DNA from: Beroe forskalii
Lineage: Eukaryota > Ctenophora > Nuda > Beroida > Beroidae
Assembly: GCA_011033025.1 (NCBI GenBank)
Contig: WFMF01000125.1
Location: forward strand, 124,001 to 188,000
Direction: 5' to 3'
Length of the DNA stretch: 64,000 bases
The notes under the pieces: model-generated
Databases searched by the model: none
Told to the model about the DNA's origin: nothing
The model's input: only the letters and a program-made list of their open reading frames with translations
Program-made: the position numbers and the translations under genes
Shown here: piece by piece, positions 1 to 64,000 of the stretch
Layout: every line of letters starts with the position of its first letter
Numbering within the stretch: position 1 is the stretch's first letter

Positions 1-509
1 TTAATTTCTAAGTTACATTAATGAATTATCGCTGATTTTCACAATGGAACAAAATATTCAACTCTTACTTTTTTTTCCTATATATTGAAAGTGAAAAGAG
101 TTGGTATTCTTCTGTCGAAAACTTTTTACCGGACTCGAAAATTCCATTGGGAGCGTAAATCATGAATTTCAACAGTGGAAACGTTTCCAAAATACAAAAT
201 AACGAAATGGCAGATTCTTCGTGAAAATGCGTGCAGTTTTGCGCGCTAGCCCATGTATCCATAGCAACGCGCTCAACTGGTGAATCAAATCTATAACTCG
301 TCCTTATTTTTCGTGACCCTTTTTCCAACTTTGAGCGTTAACCACAAAAAATCTTAAGCCTTTACTCAAAAAAGAAGAATGTAGCAATACGAAGACACCT
401 TTTTTCTACCACCCTGCAAAAAATCGCGGGTATTCAACTCCTAGTGTGTCAGATTTTCTGGGAGAGCGGAGGCTCCTACTTATAACTACCTCTCTCGATT
501 ATAATAATA
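1..509. other. Left flank, no gene seen
   Basis: AT-rich sequence outside the large inverted repeat. Short open frames here have no recognisable domain or exon signal. Confidence 0.5.
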
Positions 510-3214
510 GATGGAAATCAACATTAATTGGGTGGGTGGTTATCGTCGATTTTGCCCAACCACTTAGGGTAAGAACCTAACTGGTGGGTGGGTGGGTCAA
601 AATTTTGGCTAACCAGTTAGGTACCAAAATAGGCATGTGGTCCAGCCATTTAGCTCCCGGCCCTCCCCCGGATCTGGCCCATCCGTGCCGCATACTCCTA
701 AATTATGATAAGTTCTAGATCTAATTAGGCTGTTGAAGAATCTGTTCCTTAAAAAGTTAAAATCTTAGGTGTGAGTTGGGTGGTGGATTGGAGGAAAAGG
801 CTTCGGTTTTGCACTAGATTTAGTACCAAACTGCATAACTATTAGACTTTCTGCTGGATTCGACTAAGTTTGAGAAATACTATTCGCTGTGAAAGACGAA
901 TATTGTTTTCTGGAACAAGAGACAGCATTGAAACAGAAAACAAAAGCACGAAATTTGAAAATCAGATACTCAGATAAAAAGTGATATCAACTTAGTGTAA
1001 ACATTCAAGAAAATGCATCGCGTGAATAAACGGTGACAAAATTTGATGCGAAACGTAAACCAATTCAACAAAATGGCGCGAAATCTACAACGAACTGAGT
1101 ACAAAAAACGAACGCGCAAGAATTTTAGAAGAAATGGCACGTGCCAATTCGTGTTCTCGGTGGTCGCGTGCAGCACACACCTCGGAACAATATTTATACT
1201 CTTATTACTTTATAACGAGGTAGGTAAAATGCACTTCCGCAGAGGCGCTGTGCCATACGACATGGCCCCTCATAATCTGAGAGGCAACAGTCGCGGTTTG
1301 GCTGATATGTTGGCATAACTAATAGTCTATATAGTAGAGGACAGATATCTATACAGAGTATTGTTCGCTTATCTATATTCTCCAATTGGGTAATAGACCC
1401 CAATGGCCCCAGCTCAAGCAGTTATCTGTCTGTTCAACTTGAGCCGAATACATATGGTTTGCTTCTTTTTGAGGCGATGAAGCAACCAAATCTTCTCCTC
1501 CCATTCTTCTTTATTTCTAGGACAAGTAATGGGAAAGAATGTCCTGTGTCATGTTCCTCATTATTGGGCGAACAGAGTGAATAACCCTTTCTTGGTTTGT
1601 TTCTATTTCTTGGTTTGTTTTTTGTGTATTCCTGCAGGTAAAGCTCCTGTCTTTAAGGTCCTTTTTGCAATCGAAAAAGTGTGTTTTGTTCGGGCTCAAG
1701 AATGAGGCAGTTTACTACGTTATTACTAAAGTGTCTCTGAGCAGTGTTCTCCGGTCGACTATCATTAGCATCCACGTGCTTAGATTATTTTTGCCTACTT
1801 TTCATATAACTTTGATGGTTTAACAATTTAGTTATTTCTTGTTTCATTTTCGTTTGATCCATTGTTTACCTAATAAAGGATGGATTTCTGTCAGTACTTC
1901 CATATTTTATAACTGATGTTTAGTATACTGTATTATGATTTACCTTGTTTTTTCTCTGTTAATTTATGATTTGTGCAGTTCACAGATTACCTTGACGGTA
2001 GGGTGTGGTTAATTGCATTAGATTCATGAATTCTTGTCATAGTTATCCATGGTGTTACTACTGCATGTGATGACGTATCCACTATCAAAGTCCTTTTTCA
2101 TATCTTTTTGAGTTTTTGGCGTGTATGGCAAGCTTTTGTGCTTTATTGATGTACTCTCAAGTAGGTTTCATCGCAACATTTATGTCTGATATCTATAAGA
2201 ATGGCTTTTTGGTTGACTTTAATGCTGGGACAGCTTAAAATTTTGTGGTTTTTCTATAAGTGATGGCGTTTTATTCGTTTCTAAAAACTGCATTTTCATT
2301 ATCCACTGGAAACAAGGGAATAATTTTAGTCTAAAACTTCCCAGTTTAACGAAGTTGGTGTGAAACGACTGCGTTTCGTATTATCTTATTATGATGCTAA
2401 GGTTATCAAGCACCGCGGGAGGGAAATTAAGCGCCTGCACACGGCCTACGGAACAATAATTGTGTCGGTGCAGGCGCAATTGTTAATTAACATGAAGATT
2501 GCATGGAAACAGTAAACACTGAAACACAGAATTAAGAAATGCAAACAAAAAACAAATTCACCTTACAAATCTCATCCCTAACGTCGTAGTCCACACTGCT
2601 CTATCATTAAGGTTCAAATCCCCAAGATTTCGCTGGAGTCCCCGAGACAGATTGGCAGTCGTCGTACGACACATGGTTACAGACCTTCCAGTTCCCCCTG
2701 TTGTGTAGGCGGATGAGAACCTATCGTTTTTGTCGTGTCCCAGGAGTAACTCTTGTAGTAACTGGTCATCTCACCCTACCCTGAAGCGGGAAGAGGGAGA
2801 TTATGTCGGGGAGGTGGGCAGGGCTCTCAGAGACATTATCTGTGAGAAACTGTAGTCGTCTAGGTTGTGTAGTCGCCCGGAGTCAGCACTGCCAGAGACA
2901 AATCTTTCAAGAGACCCCACCTTCCGAAGTTTTTTGTGTTGTAAGCAATGAAGTTTCCGTAGTGGACTTTGAGGGAGAAGGTTGCTGCAGCAAGCCGTAG
3001 GGTTGCAGATCAGTCACCGATCCGTGTGTAGCGCTGACACCTCCGAAATGTCGCTGGGAGTATGGTTATCTTGGCTTTGACAAAGCACTCGTGTCCCAAG
3101 ACACTGGGCTCCCAGCAGCAGCCCCTATTCTCGCAGGAGACTTGGTTCTGATACACAGTAGGACTCATGCCAGCATGGCTGTCTGTGGGCAGCGGGCACG
3201 TGCTCACAAACATA
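510..3214 (-). repeat. Left arm of large inverted duplication
   Basis: This stretch is the near-identical reverse complement of 5353-8100. The outer end reads atggaaatcaacattaat here and its complement closes at 8100. The inner end is near 3214, where the match to the trefoil-coding part of the protease-like gene stops. Differences are mostly one- to few-base indels, many in homopolymers, plus a few substitutions. The arm holds a disabled copy of the 3' part of the gene (2579-3214) and then the gene's downstream flank, including a small GCGCCTGCAC hairpin (about 2430-2480). Open frames at 1043-1318 and elsewhere occur in both arms but look like non-coding sequence. Confidence 0.9.
2579..3214 (-). 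pseudogene. Disabled trefoil/crystallin copy in left arm
   Basis: Read on the minus strand, this repeats residues 350-570 of the gene at 4307-6019. The trefoil signature [18 protein letters not shown] is intact. An inserted base just before it (actgtgtatcag against actggtatcag), a small deletion after KAKIT, lost bases in several C or G runs and a missing G at the stop break the frame repeatedly. No protease domain precedes it. Leftward transcription from the spacer would read it in the sense direction. It is either a decayed duplicate or a copy carrying long-read indel errors, and the sequence alone cannot separate these. Confidence 0.75.
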
Positions 3215-4306
3215 AAAACATTTTCCCCCTCCCCCTTCAGCAGTCCCGGACCAAAAGGGATATCCTGGTATTTTGGAAGGAGGGTTTGAGATGTGGAGAC
3301 TCCTCCAGCGGTGCCCTCACTGAGCTCGCTAAAGTCCGACGAGCTGCCGTCCTCAGGATGTTCATTAACGCTCTGACGAGAGGAGGACCCGGAGGAAACC
3401 CCAAACCCATCGAACTCAGCTCTCACGACCCTATCAGGTGGGTGGGTACTTTTACCCGAAAATCTGTAGGGAACGGAACTGCTTTTGAGAACTTGGTAAT
3501 GGAGGAATAGGATTACGGCACGTCGATATACCGATATAAATAAATATTTCACACATATTTTCAAGTTTCGATTGTTGGCAGCTCGCAGGAATTATAATTT
3601 CGCTGTTATACTGGGAATATGAGAGGCAAATGTGAAATATGCTGGGTAATTATTACTCCATCCCCCGATGCAATACTGCGCTGTTAATAATCAACTTTAT
3701 TTTTGCCTGCAAGAAGAAAAGAAAAGGGAGAATCTTTAAGATCTTCTAAATGGCCCCTTCAGGCCTCAGGCCTTTCTTTTTTGCCCATAGTTCATAGAAA
3801 ATAAACCAGCTATGAACTATGACAACTAGGTGTCAACTATAATGTTATACTGTTATACAGAAGATATTCATTATTCTTGACTATCATGAAGAATCATTAA
3901 GATTTGGCCCAGGATCAAAGTTACCGCCCTTCTTTGTTCCTTCTTGTAATTTTTGTTATATTGTCAATACCAGAGTAGTAATTTGCAGGACAATAGACAT
4001 TACTAATAGACACTACTAATAGACACTCTGACAGATTTGATAAGATTGCAACCTGAACAAAAGCAGTAACCGTGTAAGAAACGCGATCAGTCGGTTAGCT
4101 TGTTTCACGGTTCCTTTCATGGAATACGTATCTGTTGGAATGGATCATGAACAATTGACAATGATTGACAGCTGAATCACCAACCCATTGTTGGGTTAAC
4201 TTCGATAATAAATGTTACGACATCAATATGCCTGCTAGCACCTGCTCCAAAGAAGCAAGGTATTTAAAATGAGCGAAACTATATTTGATTCCTCAGATTT
4301 AGAGAC
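3215..4306. other. Spacer and upstream region of the protease-like gene
   Basis: Single-copy spacer between the two arms. It includes a dispersed repeat at about 3740-3852 (ggccccttcaggcc, then gaactatgacaactaggtg) whose inverted relative lies at about 11284-11385. An open frame runs out of the left arm on the minus strand to about 3564 but shows no known domain. Confidence 0.5.
4261..4296 (+). promoter_or_regulatory. TATA-like box or 5'UTR splice acceptor
   Basis: TATTTAAA at 4261-4268 lies 38 bases before the ATG at 4307. This would fit a TATA box with a very short leader. A pyrimidine-rich tttgattcctcag ends at 4296 and could instead be the acceptor of a 5'UTR intron. The two readings exclude each other. 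Confidence 0.35.
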
Positions 4307-6019
4307 ATGATGTTGTGGCTAACACATCTTGGGTGCTTCCTATTCTCCACATTCATTATCCATGCTCGAGGAGATGGGATTGATGTTAAAGATGAAAAAG
4401 ATTCCAGATCAGCCTACAGAGCATGGCAGGCCATGTTTGACCATGGGACACCAGTTCAAGGACTTCAAAGTGAAGGCAGTGAGAGGTTCAAGATATTTGA
4501 GAAGAACTACCAATCTATTTCCCAGGACATGGCTAGTGGGCAGCTCGGATATGCAGAAAAACTGAATCAATTCGCCACTCTCTCCGATGACGAATTGAAT
4601 TCTTACATCGGGATCAACGCAACTCATTTAAAGAACCCGGAGACCATATCCAAACGTCAAGCCGCTCCTTCCAGCACCATCATCCCTGCCTCAGTCGACT
4701 ACAGGATAACTCTAGGATTGAACCTGCCTCCGGAGTGGTCGACAAGCCAACAGATCCACTGTTCGGGCGGCTCGTGGGCCTATGCCGCCACTGCAGCTCT
4801 GGAATCCCAGTACAAAAAGGTAACAGACGAGATAGTCCTACTTTCTGAACAACAGTTGCTGGACTGCGCTAGTCCGTCAACTGACGATTGTTCTGGTGGG
4901 TACATGGATGTAGCTTTTGACTTCGTTCATCGAATGCAGTCCCTGTCCGCACGGAATGAATACCTCGGCGGGGACTGCAAAGGGGTGTTCACTAAGAATG
5001 CCCTGTCCCGAGCTGTGATAGAACAGCACAAGTGGATCCCTGCTGGTGATGATAATCTCAGAAAGGCTATAGCAGAAATAGGACCTGTGGCTACTGGCAT
5101 CTACGCCAAGAGAGATCTATTTTTCTATGCCCATGGGATCTACGGTACTTTTGATCAATGCCCAACCTACAAAGACATAAACCACGCAGTGACAGTAGTC
5201 GGATACCAACCTAATAAGTGGATCCTAAAGAACAACTGGGGACCTAGCTGGGGGATGAATGGCTTCTTCTACCTCAGTAGAAGAAGCCTCAACCGCTGCA
5301 AGATATCATCCGCTGCCATCTCCATTGAGATGACACCTGCTCCGAATGCAGATGATGTTTGTGAGCACGTGCCCGCTGCCCACAGACAGCCATGCTGGCA
5401 TGAGTCCTACTGGTATCAGAACCAAGTCTCCTGCGAGAATAGGGGCTGCTGCTGGGAGCCCAGTGTCTTGGGACACGAGTGCTTTGTCAAAGCCAAGATA
5501 ACCATCTACTCCCAGCGACATTTCGGAGGTGTCAGCGCTACCTTTTACGGATCGGTGACTGATCTGCAACCCTACGGCTTTGCTGCAGCAACCTTCTCCC
5601 TCAAAGTCCACTACGGAAACTTCATTGCTTACAACACAAAAAACTTCGGAGAAGGTGGGGTCTCTTGGAAAGATTTGTCTCTGGCAGTGCTGACTCCGGG
5701 CGACTACACCAACCTAGACGACTACAGTTTCTCTCACGAGATAATGTCTCTGAGAGCCCTGCCCACCTCCCCCGACATAATCTCCCTCTTCCCGCACACT
5801 CAGGGTAGGGGTGAGATGACCAGTTACTACAAGAGTTACTCCTGGGTGGGACACGACAAAAACGATAGGTTCTCATCCGCCTACACAACAGGGGGGAACT
5901 GGAAGGTCTGTAACCATGTGTCGTACGACGACTGCCAATCTGTCTCGGGGGGACTCCAGCGAAATCTTGGGGATTTGAACCTTAATGATAGGGTGAGCAG
6001 TGTGGACTACGACGGTTAG
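4307..6019 (+). CDS. Secreted papain-fold (C1A) protein with Ser in place of catalytic Cys, P-type trefoil and beta/gamma-crystallin domains
   Basis: An intronless 570-residue frame. Residues 1-22 form a signal peptide. About 35-100 is an I29 pro-region (ERFKIFEKN, then LNQFATLSDDEL). A papain-like domain spans about 125-345. The Gln of the oxyanion hole is kept in SQQIHC, but the active-site stretch is CSGGSWAY: Ser156 precedes Trp where papain has Cys25, with one extra residue. His293 (NHAV) and Asn309 (KNNWG) are kept. The triad would therefore be Ser-His-Asn, as known in silicateins. Residues 352-392 are a six-cysteine P-type trefoil (RGCCW). Residues 395-570 carry beta/gamma-crystallin Greek-key features ([27 protein letters not shown]). 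Protease, trefoil and crystallin parts suggest an extracellular or mucus-associated protein. Whether it cleaves anything is unclear. The 3' third lies inside the right arm of the inverted duplication. The lack of introns could mean retroposition. Confidence 0.9.
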   Translation: MMLWLTHLGCFLFSTFIIHARGDGIDVKDEKDSRSAYRAWQAMFDHGTPVQGLQSEGSERFKIFEKNYQSISQDMASGQLGYAEKLNQFATLSDDELNSYIGINATHLKNPETISKRQAAPSSTIIPASVDYRITLGLNLPPEWSTSQQIHCSGGSWAYAATAALESQYKKVTDEIVLLSEQQLLDCASPSTDDCSGGYMDVAFDFVHRMQSLSARNEYLGGDCKGVFTKNALSRAVIEQHKWIPAGDDNLRKAIAEIGPVATGIYAKRDLFFYAHGIYGTFDQCPTYKDINHAVTVVGYQPNKWILKNNWGPSWGMNGFFYLSRRSLNRCKISSAAISIEMTPAPNADDVCEHVPAAHRQPCWHESYWYQNQVSCENRGCCWEPSVLGHECFVKAKITIYSQRHFGGVSATFYGSVTDLQPYGFAAATFSLKVHYGNFIAYNTKNFGEGGVSWKDLSLAVLTPGDYTNLDDYSFSHEIMSLRALPTSPDIISLFPHTQGRGEMTSYYKSYSWVGHDKNDRFSSAYTTGGNWKVCNHVSYDDCQSVSGGLQRNLGDLNLNDRVSSVDYDG

Positions 6020-6117
6020 GGATGAGATTTGTAAGGTGAATTTGTTTTTGTTTGCATTTCTTAATTCTGTGTTTCAGTGTTTACTGTTTCCATGCAATCT
6101 TCATGTTAATTAACAAG

Positions 6118-6175
6118 AATTGCGCCTGCACCGACACAATTATTGTTGTTCCCGTAGGCCGTGTGCAGGCGCTTA
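6118..6175 (+). repeat. Hairpin in 3' flank of the protease-like gene
   Basis: GCGCCTGCAC at 6122-6131 pairs with GTGCAGGCGC at 6163-6172, both bordered by AATT. It is also present in the left arm. It could be a tiny MITE or a structured 3'UTR element. Confidence 0.6.
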
Positions 6176-6330
6176 ATTTCCCTCCCCGCGGTGCTTGATG
6201 TAACCTTAGCATCATAATAAGATAATACGAAACGCAGTCGTTTCACACCAACTTCGTTAAATTGGGAAGTTTTAGACTAAAATTATTCCCTTGTTTCCAG
6301 TGGATAATGAAAATGCAGTTTTTAGAAACG

Positions 6331-6336
6331 AATAAA
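6331..6336 (+). terminator. Candidate polyadenylation signal
   Basis: AATAAA, about 310 bases after the stop codon of the protease-like gene, is the first good signal seen. The transcript end is inferred. Confidence 0.35.
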
Positions 6337-8100
6337 ACGCCATCACTTATAGAAAAACCACAAAATTTTAAGCTGTCCCAGCATTAATTAAAGTCAACCA
6401 AAAAGCCATTCTTATAGATATCAGACATAAATGTTGCGATGAAACCTACTTGAGAGTACATCAATGAAACACAAAAAGCTTGCCATACACGCCAAAAAAA
6501 GATATGAAAAAGGACTTTGATAGTGGATACCTCATCACATGCAGTAGTAACACCATGGATAACTATGACAAGAATTCATGAATCTAATGCAATTAACCAC
6601 ACCCTACCGTCAAGGTAATCTGTGAACTGCACAAATCATAAATTAACAGAGAAAAAACAAGGTAACTCATAATACAGTATACTAAACATCAGCCATAAAA
6701 TATGGAAGTACTGACAGAAATCCATCCTTTATTAGGTAAACAATGGATCAAACGAAAATGAAACAAGAAATAACTAAATTGTTAAACCATCAAAGTTATA
6801 TGAAAAGTAGGCAAAAATAATCTAAGCACGTGGATGCTAATGATAGTCGACCGGAGAACACTGCTCAGAGACACTTTAGTAATAACGTAGTAAACTGCCT
6901 CATTCTTGAGCCCGAACAAAACACACTTTTTCGATTGCAAAAAGGACCTTAAAGACAGGAGCTTTACCTGCAGGAATACACAAAAAACAAACCAAGAAAT
7001 AGAAACAAACCAAGAAAGGGTTATTCACTCTGTTCGCCCAATAATGAGGAACATGAAACAGGACATTCTTTCCCATTACTTGTCCTAGAAATAAAGAAGA
7101 ATGGGAGGAGAAGATTTGGTTGCTTCATCGCCTCAAAAAGAAGCAAACCATATGTATATTCGGCTCAAGTTGAACAGACAGATAACTGCTTGAGCTGGGG
7201 CCATTGGGGTCTATTACCCAATTGGAGAATATAGATAAGCGAACAATACTCTGTATAGATATCTGTCCTCTACTATATAGACTATTAGTTATGCCAACAT
7301 ATCAGCCAAACCGCGACTGTTGCCTCTCAGATTATGAGGGGCCATGTCGTATGGCACAGCGCCTCTGCGGAAGCGCATTTTACCTACCTCGTTATAAAGT
7401 AATAAGAATATAAATATTGTTCCGAGGTGTGTGCTGCACGCGACCACCGAGAACACGAATTGGCACGTGCCATTTCTTCTAAAATTCTTGCGCGCGCGTT
7501 CGTTGTTGTACTCAGTTCGTTGTAGATTTCGCGCCATTTTGTTGAATTGGTTTACGTTTCGCATCAAATTTTGTCACCGTTTATTCACGCGATGCATTTT
7601 CTTGGATGTTTACACTAAGTTGATATCACTTTTTATCTGAGTATCTGATTTTCAAATTTCGTGTTTTTGTTTTCTGTTTCAATGCTGTCTCTTGTTCCAG
7701 AAAACAATATTCGTCTTTCACAGCGAATAGTATCTCTCAAACTTAGTCGAATCCAGCAGAAAGTCTAATAGTTATGCAGTTTGGTACTAAATCTAGTGCA
7801 AAACCGAAGCCTTTTCCTCCAATCCACCACCCAACTCACACCTAAGATTTTAACTTTTTTAAGGAACAGATTCTTCAACAGCCTAATTAGATCTAGAACT
7901 TATCATAATTTAGGAGTATGCGGCACGGATGGGCCAGATCCGGGGGAGGGCCGGGAGCTAAATGGCTGGACCACATGCCTATTTTGGTACCTAACTGGTT
8001 AGCCAAAATTTTGACCCACCCACCCACCAGTTAGGTTCTTACCCTAAGTGGTTGGGCAAAATCGACGATAACCACCCACCCAATTAATGTTGATTTCCAT

Positions 8101-9887
8101 AATGTTATATAATAATGTAATATCTCAATTGAATCCCATAAATTATCGAGACTTAATTTCCTATGGCTAAATATGTGCATTTTTCTCCGATCTCATAATT
8201 ATCATTGCACATCATATTTTAAAGCTCCAAAAGCAACTTTCTGTTAAATATACAACGAAAATGACACAGAATCATTATTAAGAATGAACGGTACCTATTA
8301 ATTTATTTCACTATCATTTCGAGCGCCTATGCCATCAACGTTATTGCGAGATTGATAAGGTCATATGATGTTGATTATTGAGTTATGAGTGATAAATATG
8401 TGCATAATACAGTATCCACTCGCGTGCGCTTTTTGAAGACATTTTAGGTATCGGGCGCATAGCCCGGTAAAATATCTGCACGCTAAATTTGATATACCCA
8501 CCGGATATAGCCCGGCCCGCGAGCAGTTCTACGCCGGTTGCAATATATAGTCCGCCTCTTGGAAGAAAATATTTTTGGTGCTAAACTGGCTGAGATCATT
8601 GAAAGTGTCCACAACAACAATTTTAGCAGCAAAATATCGATCATGAGGCAAAAAACTGGCAAATAGAAGGATTTTGTGGAGTTCATTATCGACAAAAAAC
8701 ATCGAGGCGATGGAAAGTTAAGAGTCAAAACACTGAAACTGATATTCATCATTGTTCAGCAGCTTACTGAATCATGAAATTATGAGAAGTTCAACTTCGG
8801 AAATAGAATTGGATTAAAATTGACAGCAAAACAACATAGGTATCGATAATTAATAAATATTCAGCAAAAATATGTAATAACAGTAGACAAAATTCGAGTC
8901 AAATAGCAGAGAAACAGTGAACTGCAGTGATAGCAGTGATAGCAGCAATTCTGTAAAATTCTGTAAAAGCAATCATTCCGAGAAAGAGAAGTAAAAAGAT
9001 ACAAAATCAAAAGCGAGAGAATGAAATGAAATATCATGAAATAAAGTTAGGAATTTGCATTTGTGTTGATCATTAATTGCATTGCCATGTTGTCATGGTT
9101 ACACATTCTTCGGAAATAGCAAGAGCTGAGTGAGAGCAATACGTCATTATCATTAGTAACAATGGTGCACATTTTTCTCACACACAGCGGATACGATGTA
9201 AAATAAATGCCGCCTAATTACCGCAGTGACACTCTGGTACATTGTGCAACTTCTCATGAGAAAAATTTTGAGGGACACTTTATTCTATTGACTTACCATA
9301 TTCAACCATGGTAATTACGTCATTCTCATTTGTCTATTATAACAGTGCTGCAGAGTTTCACCAAATGTAAATACGCTCATTTTAACCCATTTTTTTCATC
9401 GTTTTGTATCTCTTTTCAATTTCTGCTGTTACTGATGCGTTTCACAAAGTGACATGCTTCCATTTTCCCCTTTGTTTGTTTTTCCAATTATTGTTTGTTT
9501 TTCCAAGATTGTTAGTGTTTTAAGTTTAATTAACAGCATCTATAACCACAATTTTAGCCAATAATCCTTCGATTGCAAGACCTTTGAGATTGATCCATGC
9601 TTTGATTTGATTCGTTTTTAAAATTTTCGCCTCTAAGCCCTTCGGGCCTCGGGCTCATAACTTCTACATAAGCTTTACCAACCCCTTCGATCAAATACTT
9701 ACGGTGCTTAATCGTGTTAACGTGTTTGTATTGCATTTGTGAAAAAATTAAATTTTTGTTAATTAGAGAAAAGACTCAATATTATTGTTGCAAAACCTTC
9801 CTGTGTGTTCAAATCTTCGAGGATTTACTTGAAAATTCAACTTTTTTCATCTTAGATATGCCATTCTCCCAAAAAGCTCACGCGAGT
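8101..9887. other. Mostly unannotated flank
   Basis: AT-rich. It holds the possible pseudogene at 8511-8777 and two weak copies of the CRE-flanked dispersed motif, near 9141 (acgtcattatcattag, then caatggtgcac) and 9308. At 9635-9655 a gcccttcgggcctcgggc stretch resembles the hairpin loops that follow at 9940-9994. Confidence 0.5.
8511..8777 (+). pseudogene. Possible decayed coding fragment
   Basis: One frame is open for about 88 codons apart from a single TAG at 8664. It reads, among others, LLEENIFGAKLAEIIES and later KDFVEFIIDKKHRGDG. The composition (Lys, Glu and Ile rich, no low complexity) looks protein-like, but I recognise no family. No start codon or splice signal is convincing. Confidence 0.25.
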
Positions 9888-10080
9888 GGATATATACCAT
9901 ATACTCCTCGCCTCATGGGCTGAATTTCGTATAGCACTCGGGCTCTTCGAGCCCTGCGTGCTATACGATATATATCCCACTCGGGCTAGCGCCCTCGAGG
10001 GATATATTTTCATATCGCACGCGCATGCGCGTGCGATATGAAATTCAGCCCTAGAGGCTGCGGGTATATGTATATATACA
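9888..10080. repeat. Nested palindrome forming a cloverleaf
   Basis: The outer stem GGGCTGAATTT (9917-9927) pairs with AAATTCAGCCC (10041-10051). Pairing continues outward through GCCTC/GAGGC and imperfectly through TATAC and TATATA tracts. Inside are three hairpins. CGTATAGCAC (9928) pairs with GTGCTATACG (9958), with a GGGCTC-TTC-GAGCCC tip. ATATATCCC (9970) pairs with GGGATATAT (9999), with a GGGC-TAGC-GCCC tip. The third is a perfect 30-bp palindrome at 10011-10040. All positions were checked by complement. Function is unknown. Confidence 0.9.
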
Positions 10081-10224
10081 TAAAATTAAGAATATACGAT
10101 GAAAAATAAGCACAAAATTGGCAATTTAGCATACTCACTTTCTTTTATCATGCGTTTTCTGGTAGAATGAATCAATTTGGTTTCAATTTCGATTGAAATG
10201 GTAATTTCAATAATAATTAGGTCT

Positions 10225-10390
10225 GAAAATAGCCACTTAGGTAGCAAAATCTAACTGGTCAGATGGTTTGGTGGACCCTTTTGGCAGAAAATTTTACCAG
10301 TTAGGGTCCAGACCCTAACTGGTTGAGCCTGCTGGGTCACCCACCCCTTAACTGTCATGTGGTCCAACCAATTAGCTCTCGGCCCCCCGC
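10225..10390. repeat. Dispersed CTAACTGG repeat, diverged copy
   Basis: Resembles the outer end of both large arms (about 530-690 and 7920-8090). Shared words are taactggt, ccagttagg, catgtggtcca and tagctc(c/t)cggcc. It shows that the arm end itself contains an older repeat family. Confidence 0.6.
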
Positions 10391-10671
10391 CAGATCAACC
10401 TATAAGATTTATACTTTTGACAACCGACAGCTCCATGAGTGAAGAAATTCGTTATTTTGAAGATTTATGTGACATGGGGACGGAGGGAGGGACATTTTCG
10501 CGACTGATATTATAAAGGAGCAATCCGGGCACTTTCCAGAAATTACAGTAGTTGTATTGTAAATCTGAACCTAATATACACATATCCTATTTCTCACCTT
10601 CCAAAACCACGATCTCTGCCAACCCTCTCATTTGCCTTTTTTTTATATTCACAAAAAGGCCAATGGGGAGG

Positions 10672-11880
10672 GAAAAAATTAACTAGAAACGTTGCTATAT
10701 GAAAAAAATATTCTTAGATAGCTAAGAAGCTTTGAGCCAGAAATTTGAAAAAAAGTTCTGAGTGTGAGCTTGAATACTTAACAAACCGATTATAAAATTA
10801 TTTATTAAACCGCATACTATAGTATCGCAAAAGTTCTCCAGCTCTCTAAGTATTGATTTCTCCAATGCTCGATATGTTAGCAGCTCACGATGACGAAGTG
10901 GAATACATCGTGAATGAAATACATTGCTCAGTTGCTCCTCCTCCACCTCCTTCCTCTCCTCCTTCTTCTACTCCTCCTGCTCCTCCTCCCCCCCTCGTCC
11001 CACATTAGCTTTAAGACTACTCACAACTCTAGCGTGAAAATATGGCGTTTGACGGTGCAAAAATCCGCTTGTTGTTTGAAATTTTCAATTCAACGATTCG
11101 CGATTGGTGAAGTTTAACAGATTCTAAATTTACTCCATGTTACGGAGCTTTATTTTGCGCGTGCGAGCGCGCCTCTTCTGAGAAGACTTTTCTACAAAAA
11201 GCACGCGCGAGTGCAAACAAACCGGGACACATAGCATGTAGGATTTTAAATTATATAATAGACAGGAATATATTCAGGATAATTTAATAGTTGACACCTA
11301 GTTGTCATAATTGATTTATTTTCTATGAACTATGAGCTTATGTCTTATGAGCAAAAAAGAAAGGACTGAAGGGGCCATCAAGAAATATTCTACGTTTCCC
11401 AAAATTCATGACCTGGTTATAATATATAGTAATTCATTTTCTGTGGATACATCAAGCCAATTCGAAACCAATCCTTCGAAATGATGGCAATAAAGCAATA
11501 ACATGCAGGCACATCGTGCGCGGCTTTTTCATGCACGGCGTAATCGTGCGCGTCTCACTGGCTGTTAGTAAGCCCTGTGTCTAGTGTCTACCTTGAAAAT
11601 TTCAAACAACAAGCGGCTGTTTGCACCGACAAACTACATATTTTCACGCTAGAGTAGTGAGTAGTCTTAAAGCTAATGTGTGACGAGGGGGAGGAGGAGC
11701 AAGAGTCCATTTCATTCACACCATTCCACTTACTGAGCTGCTAAATATTCAGCAGAAAAATAGAGAACTTTTGTGATTCTAGTAGTAGTACTAAATGCTT
11801 TTTTTTTAATTTTCAAACTTCATAGCTATCTAGGAATATTTTCAATATGGCAACTAGGACACGCTTCTAGTTAGTTTTTG
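10672..11880. mobile_element. Inverted-repeat element, about 1.2 kb
   Basis: The left part (about 10676-11100) and right part (about 11590-11880) are imperfect inverted copies. Matches include ttagctttaagactact against agtagtcttaaagctaa, and the outer aactagaaacgttgctat against its complement near 11870. A pyrimidine-rich run at 10930-11000 (ctcctcctcc) has its purine partner near 11685. The centre holds a copy of the 3740-3852 dispersed repeat. No coding sequence is seen. Confidence 0.65.
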
Positions 11881-11905
11881 ATAAACATGAGGATTGCATG
11901 TTATT

Positions 11906-13030
11906 AGGGATCGTTCACATATTACGTAATCAGCCGAGGGGGGGGGGAGGGGGTTTCAAATGATTACGTTTGATTACGAGGGGGGAGGGGGTTTGGCCAA
12001 TGATTACGTAATCAAAATATCTAAATTTTCATGAAAATTTTATGATTTTATGAAAATTTCACGAATTTTCATGAAAATTTAAAGGATTTTCGAATTTTTA
12101 TTACCAAAATTAACCATTTGCAGAAAAAAATTGTCAAAATTTCATAATTTAAAACATGATCTACTAAACAAAATATGGTTCAGAATGTAAAGTTCCTTTA
12201 GTGCTGCCCATATACGAGGCTGGAGGGATGTACTCCATTCGTTGAACTCTTCCAAACCACTTCAGTGCCTCTGTATATAAGGTTTGCTGCTCTGTGCTTG
12301 ATCAAAGGTTCGGAGACCTTCCTTTACCTAGAGAGCTCTAGAGAGTTGATGCCATGTGAGCAGGTCTTCATGGCGTACGTCCGCAGCTCCATTATCCAGG
12401 AATCAATCTTTTTGATGAAGGTGTAGGAAGCTGCAGTTGTTCAGAAAGTGCCAGCCCTTAGGGGCTAGGGCTGATCTAGATCTTGGGTTCTGTCGGCTTT
12501 GGTAGCGGATGAGCAGGACACGGATACTGAACTTTGGTTCCTTCGGTTTTGAAGGAGGTTGCGCTGAGGTGGGACCAAGACGTTGATTTCTGGCTCTGTA
12601 GTGAAACTGGGGGCCTCAGGTGTAGAGGAGGAGGAGGATGATCTGTTGGAGGTAAAGGAGGATGATGAGCAGATGAGGATGCGTTGGAGGAAGAGAAAAA
12701 GGAGGAGGTGTCCATCTCATTGTCAGAGGAGTTGTCGTAGGCGAGATTTCCGTAGGAAAGACTAAAAGAAGCTTTGAATGTCATCTTCAGGTCGATGATG
12801 TTGATGATTGAATTAAATCACACGATACTGTTCTATTTCTAATTTTTTGACAGTTAATAAAGTTTTTTGGTGACGTCAAAAAAACTGAAGGAGGGGGGGG
12901 GTTGGGCCATGATTACGTAATATTTTCCGAAAAAGAGGGGGGGTTTGGCCATGATTACGTTTGATTACGGAGGGGGGGAGGGGGGTAAAAAATGCCCAAA
13001 AATTGATTACGTAATATGTGAACGATCCCT
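11906..13030. mobile_element. MITE-like element with 27-bp terminal inverted repeats
   Basis: Both ends begin agggatcgttcacatattac and continue to a shared 27 bases, followed by G-rich ggggtttggccatgattacg segments. TTA abuts each end if the repeat is taken to start at GGG. Inside, on the minus strand, is an open frame of 102 codons (12476-12784) rich in Ser and Pro with no known domain. I take it as low-complexity element sequence rather than a gene. Confidence 0.85.
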
Positions 13031-13036
13031 TAACAC

Positions 13037-13380
13037 GTAATAAACACTGAAACACAAAATTAAGAAATGCAAACAAAAACAATTAATTCACCTTACAAAT
13101 CTCATCCCTAACCGTCGTATTCCACACTGCTCACCCTATCATTAAGCTTCAAATCCCCAAGATTTCGCTGGAGTCCCCCCGAGACAGATTTGCAGTCGTT
13201 ATACGACACATGGTCACAAACCTTCCAGTTCCCTGTCGTGTAGGCGGATGAGAACCTATCGTTTTTGTCGTGTCCCACCCAGGCGTAACTCTTGTAGTAA
13301 CTGGTCATCTCACCCCTACCCTGAGTGTGCGGGAAGAGGGAGATTATGTCGGGGGAGGTGGGCAGGGCTCTCAGGGACAT
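13037..13380 (-). pseudogene. Third, partial copy of the crystallin exon
   Basis: On the minus strand this encodes residues 480-570 of the protein at 4307-6019, from MSLRALP to VSSVEYDG, with about 70 bases of its 3' flank. Several substitutions (KSYAW, GDLKLND) show it is older than, or distinct from, the two large arms. It is bounded on one side within about ten bases of the end of the 11906-13030 element and on the other directly by the foldback element starting at 13381. The frame is intact and runs on into that element, giving a 116-codon open frame to 13458. No protease or trefoil part is present. Confidence 0.8.
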
Positions 13381-13591
13381 TGGGTGGTATGCATAACTAG
13401 GGAATCTCTTATGGTTATAAAGGTTTATCTTTATGCTTAAGGAAAATGCCTTATACATAAGGGCTTTGCCTTATGCCTAAGGCAAACGCTTTATGTATAA
13501 GGGCAATGCTTTATACGTTTTGCTGGCCAAATCATCACATACCAGGATCTCTCGAATTGTGGAATGCTTTTCTGGTCTGTTTTCTTATATA

Positions 13592-13672
13592 CAGTCACTG
13601 TTCAAAAAGAAAAGTGATTTCGCTTTTTTGGCTCTTTTTACCGCAGTGAATTTCAACTTTGAACAGTGTCTG
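13592..13672. mobile_element. 81-bp Tc1/mariner-type MITE with TA duplication
   Basis: The ends CAGTCACTGTTCAAA and (complement) CAGACACTGTTCAAA are terminal inverted repeats flanked by TA on both sides (13590-13591, 13673-13674). The homologous element at about 22308 reads tatatactttc without it, which is a clean empty site. Length, TA target and CAG ends fit a mariner-like MITE. Confidence 0.9.
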
Positions 13673-13930
13673 TACTTTCATGAAAAACTTAGTTTATTGA
13701 ACCAATCTTATCAGGAACATACTTGTGACCCTATTAAAAGCACCCAAAAAGAAGCCCTTAAGTATAAGGGATTTGCTTTTACCATAAGGCAAAAGCCTTA
13801 TGGCTGAGGCATTTGCCTTATGATGATGGCAGTTGATCCATTGAATTTAGAGAAAACCATAAAATTACAGAGAAACTCTAAGACTTTCTGTGTATTTTTA
13901 TGGTTTTCTCTCTAATTTTTATGGTTCTCT

Positions 13931-14421
13931 ACGAGTTCATAGGGGCTGTTAAGAGTTCAAGGGGTATGTTAAGAATTCATAGGGGTATGTTTAGAGTTCA
14001 TAGGGGTATCTTTAGAGTTCATAGAGGTCTGTTAAGAGTTCATAGGGGTATGTTAAGAATTCATAGGGGTATGTTTAGAGTTCATAGGGGTATGTTTAGA
14101 GTTCATAGGGGTATGTTTAGAGTTCATAGGGGTGTGTTTAGAGTTCATAGGGGTATCTTTAGAGTTCACATGGGTATGTTACGAGTTCATAGGGGTATGT
14201 TTAGAGTTCATAGGGGGCTGTTAAGAGTCAAAAGGGATATGTTTAGAGTTCATAGGGGTATCTTTGGAGTTCATAGGGGTATGTTTACAGTTCATAGGGG
14301 TATGTTTAGAGTTCATATGGGTATGCATGAGCATAGGGGTATGTTTAGAGTTCATAGGGGTGTTAAGAGTTCAGGGGTATGTTTAGAGTTCAAAGGGGTA
14401 TGTTTAGAGTTCATAGGGGTA
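13931..14421 (+). repeat. 21-bp minisatellite, copy 1
   Basis: About 23 units of gttcataggggtatgtttag(a), with variants such as ctgttaaga. The period is a multiple of three and the unit has no stop in several frames, so long false open frames arise. Confidence 0.95.
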
Positions 14422-14603
14422 TTTGAATCAACTTGTGGAGATCTGTATCTCAAATTTGATTGTAATGTTTGTTTAAATGTTTAATTAATTCAATGTTTAG
14501 TAGGGAAGGAGAGTGATGATAAAATAGGTAAGGAAAATATTATGCAGTATTAAAATCACATCTGAATCATATTTAAATATATCTGAATTTAAGAACATTT
14601 GCC

Positions 14604-15082
14604 GTCATTTACTGTTATATGTTGCGCGCCCCGCAACATGAACAGGCTTATCCGTTCTTTGCCCCAACCAGCGCCCTGTTCTGCGCGCGCGGCGCGCCGC
14701 CGTTCAACCTCAGCCGTAGGCCGCGCGCGCGCGTAAGCACCTGGTTAGGTTTTCCTAAGCCCGCATAGGTGTGTGAACGCGCCGCGCGCAACGATATCAG
14801 GGGTATACGTGTTTAGCAATTGCCAGACGTTGTCTGCGAGTCGGGGCGCGCGCGAGGGGCCAGGCAACGCCTGGCAAAATTATCATCTTACCAATGCAAC
14901 ACATAATTTGCCCTAACCAGGACCCTGGCCCTGGTTACGCGCACAGAGTGCGTCGACGGGCGATGTCCGGCGCAAAGTGACGTCCAAATGTGGAACGTTG
15001 CGCCGCGCGCGCGAGGGTAGGGTAACATCCTACGAAGAGTGCGCGGCGCCCCTGGTTAGGGGAACACATAACTGTAAATGAC
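14604..15082. mobile_element. GC-rich MITE-like element
   Basis: Ends GTCATTTACTGTTATATGTT and, on the other strand, GTCATTTACAGTTATGTGTT form a 20-bp terminal inverted repeat. The interior is very GC-rich (repeated gcgcgcg) in AT-rich surroundings. It shares internal words with 36649-37250: cccgcatagg, atacgtgtttagcaa, caggcaacgcctggcaaa and gggtagggtaacatcct. Confidence 0.8.
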
Positions 15083-15439
15083 TGCAATTCAGCAATTGTT
15101 CTCAGACAATTATTTCATACTGAGGTGCAGCTTCTTTCACATGTTCACAAGTTCACCGCTCTTTTATTGTTTTGGGATACATATCACATATGCTTGTATG
15201 TCACTTATTTGGTGCAAATGCCATCTCGATATTTATTGCTGTAATGAAGGTTATTTATTTCTCATATAAGTTATTTATGTTAATATTTGATATTGATCAA
15301 TTGGGTGTGAGATTAGAGATGGTTCAATACCATTATGCTTACTTTACTTTACTTTATTTCGCTTCTTAGTTATTTCAATTACTTATCTTAATTACCTTTT
15401 TAGCTGATTTAGTTATTTTTCCAATTATTTCAACAGGAT

Positions 15440-15484
15440 ATGAAAAAGAAAATAGCTTTTCTGTTGACATCCATGGGAAGTTCT
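15440..15484 (+). CDS. Possible first exon of PGAM5
   Basis: ATG at 15440 opens MKKKIAFLLTSMGSS, a basic then hydrophobic start like a mitochondrial membrane anchor. The frame meets TGA at 15503, so splicing would be needed. A GTGATA donor at 15485 joined to the acceptor after gttcag at 15578 keeps the frame. The peptide is short for a transmembrane helix, so further upstream exons or another start remain possible. Confidence 0.35.
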
Positions 15485-15503
15485 GTGATAATCACTGGAC
15501 TTT

Positions 15504-15554
15504 GATTACTTGTTTCACTTGATTACTTGTTTCACTTGATTACTTGTTTCACTT
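15504..15554 (+). repeat. Three tandem 17-bp units before PGAM5 exon
   Basis: gattacttgtttcactt repeated exactly three times. It supplies much of the pyrimidine tract ahead of the cattcag and gttcag acceptors. Confidence 0.95.
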
Positions 15555-15578
15555 GTTTCATCATTCAGAGATGTTCAG

Positions 15579-16277
15579 TGCAAAGTCAACTCTTGGGATA
15601 ATAATTGGGATCATAGAAAACCTGAGTCCCTAGTAAAACTAGGTACTTTCATTGATAAAATAAAACAGAAAACATCTACTGCAAGGACTATATATGTTGT
15701 GAGACATGGTCAATATGAGCAGGAGCATAAAGATGATAAAAGTAGGAAATTGACAACACTTGGTCGCCAACAGGCAGAATGCACTGGGAAATATTTTGCA
15801 AATTTAGGTGTTAAATTCTCTAGTTTTACTGCTAGTACCATGACACGAGCAAATGAAACAGGGGAAATAATATTTGACTTGCTGAATGTGAACTCTTCTG
15901 ATGATGATAAGAGCCTTGAATTTGAAAAGACTGATCTACTTAGAGAAGGTTATCCAATTGAGGCAGTCCCCTACCACAGATTCAAACCACAAATTCATGA
16001 ATTTACTGAAGGCTCTAGAATTGAAGCAGCTTTCAGAAAGTTCTTGTCAAGGGCAGACTATGATCAAGAAGAAGGTTCACATGAGATAGTTGTTTGTCAT
16101 GCAAATGTTATAAGATATTTTATTTGTCGTGTTTTGCAGAATCCTCCACAAGGTTGGAGAAGGATGAGCATAGCAAATGGAAGTATAACTGAGATAGTAT
16201 TATCACCTAATGGCCATGTTTCTGTTGTTGGCATTGGTGATAAAAGCCATATACCAGTTATGATATCTTATAGTTGA
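15579..16277 (+). CDS. PGAM5: PGAM5-like mitochondrial Ser/Thr phosphatase, catalytic part
   Basis: An open frame of 232 residues plus stop. It begins CKVNSWDNNWDHRKPESL, which contains the WDxNWD multimerisation and activation motif of PGAM5. Then come the phosphohistidine RHG motif (YVVRHGQYEQE), TxLGRxQAxxTG, SSFTASTMTRANET, DLLREGYPIEA, RIEAAFRKFLSRAD, the second catalytic His in CHANVIRYFICRVLQ, and PPQGWRRMSIANGSIT. Order, spacing and length match animal PGAM5 from the WD motif to the C terminus. PGAM5 is a histidine-based protein phosphatase of the mitochondrial inner membrane, acting in mitophagy, stress signalling and cell death. The first codon given is after a splice acceptor (gttcag, 15578); an acceptor at 15568 is an alternative. 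The whole catalytic part lies in one exon. Confidence 0.93.
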   Translation, partial: CKVNSWDNNWDHRKPESLVKLGTFIDKIKQKTSTARTIYVVRHGQYEQEHKDDKSRKLTTLGRQQAECTGKYFANLGVKFSSFTASTMTRANETGEIIFDLLNVNSSDDDKSLEFEKTDLLREGYPIEAVPYHRFKPQIHEFTEGSRIEAAFRKFLSRADYDQEEGSHEIVVCHANVIRYFICRVLQNPPQGWRRMSIANGSITEIVLSPNGHVSVVGIGDKSHIPVMISYS

Positions 16278-16383
16278 TGATTAAATTAATCAAATGATAA
16301 ATATACTTAGTTATACACACAGTATAACCTGCTCTTTGTTGTGAGCCCAAACAGCAAAATTAAAAATGCTACACTTGTTTGGC

Positions 16384-16389
16384 AATAAA
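16384..16389 (+). terminator. Candidate PGAM5 polyadenylation signal
   Basis: AATAAA about 107 bases after the PGAM5 stop, the first such signal downstream. Confidence 0.5.
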
Positions 16390-16405
16390 TGAGTTGATGA
16401 GTTGA

Positions 16406-16600
16406 TGAGTTTTAAACTCACAACACAACACATATTAAATTAACTAACTGAGGATGTTGTTTCACACTTTGTGGAGTTCCTGAAGAAGAGATATTTTATC
16501 TCGAAACTGACAGTTGAATAGCGGTGCAAAGTGTATGGGTTCGATTTCATATTTGAGAATTTTTGTGTTTCACTGAAATGATCAATCACTTCAAACATGA
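16406..16600 (+). repeat. Dispersed repeat between PGAM5 and Phactr, copy 1
   Basis: Shares with 17130-17300 the words ctaact(g/a)a, gttgt, tgtggagttcctgaa and ttttgtgtttcactg in the same order. Its start (aaactcacaacacaac, then attaaattaactaactgagg) is almost identical to 62109-62158. The open minus-strand frame at 16440-16703 has no known domain. Confidence 0.8.
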
Positions 16601-17129
16601 TGAGTTTTTTGTTACTTTTATTTAATTTCGGAAGTATATGGGAAGGAGAAGAAGGGGAAGAGTTTTTTTTCTTACAAATGTTGTTCTTGTCACCAAGAGG
16701 CACAGGAACTGATATTATAGTTATTTTGAATAGTCAAAAAACAAAAGGCCAGAAGAGATGTAATCCACCATAACAGATCAAGGTTGAGATTTGCAATTTT
16801 CAGATGTGCTTTGTGCCCTAATTGCCATCAGGGCTTCAGGGGCTGAGAGTGTCTATCTTCAAAGAAAAGACATCAAGAAAGCAAGAACATAATTTTTCAC
16901 TTTCATCCTCCAAACTGTGATGCCTTGTTTCACTAATTTCATTTGTTCTGATTGTTTCACTAATTATATTAGTTCATATTATGGGAATTTGCAAATATCT
17001 ATTTCTTACGCTTCACACATTATCCCTTACAAGTTTCATGGATTCCTTTTATGTCATAATTCATTCCTCAAATTTATCCATTTTTAGTGTGCTTTTAAAT
17101 AATGAATTTTTGGGATTTATGCAGCAATA

Positions 17130-17300
17130 ATCAAGTGAGCCACACATAAATAATTAAATCATCTAACTAAAAATGTTGTGTGGAGTTCCTGAAACAGGGA
17201 TATTTTTATCTTGAAACTGTCAGTGAAATAGTGGTTCATAGTGTGTGGGTTTGATTTCATTATCAAGATTTTGTGTTTCACTGCACAATGATCAATCATA
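17130..17300 (+). repeat. Dispersed repeat between PGAM5 and Phactr, copy 2
   Basis: Direct-orientation relative of 16406-16600, ending about 50 bases before the first Phactr exon. It therefore probably forms its upstream region or a 5'UTR intron. Confidence 0.75.
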
Positions 17301-17347
17301 TCAAAGGTAAAGAAGAAAATTTTATAAATAAAATTTACCTTAGGTTT

Positions 17348-17458
17348 ATGACATCAAGTCCTCAGTTTCATCAAAGAGTAGATGTACATGACCCTACAAT
17401 ATTAAGAAGGAGCGTCAGTGATTCTGAAGGAGGATTACACAAAAACAGTGATGAAAAT
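17348..17458 (+). CDS. Probable first coding exon of Phactr gene
   Basis: ATG at 17348 opens 37 codons, MTSSPQFHQRVDVHDPTI followed by LRRSVSDSEGGLHKNSDEN. It ends at a GTGAGA donor at 17459 in phase 0. The LRRSVSDSE stretch looks like a regulatory phosphorylation region. An acceptor-like tttaccttag just before the ATG allows a non-coding upstream exon. Assignment rests on phase-compatible joining to the diagnostic exon at 17687; the peptide itself is not diagnostic. Confidence 0.6.
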
Positions 17459-17686
17459 GTGAGATTTTGATGTATAATTATTGATAATTCTTTTGTTAAT
17501 TTCATCAAATTATATACCTAATACCTAGAATTTTTAATTATAGTTCATTTCCCTCCTACTCTTCTAGTTATTTTGTCCTTGTTGTTGAGAGGATAGCTGT
17601 ATTTCATATTGAACACATAAAATATAGGTAGGTATCAAGGTATATGTATTGTTATTCTTTATTGATTGAATTCTCTAATCACCAAG

Positions 17687-17804
17687 AGTGGAGGAAGTGG
17701 TTCTCCCCAGGAGAAGAAAAAGAAGAAGTCACTTCTTCACATGATGAAGCCATGGAAGTGGAAGAGGAAGAAGAAAAGTGAGCAGTTTGAGGCTACCCAG
17801 AAAA
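17687..17804 (+). CDS. PHACTR: Phactr (phosphatase and actin regulator) N-terminal RPEL/NLS exon
   Basis: Exon between an accaag acceptor and a strong gtaagt donor at 17805, ending in phase 1. It encodes SGGSGSPQEKKKKKSLL, then HMMKPWKWKRKKKSEQFEATQK. KPWKW followed by basic residues and SE-F is the hallmark of the N-terminal RPEL region of Phactr1-4, where a nuclear-import signal overlaps the G-actin site. Phactr proteins bind PP1 through a C-terminal domain and G-actin through RPEL repeats, so actin state controls their location and cytoskeletal action. The next expected exon (with an LERKIS...REELIKRG-like sequence) was not found. Either a very long intron follows or the gene is truncated. 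The paralogue cannot be told. Confidence 0.8.
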
Positions 17805-19827
17805 GTAAGTTTTTAAAGTACTTATTTGCTTACATTCATGAAGTAATTAATATCATTGTTCTAGATGTCTTGTTACTTACCCACTATAAAATTGACTGCC
17901 AGAAATGAACCACATGTACAATTTTTCAAATTGGCCCCTCTACTCTGTTGATCTCACTACGCCATTTTGTTCATATGGCAAACTCTGTATTTATCCATCA
18001 GTTTGAGATTATATTCATTGAAAAATTAATTATTGTCATATAATACCAAAATCATAACTCGTAGGCTCTCCATTCCTCAATTATTGTTAGGTGTTCTAGT
18101 ATGGCAACAATCCAGGTAAACTCTTTAAAAGAGACACCTACAAACATACCTACATACAAACATACCTTCATAAAGTGCACAGTACAACATCCTTTGTCAT
18201 TAGAGGAGGATTTTAACAGAGCCATGATATAGTGTACATCGGACTTTGTTTCATTATGGGTAAAAGTGAGTGCCTTTGTTGGAATAATCAGGCACAGTGT
18301 ACAGCTTGCATGATATATATCATTCTGCTCTCCAGGCGTTATATCTGATGATACCCAGGAGCTCTCAAGCAATTTTCTTGGCTCTCTTGGTATGATTTAA
18401 TAAGACGCAACTACTCAATCATTGAGCATTATAATAGATATCATACCACAGCATTTTGAGAACCCAGTAACCCCTCTCACCGGTCGGGCATCAGGCACGG
18501 CTCTCAAATATAATCAAATTAAACTACTGCTGCAACTGCAGATATAAGTTATATTTTGTTTCAATGAGAACAACCTTTCCATCACCATCCAAAGAAATCT
18601 TTCACCAGATTACATCATTGACAGGAAAAGTGTTCTCATTTCTGCTGACAGACCATATTATTCATCGAGAGTTTTATGAATAAGTTATTGAACTTAGTAT
18701 TCATGATATGATGATGGATTTGGAATTATCTTTATATTAATTTCATACGATGTTAATAAAAGTGACCATACGATATATCGTGACAAAAAGCTCTGGTGTG
18801 CCCAGAGCTGGAAAAGGTTATGTAAAATTTCAATAATTCCGTCTTTGATTTCAAATTCACAAATGTTATATGTGTCTAATATTTAACCTGATTTTGGGAA
18901 CCAAAATCAATGACTATCAGATTACCTTTTGTTCAACGTAAAATTCTTTTCTTTATTTCGTGGGCCACACCTTTGAATATAATAGTGAATGATTGCTACA
19001 TTGAAACATTTTATGCGTACATAAATCATGAGCACCATCTGCTGCAACTTTTGAAGGACAAAAGGTGACAAATTTCTTTGATGAATTATGAATAGATGGT
19101 GATGAGCAATTTACCTCTTTCTTCTTAAAGCCCGATATTTCTATATTTTTTGCATTATCATATAGAAATGTTGCATATTTAGGATAAAGATTATCTTGAA
19201 TTTTCGCAACAAATTTGTAATGAAGTATTGTCTGCTTGATAAAACAATAACCCTCCTGTGAGAAAGTTTTACAATATGCATCTTACTGTAAAGAGTTTAA
19301 TTTGCTCCCAAAAACATAAATGCTTACTTTAGGGACAAATACCCGTTGAAGATCCAATGCACTACTACCATGAGACTAGATTGACACCATAATACTTATT
19401 GGCCAGCAGCTAAGCTTGCTAGCTGTACAATGTACAGTGTACATAGGGGGCAAGTTTGATAGAAATCTAGTTCAGAATTTAGTTGAATTTAATAAGTTAA
19501 TAAATCAGCTGTATGAAGGCCTACTCTTAGAAGATTAGAGACTTGTCTTGAATGAAAGTAAATCTGACATTCTTTAGTTTTATTACCAGTGGGGTAATGG
19601 AATGAATTATTACTAATTCATGTTAAACATGAACCAGGAAGATATAGAAATGTAACGTCATCTCAACAAAACATAAGATAGGTTTTAACAGGTAAACTTC
19701 TTTTACAGTACAAAGTGTGTTATTGTTTTTACCGTTTAACACTTTACCTTTAGTCTAAATAATATCTTTGGTAATAATTACTGCGCGTTATAGTGTTACA
19801 TGTTGCTTCTGTAGATACAGGTTGCGA

Positions 19828-19867
19828 TGACGTCATTATCATAGCTCAAAGTGGGTAGTTCATGACG
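19828..19867 (+). repeat. CRE-flanked dispersed element
   Basis: Starts TGACGTCATTATCA, core tagctcaaagtgggt, ends catgacg. Member of the family described in the findings. Confidence 0.75.
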
Positions 19868-21320
19868 ATTAACTGACTACCTTTTGCCTGTGGGAATCAA
19901 TGTTTGTAGTATAACGTCAGCTTACAGTTCTCGTTACTTGACGGAGTGCTTTATTCAATGAAATGACAGTTCAACCGAAGAGTGAAGAATTTGTGCCATG
20001 AAACCGTACGATAAGTACCTGAAAAGCTTGAAGGCGGGATATGATAGGGAAATGAATTAATTCAACAAATCTCTTCTCTGAGAAATTCTGATTTTCCTTT
20101 AATTGGCGAAAAATGGTCAAAATAATAGGTAAGACATGCGACTCATTTAAGCATCCCCTTACTCCATTTTGAGAATTTGACAGTGTTATTCAATAACGTA
20201 AGTAATTCAATATTTTATTCCAGGCACCTACACTTTCTTATCAATTTTGGTTTTAGAAATGCAATAAAAAGTATAACTTTTTGAGGCACAAAACCTTTGA
20301 AGATGCAGACTTGAATCTTATGGGGAAATTGCATTAAAGTCATGTCTTGATTCTTGAACTTTTACCAAAAATGGCGAGCACTCTTTTTGTGAGTTATCAA
20401 AAAGAAAGATTGCGCCTGCAGTACCCTTTGCGTTGGCGTTGGGTAATGAAAGCACAGCCTTACATACGTATGTAAGTATGTAAGTAGTACCTAAGTGTGA
20501 TACAATTAGGTCGCGTGCTCATGCTCACTCACATAACACAGGCATGAATATCATTATGAGTGTGACGTGGTCATCTTGACAGTGTGAAGCAATACCATGA
20601 TGTCACTCTGGGTCAGCACTGGCCACTCTGTATTGGGCAAGACATACACATAGTGCGTTTTTGTAAGTGTAGCTCGTACGATGAACACTTAATCACAATC
20701 AGGATGATGTCAACTGGTAATTACAAATTAACATTTTGCAAAGTTCAGGTTTCGTAACATGTTTCCATGAGTTCATGTTTCCAGCCGGAATTCAGAGTCC
20801 AAATTATATAAGTACTTGGTGATAATGTACCTAATTACTAGGAACCTGGATTCTCTCTTGAACTGTGACGGTCTGTATTAATATGCAAAGTAGCCTGCTT
20901 ACAGCTCGCTAATCACAATTCACAGCTCACTAGGTTTATCCTAATTAGCTAATTGAAATGCCCGGACAATGGTCAATAAGACCTGGTATATATGTCACTC
21001 TTCTGACCATTTACAGAGTACAGTACAGGCAGTGCAATTCATTACACTCTTAAGTCTCAGAGCTTAAGTCTCACAAAAATTCAACAGTTGTCCACTACTA
21101 CTTAACGGGAGATGGAATGAGAGATCCAGCCAGTCCCCTAGTGACTGGCAGTGTGAAATTACACTCTCATAGTTCACCAGCAGTCAACACACTCAATATT
21201 TCAGAATTTCAGTCTGCGCATTCCCTACATTATATCCATATTACATTGTCTGAACCCCGGCCGACAGATCGTTCCTGTCTCAAGTATGGGTGTGCGGTGC
21301 CCTGAGGATAAATAGGTGGT

Positions 21321-21364
21321 GTGGCATCATCAGCGCTCCTTGTTGAGCTATGATAATGACGTCA
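21321..21364 (-). repeat. CRE-flanked dispersed element
   Basis: On the minus strand starts TGACGTCATTATCA, then tagctcaacaagg, and ends tgatgatgcc. The first 21 bases match the copy at 19828. Confidence 0.75.
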
Positions 21365-21468
21365 CCACCCACCGTTTATAGTTCTAATGCAGGACCTGTG
21401 TAATATAAACGTCGCAGCTGTCATATTACGAAGTCCATGTAATAATATAATGTGCCTGGGAAACGTAC

Positions 21469-21900
21469 GGGGGAGGGGAGAAAGTATGAAGGGTAGACAG
21501 GGCTGTGAGTGGGGGTGGGAGAAAGTGGGGAGCGGGGCAGTGAGTGGGGTGGGAGAAAGTATGAAGGGTAGACAGGGCTGTGAGTGGGGGAGGCAGGGCT
21601 GTGTGTGGGGGTGGGAGAAAGTGGGGAGACGCATTGAGTGGGGTGGGAAAAATGGGAGAAGGTAGGCGGAGATTGGTGGAGAAAGGGGTCGGAAAGAGTT
21701 AAGAGTGAGAGGGCAGGGTGAGACTGTAAGGAACAGTGAGTGTTCCTCATTTCCTCGCAATCGAGTGGAACTGGAAATTAGAGTTTGCGGGAGAAGGAAA
21801 TCTGGTAGTCTGGGATGGCGAGAGGGAGCGAGGGTGAGTTGGTGAGACTGTGAAGTGGGAGGGGGTGGGGAGACTGGAACTGGAAATGGGGCTTTCTGAG
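21469..21900 (+). repeat. Purine-rich, G-run tandem repeat
   Basis: Repeats of agaaagtatgaagggtagac, then agggctgtgagtggggg, with many runs of three to five G on one strand and few pyrimidines. Both G-quadruplex and triplex structures are possible. Open frames here on either strand are low-complexity artefacts. Confidence 0.85.
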
Positions 21901-22562
21901 AAAAGGATGGTACATTTTCAGCCTTCTGGGAGTCCTGTCGTTTGTCAACTTGAGTCGGATTGTCACGAGAAATAGAGAGAGGGGGCAGTCAATGGAAATG
22001 AGAGTAACTGGCAGAAGGGAATCTGGTACATTCTCTCATGGTGTCCTTGACAACCTCTGCTATCTAATGTCAGGATTCTGTGCATATATAGAGACCATGG
22101 GTGGTATGCATAACTAGGGAATCTCTTATGGTTATAAAGGTTTTGCTTTATGCTTAAGGAAAATGCCTTATACATAAGGGCTTTGCCTTATGCCTAAGGC
22201 AAACGCTTTATGTGTAAGGGCAATGCTTTATACGTTTTGTTAGCCAAATCATCACATACCAGGATCTCTCGAATTGTGAAATGCTTTTCTGGTCTGTTTT
22301 CTTATATACTTTCATGAAAAACTTAGTTTATTGAACCAATCTTATCAGGAACATACTTGTGACCCTATTAAAAGCATCCAAAAAGAAGCCCTTAAGTATA
22401 AGGGATTTGCTTTTACCATAAGGCAAAAGCCTTATGGCTGAGGCATTTGCCTTATGATGATGGCAGTTGATTCATATTTAGAGAAAACCATAAAATTACA
22501 GAGAAACTCTAAGACTTTCTGTGTATTTTTATGGTTTTCTCTCTAATTTTTATGGTTCTCTA

Positions 22563-23220
22563 CGAGTTCATAGGGGTCTGTTAAGAGTTCATAGGGGTAT
22601 GTTAAGAATTCATAGGGGTATGTTTAGAGTTCATAGGGGTATCTTTAGAGTTCATAGGGGTCTGTTAAGAGTTCATAGGGGTATGTTAAGAATTCATAGG
22701 GGTAAGGGGTATCTTTAGAGTTCATATAGGTATGCTACGAGTTCATAGGGGTATGTTTAGAGTTCATAGGGGTATCTTTGGAGTTCATAGGGGTATGTTT
22801 AGAGTTCATAGGGGTATGTTTAGAGTTCATATGGGTATGCTACGAGTTCATAGGGGTATGTTTAGAGTTCATAGGGGTATGTTTAGAGTTCATAGGGGTA
22901 TGTTTAGAGTTCAAAGGGGTATGTTTAGAGTTCATAGGGGTATGTTTAGAGTTCATAGGGGTATGTTTAGAGTCCAGAGGGGTATGTTTAAAGTTCATAG
23001 GGGTATGTTTAGAGTTCATAGGGGTATGTTTAGAGTTCATAGGGGTATGTTTAGAGTTCATAGGGGTATGTTTAGAGTTCATAGGGGTATGTTTAGAGTT
23101 CATAGGGGTATGTTTAGAGTTCATAGGGGTATGTTTAGAGTTCATAGGGGTATGTTTAGAGTTCATAGGGGTATGTTTAGAGTTCATAGGGGTATGTTAA
23201 GAGTTCATAGGGGTATGTTA
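22563..23220 (+). repeat. 21-bp minisatellite, copy 2 left array
   Basis: About 30 units of gttcataggggtatgtttag(a), very homogeneous from 22840 onward. Four reading frames on the two strands stay open (repeating VHRGMFR, EFIGVCL and, on minus, MNSKHTP). Confidence 0.95.
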
Positions 23221-23224
23221 TTTG

Positions 23225-23735
23225 AGTGTAATAGGCTTACTTTGGAGTGTCATAGGATTACTTAGGAATGTGATAGGCTTACTTAGGAGTGTGATAGGCT
23301 TACTTAGGAATGTGATAGGCTAACTTAGGAGTGTGATAGGCTTACTTGGGATTGTGATAGGCTAACTTTCGAGTGTGATAGGCTTACTTTGGAGTGCCAT
23401 GAGCTAACTTAGGAGTGTGGTAGGCTTTCTTCGGAGTGTGATAGGCTTACTTTGGAGTGCCATGAGCTAACTTAGGAGTGTGGTAGGCTTTCTTCGGAGT
23501 GTGATAGGCTAACTTAGGAGTGTGATAGGCTTACTTGGGAGTGTGATAGGCTAACTTTGGAGTGTTATGAGTCGGTTGGGGTGGGTTATGAGTTGATTGG
23601 GATGGGTTATGAGTGGAAAGGAGTGGGTTATGAGTTGATTGGGGTGGATTATGAGTGGAAAGTGGTGGGTTATGAGTTGATTTGGGTAATTTATGAGTGG
23701 ATAGGGGTGGGTTATGAGTGGGCAGGACTTCCCAT
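23225..23735 (+). repeat. Diverged 21-bp arrays
   Basis: First gtgataggcttacttaggagt units to about 23565, then gagttgattggggtgggttat units. Both keep the 21-bp period, so they look like successive variants of the same minisatellite. Confidence 0.9.
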
Positions 23736-24465
23736 AAATCTCAAAATTGGAGGTTTTTGGCGAAAACGAAGATTTAGCGTTACTTTCTTAAATTAACCCG
23801 TTCTAACCCAAATTACCCATTCTATTATGGGTAAATTATGCGATGTAGCTAGGTGAAAAATTTCAACGGCCTTCGACTCAGCGCTGAAAAATACATGGGC
23901 CTTTTTCGGCCCTCAGGAGGCCCAATTTCAAAGGCTCGTGGAGAAGTCCAGGTGCGACCACTAAACCACGATATTTCATACTACATCAATAGCCACACTA
24001 CAATAAACAGTCACTTTAAACCGACGGCAACTTCATCCAGGCCTTGGTGCCCCGCTCAAAATGCTAAACATGATGTAAAATCGAAATTTTGAAATTTTTG
24101 GGGTCGAAAAATCGACCTCGAGTTTTCTTTTGTTTCAAGACTGGAATTTCACGAAACACGGAGAAATGAGAGAATTTTTGACCTAGCTCAACGGGAAGTG
24201 CCCGACAATTGACTCTAAAGTAGGCCGGATTTTTCCGCCAAAATCGGCCAAAAATGGAATTCGCCTAAAATGTGGTATAAATCTGCACGTGGCGTGCGCA
24301 AAGTCGCGCTAAAAACAAACCTTTGATATTTTGCAATTATGGATATACGATTATTGCAATAAAGTTTCAAAGCCCTTAGTGGTGCCCCTCCGGGGTTTTC
24401 AATTATACCTCAAAATGTCAAAAATTTTAAATAACAAAAAGTGGCCCAATCAAACTCATAACACA

Positions 24466-25000
24466 CCCCACTCATAACTCAACTCATAACCCACCCCTAT
24501 CAACTCATAACACACCCCTATCAACTCATAACACACCCCTATCAACTCATAACACACCCCTATCAACTCATAACATACCCCAGTCAACTCATAACACACC
24601 CCTATCAACTCATAACACACCCCTATCAACTCATAACACACCCCTATCAACTCATAACATACCCCAGTCAACTCATAACACACCCCTATCAACTCATAAC
24701 ATACCCCAGTCAACTCATAACACACCCCTATCAACTCATAACACACCCCTATCAACTCATAACATACCCCTATCAACTCATAACATACCCCAGTCAACTC
24801 ATACTCATAACACCCCTATCAACTCATAACACACCCCTATCAACTCATAACATACCCCTATCAACTCATAACACACCCCTATCAACTCATAACATACCCC
24901 AGTCAACTCATAACACACCCCTATCAACTCATAACATACCCCAGTCAACTCATAACATACCCAAATCAACTCATAACACACCCCTATCAACTCTTACAGA
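24466..25000 (-). repeat. 21-bp minisatellite, right inverted array
   Basis: Units of caactcataacacaccccta(t). The complement, gttgataggggtgtgttatga, aligns with the left unit gttcataggggtatgtttaga at most positions. Two variants (cacacccctat and cataccccagt) alternate irregularly. Confidence 0.95.
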
Positions 25001-25175
25001 CATAATTTGAATAATCAAATATGAATTGCACTGTTTCCCTTATACATAAAGCAATTGCCTTAGGCATAAAGCAAAGCCCTTATGGATAAGGAAAATGCCT
25101 TATGCGTAAGGACTTTGCCTTATAAGTTTAGAGTTTCTCTTAAATAAGAGATTCCCTAGTTATGCATACCACCCA

Positions 25176-26700
25176 TTGGGACAGATGGTTTAGCACTATA
25201 ATATGTTCTATGTAGATTGTAGACCTGTCATATTATGCGATGGAAGAATGGAATGTGGTCTTTGGAAGTGGTGTGAATGGGAACCGAATGTGAAAAGTGG
25301 GTGTGGTGAAATTATGTCAATTCGGGGTCTACAATCTTACAATAACTGACATTACAGTATATCAAACATTATTAAGTTTTGTTATTGGTGGGACGGTGGG
25401 TGGTGTAGATTTTGAACATGAAATGTTTTTACATTTAAACGCATAACCTACTTGGACAGGCCGGAGTAAAACTGGGTCATTGAATTGGTGGACTGACAGG
25501 TCTAAAAGGGAGGAACCTAATTTAAACTGCAAGTTGCTGTCGTGTAAGTAGGATGAGCTATTTATATCATGCGTTGAGCAATGGTTCGCCCACGAATTTT
25601 CTACCCCACCCCACTTTTATATTAAATATTACCTAATATTTCCGCCCGGAGGGGCTCTAGCAACTGTCCAATGATGTGCAATTTGGCTGGGAAATTAGGT
25701 GTGGGATTGGCTGATGTCAGAATTCGCTGGTCGTGGAATTATTGAGGTTAAATTATTACCGGATACGTCTTACGTGACTCAATCTCATCTAAAGCCGTGA
25801 GTTTATTGAACTTCATACCAAATTAGGATCTCCCAGTGTCTTCACTGTATAAAGTCCTCCCTCTTACATCGCATTTTAAATTGGTATTTTACTAGATGTA
25901 ACCTACACACATTACATATGCTACAGAAAATACTATAGTGCACATGTAGTGTATTTCATCCATCCTAAAAACGATATAGCGTTAAAATGACGTCATTATC
26001 AGGGCTAAAAGTCACTAATTGATGACGTCCAAGTACCTATCTTCCGCGTCCGGGTTCCGATGTACTGTTTTTATACTCCAGGTTCTGATGATTCGGGCAC
26101 CATACCGTTAAATCAGAACATTGGTGAGATTCCCTGGAACGGAGCTTCGTTGCTGCTCCCGAGGCCGTAGTCTGTAGATTAGCTTGCTAATACTACAGCG
26201 ATGGTGCGTTAAGACTAAGAAGCAACAAGTAGGATGCCAACTTTCTTATGCTCTTGTAGTATAAGAACAACGTGCAACCTAACAGACTAGCGCTGTATCA
26301 GCCATTAGTCTTTCCCTCTTACTGTCAATAGTTCTTTGTGCTATTTGCCGGATGAGAACTAAAAATCCTCCAGATCTACCAGTGAGGTCCCAATCTGTCA
26401 CACTAAAATCAAGTGATATTGGGAATTTTGTCCAGCAGTTTGAAGTAGGGCTTCTTTGCTCCTGCGGAAGCTCTGCCAAAATTTTAAATTTCACCACTCA
26501 AAAACATAGAATTTATTTGAATTAAATATATAATTCATACATGTGTTTATGTAAATTGATATTAGAATTATCTCACAAAACAAATAAACGTAGAAGCACA
26601 CCTTTACAAGGTAATAATAACAAAAGACGACGATACCCCCAATTGATTCAAGACAATAATGGAAGGAGAGCAGGAGGGTCCTGACATTTAGATAATCTAC
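25176..26700. other. No gene recognised
   Basis: Non-coding by inspection apart from the CRE-flanked element at 25988. Confidence 0.5.
25988..26029 (+). repeat. CRE-flanked dispersed element
   Basis: Starts TGACGTCATTATCA, core gggctaaaagtcacta, ends attgatgacgtc. Both CRE ends are well kept. Confidence 0.8.
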
Positions 26701-26704
26701 CACT

Positions 26705-27107
26705 TAAAATGGTACCACTTCTTAAATTATCTACCGAAGGCAACCCAGCTCATGCCTTCAAAACTTCAACTATATGACTTTTGACCGACCCATGGCAATG
26801 TGGACAGGAGAGTAAATCTATTTTCTGTGCTTTGGACAGAAATATAGTTGACTCAAACTGTAGTGTGCAGCAGTAAAGGCGGCTTGTCTGGCCTAACACC
26901 CGGACCCCCATTGCTCAGTGAAGTTCACCAAGCCAATGTCACTGAAATGCTGTTCCCAATAAAGCTAGAGCACCCAGTGGGTACCAGTGGCAACTTGCCG
27001 TCGCTATAAGTGGTGTCCCGTGGCCCCAGTGCTGGCAGTGCCCTTAAGGGTACTGTCCCCCTTACTTCCGAGTTTGGGGAACCTACAATACAATACAATA
27101 CAATACT
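26705..27107 (+). mobile_element. Candidate SINE-like retroposon with ACAAT tail
   Basis: A relatively GC-rich body (ggcggcttgtctggcc, ctggcagtgcccttaagggt) ends in four tandem acaat units at 27083-27107. This is the usual form of a LINE-mobilised short retroposon. A possible relative on the minus strand at about 40698-40830 ends in the same tail. Confidence 0.4.
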
Positions 27108-27484
27108 GTAGGTACATTAGGAATGACATACTTTGCGAAGAAACCTTATGGACGGACGGAGAGCTAGGCTAATTTTCCTAAATTCCGATTTTCAAACATG
27201 CAGTATGCAGTAAGCACCGAATAAATTCGAATTACTTTGATGTGACTTGTTGATAATAATAACTTGATGATAATAAATAATTCCTTCCAGCACCTATGTC
27301 TATTTTGAAGGGATTAATCAGTAAGATCATACGAAAAGCTTCAACAGTTCAACAACTTGTGAAATGAAAGTTATTAGATCTAAGATATGGCCAAAAAACC
27401 GGAATTATATTATTTCTTGCAATTTGAAAGTTGCAAAATTTCCTCGCCCTCTTTTTGGCTCCTCTCTTTAGGGGAATTTCGATT

Positions 27485-28062
27485 CATAGCTGCCGAACTG
27501 CCCTCCTTTTGGGAGGGCGCCCTCCCATGCCCTCCATTTGCCCTCCTTTCGGACCTTGCCCACCTTTTTGGAGGGCAAATCTGAAAATTTACCTATAATT
27601 CTGATAATTTACTCACAATTTTGAAAAATTTGCCTGATATTCACTATCTCGGATCACATTTTTAGTCGTTCCCTAAAAAAAAGGTCGCCATTTTTTGAAA
27701 ATTTACCTACCAAGCACTATCTCGGATCGATTTTGAAAATTTACCTATCAAGCACTATCTCGAATCAATTTTGAAAATTTACCTGCTTAACATGCTTGAA
27801 ATTTATGCATAAGTCACCGAAAAATCTAAAAATTTACCTAAAATTCTGAAAATTTACCTACAAATGAGAAAATTTACCTAATAGGCACTATCTCGGAATC
27901 AATTTTTAGGCGACGTCCAAAAAAAAAAAAAAAAAAAAAAAAGGTCGCCATATATTTTCTCGAATACACCCACGGAAATTGCCCTCCCTTCAATGCTATT
28001 TGCCCTCCCAAATGGGGCAAAAAAGTGCCCCCCCAAAGGATTTTCAAGAGTCGGCAGCTATG
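27485..28062. mobile_element. hAT-type MITE with 8-bp target duplication
   Basis: Terminal inverted repeats CATAGCTGCCGA are flanked on both sides by tttcgatt (27477-27484 and 28063-28070), an exact 8-bp target duplication. The interior has repeated gaaaatttacct and ctatctcgga words, a poly-A run (about 27920-27942) and ggcgac/gtcgcc hairpin arms. No transposase. Confidence 0.9.
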
Positions 28063-28070
28063 TTTCGATT

Positions 28071-30132
28071 AATATGTGCATATTATCAGATAACTTTGAG
28101 CCTCTGAACGCTCGTCTCTCTATACTCTTAAGTCTGAACTTGCCAAGTTGAGAGCTATGACGATGGTTTCCGATCCCAACCGTAAATCAATAAAACGCCC
28201 CTATAGATAGGTGCAGTTTCGTAGAATGAGACACTGTGACGTTTCATTTCTATTATTATAGATTTGCACCGTCTGCGTACCTACGCAGGTATTACGTCTA
28301 TATATTCTAAGATTTAAGAAATGTGTACCAGTATATCAGGTTTTAATGAATTGTCAAGTATTGAGCGGGCACACCCATTCATCCTTTATATTGCGTATCG
28401 ATTATAACCTGCTTTCAGCAGTCTATTATTAGACACTTGATGGAACCATCAATTCTAGAAGGTTTAAGTTATTAAGATAAGTACAAAATTTAGACTTGTA
28501 ATACTGTACTGCTGTACTGAAATATAAATCATGAATGGACCCAACCCTGATCGCTGATACAATAGCTTTATAATTATGGCGGCGACGGGCGAACCTTAAT
28601 ATCATTTTTTAAAGATAACTTACCCGTAAGATCCGGATATTGTCATATGAAATTATTCATTTTGCGCACGAGTATACGGTCAAGTCGCGCGCTGATTGGC
28701 AAGTAAGCGCGCTGAGAATGGACCCGGCCTATGATAATTACTCAACTGTAATTTAAAGTGTAAACTGTAATTACTCAACTGTAATTTAAATTGTAAACTT
28801 GGTCATTGACTGCTCAGGCGAGGCCTCTCTTTGCCTCCTTTCGGTGCAGAAAGCTGTGCAACAGCTGGTGCTATTTATTTTCCGTATATTTTCTATAGAC
28901 ACCGGTCCTATGTTCTAGACACTGGCAGTCATGTGGAAACCAAGTGTTGAGCTTTTAAATGTGTTCACAGATCCGTATCAAATCGGTGATGGATGAATTC
29001 ATAGTTCGATGAATTATCCATTTGAATCAAATTTGTTTCTTCACAACAGACGTAATTTCTGTAAAATTATAGCCTTTTCCACTCCAAATAGTGTTGTAAC
29101 TTTACATTGTAGTAAAGAATTTCTAAGGAGGCTCTAAATGTCCATTTTATTACTAATGGGTTCCTGCAAGGAACAATTTATAAAACAGTTAAAATGTTGA
29201 ACCTCCAGGCATAAAACTCAGAAAACTATCTGACTAGATTACTGAGTAGCCAACAAAATTGCTTGTGCACGTTGAAAAGAGCTGAACTTTTTATGAAATC
29301 TGCCAGAGAATTTTAATGATTATTGATTCCACTATATTTACAGTTCTTTGATATGTTTGGATAGTCAGATTACAGTATTGATTTTTTGACCAGCATCCAA
29401 TATCAATTGGCACCAGTCATGGCAGTGGACCCTGACTCAAATATTCATCGAGGTAACTTATCTATTAACAGCAATGTATTTATTGACACCAGTATCCATT
29501 GACACCGGTGTACAGTGTACACTGTACTTTGACACGTATATTCATTGACACCAATGTCTATTGTCACCAGTGTAGACTTTATAATTAATTGAACCATTGT
29601 ACTACCCTGACTGACACCCCGAAGGCCGAAACTTATTCGTTTTAAAGACTCAAATTCTTTAATATCGCACTGTAACATCCTACACAGCTACACACACTAG
29701 ACAATCAGTTGCAACCCTATATGTCTCTGAATCATATTCCTTAATTATTGAAACTAACTAACTAAGTGGATTACTACTTGGTGGATCGGCGTCATTAAAA
29801 ATGACAGTTCCCCAGGCTTCCCGTTTTAGTGCTCTAAATGCCCCTCGTACTCTTATCCCCGTCATCATTTACCATTTGCGCTTTGATAATGACGTCATTT
29901 GAATTGCCTTTAATTTGTGTCTGCGATTCGATATATCCAGATAATTCCAGAACACCGGTAAACTGTTTACTGAAAGATGTCACTTAAAGAACCGTATGAT
30001 TTCCCTCACACTTGACAAAGTTTCAATCCTTATAAGCTTATACATCATACATGCAGCGGAGGGAGTTAATAAAATAGGGGACTGACTTGATATCTCTGGA
30101 TTAAGCAGACAGAGTTACCAACCCCTTTGAGA
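28071..30132. other. No gene recognised; small repeats
   Basis: Holds a 33-bp tandem duplication at 28736-28800 (aattactcaactgtaattta). It also holds a degenerate attgacaccagt repeat at 29470-29575 with the perfect 18-bp palindrome gtacagtgtacactgtac, and a CRE-flanked element at 29861. Confidence 0.5.
29861..29897 (-). repeat. CRE-flanked dispersed element
   Basis: Minus strand: TGACGTCATTATCA, core aagcgcaaatggtaa, end atgatgac. Confidence 0.75.
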
Positions 30133-30402
30133 AGGAACTCCTAGCACCTAAACTAGGGGACTCTATGGATTTCTTGCAGAATGCAGATCCGTCCCCCTGC
30201 GAAGGCGAAGTACCTGACCCTTATGGACAGGAGCTCCTAGCACCTGATCTGGGGGAGAGACTGGATCGCAGATCCGTCCTGCCTCCGTTTAGTAAGTTAG
30301 AAGGCCAAATACCTGTCCTTTTGGGACAGGAGCTCCATGCACCTAACCAAGGGGAGTGACTTTATCGCAGATCCGTCCTGCCTCCGTTTAGTAAGTTAGA
30401 AG
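30133..30402 (+). repeat. Minisatellite, about three long units
   Basis: Units of roughly 90-110 bp share ggagctcc(t)a(t)gcacct, gcagatccgtcc and cgtttagtaagttagaag. A 64-codon open frame inside it is a by-product. Confidence 0.85.
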
Positions 30403-33400
30403 TATGCGCCACACACTCTTCGTGTAAGAACAGCTGCTGTGTTGATGATAATTATCTGTGGAGGCCTATAAACATGTGAAGGTGTTTCTGTTATACTACA
30501 CTTCTGTTATAATATCGGCGCTATAGAGTTAAGGTTACCCATCCATTGGAGTGTGGTTTGACCAATAAGAACACGGGATTTGTAGGATACTGCGCATTGA
30601 GTGGTCAAACCAAGCTGTGGGTAAACTGTAACGCGGCGTTGTACATTTCCCACATTTGCAGGCAGCAATGATACCATTGTTTAAGAAACAGACTCTATGT
30701 TTTACTGATATGACTTACACAGACAGTGAGAAACAAATGAAAAAGCTAACATGACAGTCTTTACTTTTTATTTGAATCAGGGAATTAATGTGAAGCGGTA
30801 AAATTCTAAGGTTAGTCAGAATGATGGATCAATTTTAGCTGTAGCTGATTGAGTGATTGAAACTGCGATTTCTCCAAAAGTCCAAAAGTAACTACTCATA
30901 AAAACAAATGGTACAGCATACATTGTATTAAACGGAATATTCACACAATACGGTCATACCTTGGATTGTACAGCATCGCAATCATGCGTTGTATATGATA
31001 CATTAAACATCATATATTGTACGACATACATGATTGTACACTTTACATTGTACCCTGTACCACTTGACACAACCTAGCGCATTTCAGAGCTGGAGTACAG
31101 ATTGTCTATACGAGTTGACAGGCAAGCTCTGATTGACCGAGGTCTTCTCAAGTCATACGAGTGTGAGTATTTCGTTAGGTTTTCTAGTAATTCTTTGTAA
31201 TTTTCCATATGAATCATTTGGGATTATTCACAATTCACACCTTAATGTTTCAGCATTTTTACCCCCCCCCCTTATCACGGTTTCATTAGAAGTTTGATAT
31301 TTTGTTTCTATAACATGTAGCGAAATCATTTAAGAAATACCTCCTTTGCTGATGACGTAATATGTGAACCAGTCATTTATGATATGTTCTTAATAAGCAT
31401 AGCGCATTTACATAATTGAGTAAGTGTCAACCATTGTAGCATTTCTTAGACCTTCCATGCAGTTCAGCACTACTGTAGATTGCCTCTAATTTGTCTTTTG
31501 TCCTGTGTGGTGGTTTAATAAAGGCAACGAGACTAAGTCAAAAGGAGGTGAGCTACTTATTATACTGCAATAAAAGGAGAGAAGCGCCGTGAAAGGTCTC
31601 AAAAGCTCTCCATTGTGCCAATACAAATGGTATTCTTAATGCTCATGATTTGCAATAGATGCGTTCATTAATCTGGGTATGTCACTTTGAGAGCGATTGT
31701 TGTTCAACAGTATCGCAGTAATCAACCGTTTCCTTGTCATTGGTCCCGAGGCGAATTGAATTGATATGAACGACCCCCAAAAATAGAAGTTCAGTCCAGA
31801 TTGTGTTGCCATTGCCCCATTTCATATACTTATGTAGGTTCTTTCTTCTTTTCTGATTTCAGTTTCTCAGAAGCTCAGAGTTCCTCAGAGTTTGGGATCG
31901 CGATATAATGTCGTAACGATTTCACGTTAAATCATGCCGCGATGGGGGTTAAATACAGTAGAGCTGGTGTAAAATAGGTCCTTGTCGCCCTTACTTAACT
32001 AAGCTCATCATAAAGGACTGGTTTTGTTGTCTCGAAATACAATTAAAGAAACTTTTCCTTTTGCGGACCTACCCCAACATGTGATTTATATGGCTTTGAT
32101 AAAGTGCTCACTGCTTAGATAGGAAATTATTAGTTTATCACAGGTTCAGGGCTAAGTGTGAGAAATCGTATGTTTTGTTGCCATTGGGATGATAAATTAA
32201 CTGATACTTAGGCTCTTTGATAAGCTCGAATAGCATACTTTAAACTTCAAGTTATTAACCTCGCCAATTTCAAATAGATCTCACCAGATTGAATTCATTT
32301 TGTACTGTGGCAATTATTCATTTGAGATATCGATAAGGAAAGTAAGAACAAGACTCTCCATTTGAAATCCAATAAAGCTATCTAGTAAAGTAGCAATATG
32401 TCCATATATTCTTGTAGCTAGAACTCACTCATCTACGTTGCGTCACACTTACATTTATGATAATTATCTTTCGCACAATTCATAACTTCACTCCGAAGTG
32501 CAAACCTGATTGTGGTAGAAAGAAGGATCTTATATGGTTGCAAAGTGGGGACTTCAGAGCTCAAAAATCTTCTGAACATGTCAAAATGAAAACTGGATTG
32601 TTTTAAAGCGTTAAAAAGTTTACCATACTCCCAAGTCCCAATTGGATTATCTTAACTTTTTGAACCCTTGTAATCATGTATTGGACTTGTATTGCACAAG
32701 AGAAATTCACAAGATGCAGCACACAGAATACAGAAGTACATCCTACATTACGCTATAACCTGCTTCCAGTACGGAAAATTCTCTCAAATCTCGTAACTTG
32801 TTTGCATTTAGGGGACCATATTCGAGTGTACAGATGTATACTGTAGATATTTTTATCTACAAACTTGGCTTGTAATTCGAGAACGGACAGCAACGGACCG
32901 CAACAAGATTGTGCTATTATAAAAGTATAAATGGTTTGAAATACAACAACTGAAAATAATAAAAGTGGGATACCTTTTCTTAGTATTTGATCCACATCCA
33001 AATAAATCTATTGTTAATTTGTTATGGTTTTCCAGGAGAGGGAAACGCAATTTCTTCTTCTTAACAACAATCATAATGGTCGTATATAATGCCCATTGAT
33101 CCACAAATAGAACTTGACATTTTAATCTAAAATAAATGACTATTGCCAAGTAATCGGCGTTATAATTAGGACTTAGAAGTATAGAAACTGAAGATTTGAT
33201 GACTGGAACACGTACTTGCTCCAGATTTGCTTCTAGTATAACACACAGTTCTTTAAATAACACTACAATCTACACTTACCTACTATCTTCATAGAAAGGC
33301 GAATATGGACCGACAGACAGACATATGCACGCAGAGTAGTTGCTACAATCAACTCACTGTTGTTATGAAGGCCATGAGTTTCCAAACTCGTTTTACTTAT

Positions 33401-34657
33401 AACTGTTGTCAGTCACCCTATTGATACAGACAGACAGACAGACACACAAAAATTTGAAAAAAATTACACTCACTATAATCGTCATATCTACATTGAAAGG
33501 CATATAGACCTACAGACTGAAAGACATACACGCAGACAGACATACACGCAGACAGACATACACGCAGACAGACTTACGCGCAGACAAACATACACACAAG
33601 GATTTTGAAAAATGTACGCGCCCACAGACGAACACACTGACAATCCGTTGCTCTCTCCCTCGCAGCTCAGTCTCTGAGTTGCTGCCACTTAAACCACTGT
33701 TCGATTAACGCTAAACCTACCGTAAAAGGTCAAATGAGATGTTGTCAACATGGATTCTCCCCCCATCGTTGAAATACTGCTTTACGGCAACACTTTCATA
33801 AAATTTACTACCACACACACGCGCATATATATGTACATGCATACTCTCCGATTATTAAGAAACGTCACCGAACATTATTTTGGGGATAGGTAGTGATTAA
33901 TATGTGCGACATCATATTATCTCTGGTAGCTGATATTAAGATATTATCGCCATATCAGGGAGAGAAATATAATTCGAATCATAAGATACAGTTTGTTCGA
34001 AAGTGGAGCATTTAAATTATTAAGATGCGAAGAAAATAATTTAACCTTTTAAAAAGAGAGGAAACATTTTTATATTAAAGATATATTTTCTGGAGGTGTG
34101 CAGAATTTTGCTGTTGAATGCAGATAGCAAATTACCATTCACAAACTCACAAAACTACTTTGGCAAGATTCAAGCAAACCGGCATTTGAGCTTTTGAGTG
34201 AAAAGAAGATAACAGCTGATAGAAAATCACGGATTTTCTAATGCCTGAATCTCGTTCCCACAACCCCTATATAACAGATGAAACATCCAATTTTCATGTT
34301 CTTCTCGAGCTGTAAGTCTCCAAGTCCTTTTCATTCTCGACAAAAGATAGTGTCTCAGGAGCTCTGAGAACACATTCGACACTGACTCACTAATAATAGA
34401 GCTATACATTGGCGCCCGTTCCACGGAAGAGTTTGCCCATTTTGAGCGTCAAACTGACATCACTTAAATTAACTGCCACATTTCGGTGAAAATATAATTA
34501 TGTTATAATATAGCAACAACTCGGCATTGCGTTATATTTATAAATTTTTATTTCTGCCATAGTTAGCTCTCTTATTTACTTCACATTGTTCCATGTTGAG
34601 ATGGTCCACTACTACACACTCTCACACAACATAGAATGCGCGAAAAAGGAGGTGGTG
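30403..34657. other. No gene recognised
   Basis: AT-rich. Contains short GACA and cagacagacatacacg repeats at 33424-33445 and 33530-33590, and a C10 run near 31263. The 136-codon minus frame at 32853-33263 has no domain and AT-driven composition. Confidence 0.5.
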
Positions 34658-34699
34658 TGATGTAAGTTATTTACCATTCAAAGCCATGATCATGATGTC
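34658..34699 (-). repeat. CRE-flanked dispersed element
   Basis: Minus strand: TGACATCATGATCATGGC, then tttgaatggtaaat, end aacttacatcac. It lies about 30 bases before the candidate exon at 34729. Confidence 0.7.
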
Positions 34700-34728
34700 A
34701 TATTTTATCGTCTTGTGCTCGTTGCAGC

Positions 34729-34970
34729 TTCCATTATAATGCAAAATATGGCATTGTCATATCCAACAACGGTTGACTTTAAAAAGTTCACTCAACGCCC
34801 TTTCACAAAGTATGAGAACAGTGAAAAGAGACACGCCTTTTTGAGCAAGATGTCAAGATTGGAAATGGAAAATGAATTGGTGAATGGTGAAAACTCCCCG
34901 GACCAAATCTTTCGAAAGTTTATATTGCGTATCATTCCGTACAGTAGCACCTCAAAATTGGACATTGGTA
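34729..34970 (+). CDS. Candidate internal exon, unknown gene
   Basis: Begins after a good acceptor (ctcgttgcag, 34728) and stays open to a GGTAAAA donor-like site near 34971. It encodes VDFKKFTQRPFTKYENSEK and later MSRLEMENELVNGENSPDQ, a charged, protein-like composition unlike nearby chance frames. I recognise no family. It could belong to the Phactr transcript or another gene, or be chance. Confidence 0.3.
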
Positions 34971-35278
34971 AAATTGTTTGTGGCAATTTATGTGCTTGAC
35001 ATTGCGTTGAGAATCCCTATTGATCATGATAACCGAGTGTTTCAGGTTTCATTATCGATAAAATAGCACTCGAAATAATACGGCCAGATAATATAAGAAT
35101 AAACGTGATTATTCCAGTCACAAACGTCGTGTTTTAGAGTTGTGCTGTTATTTTTACAAGATACCTATATGTTTGTGTGCGTGAGTGTATGGTAAATTTC
35201 ATTGCAATCATCTTGATGATAAGATGTACATTGTACACACTCTACATCCCACGAACATCTGCTATTATTAATTCAGAG

Positions 35279-35319
35279 TGTCGTCATTATGATTCTTTAG
35301 GATGGTCAAATGATCACCT
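35279..35319 (+). repeat. CRE-flanked dispersed element
   Basis: Reads GTGTCGTCATTATGATTC, then tttaggatggtcaa, then atgatcacctc. One end is degraded. Confidence 0.6.
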
Positions 35320-35356
35320 CAAACGCCTGATTCTCGTGTCTAGCTACAATTCAGGC

Positions 35357-35620
35357 TTTTTTTTTTTGTTGCAATGTTCTGTCCGCCTCCCCCGCCACGC
35401 GTGGGGGGTTAGCTTCTCCATAACGAGGCTCTGCTGGAACCCACCTGGCATGCACTACTAGTTTGACTAGTACCCCTTACCTGGGATGCCAGATGATGTA
35501 TCTTACAGATGCCAATGGCTTGGTGAAGTCGAGGCGCCCCTCGGAGATTGACTACCTTGGTCCACATGGTAAAGTGGCCTCCTGGGCAACCTACAACCAT
35601 CGACTTCTATGGCTCTGATG
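35357..35620 (-). mobile_element. Candidate retroposed sequence with poly-A
   Basis: A GC-rich block in AT-rich DNA that on the minus strand ends in a run of ten A (the T run at 35359-35368). It includes a small palindrome, actagtttgactagt. It looks like a SINE or LINE 3' fragment. The 63-codon minus frame is not recognised. Confidence 0.4.
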
Positions 35621-35899
35621 GCGAGTTGTGCTGGTTTTAAAATTTATTGGTATTGTAGAGTATTTGTATGGTGTGTTGGTTTGTGTGTTCATTACTGTCG
35701 TTTGTTGCGGGGAGTTAGTTATATGCCGGCGCACGTGCCGCGTATGCCTCTCCCTTCCTGCTTATGTGATGTGCTTTAAAATGTTCCATGGCACTCTATT
35801 TGGAAGCATTGGGACCGACTTTAACTTGTGTTTGTAGTATGTATATATGTTGTAATAGTTTGGTGTTTTTCTTTTTTATTACAGAAAAGGTTTTCTACA

Positions 35900-35999
35900 N
35901 NNNNNNNNNNNNNNNNNNNNNNNNNNNNNNNNNNNNNNNNNNNNNNNNNNNNNNNNNNNNNNNNNNNNNNNNNNNNNNNNNNNNNNNNNNNNNNNNNNN
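35900..35999. other. Assembly gap
   Basis: Exactly 100 N, a conventional scaffold gap of unknown true size. Order across it rests on the scaffolder. Confidence 1.
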
Positions 36000-36210
36000 T
36001 TTAGGCGACTTTTTCATTGTGATTTTCTTTCGTTTTGCGGCTTAAAAGTTGAAACTATTTTGTTTTTGTTGTTTTCGGACGATCATTGCATTTGCTGTCA
36101 AGTGTCACCGACCTGGGACCGCAACCCAATTTCAAAATTCCTAAACTTCGTGTTTTATTGAATTACTGAAAAGACATACCTTATTGGTTTTTAGCCCCTT
36201 TTTAGGCTAG

Positions 36211-36430
36211 TGTCCCATATAACTCCTGGCTCTTCATTATCTATGATAATGACGTCACTCAGAAAAATATAGTTAAGCGCACCTAGCGCTTCAAGGACTA
36301 GGGTTAGGGTCACGATTAGGGTCAGTATTTGTTAAGGTTAGGGTTTTGGTTAGGGTCATGGTTGGGTTTAGGATACCGAAAAATTGACCTTTAGGTCTGT
36401 GACGTCACTCAGCCAGAGTTATATGGGACA
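36211..36430. mobile_element. Short MITE with internal TTAGGG-like repeats
   Basis: Terminal repeats TGTCCCATATAACTC and its complement lie at both ends. TGACGTCACTC lies inside each end, and degenerate ggttagggt repeats fill the middle. A second copy starts at 36474 (tgtcccatataattcc) and is cut at about 36648 by the GC-rich block. Both copies follow a cttttt(g)aggct(a/g)g sequence, so they look tandemly duplicated. Confidence 0.85.
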
Positions 36431-36473
36431 CATACCCTTTTTGAGGCTGGTGTCCCATATACAATATAGGCTA

Positions 36474-36648
36474 GTGTCCCATATAATTCCACTACCAGAG
36501 CCTTCATTATCTATGATGATGACGTCACTCGGAAAAATAAAGTTAAGCGCATCTAGCGCTTTAAGTTCAAGGGTTAGGGTCAGGATTAGGGTTAGGATTA
36601 AGGCTAGGGTTTTGGTTAGAGCAATAATTAGGTTAAGGATACAAATTG
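36474..36648 (+). mobile_element. Second, truncated copy of the TTAGGG-containing MITE
   Basis: Parallels 36211 onward (tctatgatgatgacgtcact, agttaagcgcatctagcgct, ggttagggt). It loses its right terminus at the start of the GC-rich block. Confidence 0.8.
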
Positions 36649-37250
36649 TAGGATGTTACCCTACCCTCCGCCGCGCACGCAAGGTTTTCCGCGGGCAACA
36701 CGACCCTCCAAACCTTGTCTGACGTCGTCAGACCCATTATTTAAAATTCTGCGAGTCGTGGCGCGCGCGCTTCGCGCGCGCGATCCGAGGGGGTCAGCCA
36801 ACGCCTGACAATCCAAACCTCCGAGTGTTGCGCGCAGGGATGGGAGAAATCCATCAAAAGCCCGCATAGGGGTGTGTACGCGCCGCGCGCTTCCCTGTGC
36901 TGGGGAAGCGCGCCGCGCGAGCTTGTCAGGCGTTGCCTGACCCCCTCGCGCGCGCGCCACGACTCAAATAATGGGTCTGACGACGTCAGACAAGCGCGAG
37001 CCACACAGGGATATACGTGTTTAGCAAGTCCGCGCCACGCGCTTTCCTGTGTTGGAAGAGCGCGCCGCGCGCGAGCCACACTTGCCAGGCGTTGCATGGC
37101 CCCCTGCGAGCGTGTCTGGGGCAGGCAACGTCTGGCAAAGCCACACAGGGATATACGTGTTTAGCAAAAAAGCAAGCACACAATAAATGCGAAACAAGTC
37201 GTGCGCGCGGCCAGCGCAGTGCAGCGCGCGCGCCGCACGCGCGAATTTGA
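36649..37250. repeat. GC-rich repeat block related to 14604-15082
   Basis: Contains taggatgttaccctaccct, cgtctgac-type palindromes (gtctgacgtcgtcagac), caggcgttgcctgac and two copies of acacagggatatacgtgttt about 130 bases apart. Many overlapping open frames on both strands are caused by its high GC content and are not taken as genes. Confidence 0.75.
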
Positions 37251-37882
37251 AATTAACATTTACACAACGTTATTGTCTTCGCGCCTTCCGTACGGTCACT
37301 CATTAATGATTTTATGCGACCGGATTGTTGTTTTTGTGGATTATTTCTGTCGAAATTAATTACTGTTCGTCCAAAAAACCGAAACACATTATTCAAATTT
37401 TTACAGATCTTATCTTCGTGAAGTAAAATTTCCCACTCCCAGTTTCTAGTGCAGAGATTTAGTATAATCCATTGAAATTCTTATAGGTAGGTAGAGTATG
37501 TGACCAATTTCCAAAACCGAGGTTAGCTACAGCTTTGGGTAACGGTTAAGATTGCGGTACCCAATAGGATGAAAGCTAGGGATAGTGGGTACAATGTACT
37601 AAAAGTGTCTTTGTCGTGACACTCTTGACATAGAAGAATTGGTTAAATTTCAGTGGTCTCACTCAGTTTGACATAGTGTTTAATTTTCTACATTTTGCTC
37701 CCTATACGTTCTCAGAAAGTAACTCCAGTACAAATTTACATCGGTTTTTTACATCAATTAAAACATAATATAAGGTCTCATTGGGTTACATCATTAGGAT
37801 AATCCAATTTCGGTTAACACCATGGATTGCTTCTTTATTAAATCGGGCATATATGGTTCCTTCATGAATCTATTAGCATGAT
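37251..37882. other. No feature recognised
   Basis: AT-rich sequence between the GC-rich block and the next transposon. Nothing supportable. Confidence 0.5.
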
Positions 37883-39092
37883 ATACCTTATTGTAGGAAA
37901 TTGAGCACTCTGAAAATTAAGCCTACATGTGATTAAGCACCATGATATTAGGCCCTTTTGAGAAGTCTGGTGCTTAATTACATGTTGGCTTAATTCAAAC
38001 GCTGCGTTTCTTAGGGAAGTCTGTCACGACGTTAAGACCGAGCCTGAGCTGATCCCTATTGACTCTTCTCAGTCAATCCCTGGGAATGTGGAGGAGAGGG
38101 CCCGTCTTGACATCTCTGCTCGAGGGCTTTGGGGACCTTTCCAGAAGACGATGTTCGATGTTAGGATCTTCCATCCGAATGCGGACTCCTACAAAGATCG
38201 GGACATCAAGTCAGTATACACCCAGCACGAGAACATTAAGAAGAGGGAGTATGAGCAGCGAGTCATCCAGGTGGAGAAGTGTAGCTTCACACCACTCGTA
38301 TACAGCACGTCAGGAGGTATGGCACCTCAGGCACAGGCCTTTCATCGGAAGATTGCAGAGCTGGTTGCAGAGAAAACTAATGAGGAATATCGCGATGTTA
38401 TCAGTACAATGAGAACAAAGCTGTCATTTGCCCTTCTGAAGAGTGTGCTGGTGTCAGTTAGAGGATCTCGGGGCAAGACCTCTCGTGAGCGCGAATCGCC
38501 AATTTCTGATATTTCGTTCAATCTCATCCCAGATGGACTGAGAGGAGATGTTTCATTTTCGTAATTTGATTCACCTGAAAGGTTCAGCATCGATTTCCTG
38601 TTTCGGCTTTTGAGATTTTTCGTGATTTTAATGTATCATGTGATTTATATTTGAATTCTGTTTAATCGGATGGCAATATTCCGTCACGCAAAAAAAAAAT
38701 CAATGTAGGCTTAATTTCATGAAGACTTAATGCAATGCTTTCATACTGTATTCAAACTACACGTAATTTTTCATGAGCGTCTGTTATAAACAGATTTGAG
38801 TAGCATAACACAAGGCATTAACATTTGTTTTACCATAAATGAAATGCAGGTATATGTTTCACGTATCATGTATAATGTATATGTTACAGTAATACATGAT
38901 TGTATAATTGCAGTTTTTCACCTTTGAAAATGTAGCAAAACGTCGAAAATTTTTAATGCCATTTAAAATCCCAATTAAAATTGAGGTATACAAAATTAAG
39001 CCAGCATGTCATTAAGCACAATGAAATTAGCACTTTTGGAGGCATTGGTGCTTAATTATATTATGCAGTCTTAATTTCCTGTAATAAGGTAT
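37883..39092 (+). mobile_element. 1.2 kb TIR element carrying a transposon-type ORF
   Basis: The termini atacctt attgtaggaaatt (37883) and, complemented, atacctt attacaggaaatt (39092) are inverted repeats. Next to each lies a hairpin with the same theme: aattaagc(c)tacatg and attaagcacca pair with tggtgcttaatt and ttggcttaatt (about 37917-37995 and 38993-39070). The ORF at 37962-38564 lies between them. It is probably an internally deleted copy of a larger element. Confidence 0.75.
37962..38564 (+). pseudogene. Truncated transposon-associated protein
   Basis: Open from after TGA at 37959 to TAA at 38562. It encodes FLREVCHDVKTEPELIPI, EERARLDISARGLWG, a conserved MFDVRIFHPNADSY, YTQHENIKKREYEQRV, VEKCSFTPLVYSTSGGM and LSFALLKSVLVSVRGSR. 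From memory, this is a multi-copy protein family met in many cnidarian, sponge and fish gene sets in repeat contexts. Its usual N-terminal half, including a Cys-rich RHD-containing segment, is absent here, so the copy is 5'-truncated. The DVRIF plus later Glu and basic residues could be a nuclease-like core, but that is inference. No ATG is evident at the true start. Confidence 0.7.
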
Positions 39093-40300
39093 GCTTTTCA
39101 GTTTGTACTATTTTTTGCTTTTCCTACAACTACTGAGACACGGTTGATTGCTGATCATGATTAGCACTTCCGTAATATACATACAAAACTTTGTTAGAAT
39201 GTGTCGCCATAATCGCTCCATTTAATTCGATTCAATTCCAACCAAGTGCAGCATTTCAGCATGATTAGAATTCAAAGTTGTGGTTTATGAGATGGTAGCT
39301 GATGATAAAGAAAACTTGCCAACATTGAAGATGGTGTTACTTATGACGCCCATATTCCAAGATGTCGAAATCTGAGAATGGATCTAAAATTTTCTCCTGT
39401 GACACAAACAGTAATCACGTACGTACACGGGCGAAATCTTAACTTTGTAACTTCAGAATGATCCTAATTTCCCGATGTCGCGACACCTGTGTTCAATACT
39501 CAATAGATTAAATACCGTGACCCACCAAATGAAAGGCAGATGAATGTAATGTCATTATAATGGTGCAAAGTGATCATTTCATTACGTCACATAGTTCAAT
39601 ACTTTGTCTTTGAGAATTAATCCTTTCGTAATGTTCAACGCTCACTCTCATGGAACGGTTTAAACGCACCTATGTAAGCTACCACATGAAATAAGGTTTA
39701 AGTTGCTTAAACTATGTGGTACAGTAGACAAAATAGGGCACGTAAGTCAATAAGAACTCACATTTCATTACAGTAATCATACGCTAACTTCGCGTGAGGA
39801 CTATGGGGGCCTCACATAATAATTACTGAACCATCGTCTGCTGCTAAATTATGTGAATTTATGCTTACATTTGCATAAATGTAATAAATCACTGGTATTC
39901 AAGCTAAATATATTAGCTGCATTATAGTCTCCTTCTCAATTATCAGGTTGTGCCTTCCAGCGCATAATCTGACTTATAGTGTATACTGTATGACTTGGTG
40001 TATGATTATATTGTTTCTGCCTTCGTTATACACAATATGCCAATTATATTAAAGATGCTAGATGTCTTTGTCACAGAATATTACATAACCACAAAACAAT
40101 GGAATTATATATTATTTTCATAATATTATAATCATGTTAATTCTATCGACCCAGATTTACGATTAAAATAAAGTTTTTATATTTTACTATACTCGAGTAA
40201 TTTACTATAATATATTACAGCTGTTAATGTGTAGCATGCAGAGTGTGTAACGTTGGAACTGCAGAGAAACTCCGCTTTACTTGTAGATTAAGCTAATTGG

Positions 40301-40350
40301 GGTAATTACAGCGTAATTACAGCGTAATACAGCGTAATTACAGCGTAATT
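40301..40350 (+). repeat. Short tandem repeat
   Basis: Four to five units of gtaattacagc, one of them shortened. Confidence 0.9.
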
Positions 40351-40979
40351 ACTGGTTAATAAGACATTTTAATTGATAGATAATGACTTGTACATTCTCT
40401 TTCATAACATATGTGTACTTGATTAAAGAAGCAGGAAGTGCTCATTTTCATGAGAAGCGAGTGTGCAAAGACACAAGGCTCGGTCCGAATGTTACAGGGT
40501 AAACAGTGGACATATCCTATTTAATCAAAAAAGGTTTTCCGTGATTTTTCAAGTTACATACCGGCAGTTCCTTCCTCTTTAGATTTCTAAATTTCGTTAT
40601 CATTGGGACATTGCTTGATTTACATGGTTTATAACTTCTAAATCTTTCAAATTATTTAACTTAAATTACATGTGACACATTACAGACCAGACAATGTTCA
40701 TTGTATTGTATTGTAAAAGGTCCTTCCTTCCCTTTAGGAGGGCAGTGGCGATGGCTTCGGTAAAAGACACCGCCAAACGACAAACCCACGGCATTCACCG
40801 AACAGTATCACTCTTGAGTGTGTGTAACTGATAACCAGATAACGTTTGTACAACTTTCTGTAACGCTTCTATATCTTGTCCTTTCTTTAATTTCACATGG
40901 CGAATTTCTTTAAACCAGGATATAATCCTCATCCACACATCGTAGTTATCACAAGTTACACACACACACTTATTGACTC

Positions 40980-41003
40980 ACTCACACACACATCCACTTG
41001 ACT

Positions 41004-41035
<32 letters not shown>

Positions 41036-41040
41036 CATTG
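40980..41040 (+). repeat. AC microsatellite
   Basis: A run of CA dinucleotides with a few interruptions, preceded by ctcacacaca variants from 40960. Confidence 0.9.
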
Positions 41041-41274
41041 TGTGTACCCCAATTCCAAACACCGGTAGGAGAGAGAATAAGACACTGATTGTACTGCTCC
41101 CAGCAGCAGCTGTATGATAACTATACAACACGATAATGAGTCAGTCTAAGGGAAGGCTATGTAATTATAGACCAATTAAACATCAATTAGATCCACTTAT
41201 CTCTCCCCTCTCTCTCCTCTCCCATGGTAGAACTTGAGGTTTCCTCCAGTATAATACTCATGATGGGTAGGTAG

Positions 41275-41315
41275 TGACGGCATTGCCAGGGTATACAATG
41301 CTGAGTTGGTGACGT
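41275..41315 (+). repeat. CRE-flanked dispersed element
   Basis: TGACGGCATTGCCAGGG, core tatacaatgctgagt, end tggtgacgt. Confidence 0.7.
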
Positions 41316-41893
41316 TTCAGCCCGTATTTTGGTTGAGATAAAGCTAGATAATGAGCTGAAGAAGTCGTGTATGTCTGTGTTTCCAGAAACAGCTGAAACA
41401 CTATTGGAGATTCAACAGTTGATAAAGATCCAGTGATACAAACAATAACGTGGACCGTATATAATATCCACTAATTGGTATTCTGCCTTTTGAGCGCTCT
41501 ACCGAAGAAATTATGGCATTTGAAACCGTTTTTAATAAGATCAAAATTGAAATTTAGACTACTGACCATCAGTAATTACTGCACACACCATAAGTGCACA
41601 CCATTCGTACCAAAGTACTTTAACATACCAAGAATAGTTTACTAGTCTAGCTAGGGAATGCAGACATATTCAGCCTGAGAATATTATTTTGGGAAGTTGG
41701 CAATATGAGTCTGAGATTTTCATTTCTTCAGAAAAATGCAGTTGAAGATAATTCTGGTGTGACTTTAATTTGACTCGCGAGTTAAATATCCAAATTGTTC
41801 AACACATGAACATTCTATGCGCTCAGCAGCCTAATCAAGGCTCACTTGTGAGGTATCCGAATAGGAAACATTAATTGGGAATAAGCGGTTAGA

Positions 41894-41935
41894 GTGACGT
41901 TGTCATAAGACTTCAGAATGGCGTGCTGATGACAT
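41894..41935 (+). repeat. CRE-flanked dispersed element
   Basis: GTGACGTTGTCATAAG, core acttcagaatggcgtg, end ctgatgacatc. Confidence 0.75.
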
Positions 41936-42259
41936 CTACCCGTCCTTAATTCGCACGTGACCATTATACCAAATAACAAATTATTGGGGAATCCTAAGAA
42001 TTATATATTCAATAATATGTGTGGACCATATCAATATTACTCAATATAATACCCCTGATTCAGTGAAGTCAAATCCTCATAACTACATCAGGGCTGACCA
42101 ATAATTCTCCAATTAATTCCGTGAAATCTGAGCCACGGGTCACGCATAGAAACCTACATACGAAATACTGAGGAGATTAATTAGCCGGGACAACATGTGT
42201 TATATATTATACTTGCAGGGGTCTGAGGATCTCAGGGGTGTCGGGGTAGGCGAGGGGAA

Positions 42260-42298
42260 GACGACAATTAGCAACGTCAAGCTATGATGATGACGTCA
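42260..42298 (-). repeat. CRE-flanked dispersed element
   Basis: Minus strand: TGACGTCATCATCATAGCTT, then gacgttgctaat, then tgtcgtc. Confidence 0.75.
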
Positions 42299-43313
42299 TA
42301 TTAAACCAATGTGTGGATGAGGTTGTAGTGAGCGTTAGACCCGATCATAATGAGTTATCACATTGTATAGGTAGTGTTATCGTAAATAGACAAATAGTAT
42401 TGGGCGTGTTGTCAGGGGAATTATTCACTGGTATGAGGCAGGGAAAACACACCAATCTGAGTGTGAGATAAATCCGTCCTTAACCACCCAAAAAAGCTTA
42501 TAAGCAACGACAAATTATATATAAAACTGTTCCTTGATCCTCTTTTCACTTCAGAGGATTATATTAATGTACCAGTGTTACTTCTTATCAATATATCTGC
42601 TATTTAGCATAAGTAAATTGCTACTTAAGTCCGCTTAAGTTGTAACTTAGAAACGTGACTTGGGCGCACTAAACGGTTTGGTAGATTAAGGTGAGAAACG
42701 CTGGGAGGCTGGGTGTGCCAGGACTCTGTGAGAATACGAGAATAGACTGTGCCTTATATTGCCTGATTTTAGGTGGTTTTTGTCCATGTAGGCTGCAATT
42801 TCTACCAAAAGGGATTAGCCGGGCCTTGGAATAGAACATGTTGATGCCAGGCTATAACGTATCTTCTTTACAAGTCTGAAACTGTATCCATGATGCAAGG
42901 ATTCATTGAAACAGTAATATCATTCTCAAATGGGTGTTAAGTAGTTTGAAATGTATAACAGTGACGTACAACTACTCTTATATTACGTATGATAATTGAT
43001 ATCACATATTGTACTTAGATATTATACTTAGATATCATATTTATATATTTCATGAAATAGCAATGGTGGACTGCTTCCAGAGTTAGAAATGGATAAATTT
43101 CAATATCGACTAAGCGATCGAAATGCAACTTCTAGAGTTCTAAAGAGTAGCATTAGGAAAGGGTTATAGAGTCACAGTTGCCAAACTTTGAAAAACCATC
43201 CCATGGCATGATTTCAGGGTCGAAAGAAGGGTATTTCGAAGGTAAATTTTTAGGTACCCTTTTTCAAAGTCACGAACTTTGGTACCTTTTGTTAGGTTAA
43301 GGCCTGATAGTAC

Positions 43314-43361
43314 ACGTCATCAGCCAATGCTACATAGCAGTATAGCACTATGATAATGACG
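43314..43361 (-). repeat. CRE-flanked dispersed element, long variant
   Basis: Minus strand: CCGTCATTATCATAGTGC, a longer middle (tatactgctatgtagcattg), end gctgatgacgtg. Confidence 0.65.
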
Positions 43362-44195
43362 GTATCTGAATACCACCTATTTCTCGTGTGGGTATTCATG
43401 AGCCGGTTGTGGGAATAATATGATATGCAAGTACAGAGCTACACCACATGAGTACATGAAATACAATTGCAAGGTACAAAAGGTACACAATTTGTACATT
43501 GTACACAGGTACATGGGTCATAGAATAGTGGTATGTTGGTATGTGTGCACATGGTAGGTTGAAAGCAACACGTTGAATAGTAGGTTAAAAGTACCAGTAG
43601 AAAAATTCCAGGTTAAGCAAAAGACGGCTTAACCAAAATAACCGGAATTTTGTCGCGCATTCTCAGCTCATTCCCAACCATTCCCAAACCAGCCATTTGG
43701 TAAAGTTGCTCATTGACATTATTAAACAGCTTTTGTTTGAAAATATATGCATTTATGCCCGCGTCGTGCGTAACTATGGCCGCTATACTGCTATACTGGA
43801 GTATACTGCTATGCAGTTGCACGAGCATAATTGATCGCGCGCGCGATCATTATCAATAATCATGCTGTTTCAAATGCGTAACTGATTGATATTTTTTTTT
43901 GAAGCGCTAAAAAGTACAATTATTCGTCGGAAGACGGAATAGTAGGAACATTTGAAACCGTCGATGCAGTAGGTAATACTTAGATATGAGAGCTCGTATG
44001 GTGGTACTTTGTATGTGGTCGGCATTAAATGGGCCGGGAGTGCACTGTGCTGTGACTTAGAAGGACCAAAGGGGCCTTCTAGTACAATAAAATTTGTGGT
44101 AAAAGTTCCAAAAGTCAATGGGTGCATTTGGGAGTATGAAAGTATGAATGCGTCTTTGTGTCATATGTGTGCGTGCTATTGTGTGCATGTGTGCG

Positions 44196-44357
44196 TGTAT
44201 GTATGTATGTATGTATGTATGTATGTATGTATGTATGTATGTATGTATGTATGTATGTATGTATGTATGTATGTATGTATGTATGTATGTATGTATGTAT
44301 GTATGTATGTATGTATGTATGTATGTATGTATGTATGTATGTATGTATGTATGTATG

Positions 44358-44386
<29 letters not shown>
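44196..44386 (+). repeat. ATGT tetranucleotide array 1
   Basis: About 47 uninterrupted ATGT units. It causes long spurious frames on both strands. Confidence 0.98.
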
Positions 44387-44388
<2 letters not shown>

Positions 44389-44794
44389 TCTTTCACTCAC
44401 AGTGCTCGACTATCTCTGTGGAAAGGAGCTGAATACGAGTAGTAACTGGGTTTGCATTTTCGTCATTTTTCGCCAAATTTGTCATCGCACCTTGACAATT
44501 GTAAAATTTCAATATTTTGCATGAAACTCGGAGTTGGTGAACAGATTGTTTTATTTCTACTCGTATGTATGTATGTATGTATGTACAATGACAGTTGATC
44601 TTCACACAAACAGTGCTCTACCAGATGTCCAGGAGTTCTCTCGAGGTACAAAGCAAAATGCGATGTTCCCCTTTACTTTGAAAGAAAAAAGTATTGTACT
44701 AATCGATCGGTTGCACCTTGACGATCGATTAGTACTCATCATACTTTTCGTGAAACTTAAAGTTGGGAACCATCGCAGTTTTACTTTGTACCTC

Positions 44795-44796
<2 letters not shown>
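44387..44796 (+). repeat. Two tandem relatives, each ending in ATGT repeats
   Basis: Segments 44387-44566 and 44585-44796 share gcaccttgac, tgaaact(cgg/taa)agttgg and a ttttactt-type end running into tatgtatgt. They look like tandem copies of one retroposon-like unit with an ATGT tail. The second carries a perfect 14-bp stem, GTACTAATCGATCG (44696-44709) with its complement at 44722-44735. Confidence 0.7.
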
Positions 44797-44825
<29 letters not shown>

Positions 44826-45010
44826 TGTATGTATGTATGTATGTATGTATGTATGTATGTATGTATGTATGTATGTATGTATGTATGTATGTATGTATGT
44901 ATGTATGTATGTATGCAACACATGTATGTATGTATGTATGTATGTATGTATGTATGTATGCATCTATGTATGTATGTATTTGTGTATGTATGTATGTACT
45001 ATGTATGTAT
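44797..45010 (+). repeat. ATGT tetranucleotide array 2
   Basis: A long ATGT run with scattered interruptions (catctatgt, tttgtg), decaying into tgtgtatg variants and a TG run near 45120-45140. Confidence 0.98.
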
Positions 45011-45140
45011 GTAAGTAATATGCATGTTTGTATGTATGTATGTTTTTAGTATGTATGTGTATGTATGATGTTTGTGCGTACGTATGTGTGTGCAAATGTA
45101 TGTGTGTATGAATGAATGTGCGTGTGTGTGTGTGTGTGTG

Positions 45141-48100
45141 CAGATTTACCGGGGCTCATTACATAATGAGAGAGAAATTACTTAATTACGGAGTGATTAA
45201 GAGATCCATTAGCTAACTGCAACTCATTAAAGTTGTTGATGCCACAATGTTATATATGGGCTTGGCTACCACACAATTAAATATACTGTTGTAGCGATAA
45301 AATTTATATAATATATAAATATATATTTATTATATCATGGAAACCATACTACTATTATTGCTCTTAGAGGTGAGGTGAGAGGACCAGAGCTGAGAGGGGT
45401 AATCCACTATAATTCCTCTGTTAATTGAAACCAAATATGTGTGGAACTGTAATATGCCCTTACAATGATACTGTAATTACTATTATCATTCGCTATTACG
45501 TGTAAATTGCCGAGGTTCGCGTATATTATGATATACTTTATACTGCTACTGGTGCACTAAATTACAGCATAACGAACTGTGTTCGTTGTTCAGGTGCGAG
45601 GAAAATCTGAAAATAATGCGAACGTAGAGTGCTCATTCGTGCATGGATTTACGTTTAAGGGGATGTTAAGGGGCGAAATAGTTGATGATAATTGGTGATA
45701 TATTTTGCTTTTGTCCCAGAATTTTGAATATCCGTGTGAGCCGGCGTGAATTACCAGCCATTTAAATTCTGCAGGGTCAAGTCCCAGGATGAACGATAAT
45801 TTCATCATTCCATCCATCTACTGTAAACTTCTGTTTATCGTCATATAAACGTTCTCAATCAGACCACATCAATGATCAATCAATGAAATAACATCCAAAC
45901 GTATGTTTATTAATTGTACGCATGTCCTGAATCAAAGAGATCCATGACACAGCACCATTGCAGAGGTGTCGCGACATCTAAAAACGCCTTCCAAAATATC
46001 TACACGAGCGCCATTTGTACGTACGTGATGCCGATTTACACTGTCACCAGTTACCACGTGAGCACACGGTGCGCGCGATTTAGATATTTGAAAATGAATA
46101 ATTTTCTCAGTGTCACAACATAATATGCCTGTGAATATCGAATATAATGGCTGGTTATTAAACAATGCAATCTGCATATTGCTTTTAATTATCATAACTA
46201 ATCTGTAATATGTGAAATTATTCATTTCATCACAACTCGTTATAATTAAGTAATTATAACAGTAATAGGTTACTTTCGAACTTACTTTTAGCTTTATACC
46301 CTTAGCTATCTTTTTCATCAAATTGACACTACAGAGTAAAGTAAGGCACTCAGGAGTGCCTAATAACATCTTAAGATGGGAGATGTTGGTCGGAGTATGG
46401 TTACAGGGAAGATAGGCTGAGCTGGTTTCTAAACAAAGTGGAGTACCCGTACTTGGCCTGTAGAAAGTTACTAAGTAGTGAAGTAGTGAGTACAGGGTTT
46501 ATTTTATATCTTTATATCAACTCCACACACAACTAAAACTTTACAAAGTATACTATGGTGCTTTGAACTAAACTTATGGATTCAAAAAAAGTCAAAATCT
46601 TCTAATATATTCACTGAATCCGTGAAGTCAGCCCTACTAACTTTTCATTTGTAATTTCTGTTCTTAGTGGTCATGGGCCATGGCTAATGCAGTATATTAC
46701 ATCTATAAAGCTATAACAATGTAATATTACAGCATGAATGTAATAATCAATGTAATCAAACATGGAATTCTAACTTTCTAACTGAACACCTTAACTATGC
46801 TACCATCCTTCCTTATCATTAATTAATTTTTTCTATATATTCGTCAATGATTCAGAGAATTTCCACGCATATTTCATTACTTTATTACTCTTTCTTTCTT
46901 TTCTATTCTTTTTCTAACCTGTGTACACCTACTGTCCACGATATTCAATGGTGGCACACTGGCACAATTATATGAATTCAGGAACATGTTCAGCACACGC
47001 CAGTAACTCTATAATTATATTATGTTGAATTATTATGTTGAAAGACAACCATCTCAAAATGCAGTGTAACGTCCAAAGTGGCCCACTTATTATCCAGGCT
47101 ATGATTATTACGCAATATAATCTTCGGCATATTCTGACAATTATAGAGCTTCAATGCCATTTAAACCATTTCATTACAGATCCATTAGATCCATTAGGAA
47201 ATGCATTACATAATGAAATCCAGTTACTCCAGAATTTCCTGCTACATGAAACCTCGTGCACTATTTACCGTGTGTTATTGTGTTATGTACTTATGTAGTT
47301 CACTACCACCAGAGGCAACGCCTGCGAAATGGTCGAATTGTCGTCATCAATTAGACATGCTCTCTGAAGTGGATATAATAACCCTGAAGTTCCCATTATG
47401 TGGGCAGTGTGGAGTGCCAGGGAGTCTGAAACCCGCCTAAACCGAATGTTCAGGTTCATTGCTCGGATGCTAAGACACTAAGACTGAGTAGGAGTGGGGT
47501 GGAGCACTGTCTTTGACAGATCCACCCAGGTGCCTTCGTCATACATGCGAAATGTACTTGCTCAATTCTCTTCTGAAGACTGAAGTTACAGAAGTATGGT
47601 TATTTCTTATAAGGCAGAGTCAAGAGTCGAGAGTGATGTAATGGAATAAAATTTGACGAGATTAGAAACATTTACCGAAAATCATCACTTTACTGCGTAA
47701 AGTTTACTCACTGATAGATTCACCTTAGTATACAACTAAAATGGGGAATCTGGGTTTAGTAGTCTCTATCAGGATTTTTTTGTAATTTTACAGCTGCATA
47801 TATTGCATATTTTCTAATTCCTAACATATAATATAACACTTTGAACGAGTTTTGTGTTTGCCATATACACAAAAATATTTTAACTATTAGACATCCAAAC
47901 AATTTGCGGCAACGAAATATTTAGTCATTATAATACCAAGGCTATATTGCGTTAAAACAGGAAACATTTTCAACGTGTTACGCTTAAAATATATGGGAGT
48001 GTAGGAGTAATTCATTATATATTGATGCACATATAGATACTTTAGTGTTGGACCGAGAAACATGTGATGACAGACAGTATACACATAACTTGAAACATGT

Positions 48101-51100
48101 TATTTTCAAACGTCTTGAAACATTTTTGAGGCTGAAAAGCCTGTCTGGACGAATACTTGAACATCATATATAATACAATACGTAACATGAATAGCTGAAC
48201 TTTATTTACAGTAACGGTAGTACCAGTAATTTGCTAGCTGTTACGTAACACATCCAGGACATGATTCGTTAATGATATCTGAATTCCACATCATTCATTT
48301 GAACTAACTCAGTGACTAAACATTTTTTGACCATCAATGGATTATCAAGATTGGGTGCACAGCTCGCTGGGGCTTCATTAGCTTATAAGCTACCCTAAGG
48401 CATTACCATCTAAGCATCTAAGAGAATGTCATAAGAAATGAAGTCATCGCTTACATGAAGTCATCGCTCATAAATTCTGATGGATATGAAAGTGACTCTG
48501 CCGTAGCACTGTACATTTCACCCTGTGGAAGTGAAATACAATTCCCCTGGCCGGTGTCTTCAGAGCATGATTTCAATGTGGGACACATAATAGCCACACA
48601 CACTCCACAGCAGACTACAGCATAATGCATATCATGACGCATATTTAACACCCTACAAGGGTTCAGGGGATCAACTCCCTCCTACTGCATTAACCCCCTA
48701 TTAAAGCAGACTTCATTTTGCAATGTGATGTCAAGCATAGGGATGCGTTATTTCATACCCACCGAGACGTTGAGACAGAATCCAAGAAGAAAATAGCCAA
48801 GTTCATACATCACAACCACTTAAAAACTTTCAGTCACTTGCTAAATAACTTTTCTTCTCAAAGTGGCGCTGAGCCTCAAGTCTTTCGAATACATGGCACG
48901 CCATATCATTGAAAAGTCTGCATTAAAAACCAGGGCATGGCTTCTTTTTGAAGTAATTTATCACATTACAGTATCTTAAATACGCGAAACAAATGAAAGA
49001 CACAAAATGTACTATTATATTTCCCCATAAAAAGACTGAATTCCGAAACCCTACAAAACATCCGTTTGGAACATGATCTCACTAACACAGACCTCTATAA
49101 ACCTGCCACCGGGCTGTAAGAGACTGTTATAACCACTCTAGAGAATAAATATCATATCGATGAAGGAGCTGTGCTTTCATGGACCTGTACAATTTTATGC
49201 AAGGGAAACATAATATAGGTACAACTTATCACGAATTATGACACAAATTAGTTCCACCGTATAATTTAGAATATAATTTTCTATATTTCACTGATTTTAC
49301 AAGTTCTCTCTACACGCCCTCCTGTACACTCAAACAGCCCATTCACAGCTAGAAACATTTAGGTACACTTGAAACAGCCCATACAGCCACAGTAATGAGG
49401 CATTAACACTCGAGTAAGAAGTGAGACATTTGAAACGTGAGTTTGAACGCATCTTTGTGTGTGGACTCTCAATTTGTTACATCGCAGGTTATTAAGCCAT
49501 TTTCAAGAGAAAATTCTAATGAGTAAGCGGTTTCAAAAAGTGGATTTTTATGAGGATATCTTACTCGCACTGAAACTTGTACGTTAAAAATTCGATGCCA
49601 TCCGTTTTTCCGAATGCCATACTGATTTCTGACCCACGGCAATGACAGTGAAAGGCTAAGTTTTGAGATCTTCTTAAAACCACCCATCACTGGTTGGAGG
49701 CCTCCTGTTCTGTGTACCACCTGTACAAATAAACCATATGCTCTATAACATTCTGTGGCAAGGAGACACTTAGTGAAACATTACTCCTAGTGTACCAGTA
49801 AGGGTGCTAATCGATCGGTAATGATAAGGCTCGTGTCACGAGACACAGCTCAGATCACGTGACAACATTTGACACGACTCCTTTGCTCCCCCGCTCCACA
49901 CTCAGTTAATCTAATGGCACATTATTATCATTGTATCTTATGTAAATTAACGAGGGACCTCTTTCCCAAAAAAGTGGCTCAATTATTCCATATAAGGGCA
50001 AATCAAGGTCCTGTAGGCGAGTAAAGTGGTAGACATTTAAATAATTGCGCTAATTTCCACAACTGAGTGGCACACACGTGGCATGCATCTGACGCACACC
50101 TGGTGGCTGTACGAGTGTAGATGTTTGTTTGCTTTCTTGTTTGTTTGTTCAGATGTTTGTATGTTTGTGTAGATGTCTCTATGTTGGTACATATGTTTGT
50201 CTGCTTAGATGTTTGCTTGTGTAGGTGCCGGTATTTTCGTTTATTAAATATGATGTCTTTTGTTAATGTCAATCTTTGAATGTTTGTGTCATTACAATAT
50301 TCACAGTGTCGCTTCTCACTCTTCATCTACCTCCCCATTCTACTCCTTTACAAACCCTTGCTCACCTGCCCAATAAATCACTCATGTGTAACGTGTAGCA
50401 CACTTGTAAAGTGCACAAACCGTGAAGCCAGCCCTCTACATCGCTACTACCACTCAATAAGTTACTACTACTTACTAAGTTACTACTGCTAATCATCATG
50501 ACAGCCATTGAACACTGGATGTGTTACACTTGATGTGCTAAATTGGGGGTCATTCACGACGGTAAAAGACAGTGAGTGTTTGAGTAACCATGGTGGATTG
50601 ATGTCGTCTAATCGCTAATTCAAACGAGAAAACCAATCAATCGCACTCAACGATAGACAAAAACGGTAGAAAGTTCTGAAAAATTTTTATAATAACTAAT
50701 TATTTATCCATTTCAAATTTCGTTGATAAAGCACTTCAATAATCATTTATTAACTCTTGCTTCACTTTATTTTATCATACATCAGTATATCTTTCAAGCA
50801 TAATGATTGATCATCAAATTTTGAAACAATTTCATTTGTTCAACTTGGCACTGAAACTGCAAGAGCAGATAATAACTTGAGCGTATCCAGTATGTTGCAT
50901 AGTTTGGAGTTGAAGATCTATTACTCTATTATAGCAATATGCGAAACGCAAGCGATAAAATATTTTAAGTAACGTCTTGGTTTAGAAAGGCATTAATAAG
51001 ATGACTCTCAACTGACGAGTTTAAGGCAAGTAAATTTTGAAGGAGCGCAAGGTAAAATGTCATATACCAAATATAGAATTCTACACGGTCTCTGTGTTAA

Positions 51101-52172
51101 TTGGATCAATTAAATGCCATTATGCAAATATTTTTCAAATATGTGTCCTCAACAACGACCGTTGTGTCCGGAAAGCATTTTAGACTTGGGTTAATAACTA
51201 TGGAGGATGAAACTGGTCTGTAAAGCAGTAGGATTTCAAGTGAATGAAAGTAGCTCGATAATCGATTTATCAACCGAGTTTGTTGAAGCCATGATTATTG
51301 ATTGTCAAAAGTTTTTTCGTCATTTTAATATTAAAATTCTACCATCATGGACTGATTCTTATAACTTTATAACCAGAGAAGGAGACAAGCTTCAATTCCC
51401 GTAAATAACAATAGAATACCATTACATTATATAAAGTAAGGTAATAATATAGTTAGGTAATATAACCATGTAGCATAATAAAGACATGTTTGTGTGAGAT
51501 TAGGTGTAAGTGTGAGAAGTGAAATAACGAAGTAACGAGTATTATGAAATTATATAATGGGTATTATAATGGTACTATTCAGGGATATTATTAGAATAAT
51601 AAGTAAGTTTGAGTGCCATTCATTCCATCACACGTAGACATACACTTACATACACAAAACAAACGAACAAATTGTATAATAGCTGGCTGCCGTTGCATTG
51701 GTTGCCATCATCTACAGAACCAGTCGGAAATCTATTAGGAGCCATCCATTAAGGACGTCCGAAATGAGGAGGGAGGAGGAGTATCCATGACCAATGCGGA
51801 TGTTTGCGGACATAGAGAGGAGGGAGTGTTTGCACTTGACAAGAAAATGGTGAAATTTTGGTGAGAAATGATGACCCAAAAGATTTTCATTTCGTTTCCG
51901 AAATTTTGCGGACGTCCTTTGGCTTTATGGTTGGCCCCTTATCAGACACTAATTATGATCACACGCAATCAAAAAGACGGAGCGACGCTCAAACGCACAG
52001 CCAGACAGACGGACGCTCAAACACCTAGAGCTACACCTTCCACATCATATATTGAGTTGATTAATCACACTTGTCCCGGATTCCCCTAGTTAATCACATG
52101 GAGTTGCAGTACAATGCCATCAGCTTGCTTACACACATATAACAGATGAATTTAGAAGTTGGCGGAAGGAGT
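45141..52172. other. No gene recognised
   Basis: AT-rich, with short chance frames only. A weak CRE-flanked copy lies near 50570-50608 (gagtaaccatggtggattga, then tgtcgtc). A degenerate TTTG-rich stretch lies at 50118-50225. The 65-codon frame at 51207-51404 is listed separately. Confidence 0.5.
51207..51404 (+). CDS. Possible small coding fragment, unknown
   Basis: A 65-codon frame with balanced composition (FQVNESSSIIDLSTEFVEA; KILPSWTDSYNFITREGD), ending in TAA. No family recognised. It might be a terminal exon, transposon remnant or chance. Confidence 0.2.
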   Translation: MKLVCKAVGFQVNESSSIIDLSTEFVEAMIIDCQKFFRHFNIKILPSWTDSYNFITREGDKLQFP

Positions 52173-52213
52173 TGACGTCATTACCAAGAGTTAGAATGGT
52201 GTGTAACTACTAG
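52173..52213 (+). repeat. CRE-flanked dispersed element
   Basis: TGACGTCATTACCA, core agagttagaatggtgtg, far end eroded (taactactag). Confidence 0.75.
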
Positions 52214-52353
52214 TGCATAGGATGTAGCTTCATTGACTGCTATGTAAGTGTGTCAACAGCATCTTATTTCAGCTTTTCAAGGGGGCAAACGGGATGATTC
52301 TAGTACATTTGTCCGACACCTGAAATTAGCTATTCGTACAGATTACTGTGTCG

Positions 52354-53245
52354 TAGGGTTTCCAATATCGGTCGAAATTTTTTAACGGCGATAATCGATA
52401 ACTTTTTGTGAATTATCGGCGATACCGATAATTATCGGCGATAAATTTACTTCAATTTTAGACGTCAATTTATTGCTGAGTTTTTGGCTGCTTTGTGTTA
52501 GACTCAGCCATCTCGGCCTGTGGAAGATCAATACTGTGCTTTGCTTTGAGATGATTCCACAAACTAGAATAACTGCTCTTCGAAATCGAAGTTGCAGCAG
52601 AGTTGCGGCAGATTTCGTACACTGCTTGCAGACCACTTCCTCCCCTCATTTGTATATAGCAGCCATATGCTATGGCTTGTTAAATACAAATTGAAGTATC
52701 AATCAACAGAGACTCGAAGTAGAACGTGAGTCCAAGGTCAAACGCTTAAAACAGTTTGGAAAAAATTTCAAATTAAACTAAGCTTGGGCGTATTTTGTTT
52801 TGAAATGATAATGATGATCATGAGACACATGGCCGTGAGAAATGCTACGAATTGTTATTTAAACTGGTCCGCTGCTTTGAATAAGGTAAGATGACATTTC
52901 CACTATAAAGTATCAAGAATCAAAATATAAAATAGTGCTTCCATAGTTTCATACAAAGCTCTGAGAAAGTGATATAAGTGCTTTGGAGTACTCAGTACTG
53001 CTCTATTGTTCTGGTTTAAATTGAAATTGTAATATATCATATCGAAATCTATCCTCTGTTCTTCTAGAAGGCTGGTGACCCGTGAAATTGACTGAAACCA
53101 ATTCATTTCAGTTAAATATTATGGTTTTAAAAGTACTAAATTTTATCGGTTTATCGGCACAAAATTATCGCCGATAACCGATAACTGATTTTGGTCCAAT
53201 TATCGCCGATAATTTTATCGGCGATATTATCGGTTGGAAACCCTA
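52354..53245 (-). mobile_element. hAT element remnant with BED zinc-finger fragment
   Basis: Terminal repeats tagggtttccaa start at 52354 and, complemented, at 53245. The exact 8-bp duplication ctgtgtcg flanks both ends (52346-52353, 53246-53253). Subterminal DNA is packed with atcggcgataa words. On the minus strand at about 52480-52640, VVCKQCTKSAA and, one frameshift later, SLWNHLKAKHSIDLP are the two halves of a BED finger (C-x2-C and H-x4-H). The catalytic core is missing, so the copy is non-autonomous and decayed. Confidence 0.9.
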
Positions 53246-53253
53246 CTGTGTCG

Positions 53254-53746
53254 GACAAGAGTCCGAATTCGTACATTTGTCCAAAGTCAGACACAATTTC
53301 ATTCAGAAGGAAAGGGGAACGACCTATTTCAAGCCCATTTTTCCGTCTGCCATCTGTTTGCAGTGGCTTTATTTGGATATGTGTCCACAGACCTCGTATC
53401 CCCCGACATAGTGTCCCCCGATCTCGTTTACCGTGGTTGCCAAAGGGCATGTCAAGGAAAAAATGAATGTTTAAAGTTTAAGCTACGTGCATCATGCACC
53501 ATTGCCTAATTTAACAGTCCCCACTCCTCACACCACCATATTGAGTAACCATTCAGGAACTTCCCGAATTATCGCAACTCTACACAGTGCAACATTTGGC
53601 TGAATGAAATTTGAAAATGAGATTGGTCATTGGAAACATTCTCAAATCCGATGGACATTTCAGATTGATGAGACTTGACTCGTGCCAGAATGATGATATA
53701 GACGCACATAATATTATACTGTCAAGCATATATCATATCTATCTAT
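53254..53746. other. Flank of hAT element, no gene
   Basis: Includes gtgtcggacaa at 53248-53258, the inverted partner of ttgtccgacac at 52309-52319. Before the hAT inserted, the two formed a stem with a loop of about 28 bases. Overlapping open frames at 53151-53509 on both strands show no domain. Confidence 0.5.
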
Positions 53747-53918
53747 CTATGGCTTGCTGAAGTTGGATGCGCCTTTTTCAAAGCTTTTGGACAAATCTTT
53801 AACCCTCTTGTACAACTTCGCCATCTGATCACAGTTATATAAGGCGTTTTTGAATTTGGAATATGATAATTCCTTTGTCATAGCCTTTGGTAATTTGGTT
53901 TTAAAGCCCCGGTGGAGC
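53747..53918 (-). CDS. Candidate terminal exon, unknown gene
   Basis: On the minus strand, after an acceptor-like ccatataag, a frame encodes LHRGFKTKLPKAMTKELS, then YSKFKNALYNCDQMAKLYKR, then VKDLSKSFEKGASNFSKP and a TAG stop. The composition is protein-like and the open frame has no low complexity. I do not recognise the family. Upstream exons on the minus strand were not established; frames at 54364-54653 are ambiguous. Confidence 0.3.
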
Positions 53919-56900
53919 CTTATATGGGCATCAGGTTACCCGCCCTCCGGTGAGGAGGATGTGGTCACGTGACAAACGTATATCCTGCTAAGAAGTGATC
54001 AAATGGCAAACAGGAACCTTGCACAAAAAACTTGAATGAGGTTGCAACGAATTTCCTGCGGTTGGAGGTAAAGAAGGTTCTGATAAGAGTTTCTAGGGCC
54101 GTTCACAGGATTTTCAGAATTTAAATGTAGACAACAAAAGTCGGCCATCCTGTTAGAGCTGAAATTCTTTGTAGAATTTGATCTTAGAATTAGAAATTAT
54201 GTGCATTCAATGCTTTGGATCCATCTAATCTTGACTTGGGTCAACAAACTTGCTGATGAGTATGGATTATAGGGAACTGAACAGGCAGAAGACTATCCTT
54301 TGCCTTCCCTTTATGATAAGTTCTATTTATTACTTATAGCCCAAAAAATGATACTGACACAAGTCATTTTATAAACCAATATAAAGCTTTTGACTTTATC
54401 ATCCTTGAAATCTTCCACTTCTTGCCCATCCAATCTTTCTGTCCAACTTGTGATGCTCGGAAATCCGGAGTTCCGGTTGGCCCAGCCTTGCAGTTGTCAA
54501 TCTCTCCGTTCTGTCTTTTCCACCAGCTGATATGAGAACCTCTTCGCAATTGAAAACAGACAAGGAAGGACCTTGCATCTGCAAGGTAACCGCTGATGAT
54601 TCACACTTTGTCTCTTCCCTATTCCCCGATCGTTGGATTATCAAAGTCGACATTCAGTATTTATTTTATGTTTGACAATACCGATACTCTAAACATTTAT
54701 AGATAAAATTTTGAATTGCTTAATTTTCTAAATCGTGGCCTTCAGGTTGAGAATATGTGCTGTGCTAAATGTGGCATCTTTGAGCACACTCAAAGATGGT
54801 CAAAGTGGTCTTTGTGCTTTTGTCCATACTCAAACATTACATGAATTATCTATAATGTTAAAGAAGGTCATTTTATGATTATTGAAAGAAAAGCCTTGTG
54901 AATGCAGTCCAATTAATAGAAATCTAACCTAATCAAAATTTCAACATGACTTGTGTAACTCAATAAATTTAACACAATTAAATTTAATTTCCTTATTAAA
55001 ATCACAAATTATAATCAAGACTAATCTACTGCACAATATAATTCACTTAATTGAAATAATTAGAAGCTAAGCTCTACACCATGATTAATTTCATAGCATC
55101 TTAGGAGGAAGGTAATTTAATGAAAATAAAGTGTTCCTTTTGTTCTTTCAATTAAATTTACAGTGCGAGAATCCTAGCTAAGCACGCAACTCAACATAAG
55201 AAGTTTAAATAATATGTAAGTACTAATAATAATAGCATCCAATGTAAAAGGTAATTAAAATCATTTGAGGCTCTTATTATTTTGTAAGTGTATAGTAATT
55301 AACATTAATAAGGAGTAAGGACAGTATACAAAAAAGATCGTCGAAAGTAAGTCCTTATCACTGCTAAGAATGAGAATATTGTCTAAACGTGACGGATCTG
55401 AATCTTTCTGATTGGCTTGAAGTCAGAACACTGCCCCTTTCACCCGCTGGGACTCTACGAAGGAAAATGTTGAGATAGTATTCCCGGGATAAAAAGCTGT
55501 CTTGGGACTTCACTAGCACATAAGATCGCCCTCCTTACCCCTTTTTTCACGTGTTGCTCTTGACTGACGAGCGCACAAACAGGTATCTTGTAGTTGCTAC
55601 TTTTTGGTTGTTACCAAATAACAAACCGCCTATTGCTGATGAGTAGCCGCTCTAGTGCAGTTTCTAGTTCTCTAGGGTTAGCATCAAGTATCAAACTCGG
55701 GCATCCCTGTTTCAAAATATCAATTCTATTAAATTTGAAACCCTCCCAAGACTCTTCTATATTTACAGATTATCACTAATAATTGTGCAGTGTGCTTTAT
55801 ACATTATTATCTTTACCGCCCTAATTAGTAACCTACTCTGATAATATAAAAGAAATGATAATTATCAGTATTATATCCAATATAATTCAAATTAAAATAA
55901 TTAGCACAGTAAATTACGTGCTAGTTTTTATCAACTGTTTAAGAGTGGGACCACTAATTAATTATTTCCTGATAAGATGGGGCTCCACATTGGCAATTGA
56001 ACGGTCCAAACACGTGATTGAACTGATGATAATAGAGTGTCTGGGATACAAGTAATCTTAAAATTTGGTGGGCAGAATATTTGCTGACGAACTGATAATA
56101 ATGAAAGTATGGGATATAGGAAATCTTGAAATATGGGAAGCAGAACAAAATGACTCAGAATAAGACAGGCGAATTTCACTTTAAATTTTGGCTGTCCTAC
56201 GCCTTGCTTTCTATGAAATATCAAAGTAAGGCAGTAAATCAAACTTAACCCTGACAGTAATGAAAACGGGCAGGAAAAAGCCCATGGAAAATCTCTCACG
56301 TGTGAACAGCCATGGTTAAAGAACGTGAACTTGAACGTGAACTTATGATCCTTTAAATTCCTTGCATATGTTCCCTCTCCGTACCTCTTTAAACTTTCTT
56401 GATATAATCTGTGACAGGGTTTCCATAAATTGTAATTTGGGTGCTTTGCTCCCATGAAAGTGTTGGAAGTAAGAATTAAAAAAAGCTAAAGCACGTTATC
56501 ATCCAACCAAGGATGAACAATTATGAATGGTTATTCAAAATAACGGACTATTACATGAGTTTCCAGGAAATTGGAGATAAAATTGTGAACTGTGGTTGAT
56601 GTATGCCAGATATTATGAGTTTTGCGTCGAAGCTGAGTATACCTCGGGAAGATTGAATACATCAAATAATTATCTGTTTCAATTGATACAGAAGCGAATT
56701 GCTGAGTTCTTTAGAGAACAAGATTTGCGAAGGTTTTCTGATCAGGTTGCACGAGCATTTCATTCCAAACAAGAGACTGACACCATGAGTGAGTAAGGAG
56801 TGGGTGACTTATTTCGGCTCAATTTCCTTCCTGAGTTCTTGGGATTAACTTGTCTGGGAACAGTCGGATACTTATGATTTTCTAGAAATAAGAGGTTTCG

Positions 56901-58343
56901 CACGATTGGGAAATGTCAGATGTGGTCAGTGGCGGCGGATGAGTTCCCTATTACTCTATTAGGGCTATTAATTACGTTCTACCGAATGAAGACCCTCGTA
57001 AATCATATAATTACAGGTTCTTTGATCCCGTCGAAGGAAATTTCACTTACACTACCCATTATCCCTTATACTATATAATCATAGTATCATACATAATTAT
57101 ATCTTAATCGATTCCTATACAATGTACATTTTACAGTATCCTGTGTATGAATATACACTACATTAATAAATACATCACAGCGTTCCCTTTGATTTCTAAA
57201 CAGATAGATTTCCTCAAACAGACAACTCAGTGAGGAGCGTAATGTGGTGGACGCTAACATACAGCTCAAATATATGAAAGTCTGAATCCCAGACTTGAAT
57301 ACACACACAGACATACACACACAATACAAACAGTACATGCATTATATTCAGATAATAAGTAAATCATAGACCGGCCGTCTACTACACACACACACGGACA
57401 CAGTTTATTATATGTGATGCATACACCCAGTGTAATTTAGGCACTCATGGTCCCTAGACACACACACTCACACACAAATTCCCCACATATTATACAAGAC
57501 TGAAACCCAATCCTGGGTAATTATGTACGGCTACCAACTTGCTGACAACCTCGCCCCCCTCCCATTGGTTGAGGGAGGTCACGTGACGCTCAGGAACGCA
57601 CCCCATTGGCTACACGGTTAGTAATGATGTTTGGATACAGTGATTATATAACTATGTAATGAGTTCTATAGACTTATTAGATAATTGCCGCGCTGCACTG
57701 GAAGCCAAAACACCCCATGCCTAGCCTCTCTCTCTTAGCTAGACAACAGAGGGATGGAGAGACTGCCCGGAGAGAGAGCTAGTAGGTTGCGTAGATGGGG
57801 TAGTGTTTAATGGTAATGGGGCCGGGGATTTGAAGGGATGGTAGTCCCTTCATCCCTTCCAAGTTCCAACCCAAGGTCAACAAATCCCGGGAAAAAAGTC
57901 AGACGTCCTCAATCCGCCATGAAAAAACAAAGGTCATGGCGACATACTAGACCGCAGTTAATGGTTCGTAGCCTGTCCTCTAATCATTACACATGCACAC
58001 CCTTGTAACACATCATGTGGGGTGTTGCTAATCTAATTCCTGTTAAGTGGCAGACTGTAGTGATTATCAGTGGTATAATATAGAGCCTGATTATTATCAT
58101 GAGAGCAGGGCAGTGTTAACTGTAATATCACCATACAGTCTAATTAAGATGGGGGGTCCTACTGAGACACAGAGAGAAGCTGTGAGGGAGTGTTAAGTGT
58201 CTTATGTTACAGTTAATTAACCAGCCTGATGAGATGAATTGAGCCGGGGTCCTGGGAAACAGCTGCTGTGTGCTGATACACAAACTGTAAAGCTCTATCA
58301 TCACCACCACTGTTACAGGGTGGAGCGGGATAATAGGTGAGAG
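53919..58343. other. No confident gene
   Basis: AT-rich. Apart from the candidate exon at 56610-56788, only short frames without domains and small CA-rich microsatellites (57300-57325, 57385-57395) are seen. Confidence 0.45.
56610..56788 (+). CDS. Candidate internal exon, unknown gene
   Basis: Between a tatgccag acceptor and a strong GTGAGT donor at 56789. It encodes YYEFCVEAEYTSGRLNTS, then FQLIQKRIAEFFREQDLRR, then FSDQVARAFHSKQETDTM. This is an amphipathic, helix-like sequence with normal composition. No family recognised. It might belong to the gene carrying the Phactr exons or to another gene. Confidence 0.35.
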
Positions 58344-58386
58344 TGACGTCATCATCAGGGTTTACAATGGTGTGTTGATTACGTCA
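58344..58386 (+). repeat. CRE-flanked dispersed element, best-preserved copy
   Basis: TGACGTCATCATCAGGG, core tttacaatggtgtg, end ttgattacgtca. Both ends form an imperfect inverted repeat. Confidence 0.85.
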
Positions 58387-58547
58387 TATCGACTAATCAT
58401 TATGGTCGATCACAGGGTGATGGCCGATGGGGCAACATATACTGAATTATGAGCACGTTAGTCTGAGCAATTACATACGAGGCTGGAATTGAAACTCCTA
58501 ATAATCTTCTTTATTCAATATTCGTTATCACTTAACTATTCATTTGA

Positions 58548-58913
58548 TCGCGTGAAAATTCACATAATCACCTGATCATTCACTTGACAAGTCACTCAAA
58601 AATTGGTCATTCAATTAATCACGAGACTTGATCACCTGGCCATTCATTCAATACTTGACCATTCACTCAACACTTGACCATTCAATTATTCACTTGAACA
58701 TTCACTTGATCACCTGAACATTTACTCAACACTTGACCATTCAAGTAACCACTTGAACATTCACTTGATCACCTGACCATTCACTCAACACGTCTTGACC
58801 ATTCACATTAACTCATTCGTGTGACCAAATTAACTCAATCAAGCAACTATTCACTTCATCGCTTGACCACGTGACCATTCACTTCATCACTTGACAATTC
58901 ACTTGACTATCCA
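58548..58913 (+). repeat. Degenerate short tandem repeat
   Basis: Many variants of cacttga(c/t)cattcact with occasional longer period (gatcacctgaccattcact recurring). It begins about 160 bases after the best CRE-flanked copy. Confidence 0.85.
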
Positions 58914-60480
58914 CACACATGTTGGTGACGTTACTCTTGATATTGTCTGTTAATTTAGAACGCACCGTCGCACCCACAGTTATATAAACAGTTTGATGTG
59001 AGCGGTAAAGTCCTTTTACATCAACTTCTGTATTGATTATCTTGAAATTGAGGCAGATGGTCATAAGTGTCAGAAAGAAAGTTAAATAACCAATGCTAGA
59101 AGAAAGGGAGGGTCTTCATATTATGTTCATTCAGTAATTACGAGTAGTATGGACAATTCAATATTCTGCTATAAATGCAAAAACTGTCAGCTAAAAACAA
59201 TGCACTAATGAGGAATGAGGATGAATATTTTTCATGTCCGTTCAGGATGCATTTAATGCACGCTTAGTTTGACTTGTGTGACTAGTTATTGACCGAAATT
59301 TTGAACTGCTTCGAAGCATAATATTTTCCAGAAATATTAATTATATTCGCCACCGCAACAACCCTCAATGTCACAATTATATAACAGTCTCCTAAGTCAC
59401 TAAACCTTAATTAACGTATAGACACAACGCGAATGATCAATTAAGATGCCTTTGTCTATTTCATCTTGCGATCGTGATCTGCATATCACACCAATTTCCG
59501 AGTGTCTGTTTCGTGATAATTTGAAATAATTCGGTCTAGCACATAGTATTGTAAGGGGACGAACATGTCATTGCGCTATTTCACTAATTTGAAATTTTAA
59601 CGTTTTTATTATTTCAAAAGCAATGAAGTCTGGTCTCGATTGTTTAATTGGAGATACACAAAACTATGGCGTAAATTAGCGGAAACCGTGTCTTAAAATC
59701 GTCATGACATTGACAAGTCAGTGGGTGAGTTTACGGCCAACTCGTGCGCTGATTGGGCGATGTCAAATGGGCCTGTGGGTAAGCTAATATACGCCGTCAC
59801 TGGGCTGGGTAATGAAATTAACAATAATCACTCCGGATTCGCACGGGGTGCCTAATATTATGACTGTTTGTCATTAGTTAATTATTGTATATTATTTTTC
59901 TGAATTGGCACATATGACGCCTCAATAATAGTTTCCCATGAGTACTAATAGGTGATTGAGGATGACACCCATCTCATGGCTTAGAGTGGTAAATTGGTGT
60001 GAATTAAAACTGCCTATCTTACAACACCATTAAACTACCACGCACACCCCTGGAAACCTTAAAGTTGCCTTGGTGAGTTACAGAAGGCACCAGTCCCTTG
60101 TACTATTTCAACTATCACTGATACTGCAATTCCAAGGAACTTATATTATGATAACTTATAATATTTTCTGGACTGAATTAATTCTAAAGCAGTTACTTTG
60201 TCCACGCACAGTAATAGACATAATATCGTAGGACCGTCTCCCTTAATGTAAACTATTAAATGCCCGAATATGGAATAATTGCGGAAAGATTTAGCATGAT
60301 AATACGATATTAACATCCTCACACAGTATATATTAAGTTTTATTGTCAGAGCTAGCGGCCGGGAGGGGAGCAGCCTCTCAGACATCGAGTGATATACCTA
60401 TATTAATAACACTCCCGCCGGACAGGCCTGGCTCAGGCAGTGAACAGTTGGAGGTAGCCTAGTTCAGGTAGATGCTCTTA

Positions 60481-60520
60481 AGTCATTAACACACCATTGT
60501 AAGCCATGATAGTGAGATCA
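60481..60520 (-). repeat. CRE-flanked dispersed element
   Basis: Minus strand: TGATCTCACTATCATGGC, core ttacaatggtgtg, end ttaatgact. The core is identical to the copy at 58344. Confidence 0.8.
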
Positions 60521-61868
60521 TGTTCGATTGTTGAGGTGTGGTGCAGAGTCTGCATTATTGTATATATCCCTCATGCCATTTATATCCCTCGATCACGACT
60601 ATTTATTACCCGCAGCAACATTATGAGCAGCTACAGAGAACAAGTGATAAGATGATCTGTGACTTTTAAGTCTTTTCAAATAGCTTCACATAGAGCCATA
60701 GCACCTTTTGAATAAGTAAAGTGTTCATCGTCCGGATTGTATACATAATTAGTGCAATTAACAATGAGGCCACAGGCCCAATTGTAAATTAACACGAATA
60801 ATGATTAAATTCGCCAACGACTTGGATGGACCAAAACCACGCGATTCTATAGGTGTGTATAACGGGGGAACGATTAAATATGGTTTTAAGGTACTGTCAT
60901 GAATGTTTGCATATCAACTCATACGACTAGTTTTACATGCTGCCAGACCATTTATTTCACGCGAGCAACGGGTAACTACCACAACCGAATAAGTGAGGAA
61001 TTAAGTTGTTATCTACTGTGTCTTACTAAGCTTAAAGTTGGTAGATTGGTTCCAGAGAAAGTGGGTATGATACACGGATTAAAGCGAGAAGTAATTATAT
61101 GAGACTCCCTCTTAAATTGTGGTTAATAACATATTCCCACCACATACTCTCGACATTTTTATGAAACTCTCGAATTATTTAGTGTCAGTGAGGGTTCATT
61201 CCAGACGAGGGTCGTTAGAATCGAGTTGGAGGGACAAATTTTGTTTGGTCGGGGTATAATGCGGTCCTGTGATCTCAAATCTCAGCTGCCACCGCATACT
61301 TTCGATTTTAATGAAAAGGGCAGTCGATTAGCCCTCGTCTATTATCCAAGTTACACAGTCAGGGCTTCGCCTCGTCTCTCTAAGTTCTGTATGCGGTCAC
61401 CACATTGACATGTCAACATATAACCTGTTAGTAGTCATGACCTGGGTCTATAAGAATGGTGAATTTCCGGTTATAGCTACACATACAAAGAGACGAATTG
61501 TAAACAATTAATAGTTCTGAAGGGCTGCCATTATTTCAAATATCTGACAACCCTTTACATCGAAACAAAGGCTTCCGTCTGGTTTTGATACTAAGTGGGT
61601 CTCCAATCTCCATCAACCACCTTATTTAAGCTTACAATATATGGTCATTCGCTGGACACTGGTATCCCACAGGCATCAGTATTATGACACTTTCAGAAAT
61701 AGCATTAAATGAGCCTCAGGTATCAGCCATTCATCAGAAATCAGGAGACCGTATAACGCTGAGTTCCAGTACCAGGTTTATGAGCTACCCATGCAGTGAC
61801 GCAGAGTTACCAGTAGGGCGGAGCCTGCCCAGCCTCGACACTGCCCACTGCTAATACATGGTGCCTAA

Positions 61869-61955
61869 ACAAGCCTTATAAAACATGCCTTATAAAACAT
61901 GCCTTATTGAACATGCCTTATAGAACATGCCTTATTAAACATGCCTGATTAAACA
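61869..61955 (+). repeat. 16-bp tandem repeat
   Basis: Five units close to aacatgccttataaa. Confidence 0.95.
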
Positions 61956-62108
61956 CCTTAACCACATGCCACATATATTGCTTGTTCGCGTCACTATCAG
62001 ACTGAACCACGTGTCTAACGGGGTGTGCTCAGGGATCTTTGCATCACCAGTTGAGTTGAATGTTATGAAATAATAACGATATTGATAATGATAAAATATT
62101 GTTATGAT

Positions 62109-62158
62109 CAGTTCATTAAACTCACAACAGAACAAATATTAAATTAACTAACTGAGGC
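62109..62158 (+). repeat. Distant copy of the repeat at 16406
   Basis: ttcattaaactcacaacaga, then attaaattaactaactgagg, nearly identical to 16406-16453. Confidence 0.85.
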
Positions 62159-64000
62159 ATCAAATTAATATGATTGTAGCACTGATGATGTTCTGAAAGT
62201 ACTTTGCTATTTAAAAATCAGCTCGTGTGTCTCATTAAAAGTGTTGTGAAACCTGGCAATTGACAGTAACAAAGTATATATGATCAGTTTATTGACTTAT
62301 TGTACGGTTATCAAGTAAAATGCTATTGATTATAACCATCAGCTGATCATATGGTTTTTTAACCTACTCCAATACTGAGTTAATATAACTACAATAATAT
62401 TGTTAAGGTTGTTCAGAATGGAACTAGTGATTTATTTCTGAAAGCTGTTGCATACTTATTCCACGGATAAGGTGGCTTAAAGAATTACATGTTTAAGATC
62501 AAGTATATTGAGACTCTGAGAACGCTTGTGTCACAGAAACACAGAATCTATATTCCAGTGACTTTGAGGGACATTTCTTGCAAACCAGACGCCGAACCAA
62601 AGTAGCTACGGTATTTCCTTAGAAATTAGGATTAAAATGTGACGTAAAGTCTTATATTTCCCGAATTTGATGTTGAAAGAATATTGATTTCGAGGTTGCC
62701 ACTCCTAAAATGAAACATTTCGAAGTGCAATTAGTGGTTAATCAAAGTTCAAAGGGCCTTGATTTAAATTGTCACTCTCACTCACTAAGCACTGACGTCA
62801 CTGTGGAAGGAATGACGCACTGTTCATTCCTCAGATGTTTCAGATGCCTCCCTTGGCTGGTACACTCTGAATGCCATACCTACAAATCAGAAATTACACA
62901 CCAAATTCCTAGAACTCGCGCTCCCTGCACAAAGACTTCCATGAAATTAAAGTATTAATTCATTCGGTCAAGTTGCAGTGAATTTGTAACAAAATCATTT
63001 GAAATTGAAAACCTGTGCCCACTTACAGTACTAATAAATGTACGGGAATGTATAAGATAATGTCCACGTGTCCCATTTAACACCCGTACGAACAAAGCTC
63101 ACACTGCACTATAATCGCGAGTGGACAATGGATTATGTAATGCCACTTAAGCTTCCAGATTATAAACTGTAGTTACAACCAGTTCAAATCCTTAATCTAT
63201 ATTCTATCAATCTGAGTATTTAGACATTTTAAAAGCGCTCATTACAGCTTGGCGAGCGAAGCAAACGACAGGATGCCAGACACTGACCAGGACATAAATA
63301 GGTTATTGACCAGTCGCCCAACGCACACCGAACGCCTCTGAAATTAAATGGCCATTTATTATTAAGGATGCATTCAGGGGAAATGAGGGGCACCAAAGAT
63401 GCATTGAAGATAGAAATTCGGTGCGTTTAGGGTGAAGATACTAAGCGTTTAGGGTGCATTTAATGCTGGTCCACCCAGAGTGTCACAATTTAGACATAGA
63501 GAGAAGGGAGCATTATTTTGTACATTCATTGATATAGAACCCTCTGACGCTTTCATTGATATCTATAATACATGGAAATTTGTCTGATCGGGTCACTATT
63601 GGTTTAGACCCTCGCACTTCGGGCTGTGGGTCAAAAGCGGATATATCTCAAAGTGGACCCTATAGGCGCGTGTCTATGTATTCTATTATTATCCTTCCAA
63701 TGAACCACTAGCCTCATTGCATGAAGCTGAAAACCTGAAATTCCCATACCAGTACCAGTTCACAGTCTAGAGCAGCGAGGTCAGAACATGAACTACATTA
63801 TAAGATCATATTATATAAACGTTTATAGCTTGCCACACCTAAATCTAAATGTGAGTCAATGTTAGTGATTGAGAAGTGTACCAGAAAGCAATATGTTTTG
63901 TATATTCACATTTAAAGCTTCATCATGATGTAAGGATCTGAGTAACTTCGCAAACAGTACTCTTCTCTCTCTTCCTAGGGATAGTAATTACAGCATAATG

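Follow-up and report, generated by a model that had tools for sequence, protein, structure and literature searches.

The 64,000-nucleotide stretch of ctenophore DNA analysed here (the window) raises the question of what the short segments scattered along both of its strands are, and why they pair two copies of a CREB/ATF-type palindrome. The first-pass annotation described at least thirteen segments with one shared order, and proposed a tiny ancient transposon among other explanations. The order is that of a 43-bp module: TGACGTCATYATCA, then a core of approximately 17 bp, then TTGATGACGTCA (arm-core-arm). The window contains 12 occurrences of the palindromic word itself, TGACGTCA, against a mean of 0.83 and a maximum of 4 in shuffled sequence. 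The 43-bp consensus was fitted with gaps allowed, 15 Markov shuffles serving for comparison, and both-strand duplicates were merged to count distinct places. At a score of 26 or more there are 20 rows, equivalent to 17 distinct places (shuffle mean 0.33, maximum 1), and at 30 or more there are 13 rows, or 12 places (0 in shuffles). The shared order on both strands is thus borne out, as is a density above that of shuffled sequence at either score. The proposed length of 40-45 bp suits the 43-bp centre, but conservation reaches further: to CACCGCCTATTT on the right, and to approximately 101 bp in one subfamily.

The module is abundant throughout the 216-Mb genome to which the window belongs (genome repeat counts are lower bounds; reversed patterns served as controls); the nearest named relatives of the window's genes are ctenophore. 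The left arm is followed by the right arm, at most 30 bases away, at least 568 times (control 0) with a recurrent core sequence, such that the copies do share an alignable core. The exact left arm, TGACGTCATTATCA, is present 7,719 times versus 3 in the control, so copy number exceeds chance expectation, and TGACGTCA occurs 30,002 times versus 7,048 for the reversed word. Among 37 exact left arms on contig C1, taken blind to the right half, 29 precede a core and right arm fitting beyond 99.9% of the null. An unselected 200-kb sample contains 23 hits at a score of 26 or more, on both strands, versus 0 in shuffles. In a 264-kb sample, the module contains every one of the nine dispersed 10-mers that are most over-represented, and 21 of 35 occurrences of TGACGTCA lie in a called copy or no more than 20 bp from one. 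The two-arm pattern has 0 matches among viral contigs; a 21-base left-half pattern has four single matches in bacterial genomes, which we take to be chance. The exact arm sequences were not encountered in the literature searched, a search on ctenophore repeats gave no match, and the titles and abstract openings covered held nothing relevant on ctenophore palindromes, MITEs or core promoters.

In a younger subfamily (356 exact matches in the genome, control 0), the module sits within a hairpin element of approximately 101 bp with outer inverted repeats. The fullest form runs from TA to TA: ACGCCGCGCACGAGAAATAGGCGG, a spacer, TGACGTCATTATCA, the core, TTGATGACGT(C/T)(A/G), and CCGCCTATTTCTCGTGCGCGGCGT, with ACGCCGCGCACGAGAAATAGGCGG and CCGCCTATTTCTCGTGCGCGGCGT as terminal inverted repeats. 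Conservation ends at the TA on both sides (left T in 14/20 and A in 16/20 copies; right T in 15/18 and A in 15/18), with both left-end bases present in only 12/20 copies. A search for target duplications thus gives a TA consensus at both ends, a candidate duplication that may instead belong to the repeats themselves. No general target-site duplication was found in 23 hairpin copies, two of which have direct repeats of at least 9 bp (0.75 expected); one such repeat is 16 bp long (L171). Among 137 mixed copies, nine have direct repeats of this length (3.2 expected), including those at L164 (14 bp), L156 (10 bp) and L101 (9 bp). Long target duplications were accordingly rejected as a family feature, being single cases without a general excess in either set. 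The right halves of young copies have a mean identity of 0.855 to their own consensus (20 copies), compared with 0.739 to the module consensus for those of unselected copies (23 copies). Sorting 175 copies brought out subfamilies in which particular core sequences go with particular flanks.

Traces of the outer repeats are also found beside older copies, including some in the window. As a group, the flanks of 20 window copies match the outer repeat (left P = 2.8e-4, right P = 2.5e-3), although only 9/20 have a flank at P ≤ 0.05 and 0/20 have both (individual P values are uncorrected). On the right, the outer repeat is retained as CACCACCTATTT at 21322..21364 (minus strand, score 52, P = 0.003), ACGCCTGATTCTCGTGTCTAGC at 35279..35321 (plus, 34, P = 0.003) and CACCACCTCCTTTTTCGCGC at 34658..34700 (minus, 34, P = 0.005); the right flank at 25988..26031 (plus, 38) is ACCTATCTTCCGCG (P = 0.026). 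On the left, there are matches at 41895..41938 (plus, 36, P = 0.001) and at 52173..52217 (plus, 34, P = 0.036), the latter with a decayed right arm. The copy at 43320..43364 (minus) has a weak core (24) beside a clear left outer repeat, CACGAGAAATAGGTGG (P = 0.001). Left traces also accompany a weak copy at 9280..9322 (minus, 24, P = 0.006) and a very weak core, in the noise range alone, at 59963..60007 (plus, 18, P = 0.006). The two best cores have no flank at P ≤ 0.05: 58344..58386 (plus, 66), with left flank AATAGGTGAGAG and neither flank significant alone, and 60478..60520 (minus, 58), with an exact GCTTACAATGGTGTG core and no outer-repeat trace. The remaining copies are at 19828..19871 (plus, 52), 41275..41319 (plus, 38), 29856..29897 (minus, 38) and 42256..42298 (minus, 32), with weak ones at 9140..9180 (plus, 28), 20563..20605 (minus, 28), 42962..43004 (minus, 28) and 39547..39589 (plus, 26), and a very weak one, in the noise range alone, at 50567..50610 (plus, 24). 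At 36484..36527 (minus), a possible left arm of the family, TGACGTCATCATCATAG, lies within a different, tandemly duplicated repeat (second copy 36220-36257) that is also present at locus L089.

All 11 positions named in the first-pass annotation score at least 18 and nine score at least 26, but 50570 (24) and 59962 (18) are in the noise range on their own. At 20561 the module is present but fits better on the minus strand, at 20563-20605. Copies missing from the earlier list lie at 21322-21364, 29856-29897 and 42256-42298 on the minus strand, and at 41275 and 35279 on the plus strand.

The recognisable length is 43-55 bp in old copies and approximately 101 bp in the young subfamily, with no coding capacity. 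To look at older flanks, 18/155 copies were dropped as hairpin-like and 45 were kept. In these 45, the 11 positions to the right of CCGCCTAT have a CpG frequency of 8.5% (2.6% further out) and a GC content of 53.5% (41.6% further out). A TA excess at the expected distance is seen in 50 older copies, some hairpin-like ones included, and is unclear in the 45 that remain after their removal (11.1% versus 8.4%). Across 23 ungapped unselected copies, the commonest base has an average share of approximately 0.88 in the 14 bp on the left, 0.66 within the core and 0.74 over the right arm; of the two palindromes, the right one has decayed further. This profile could reflect constraint rather than plain decay. 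A structured RNA was considered and rejected: the arms show no compensatory change (0 of the 6 double changes seen across 23 copies), and the window has no Rfam match at the gathering threshold.

We consider it probable (approximately 0.72) that the segments form the interior of a MITE-like, non-autonomous DNA transposon family represented mostly by old copies. Around what is established (copy number, order of parts, a hairpin subfamily with TA-bounded conservation, and repeated array formation), the element would have dispersed by transposition and been copied by a transposase supplied elsewhere. Most copies would be old, their CpG-dense outer repeats largely decayed and the 43-bp centre remaining, and the host may have made use of the scattered sites. 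The earlier suggestion of a tiny ancient transposon is favoured by the dispersal of the copies, by their division into subfamilies, and by the long inverted repeats and sharp ends of the younger subfamily; on the enhancer, insulator and origin-like roles suggested beside it, the evidence points neither way. The pairing of two palindromes approximately 30 bp apart, which the first-pass annotation called unusual, is a consequence of the inverted-repeat structure, and no bZIP explanation is required for it. As in MITEs, the element is shorter than 600 bp without coding capacity, has terminal inverted repeats (in the young subfamily), and has a high copy number and subfamilies. MITEs of the Stowaway or Tc1-mariner type are short and non-coding, with TA ends, inverted repeats, many copies and subfamilies. 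The element resembles them in all of these, its TA ends being a consensus and a putative target duplication. It differs in that its repeats begin ACGCCG and its best-kept part is the centre rather than the ends. MITEs are also known to spread transcription-factor sites, such as E2F sites in Brassica. Here, too, a short element multiplies the consensus site of one factor, but what is multiplied is a complete CRE palindrome (a putative site) that forms subterminal arms, and the host is an animal, a ctenophore.

A host regulatory element under selection (enhancer, insulator or loop anchor), perhaps spread by a transposon and then co-opted, is the strongest alternative, though an unlikely one. The putative CREB/ATF (bZIP) link of TGACGTCA comes from the 8-bp word itself. 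The element does present a pair of palindromic bZIP-type sites at a spacing of 35 bp, and its left arm is better kept than the rest. Exact left arms are clustered on contig C1, with a variance/mean ratio of 2.13 (50-kb bins, 78 places after merging neighbours) compared to a maximum of 1.95 in 5,000 random placements. At 60-105 bp downstream, TATA-like words exceed expectation (21 in 5,803 positions versus approximately 5.4; 139 copies outside the young subfamily), but these positions lie close to the young subfamily's TA end, so the excess may be that end. Element-rich stretches of the sample lack long non-repetitive open frames, yet several element-free stretches do likewise, and the absence of compensatory change between arms (23 copies) also weighs against selection.

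The loop-anchor version draws on a published account in which thousands of Mnemiopsis loops anchor on one motif bound by CTEP1/CTEP2, DNA transposon insertions are common at ctenophore loop promoters, and placozoan Mutator repeats contain the loop motif (PMC12221973). Like that anchor motif, the module is a frequent sequence motif in ctenophores, but the CTEP1/CTEP2 motif is described there as GC-rich with two CpGs, and the two are compared by description only. The placozoan repeats similarly have a recurrent motif in a transposon inverted repeat, but in another phylum and another superfamily. Within the 264-kb sample, no GC-rich 10-mer with two CpGs exceeds 5 places; a different GC-rich word, AATGGGCGTGG, is also dispersed and competes as a motif. 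The sequence TGACGTCACACCGCC contains two CpGs. The element might be what ctenophores have in place of the loop-anchor or enhancer modules that derive from transposons elsewhere. It would be the source of most CRE palindromes in the genome, and its well-kept centre would today serve as an architectural or bZIP binding site, lying in chromosomal clusters and perhaps under the control of CpG methylation. We rate this more specific proposal as rather doubtful, its odds lowered by the competing GC-rich motif in the 264-kb word count.

It is highly improbable that each copy is a promoter for a short transcript, as in snRNA genes or nematode piRNA promoters, even with clustered copies and a TATA-like excess downstream in element orientation. 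In 18 upstream stretches (7 U6 and 11 U2), the best module fit is 16, below the hit threshold of 22 for this test, and a role as an snRNA promoter element was rejected. The U2 copies instead share a different upstream block, near AAACGCAAGGAAATATTTTC, and 115 copies of the element have no conserved downstream start signal.

Since TGACGTCA reads the same on both strands, the inverted arms double as 8-bp direct repeats at a spacing of 35 bp, and the module forms tandem arrays: there are 641 exact adjacent array units in the genome (control 0), with a period of 35 in 78/100 among the matches listed. The reverse history, a minisatellite whose units were scattered singly when they recombined, or re-inserted as circles, at TGACGTCA, would account for the word shared by 35-bp arrays and single copies. 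Over 21 positions, however, units differ by 1.67 within arrays and 4.94 between arrays (13 arrays, 45 units), so arrays seem to derive from single copies; furthermore, the flanking CACCGCCTATTT of many single copies is missing from array units. We thus give a minisatellite origin very little credence. Arrays have formed repeatedly from the module arms, probably by slippage or unequal exchange between them that would turn a single copy into a tandem array in place. Satellite DNA can arise from transposons, and here, too, arrays are built from parts of a dispersed element; what differs is that palindromic arms, being both inverted and direct repeats, define the unit. The family shows cleanly how a palindromic arm can make an inverted repeat behave as a direct one and seed arrays many times. 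Finally, chance recurrence of TGACGTCA in AT-rich DNA, with which the two listed copies in the noise range would agree, is refuted by exact-match counts of 568, 154, 7,719 and 356 versus 0, 0, 3 and 0 in controls.

The genome is thus peppered with thousands of copies, and most likely an eight-letter CREB-type site has been scattered by a miniature transposon. One short element lies behind both 21 of the 35 CRE palindromes and the nine top dispersed 10-mers of the 264-kb sample; transposon copies must therefore be told apart from selected sites whenever CREB/ATF sites, ATAC peaks or loop motifs are studied in this lineage. If its centre is bound, the element would offer a testable instance, from an early branch of the animals, of regulation built by a transposon.

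Twelve copies of the palindrome TGACGTCA lie in the window, where 0.83 are expected. A gapped scan with the consensus of the 43-bp module, in which a left and a right arm containing this CRE-like palindrome flank a core of about 17 bp, returned 20 rows scoring 26 or more (17 distinct places), whereas 15 Markov shuffles averaged 0.33; at a score of 30 or more, 13 rows (12 places) were obtained from the window and none from the shuffles. Both arms and the core are common to the aligned window copies, which have weak flanking similarity on the left (AGGT..GAG) and right (ACCTAYCT). The first-pass annotation, which described a dispersed element with a core alignable between copies and proposed comparison with shuffled sequence and a genome-wide scan, is borne out in these respects. 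A profile built from the left side only settled on 24 sites, counting a few palindromes a second time on the opposite strand.

Copy number is also above chance in the genome as a whole (216,145,372 bases in 1,134 contigs; the window is C165:124001-188000). Exact TGACGTCATTATCA is present at least 7,719 times (3 in the reversed-sequence control), or at least 17,705 times (control, 92) if one mismatch is allowed; these and all following genome-wide repeat counts are lower bounds. The left arm followed by up to 30 bases and the right arm occurs at least 568 times and TTGATGACGTCACNCCGCCTA at least 154 times, each with no control matches, while TGACGTCA by itself occurs at least 30,002 times (7,048 for the reversed word). 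In an unselected sample of 20 stretches of 10 kb from three contigs (200 kb in total), 23 matches score 26 or more (shuffles, 0), 12 of them at 36 or more. This density suggests roughly 13,000 (score of at least 36) to 25,000 (at least 26) copies. The error on this estimate is wide owing to clustering: the 23 matches fall in seven of the 20 stretches, 20 of them in just four. Exact left arms are also clustered on contig C1 (variance/mean ratio, 2.13; random maximum, 1.95). When words were counted in the window and sample combined (264 kb), all nine of the most over-represented dispersed 10-mers lay within the module, including CGTCATTATC (14 places, 0.40 expected) and ATGACGTCAT (9 places, 0.24 expected), and 21 of 35 TGACGTCA words were inside or at most 20 bp from called copies.

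Copy anatomy was read from three sets, none drawn at random: a two-arm set of 48 rows (47 distinct places; L005-L012 plus 40 of the 100 two-arm matches listed), 37 left arms, taken from 32 stretches of contig C1 irrespective of their right side, and 40 of the 100 right-end matches listed. Core and right arm exceed the 99.9% null in 29 of the 37 left arms. The right side frequently runs on as CACCGCCTATTT; the left continuation is weaker. In 23 ungapped unselected copies of the module, the left arm is the best preserved part (the commonest base averages 0.88 there, 0.66 in the core and 0.74 in the right arm), and none of six double changes was compensatory between the arms.

Some copies carry AAATAGGCGG at the left, mirrored by CCGCCTATTT at the right. 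This hairpin arrangement (AGAAATAGGCGG, 4-10 bases, left arm) is found at least 356 times genome-wide (control, 0). Twenty of the 100 matches listed, all with the spacer GTAGGA, share ACGCCGCGCACGAGAAATAGGCGGGTAGGA-TGACGTCATTATCAT...GTTGATGACGTTG-AACCGCCTATTTCTCGTGCGCGGCGT and a total length of about 101 bp. Conservation stops at TA on the left (T in 14/20, A in 16/20, both in 12/20) and on the right (T and A each in 15/18, leaving out two copies that did not align). Mean right-half identity to the hairpin consensus is 0.855 in these 20 copies; mean identity to the module consensus is 0.739 in the 23 ungapped unselected copies. In 45 older copies, left after removal of hairpin-like ones, the 11 positions right of CCGCCTAT are richer in CpG (8.5% versus 2.6%) and GC (53.5% versus 41.6%) than positions further out; TA at the expected distance (11.1% versus 8.4%) is not in clear excess. 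As a group, the 20 window copies tested resemble the outer repeats more closely than random sites in the window do (left, P = 2.8e-4; right, P = 2.5e-3). Taken one by one, nine of the 20 reach an uncorrected P ≤0.05 at a single flank and none at both; the two best window cores have no flank match at this level, and the copy at 43320-43364 (minus strand) keeps CACGAGAAATAGGTGG. We read window, older and hairpin copies as one architecture, whose CpG-dense ends would have been lost first.

Exact left arms spaced 18-24 bases apart occur at least 641 times genome-wide (control, 0), with a 35-bp period in 78 of the 100 array matches listed. Among 13 arrays (45 units) taken from these matches, a unit differs from others of its own array at 1.67 of 21 positions and from those of other arrays at 4.94; with array labels shuffled, the within-array figure is 4.68 (lowest of 2,000 shuffles, 3.46). 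Units are more alike within than between arrays, and therefore the arrays formed in place, repeatedly. A palindromic arm makes the inverted repeat double as a direct repeat, the simple, probable cause of the arrays.

Exceptions among the 37 left arms include at least two other repeats bearing this arm (L074/L100; L089). Window 36190-36640, L018:6934 and 7102, and L089 hold a repeat that has TTAGGG-like tracts and edges reading GAGTGACGTCA and TGACGTCATTATCATAGATAATGAAG, a second family with the left arm. Pairs of TGACGTCA exactly 22 bp apart recur on contig C1 (5458, 159386, 266903, 274347 and 326039), so that yet another family with the same palindrome perhaps exists. Facing AGGGATCGTTCACATATTACGTAATCA ends lie about 1.1 kb apart at window 11909-13027, and these ends also form inverted pairs in L024 and L031 (about 0.15 kb apart) and, at 1.2 kb, in L013; such pairs are another DNA transposon family. 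Arrays of a 21-bp unit (GAGTTCATAGGGGTATGTTTA and relatives) occupy window 13373-14448, 22090-23219 and 24479-25127; their flanking block is duplicated at a distance of 8.6-8.7 kb, and one related array is inverted. The palindrome GTCACGTGAC is over-represented and dispersed, with six places (0.15 expected); it was seen at window 53964 and 57578 and in L019, L023 and L027. Window exons resemble COG6, a histidine phosphatase (PGAM5) and a papain-crystallin-trefoil protein. The first and last are enclosed by a large inverted duplication (window 498-8113; arms about 1.6-2.7 kb, 97-99% alike). The best named relative of the PGAM5-like protein is from Bolinopsis microptera (61%; of four unnamed proteins with higher scores, the top one reaches 70%), and that of the papain-crystallin-trefoil protease from Mnemiopsis leidyi (45%; one unnamed protein, 51%). 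On this basis the genome most likely belongs to a ctenophore distinct from both species.

At 60-105 bp downstream of copies, TATA-like words are more frequent than expected (20 among 4,736 positions from 115 copies; expectation, about 4.5), also outside the young hairpin subfamily (21 in 5,803 positions, about 5.4 expected, 139 copies). This excess could be a promoter signal or could mark the TA end of the element. According to Kim et al. 2025 (PMC12221973), most Mnemiopsis loop anchors carry a motif, GC-rich and with two CpGs, to which CTEP1/CTEP2 bind; Hormiphora has a similar motif, and loop promoters commonly carry DNA transposons. TGACGTCACACCGCC of the element has two CpGs and may or may not be that motif. 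In the 264 kb, every 10-mer that is GC-rich and has two CpGs is confined to five places or fewer, and the GC-rich word AATGGGCGTGG is a dispersed competitor. Its dispersal shows in AATGGGCGTG (9 places, 0.36 expected) and GACCACGCCC (6 places, 0.14 expected), and it is possibly another motif or repeat. No copy of the module was found upstream of 7 U6 and 11 U2 genes (best fit score, 16), which speaks against a role as snRNA promoter element. By eye, the U2 upstream stretches (L114-L124) share blocks near AAACGCAAGGAAATATTTTC and ATATACTCTC as a candidate for such an element in this genome.

The tiny transposon offered by the first-pass annotation is supported by structural features of a MITE in one subfamily; target duplications around copies are not general. 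Long flanking direct repeats were seen in single copies (L171, 16 bp; L164, 14 bp; L156, 10 bp; L101, 9 bp), some adjoining truncated ends, a picture that differs from simple insertion at TA. No long non-repetitive frames were found in element-rich sample stretches, nor in several element-free ones, and neither the exact arm sequences nor the family was found in print within the limited literature collection searched. The family is real and abundant, and it is most likely MITE-like, in a genome that is probably that of a ctenophore.
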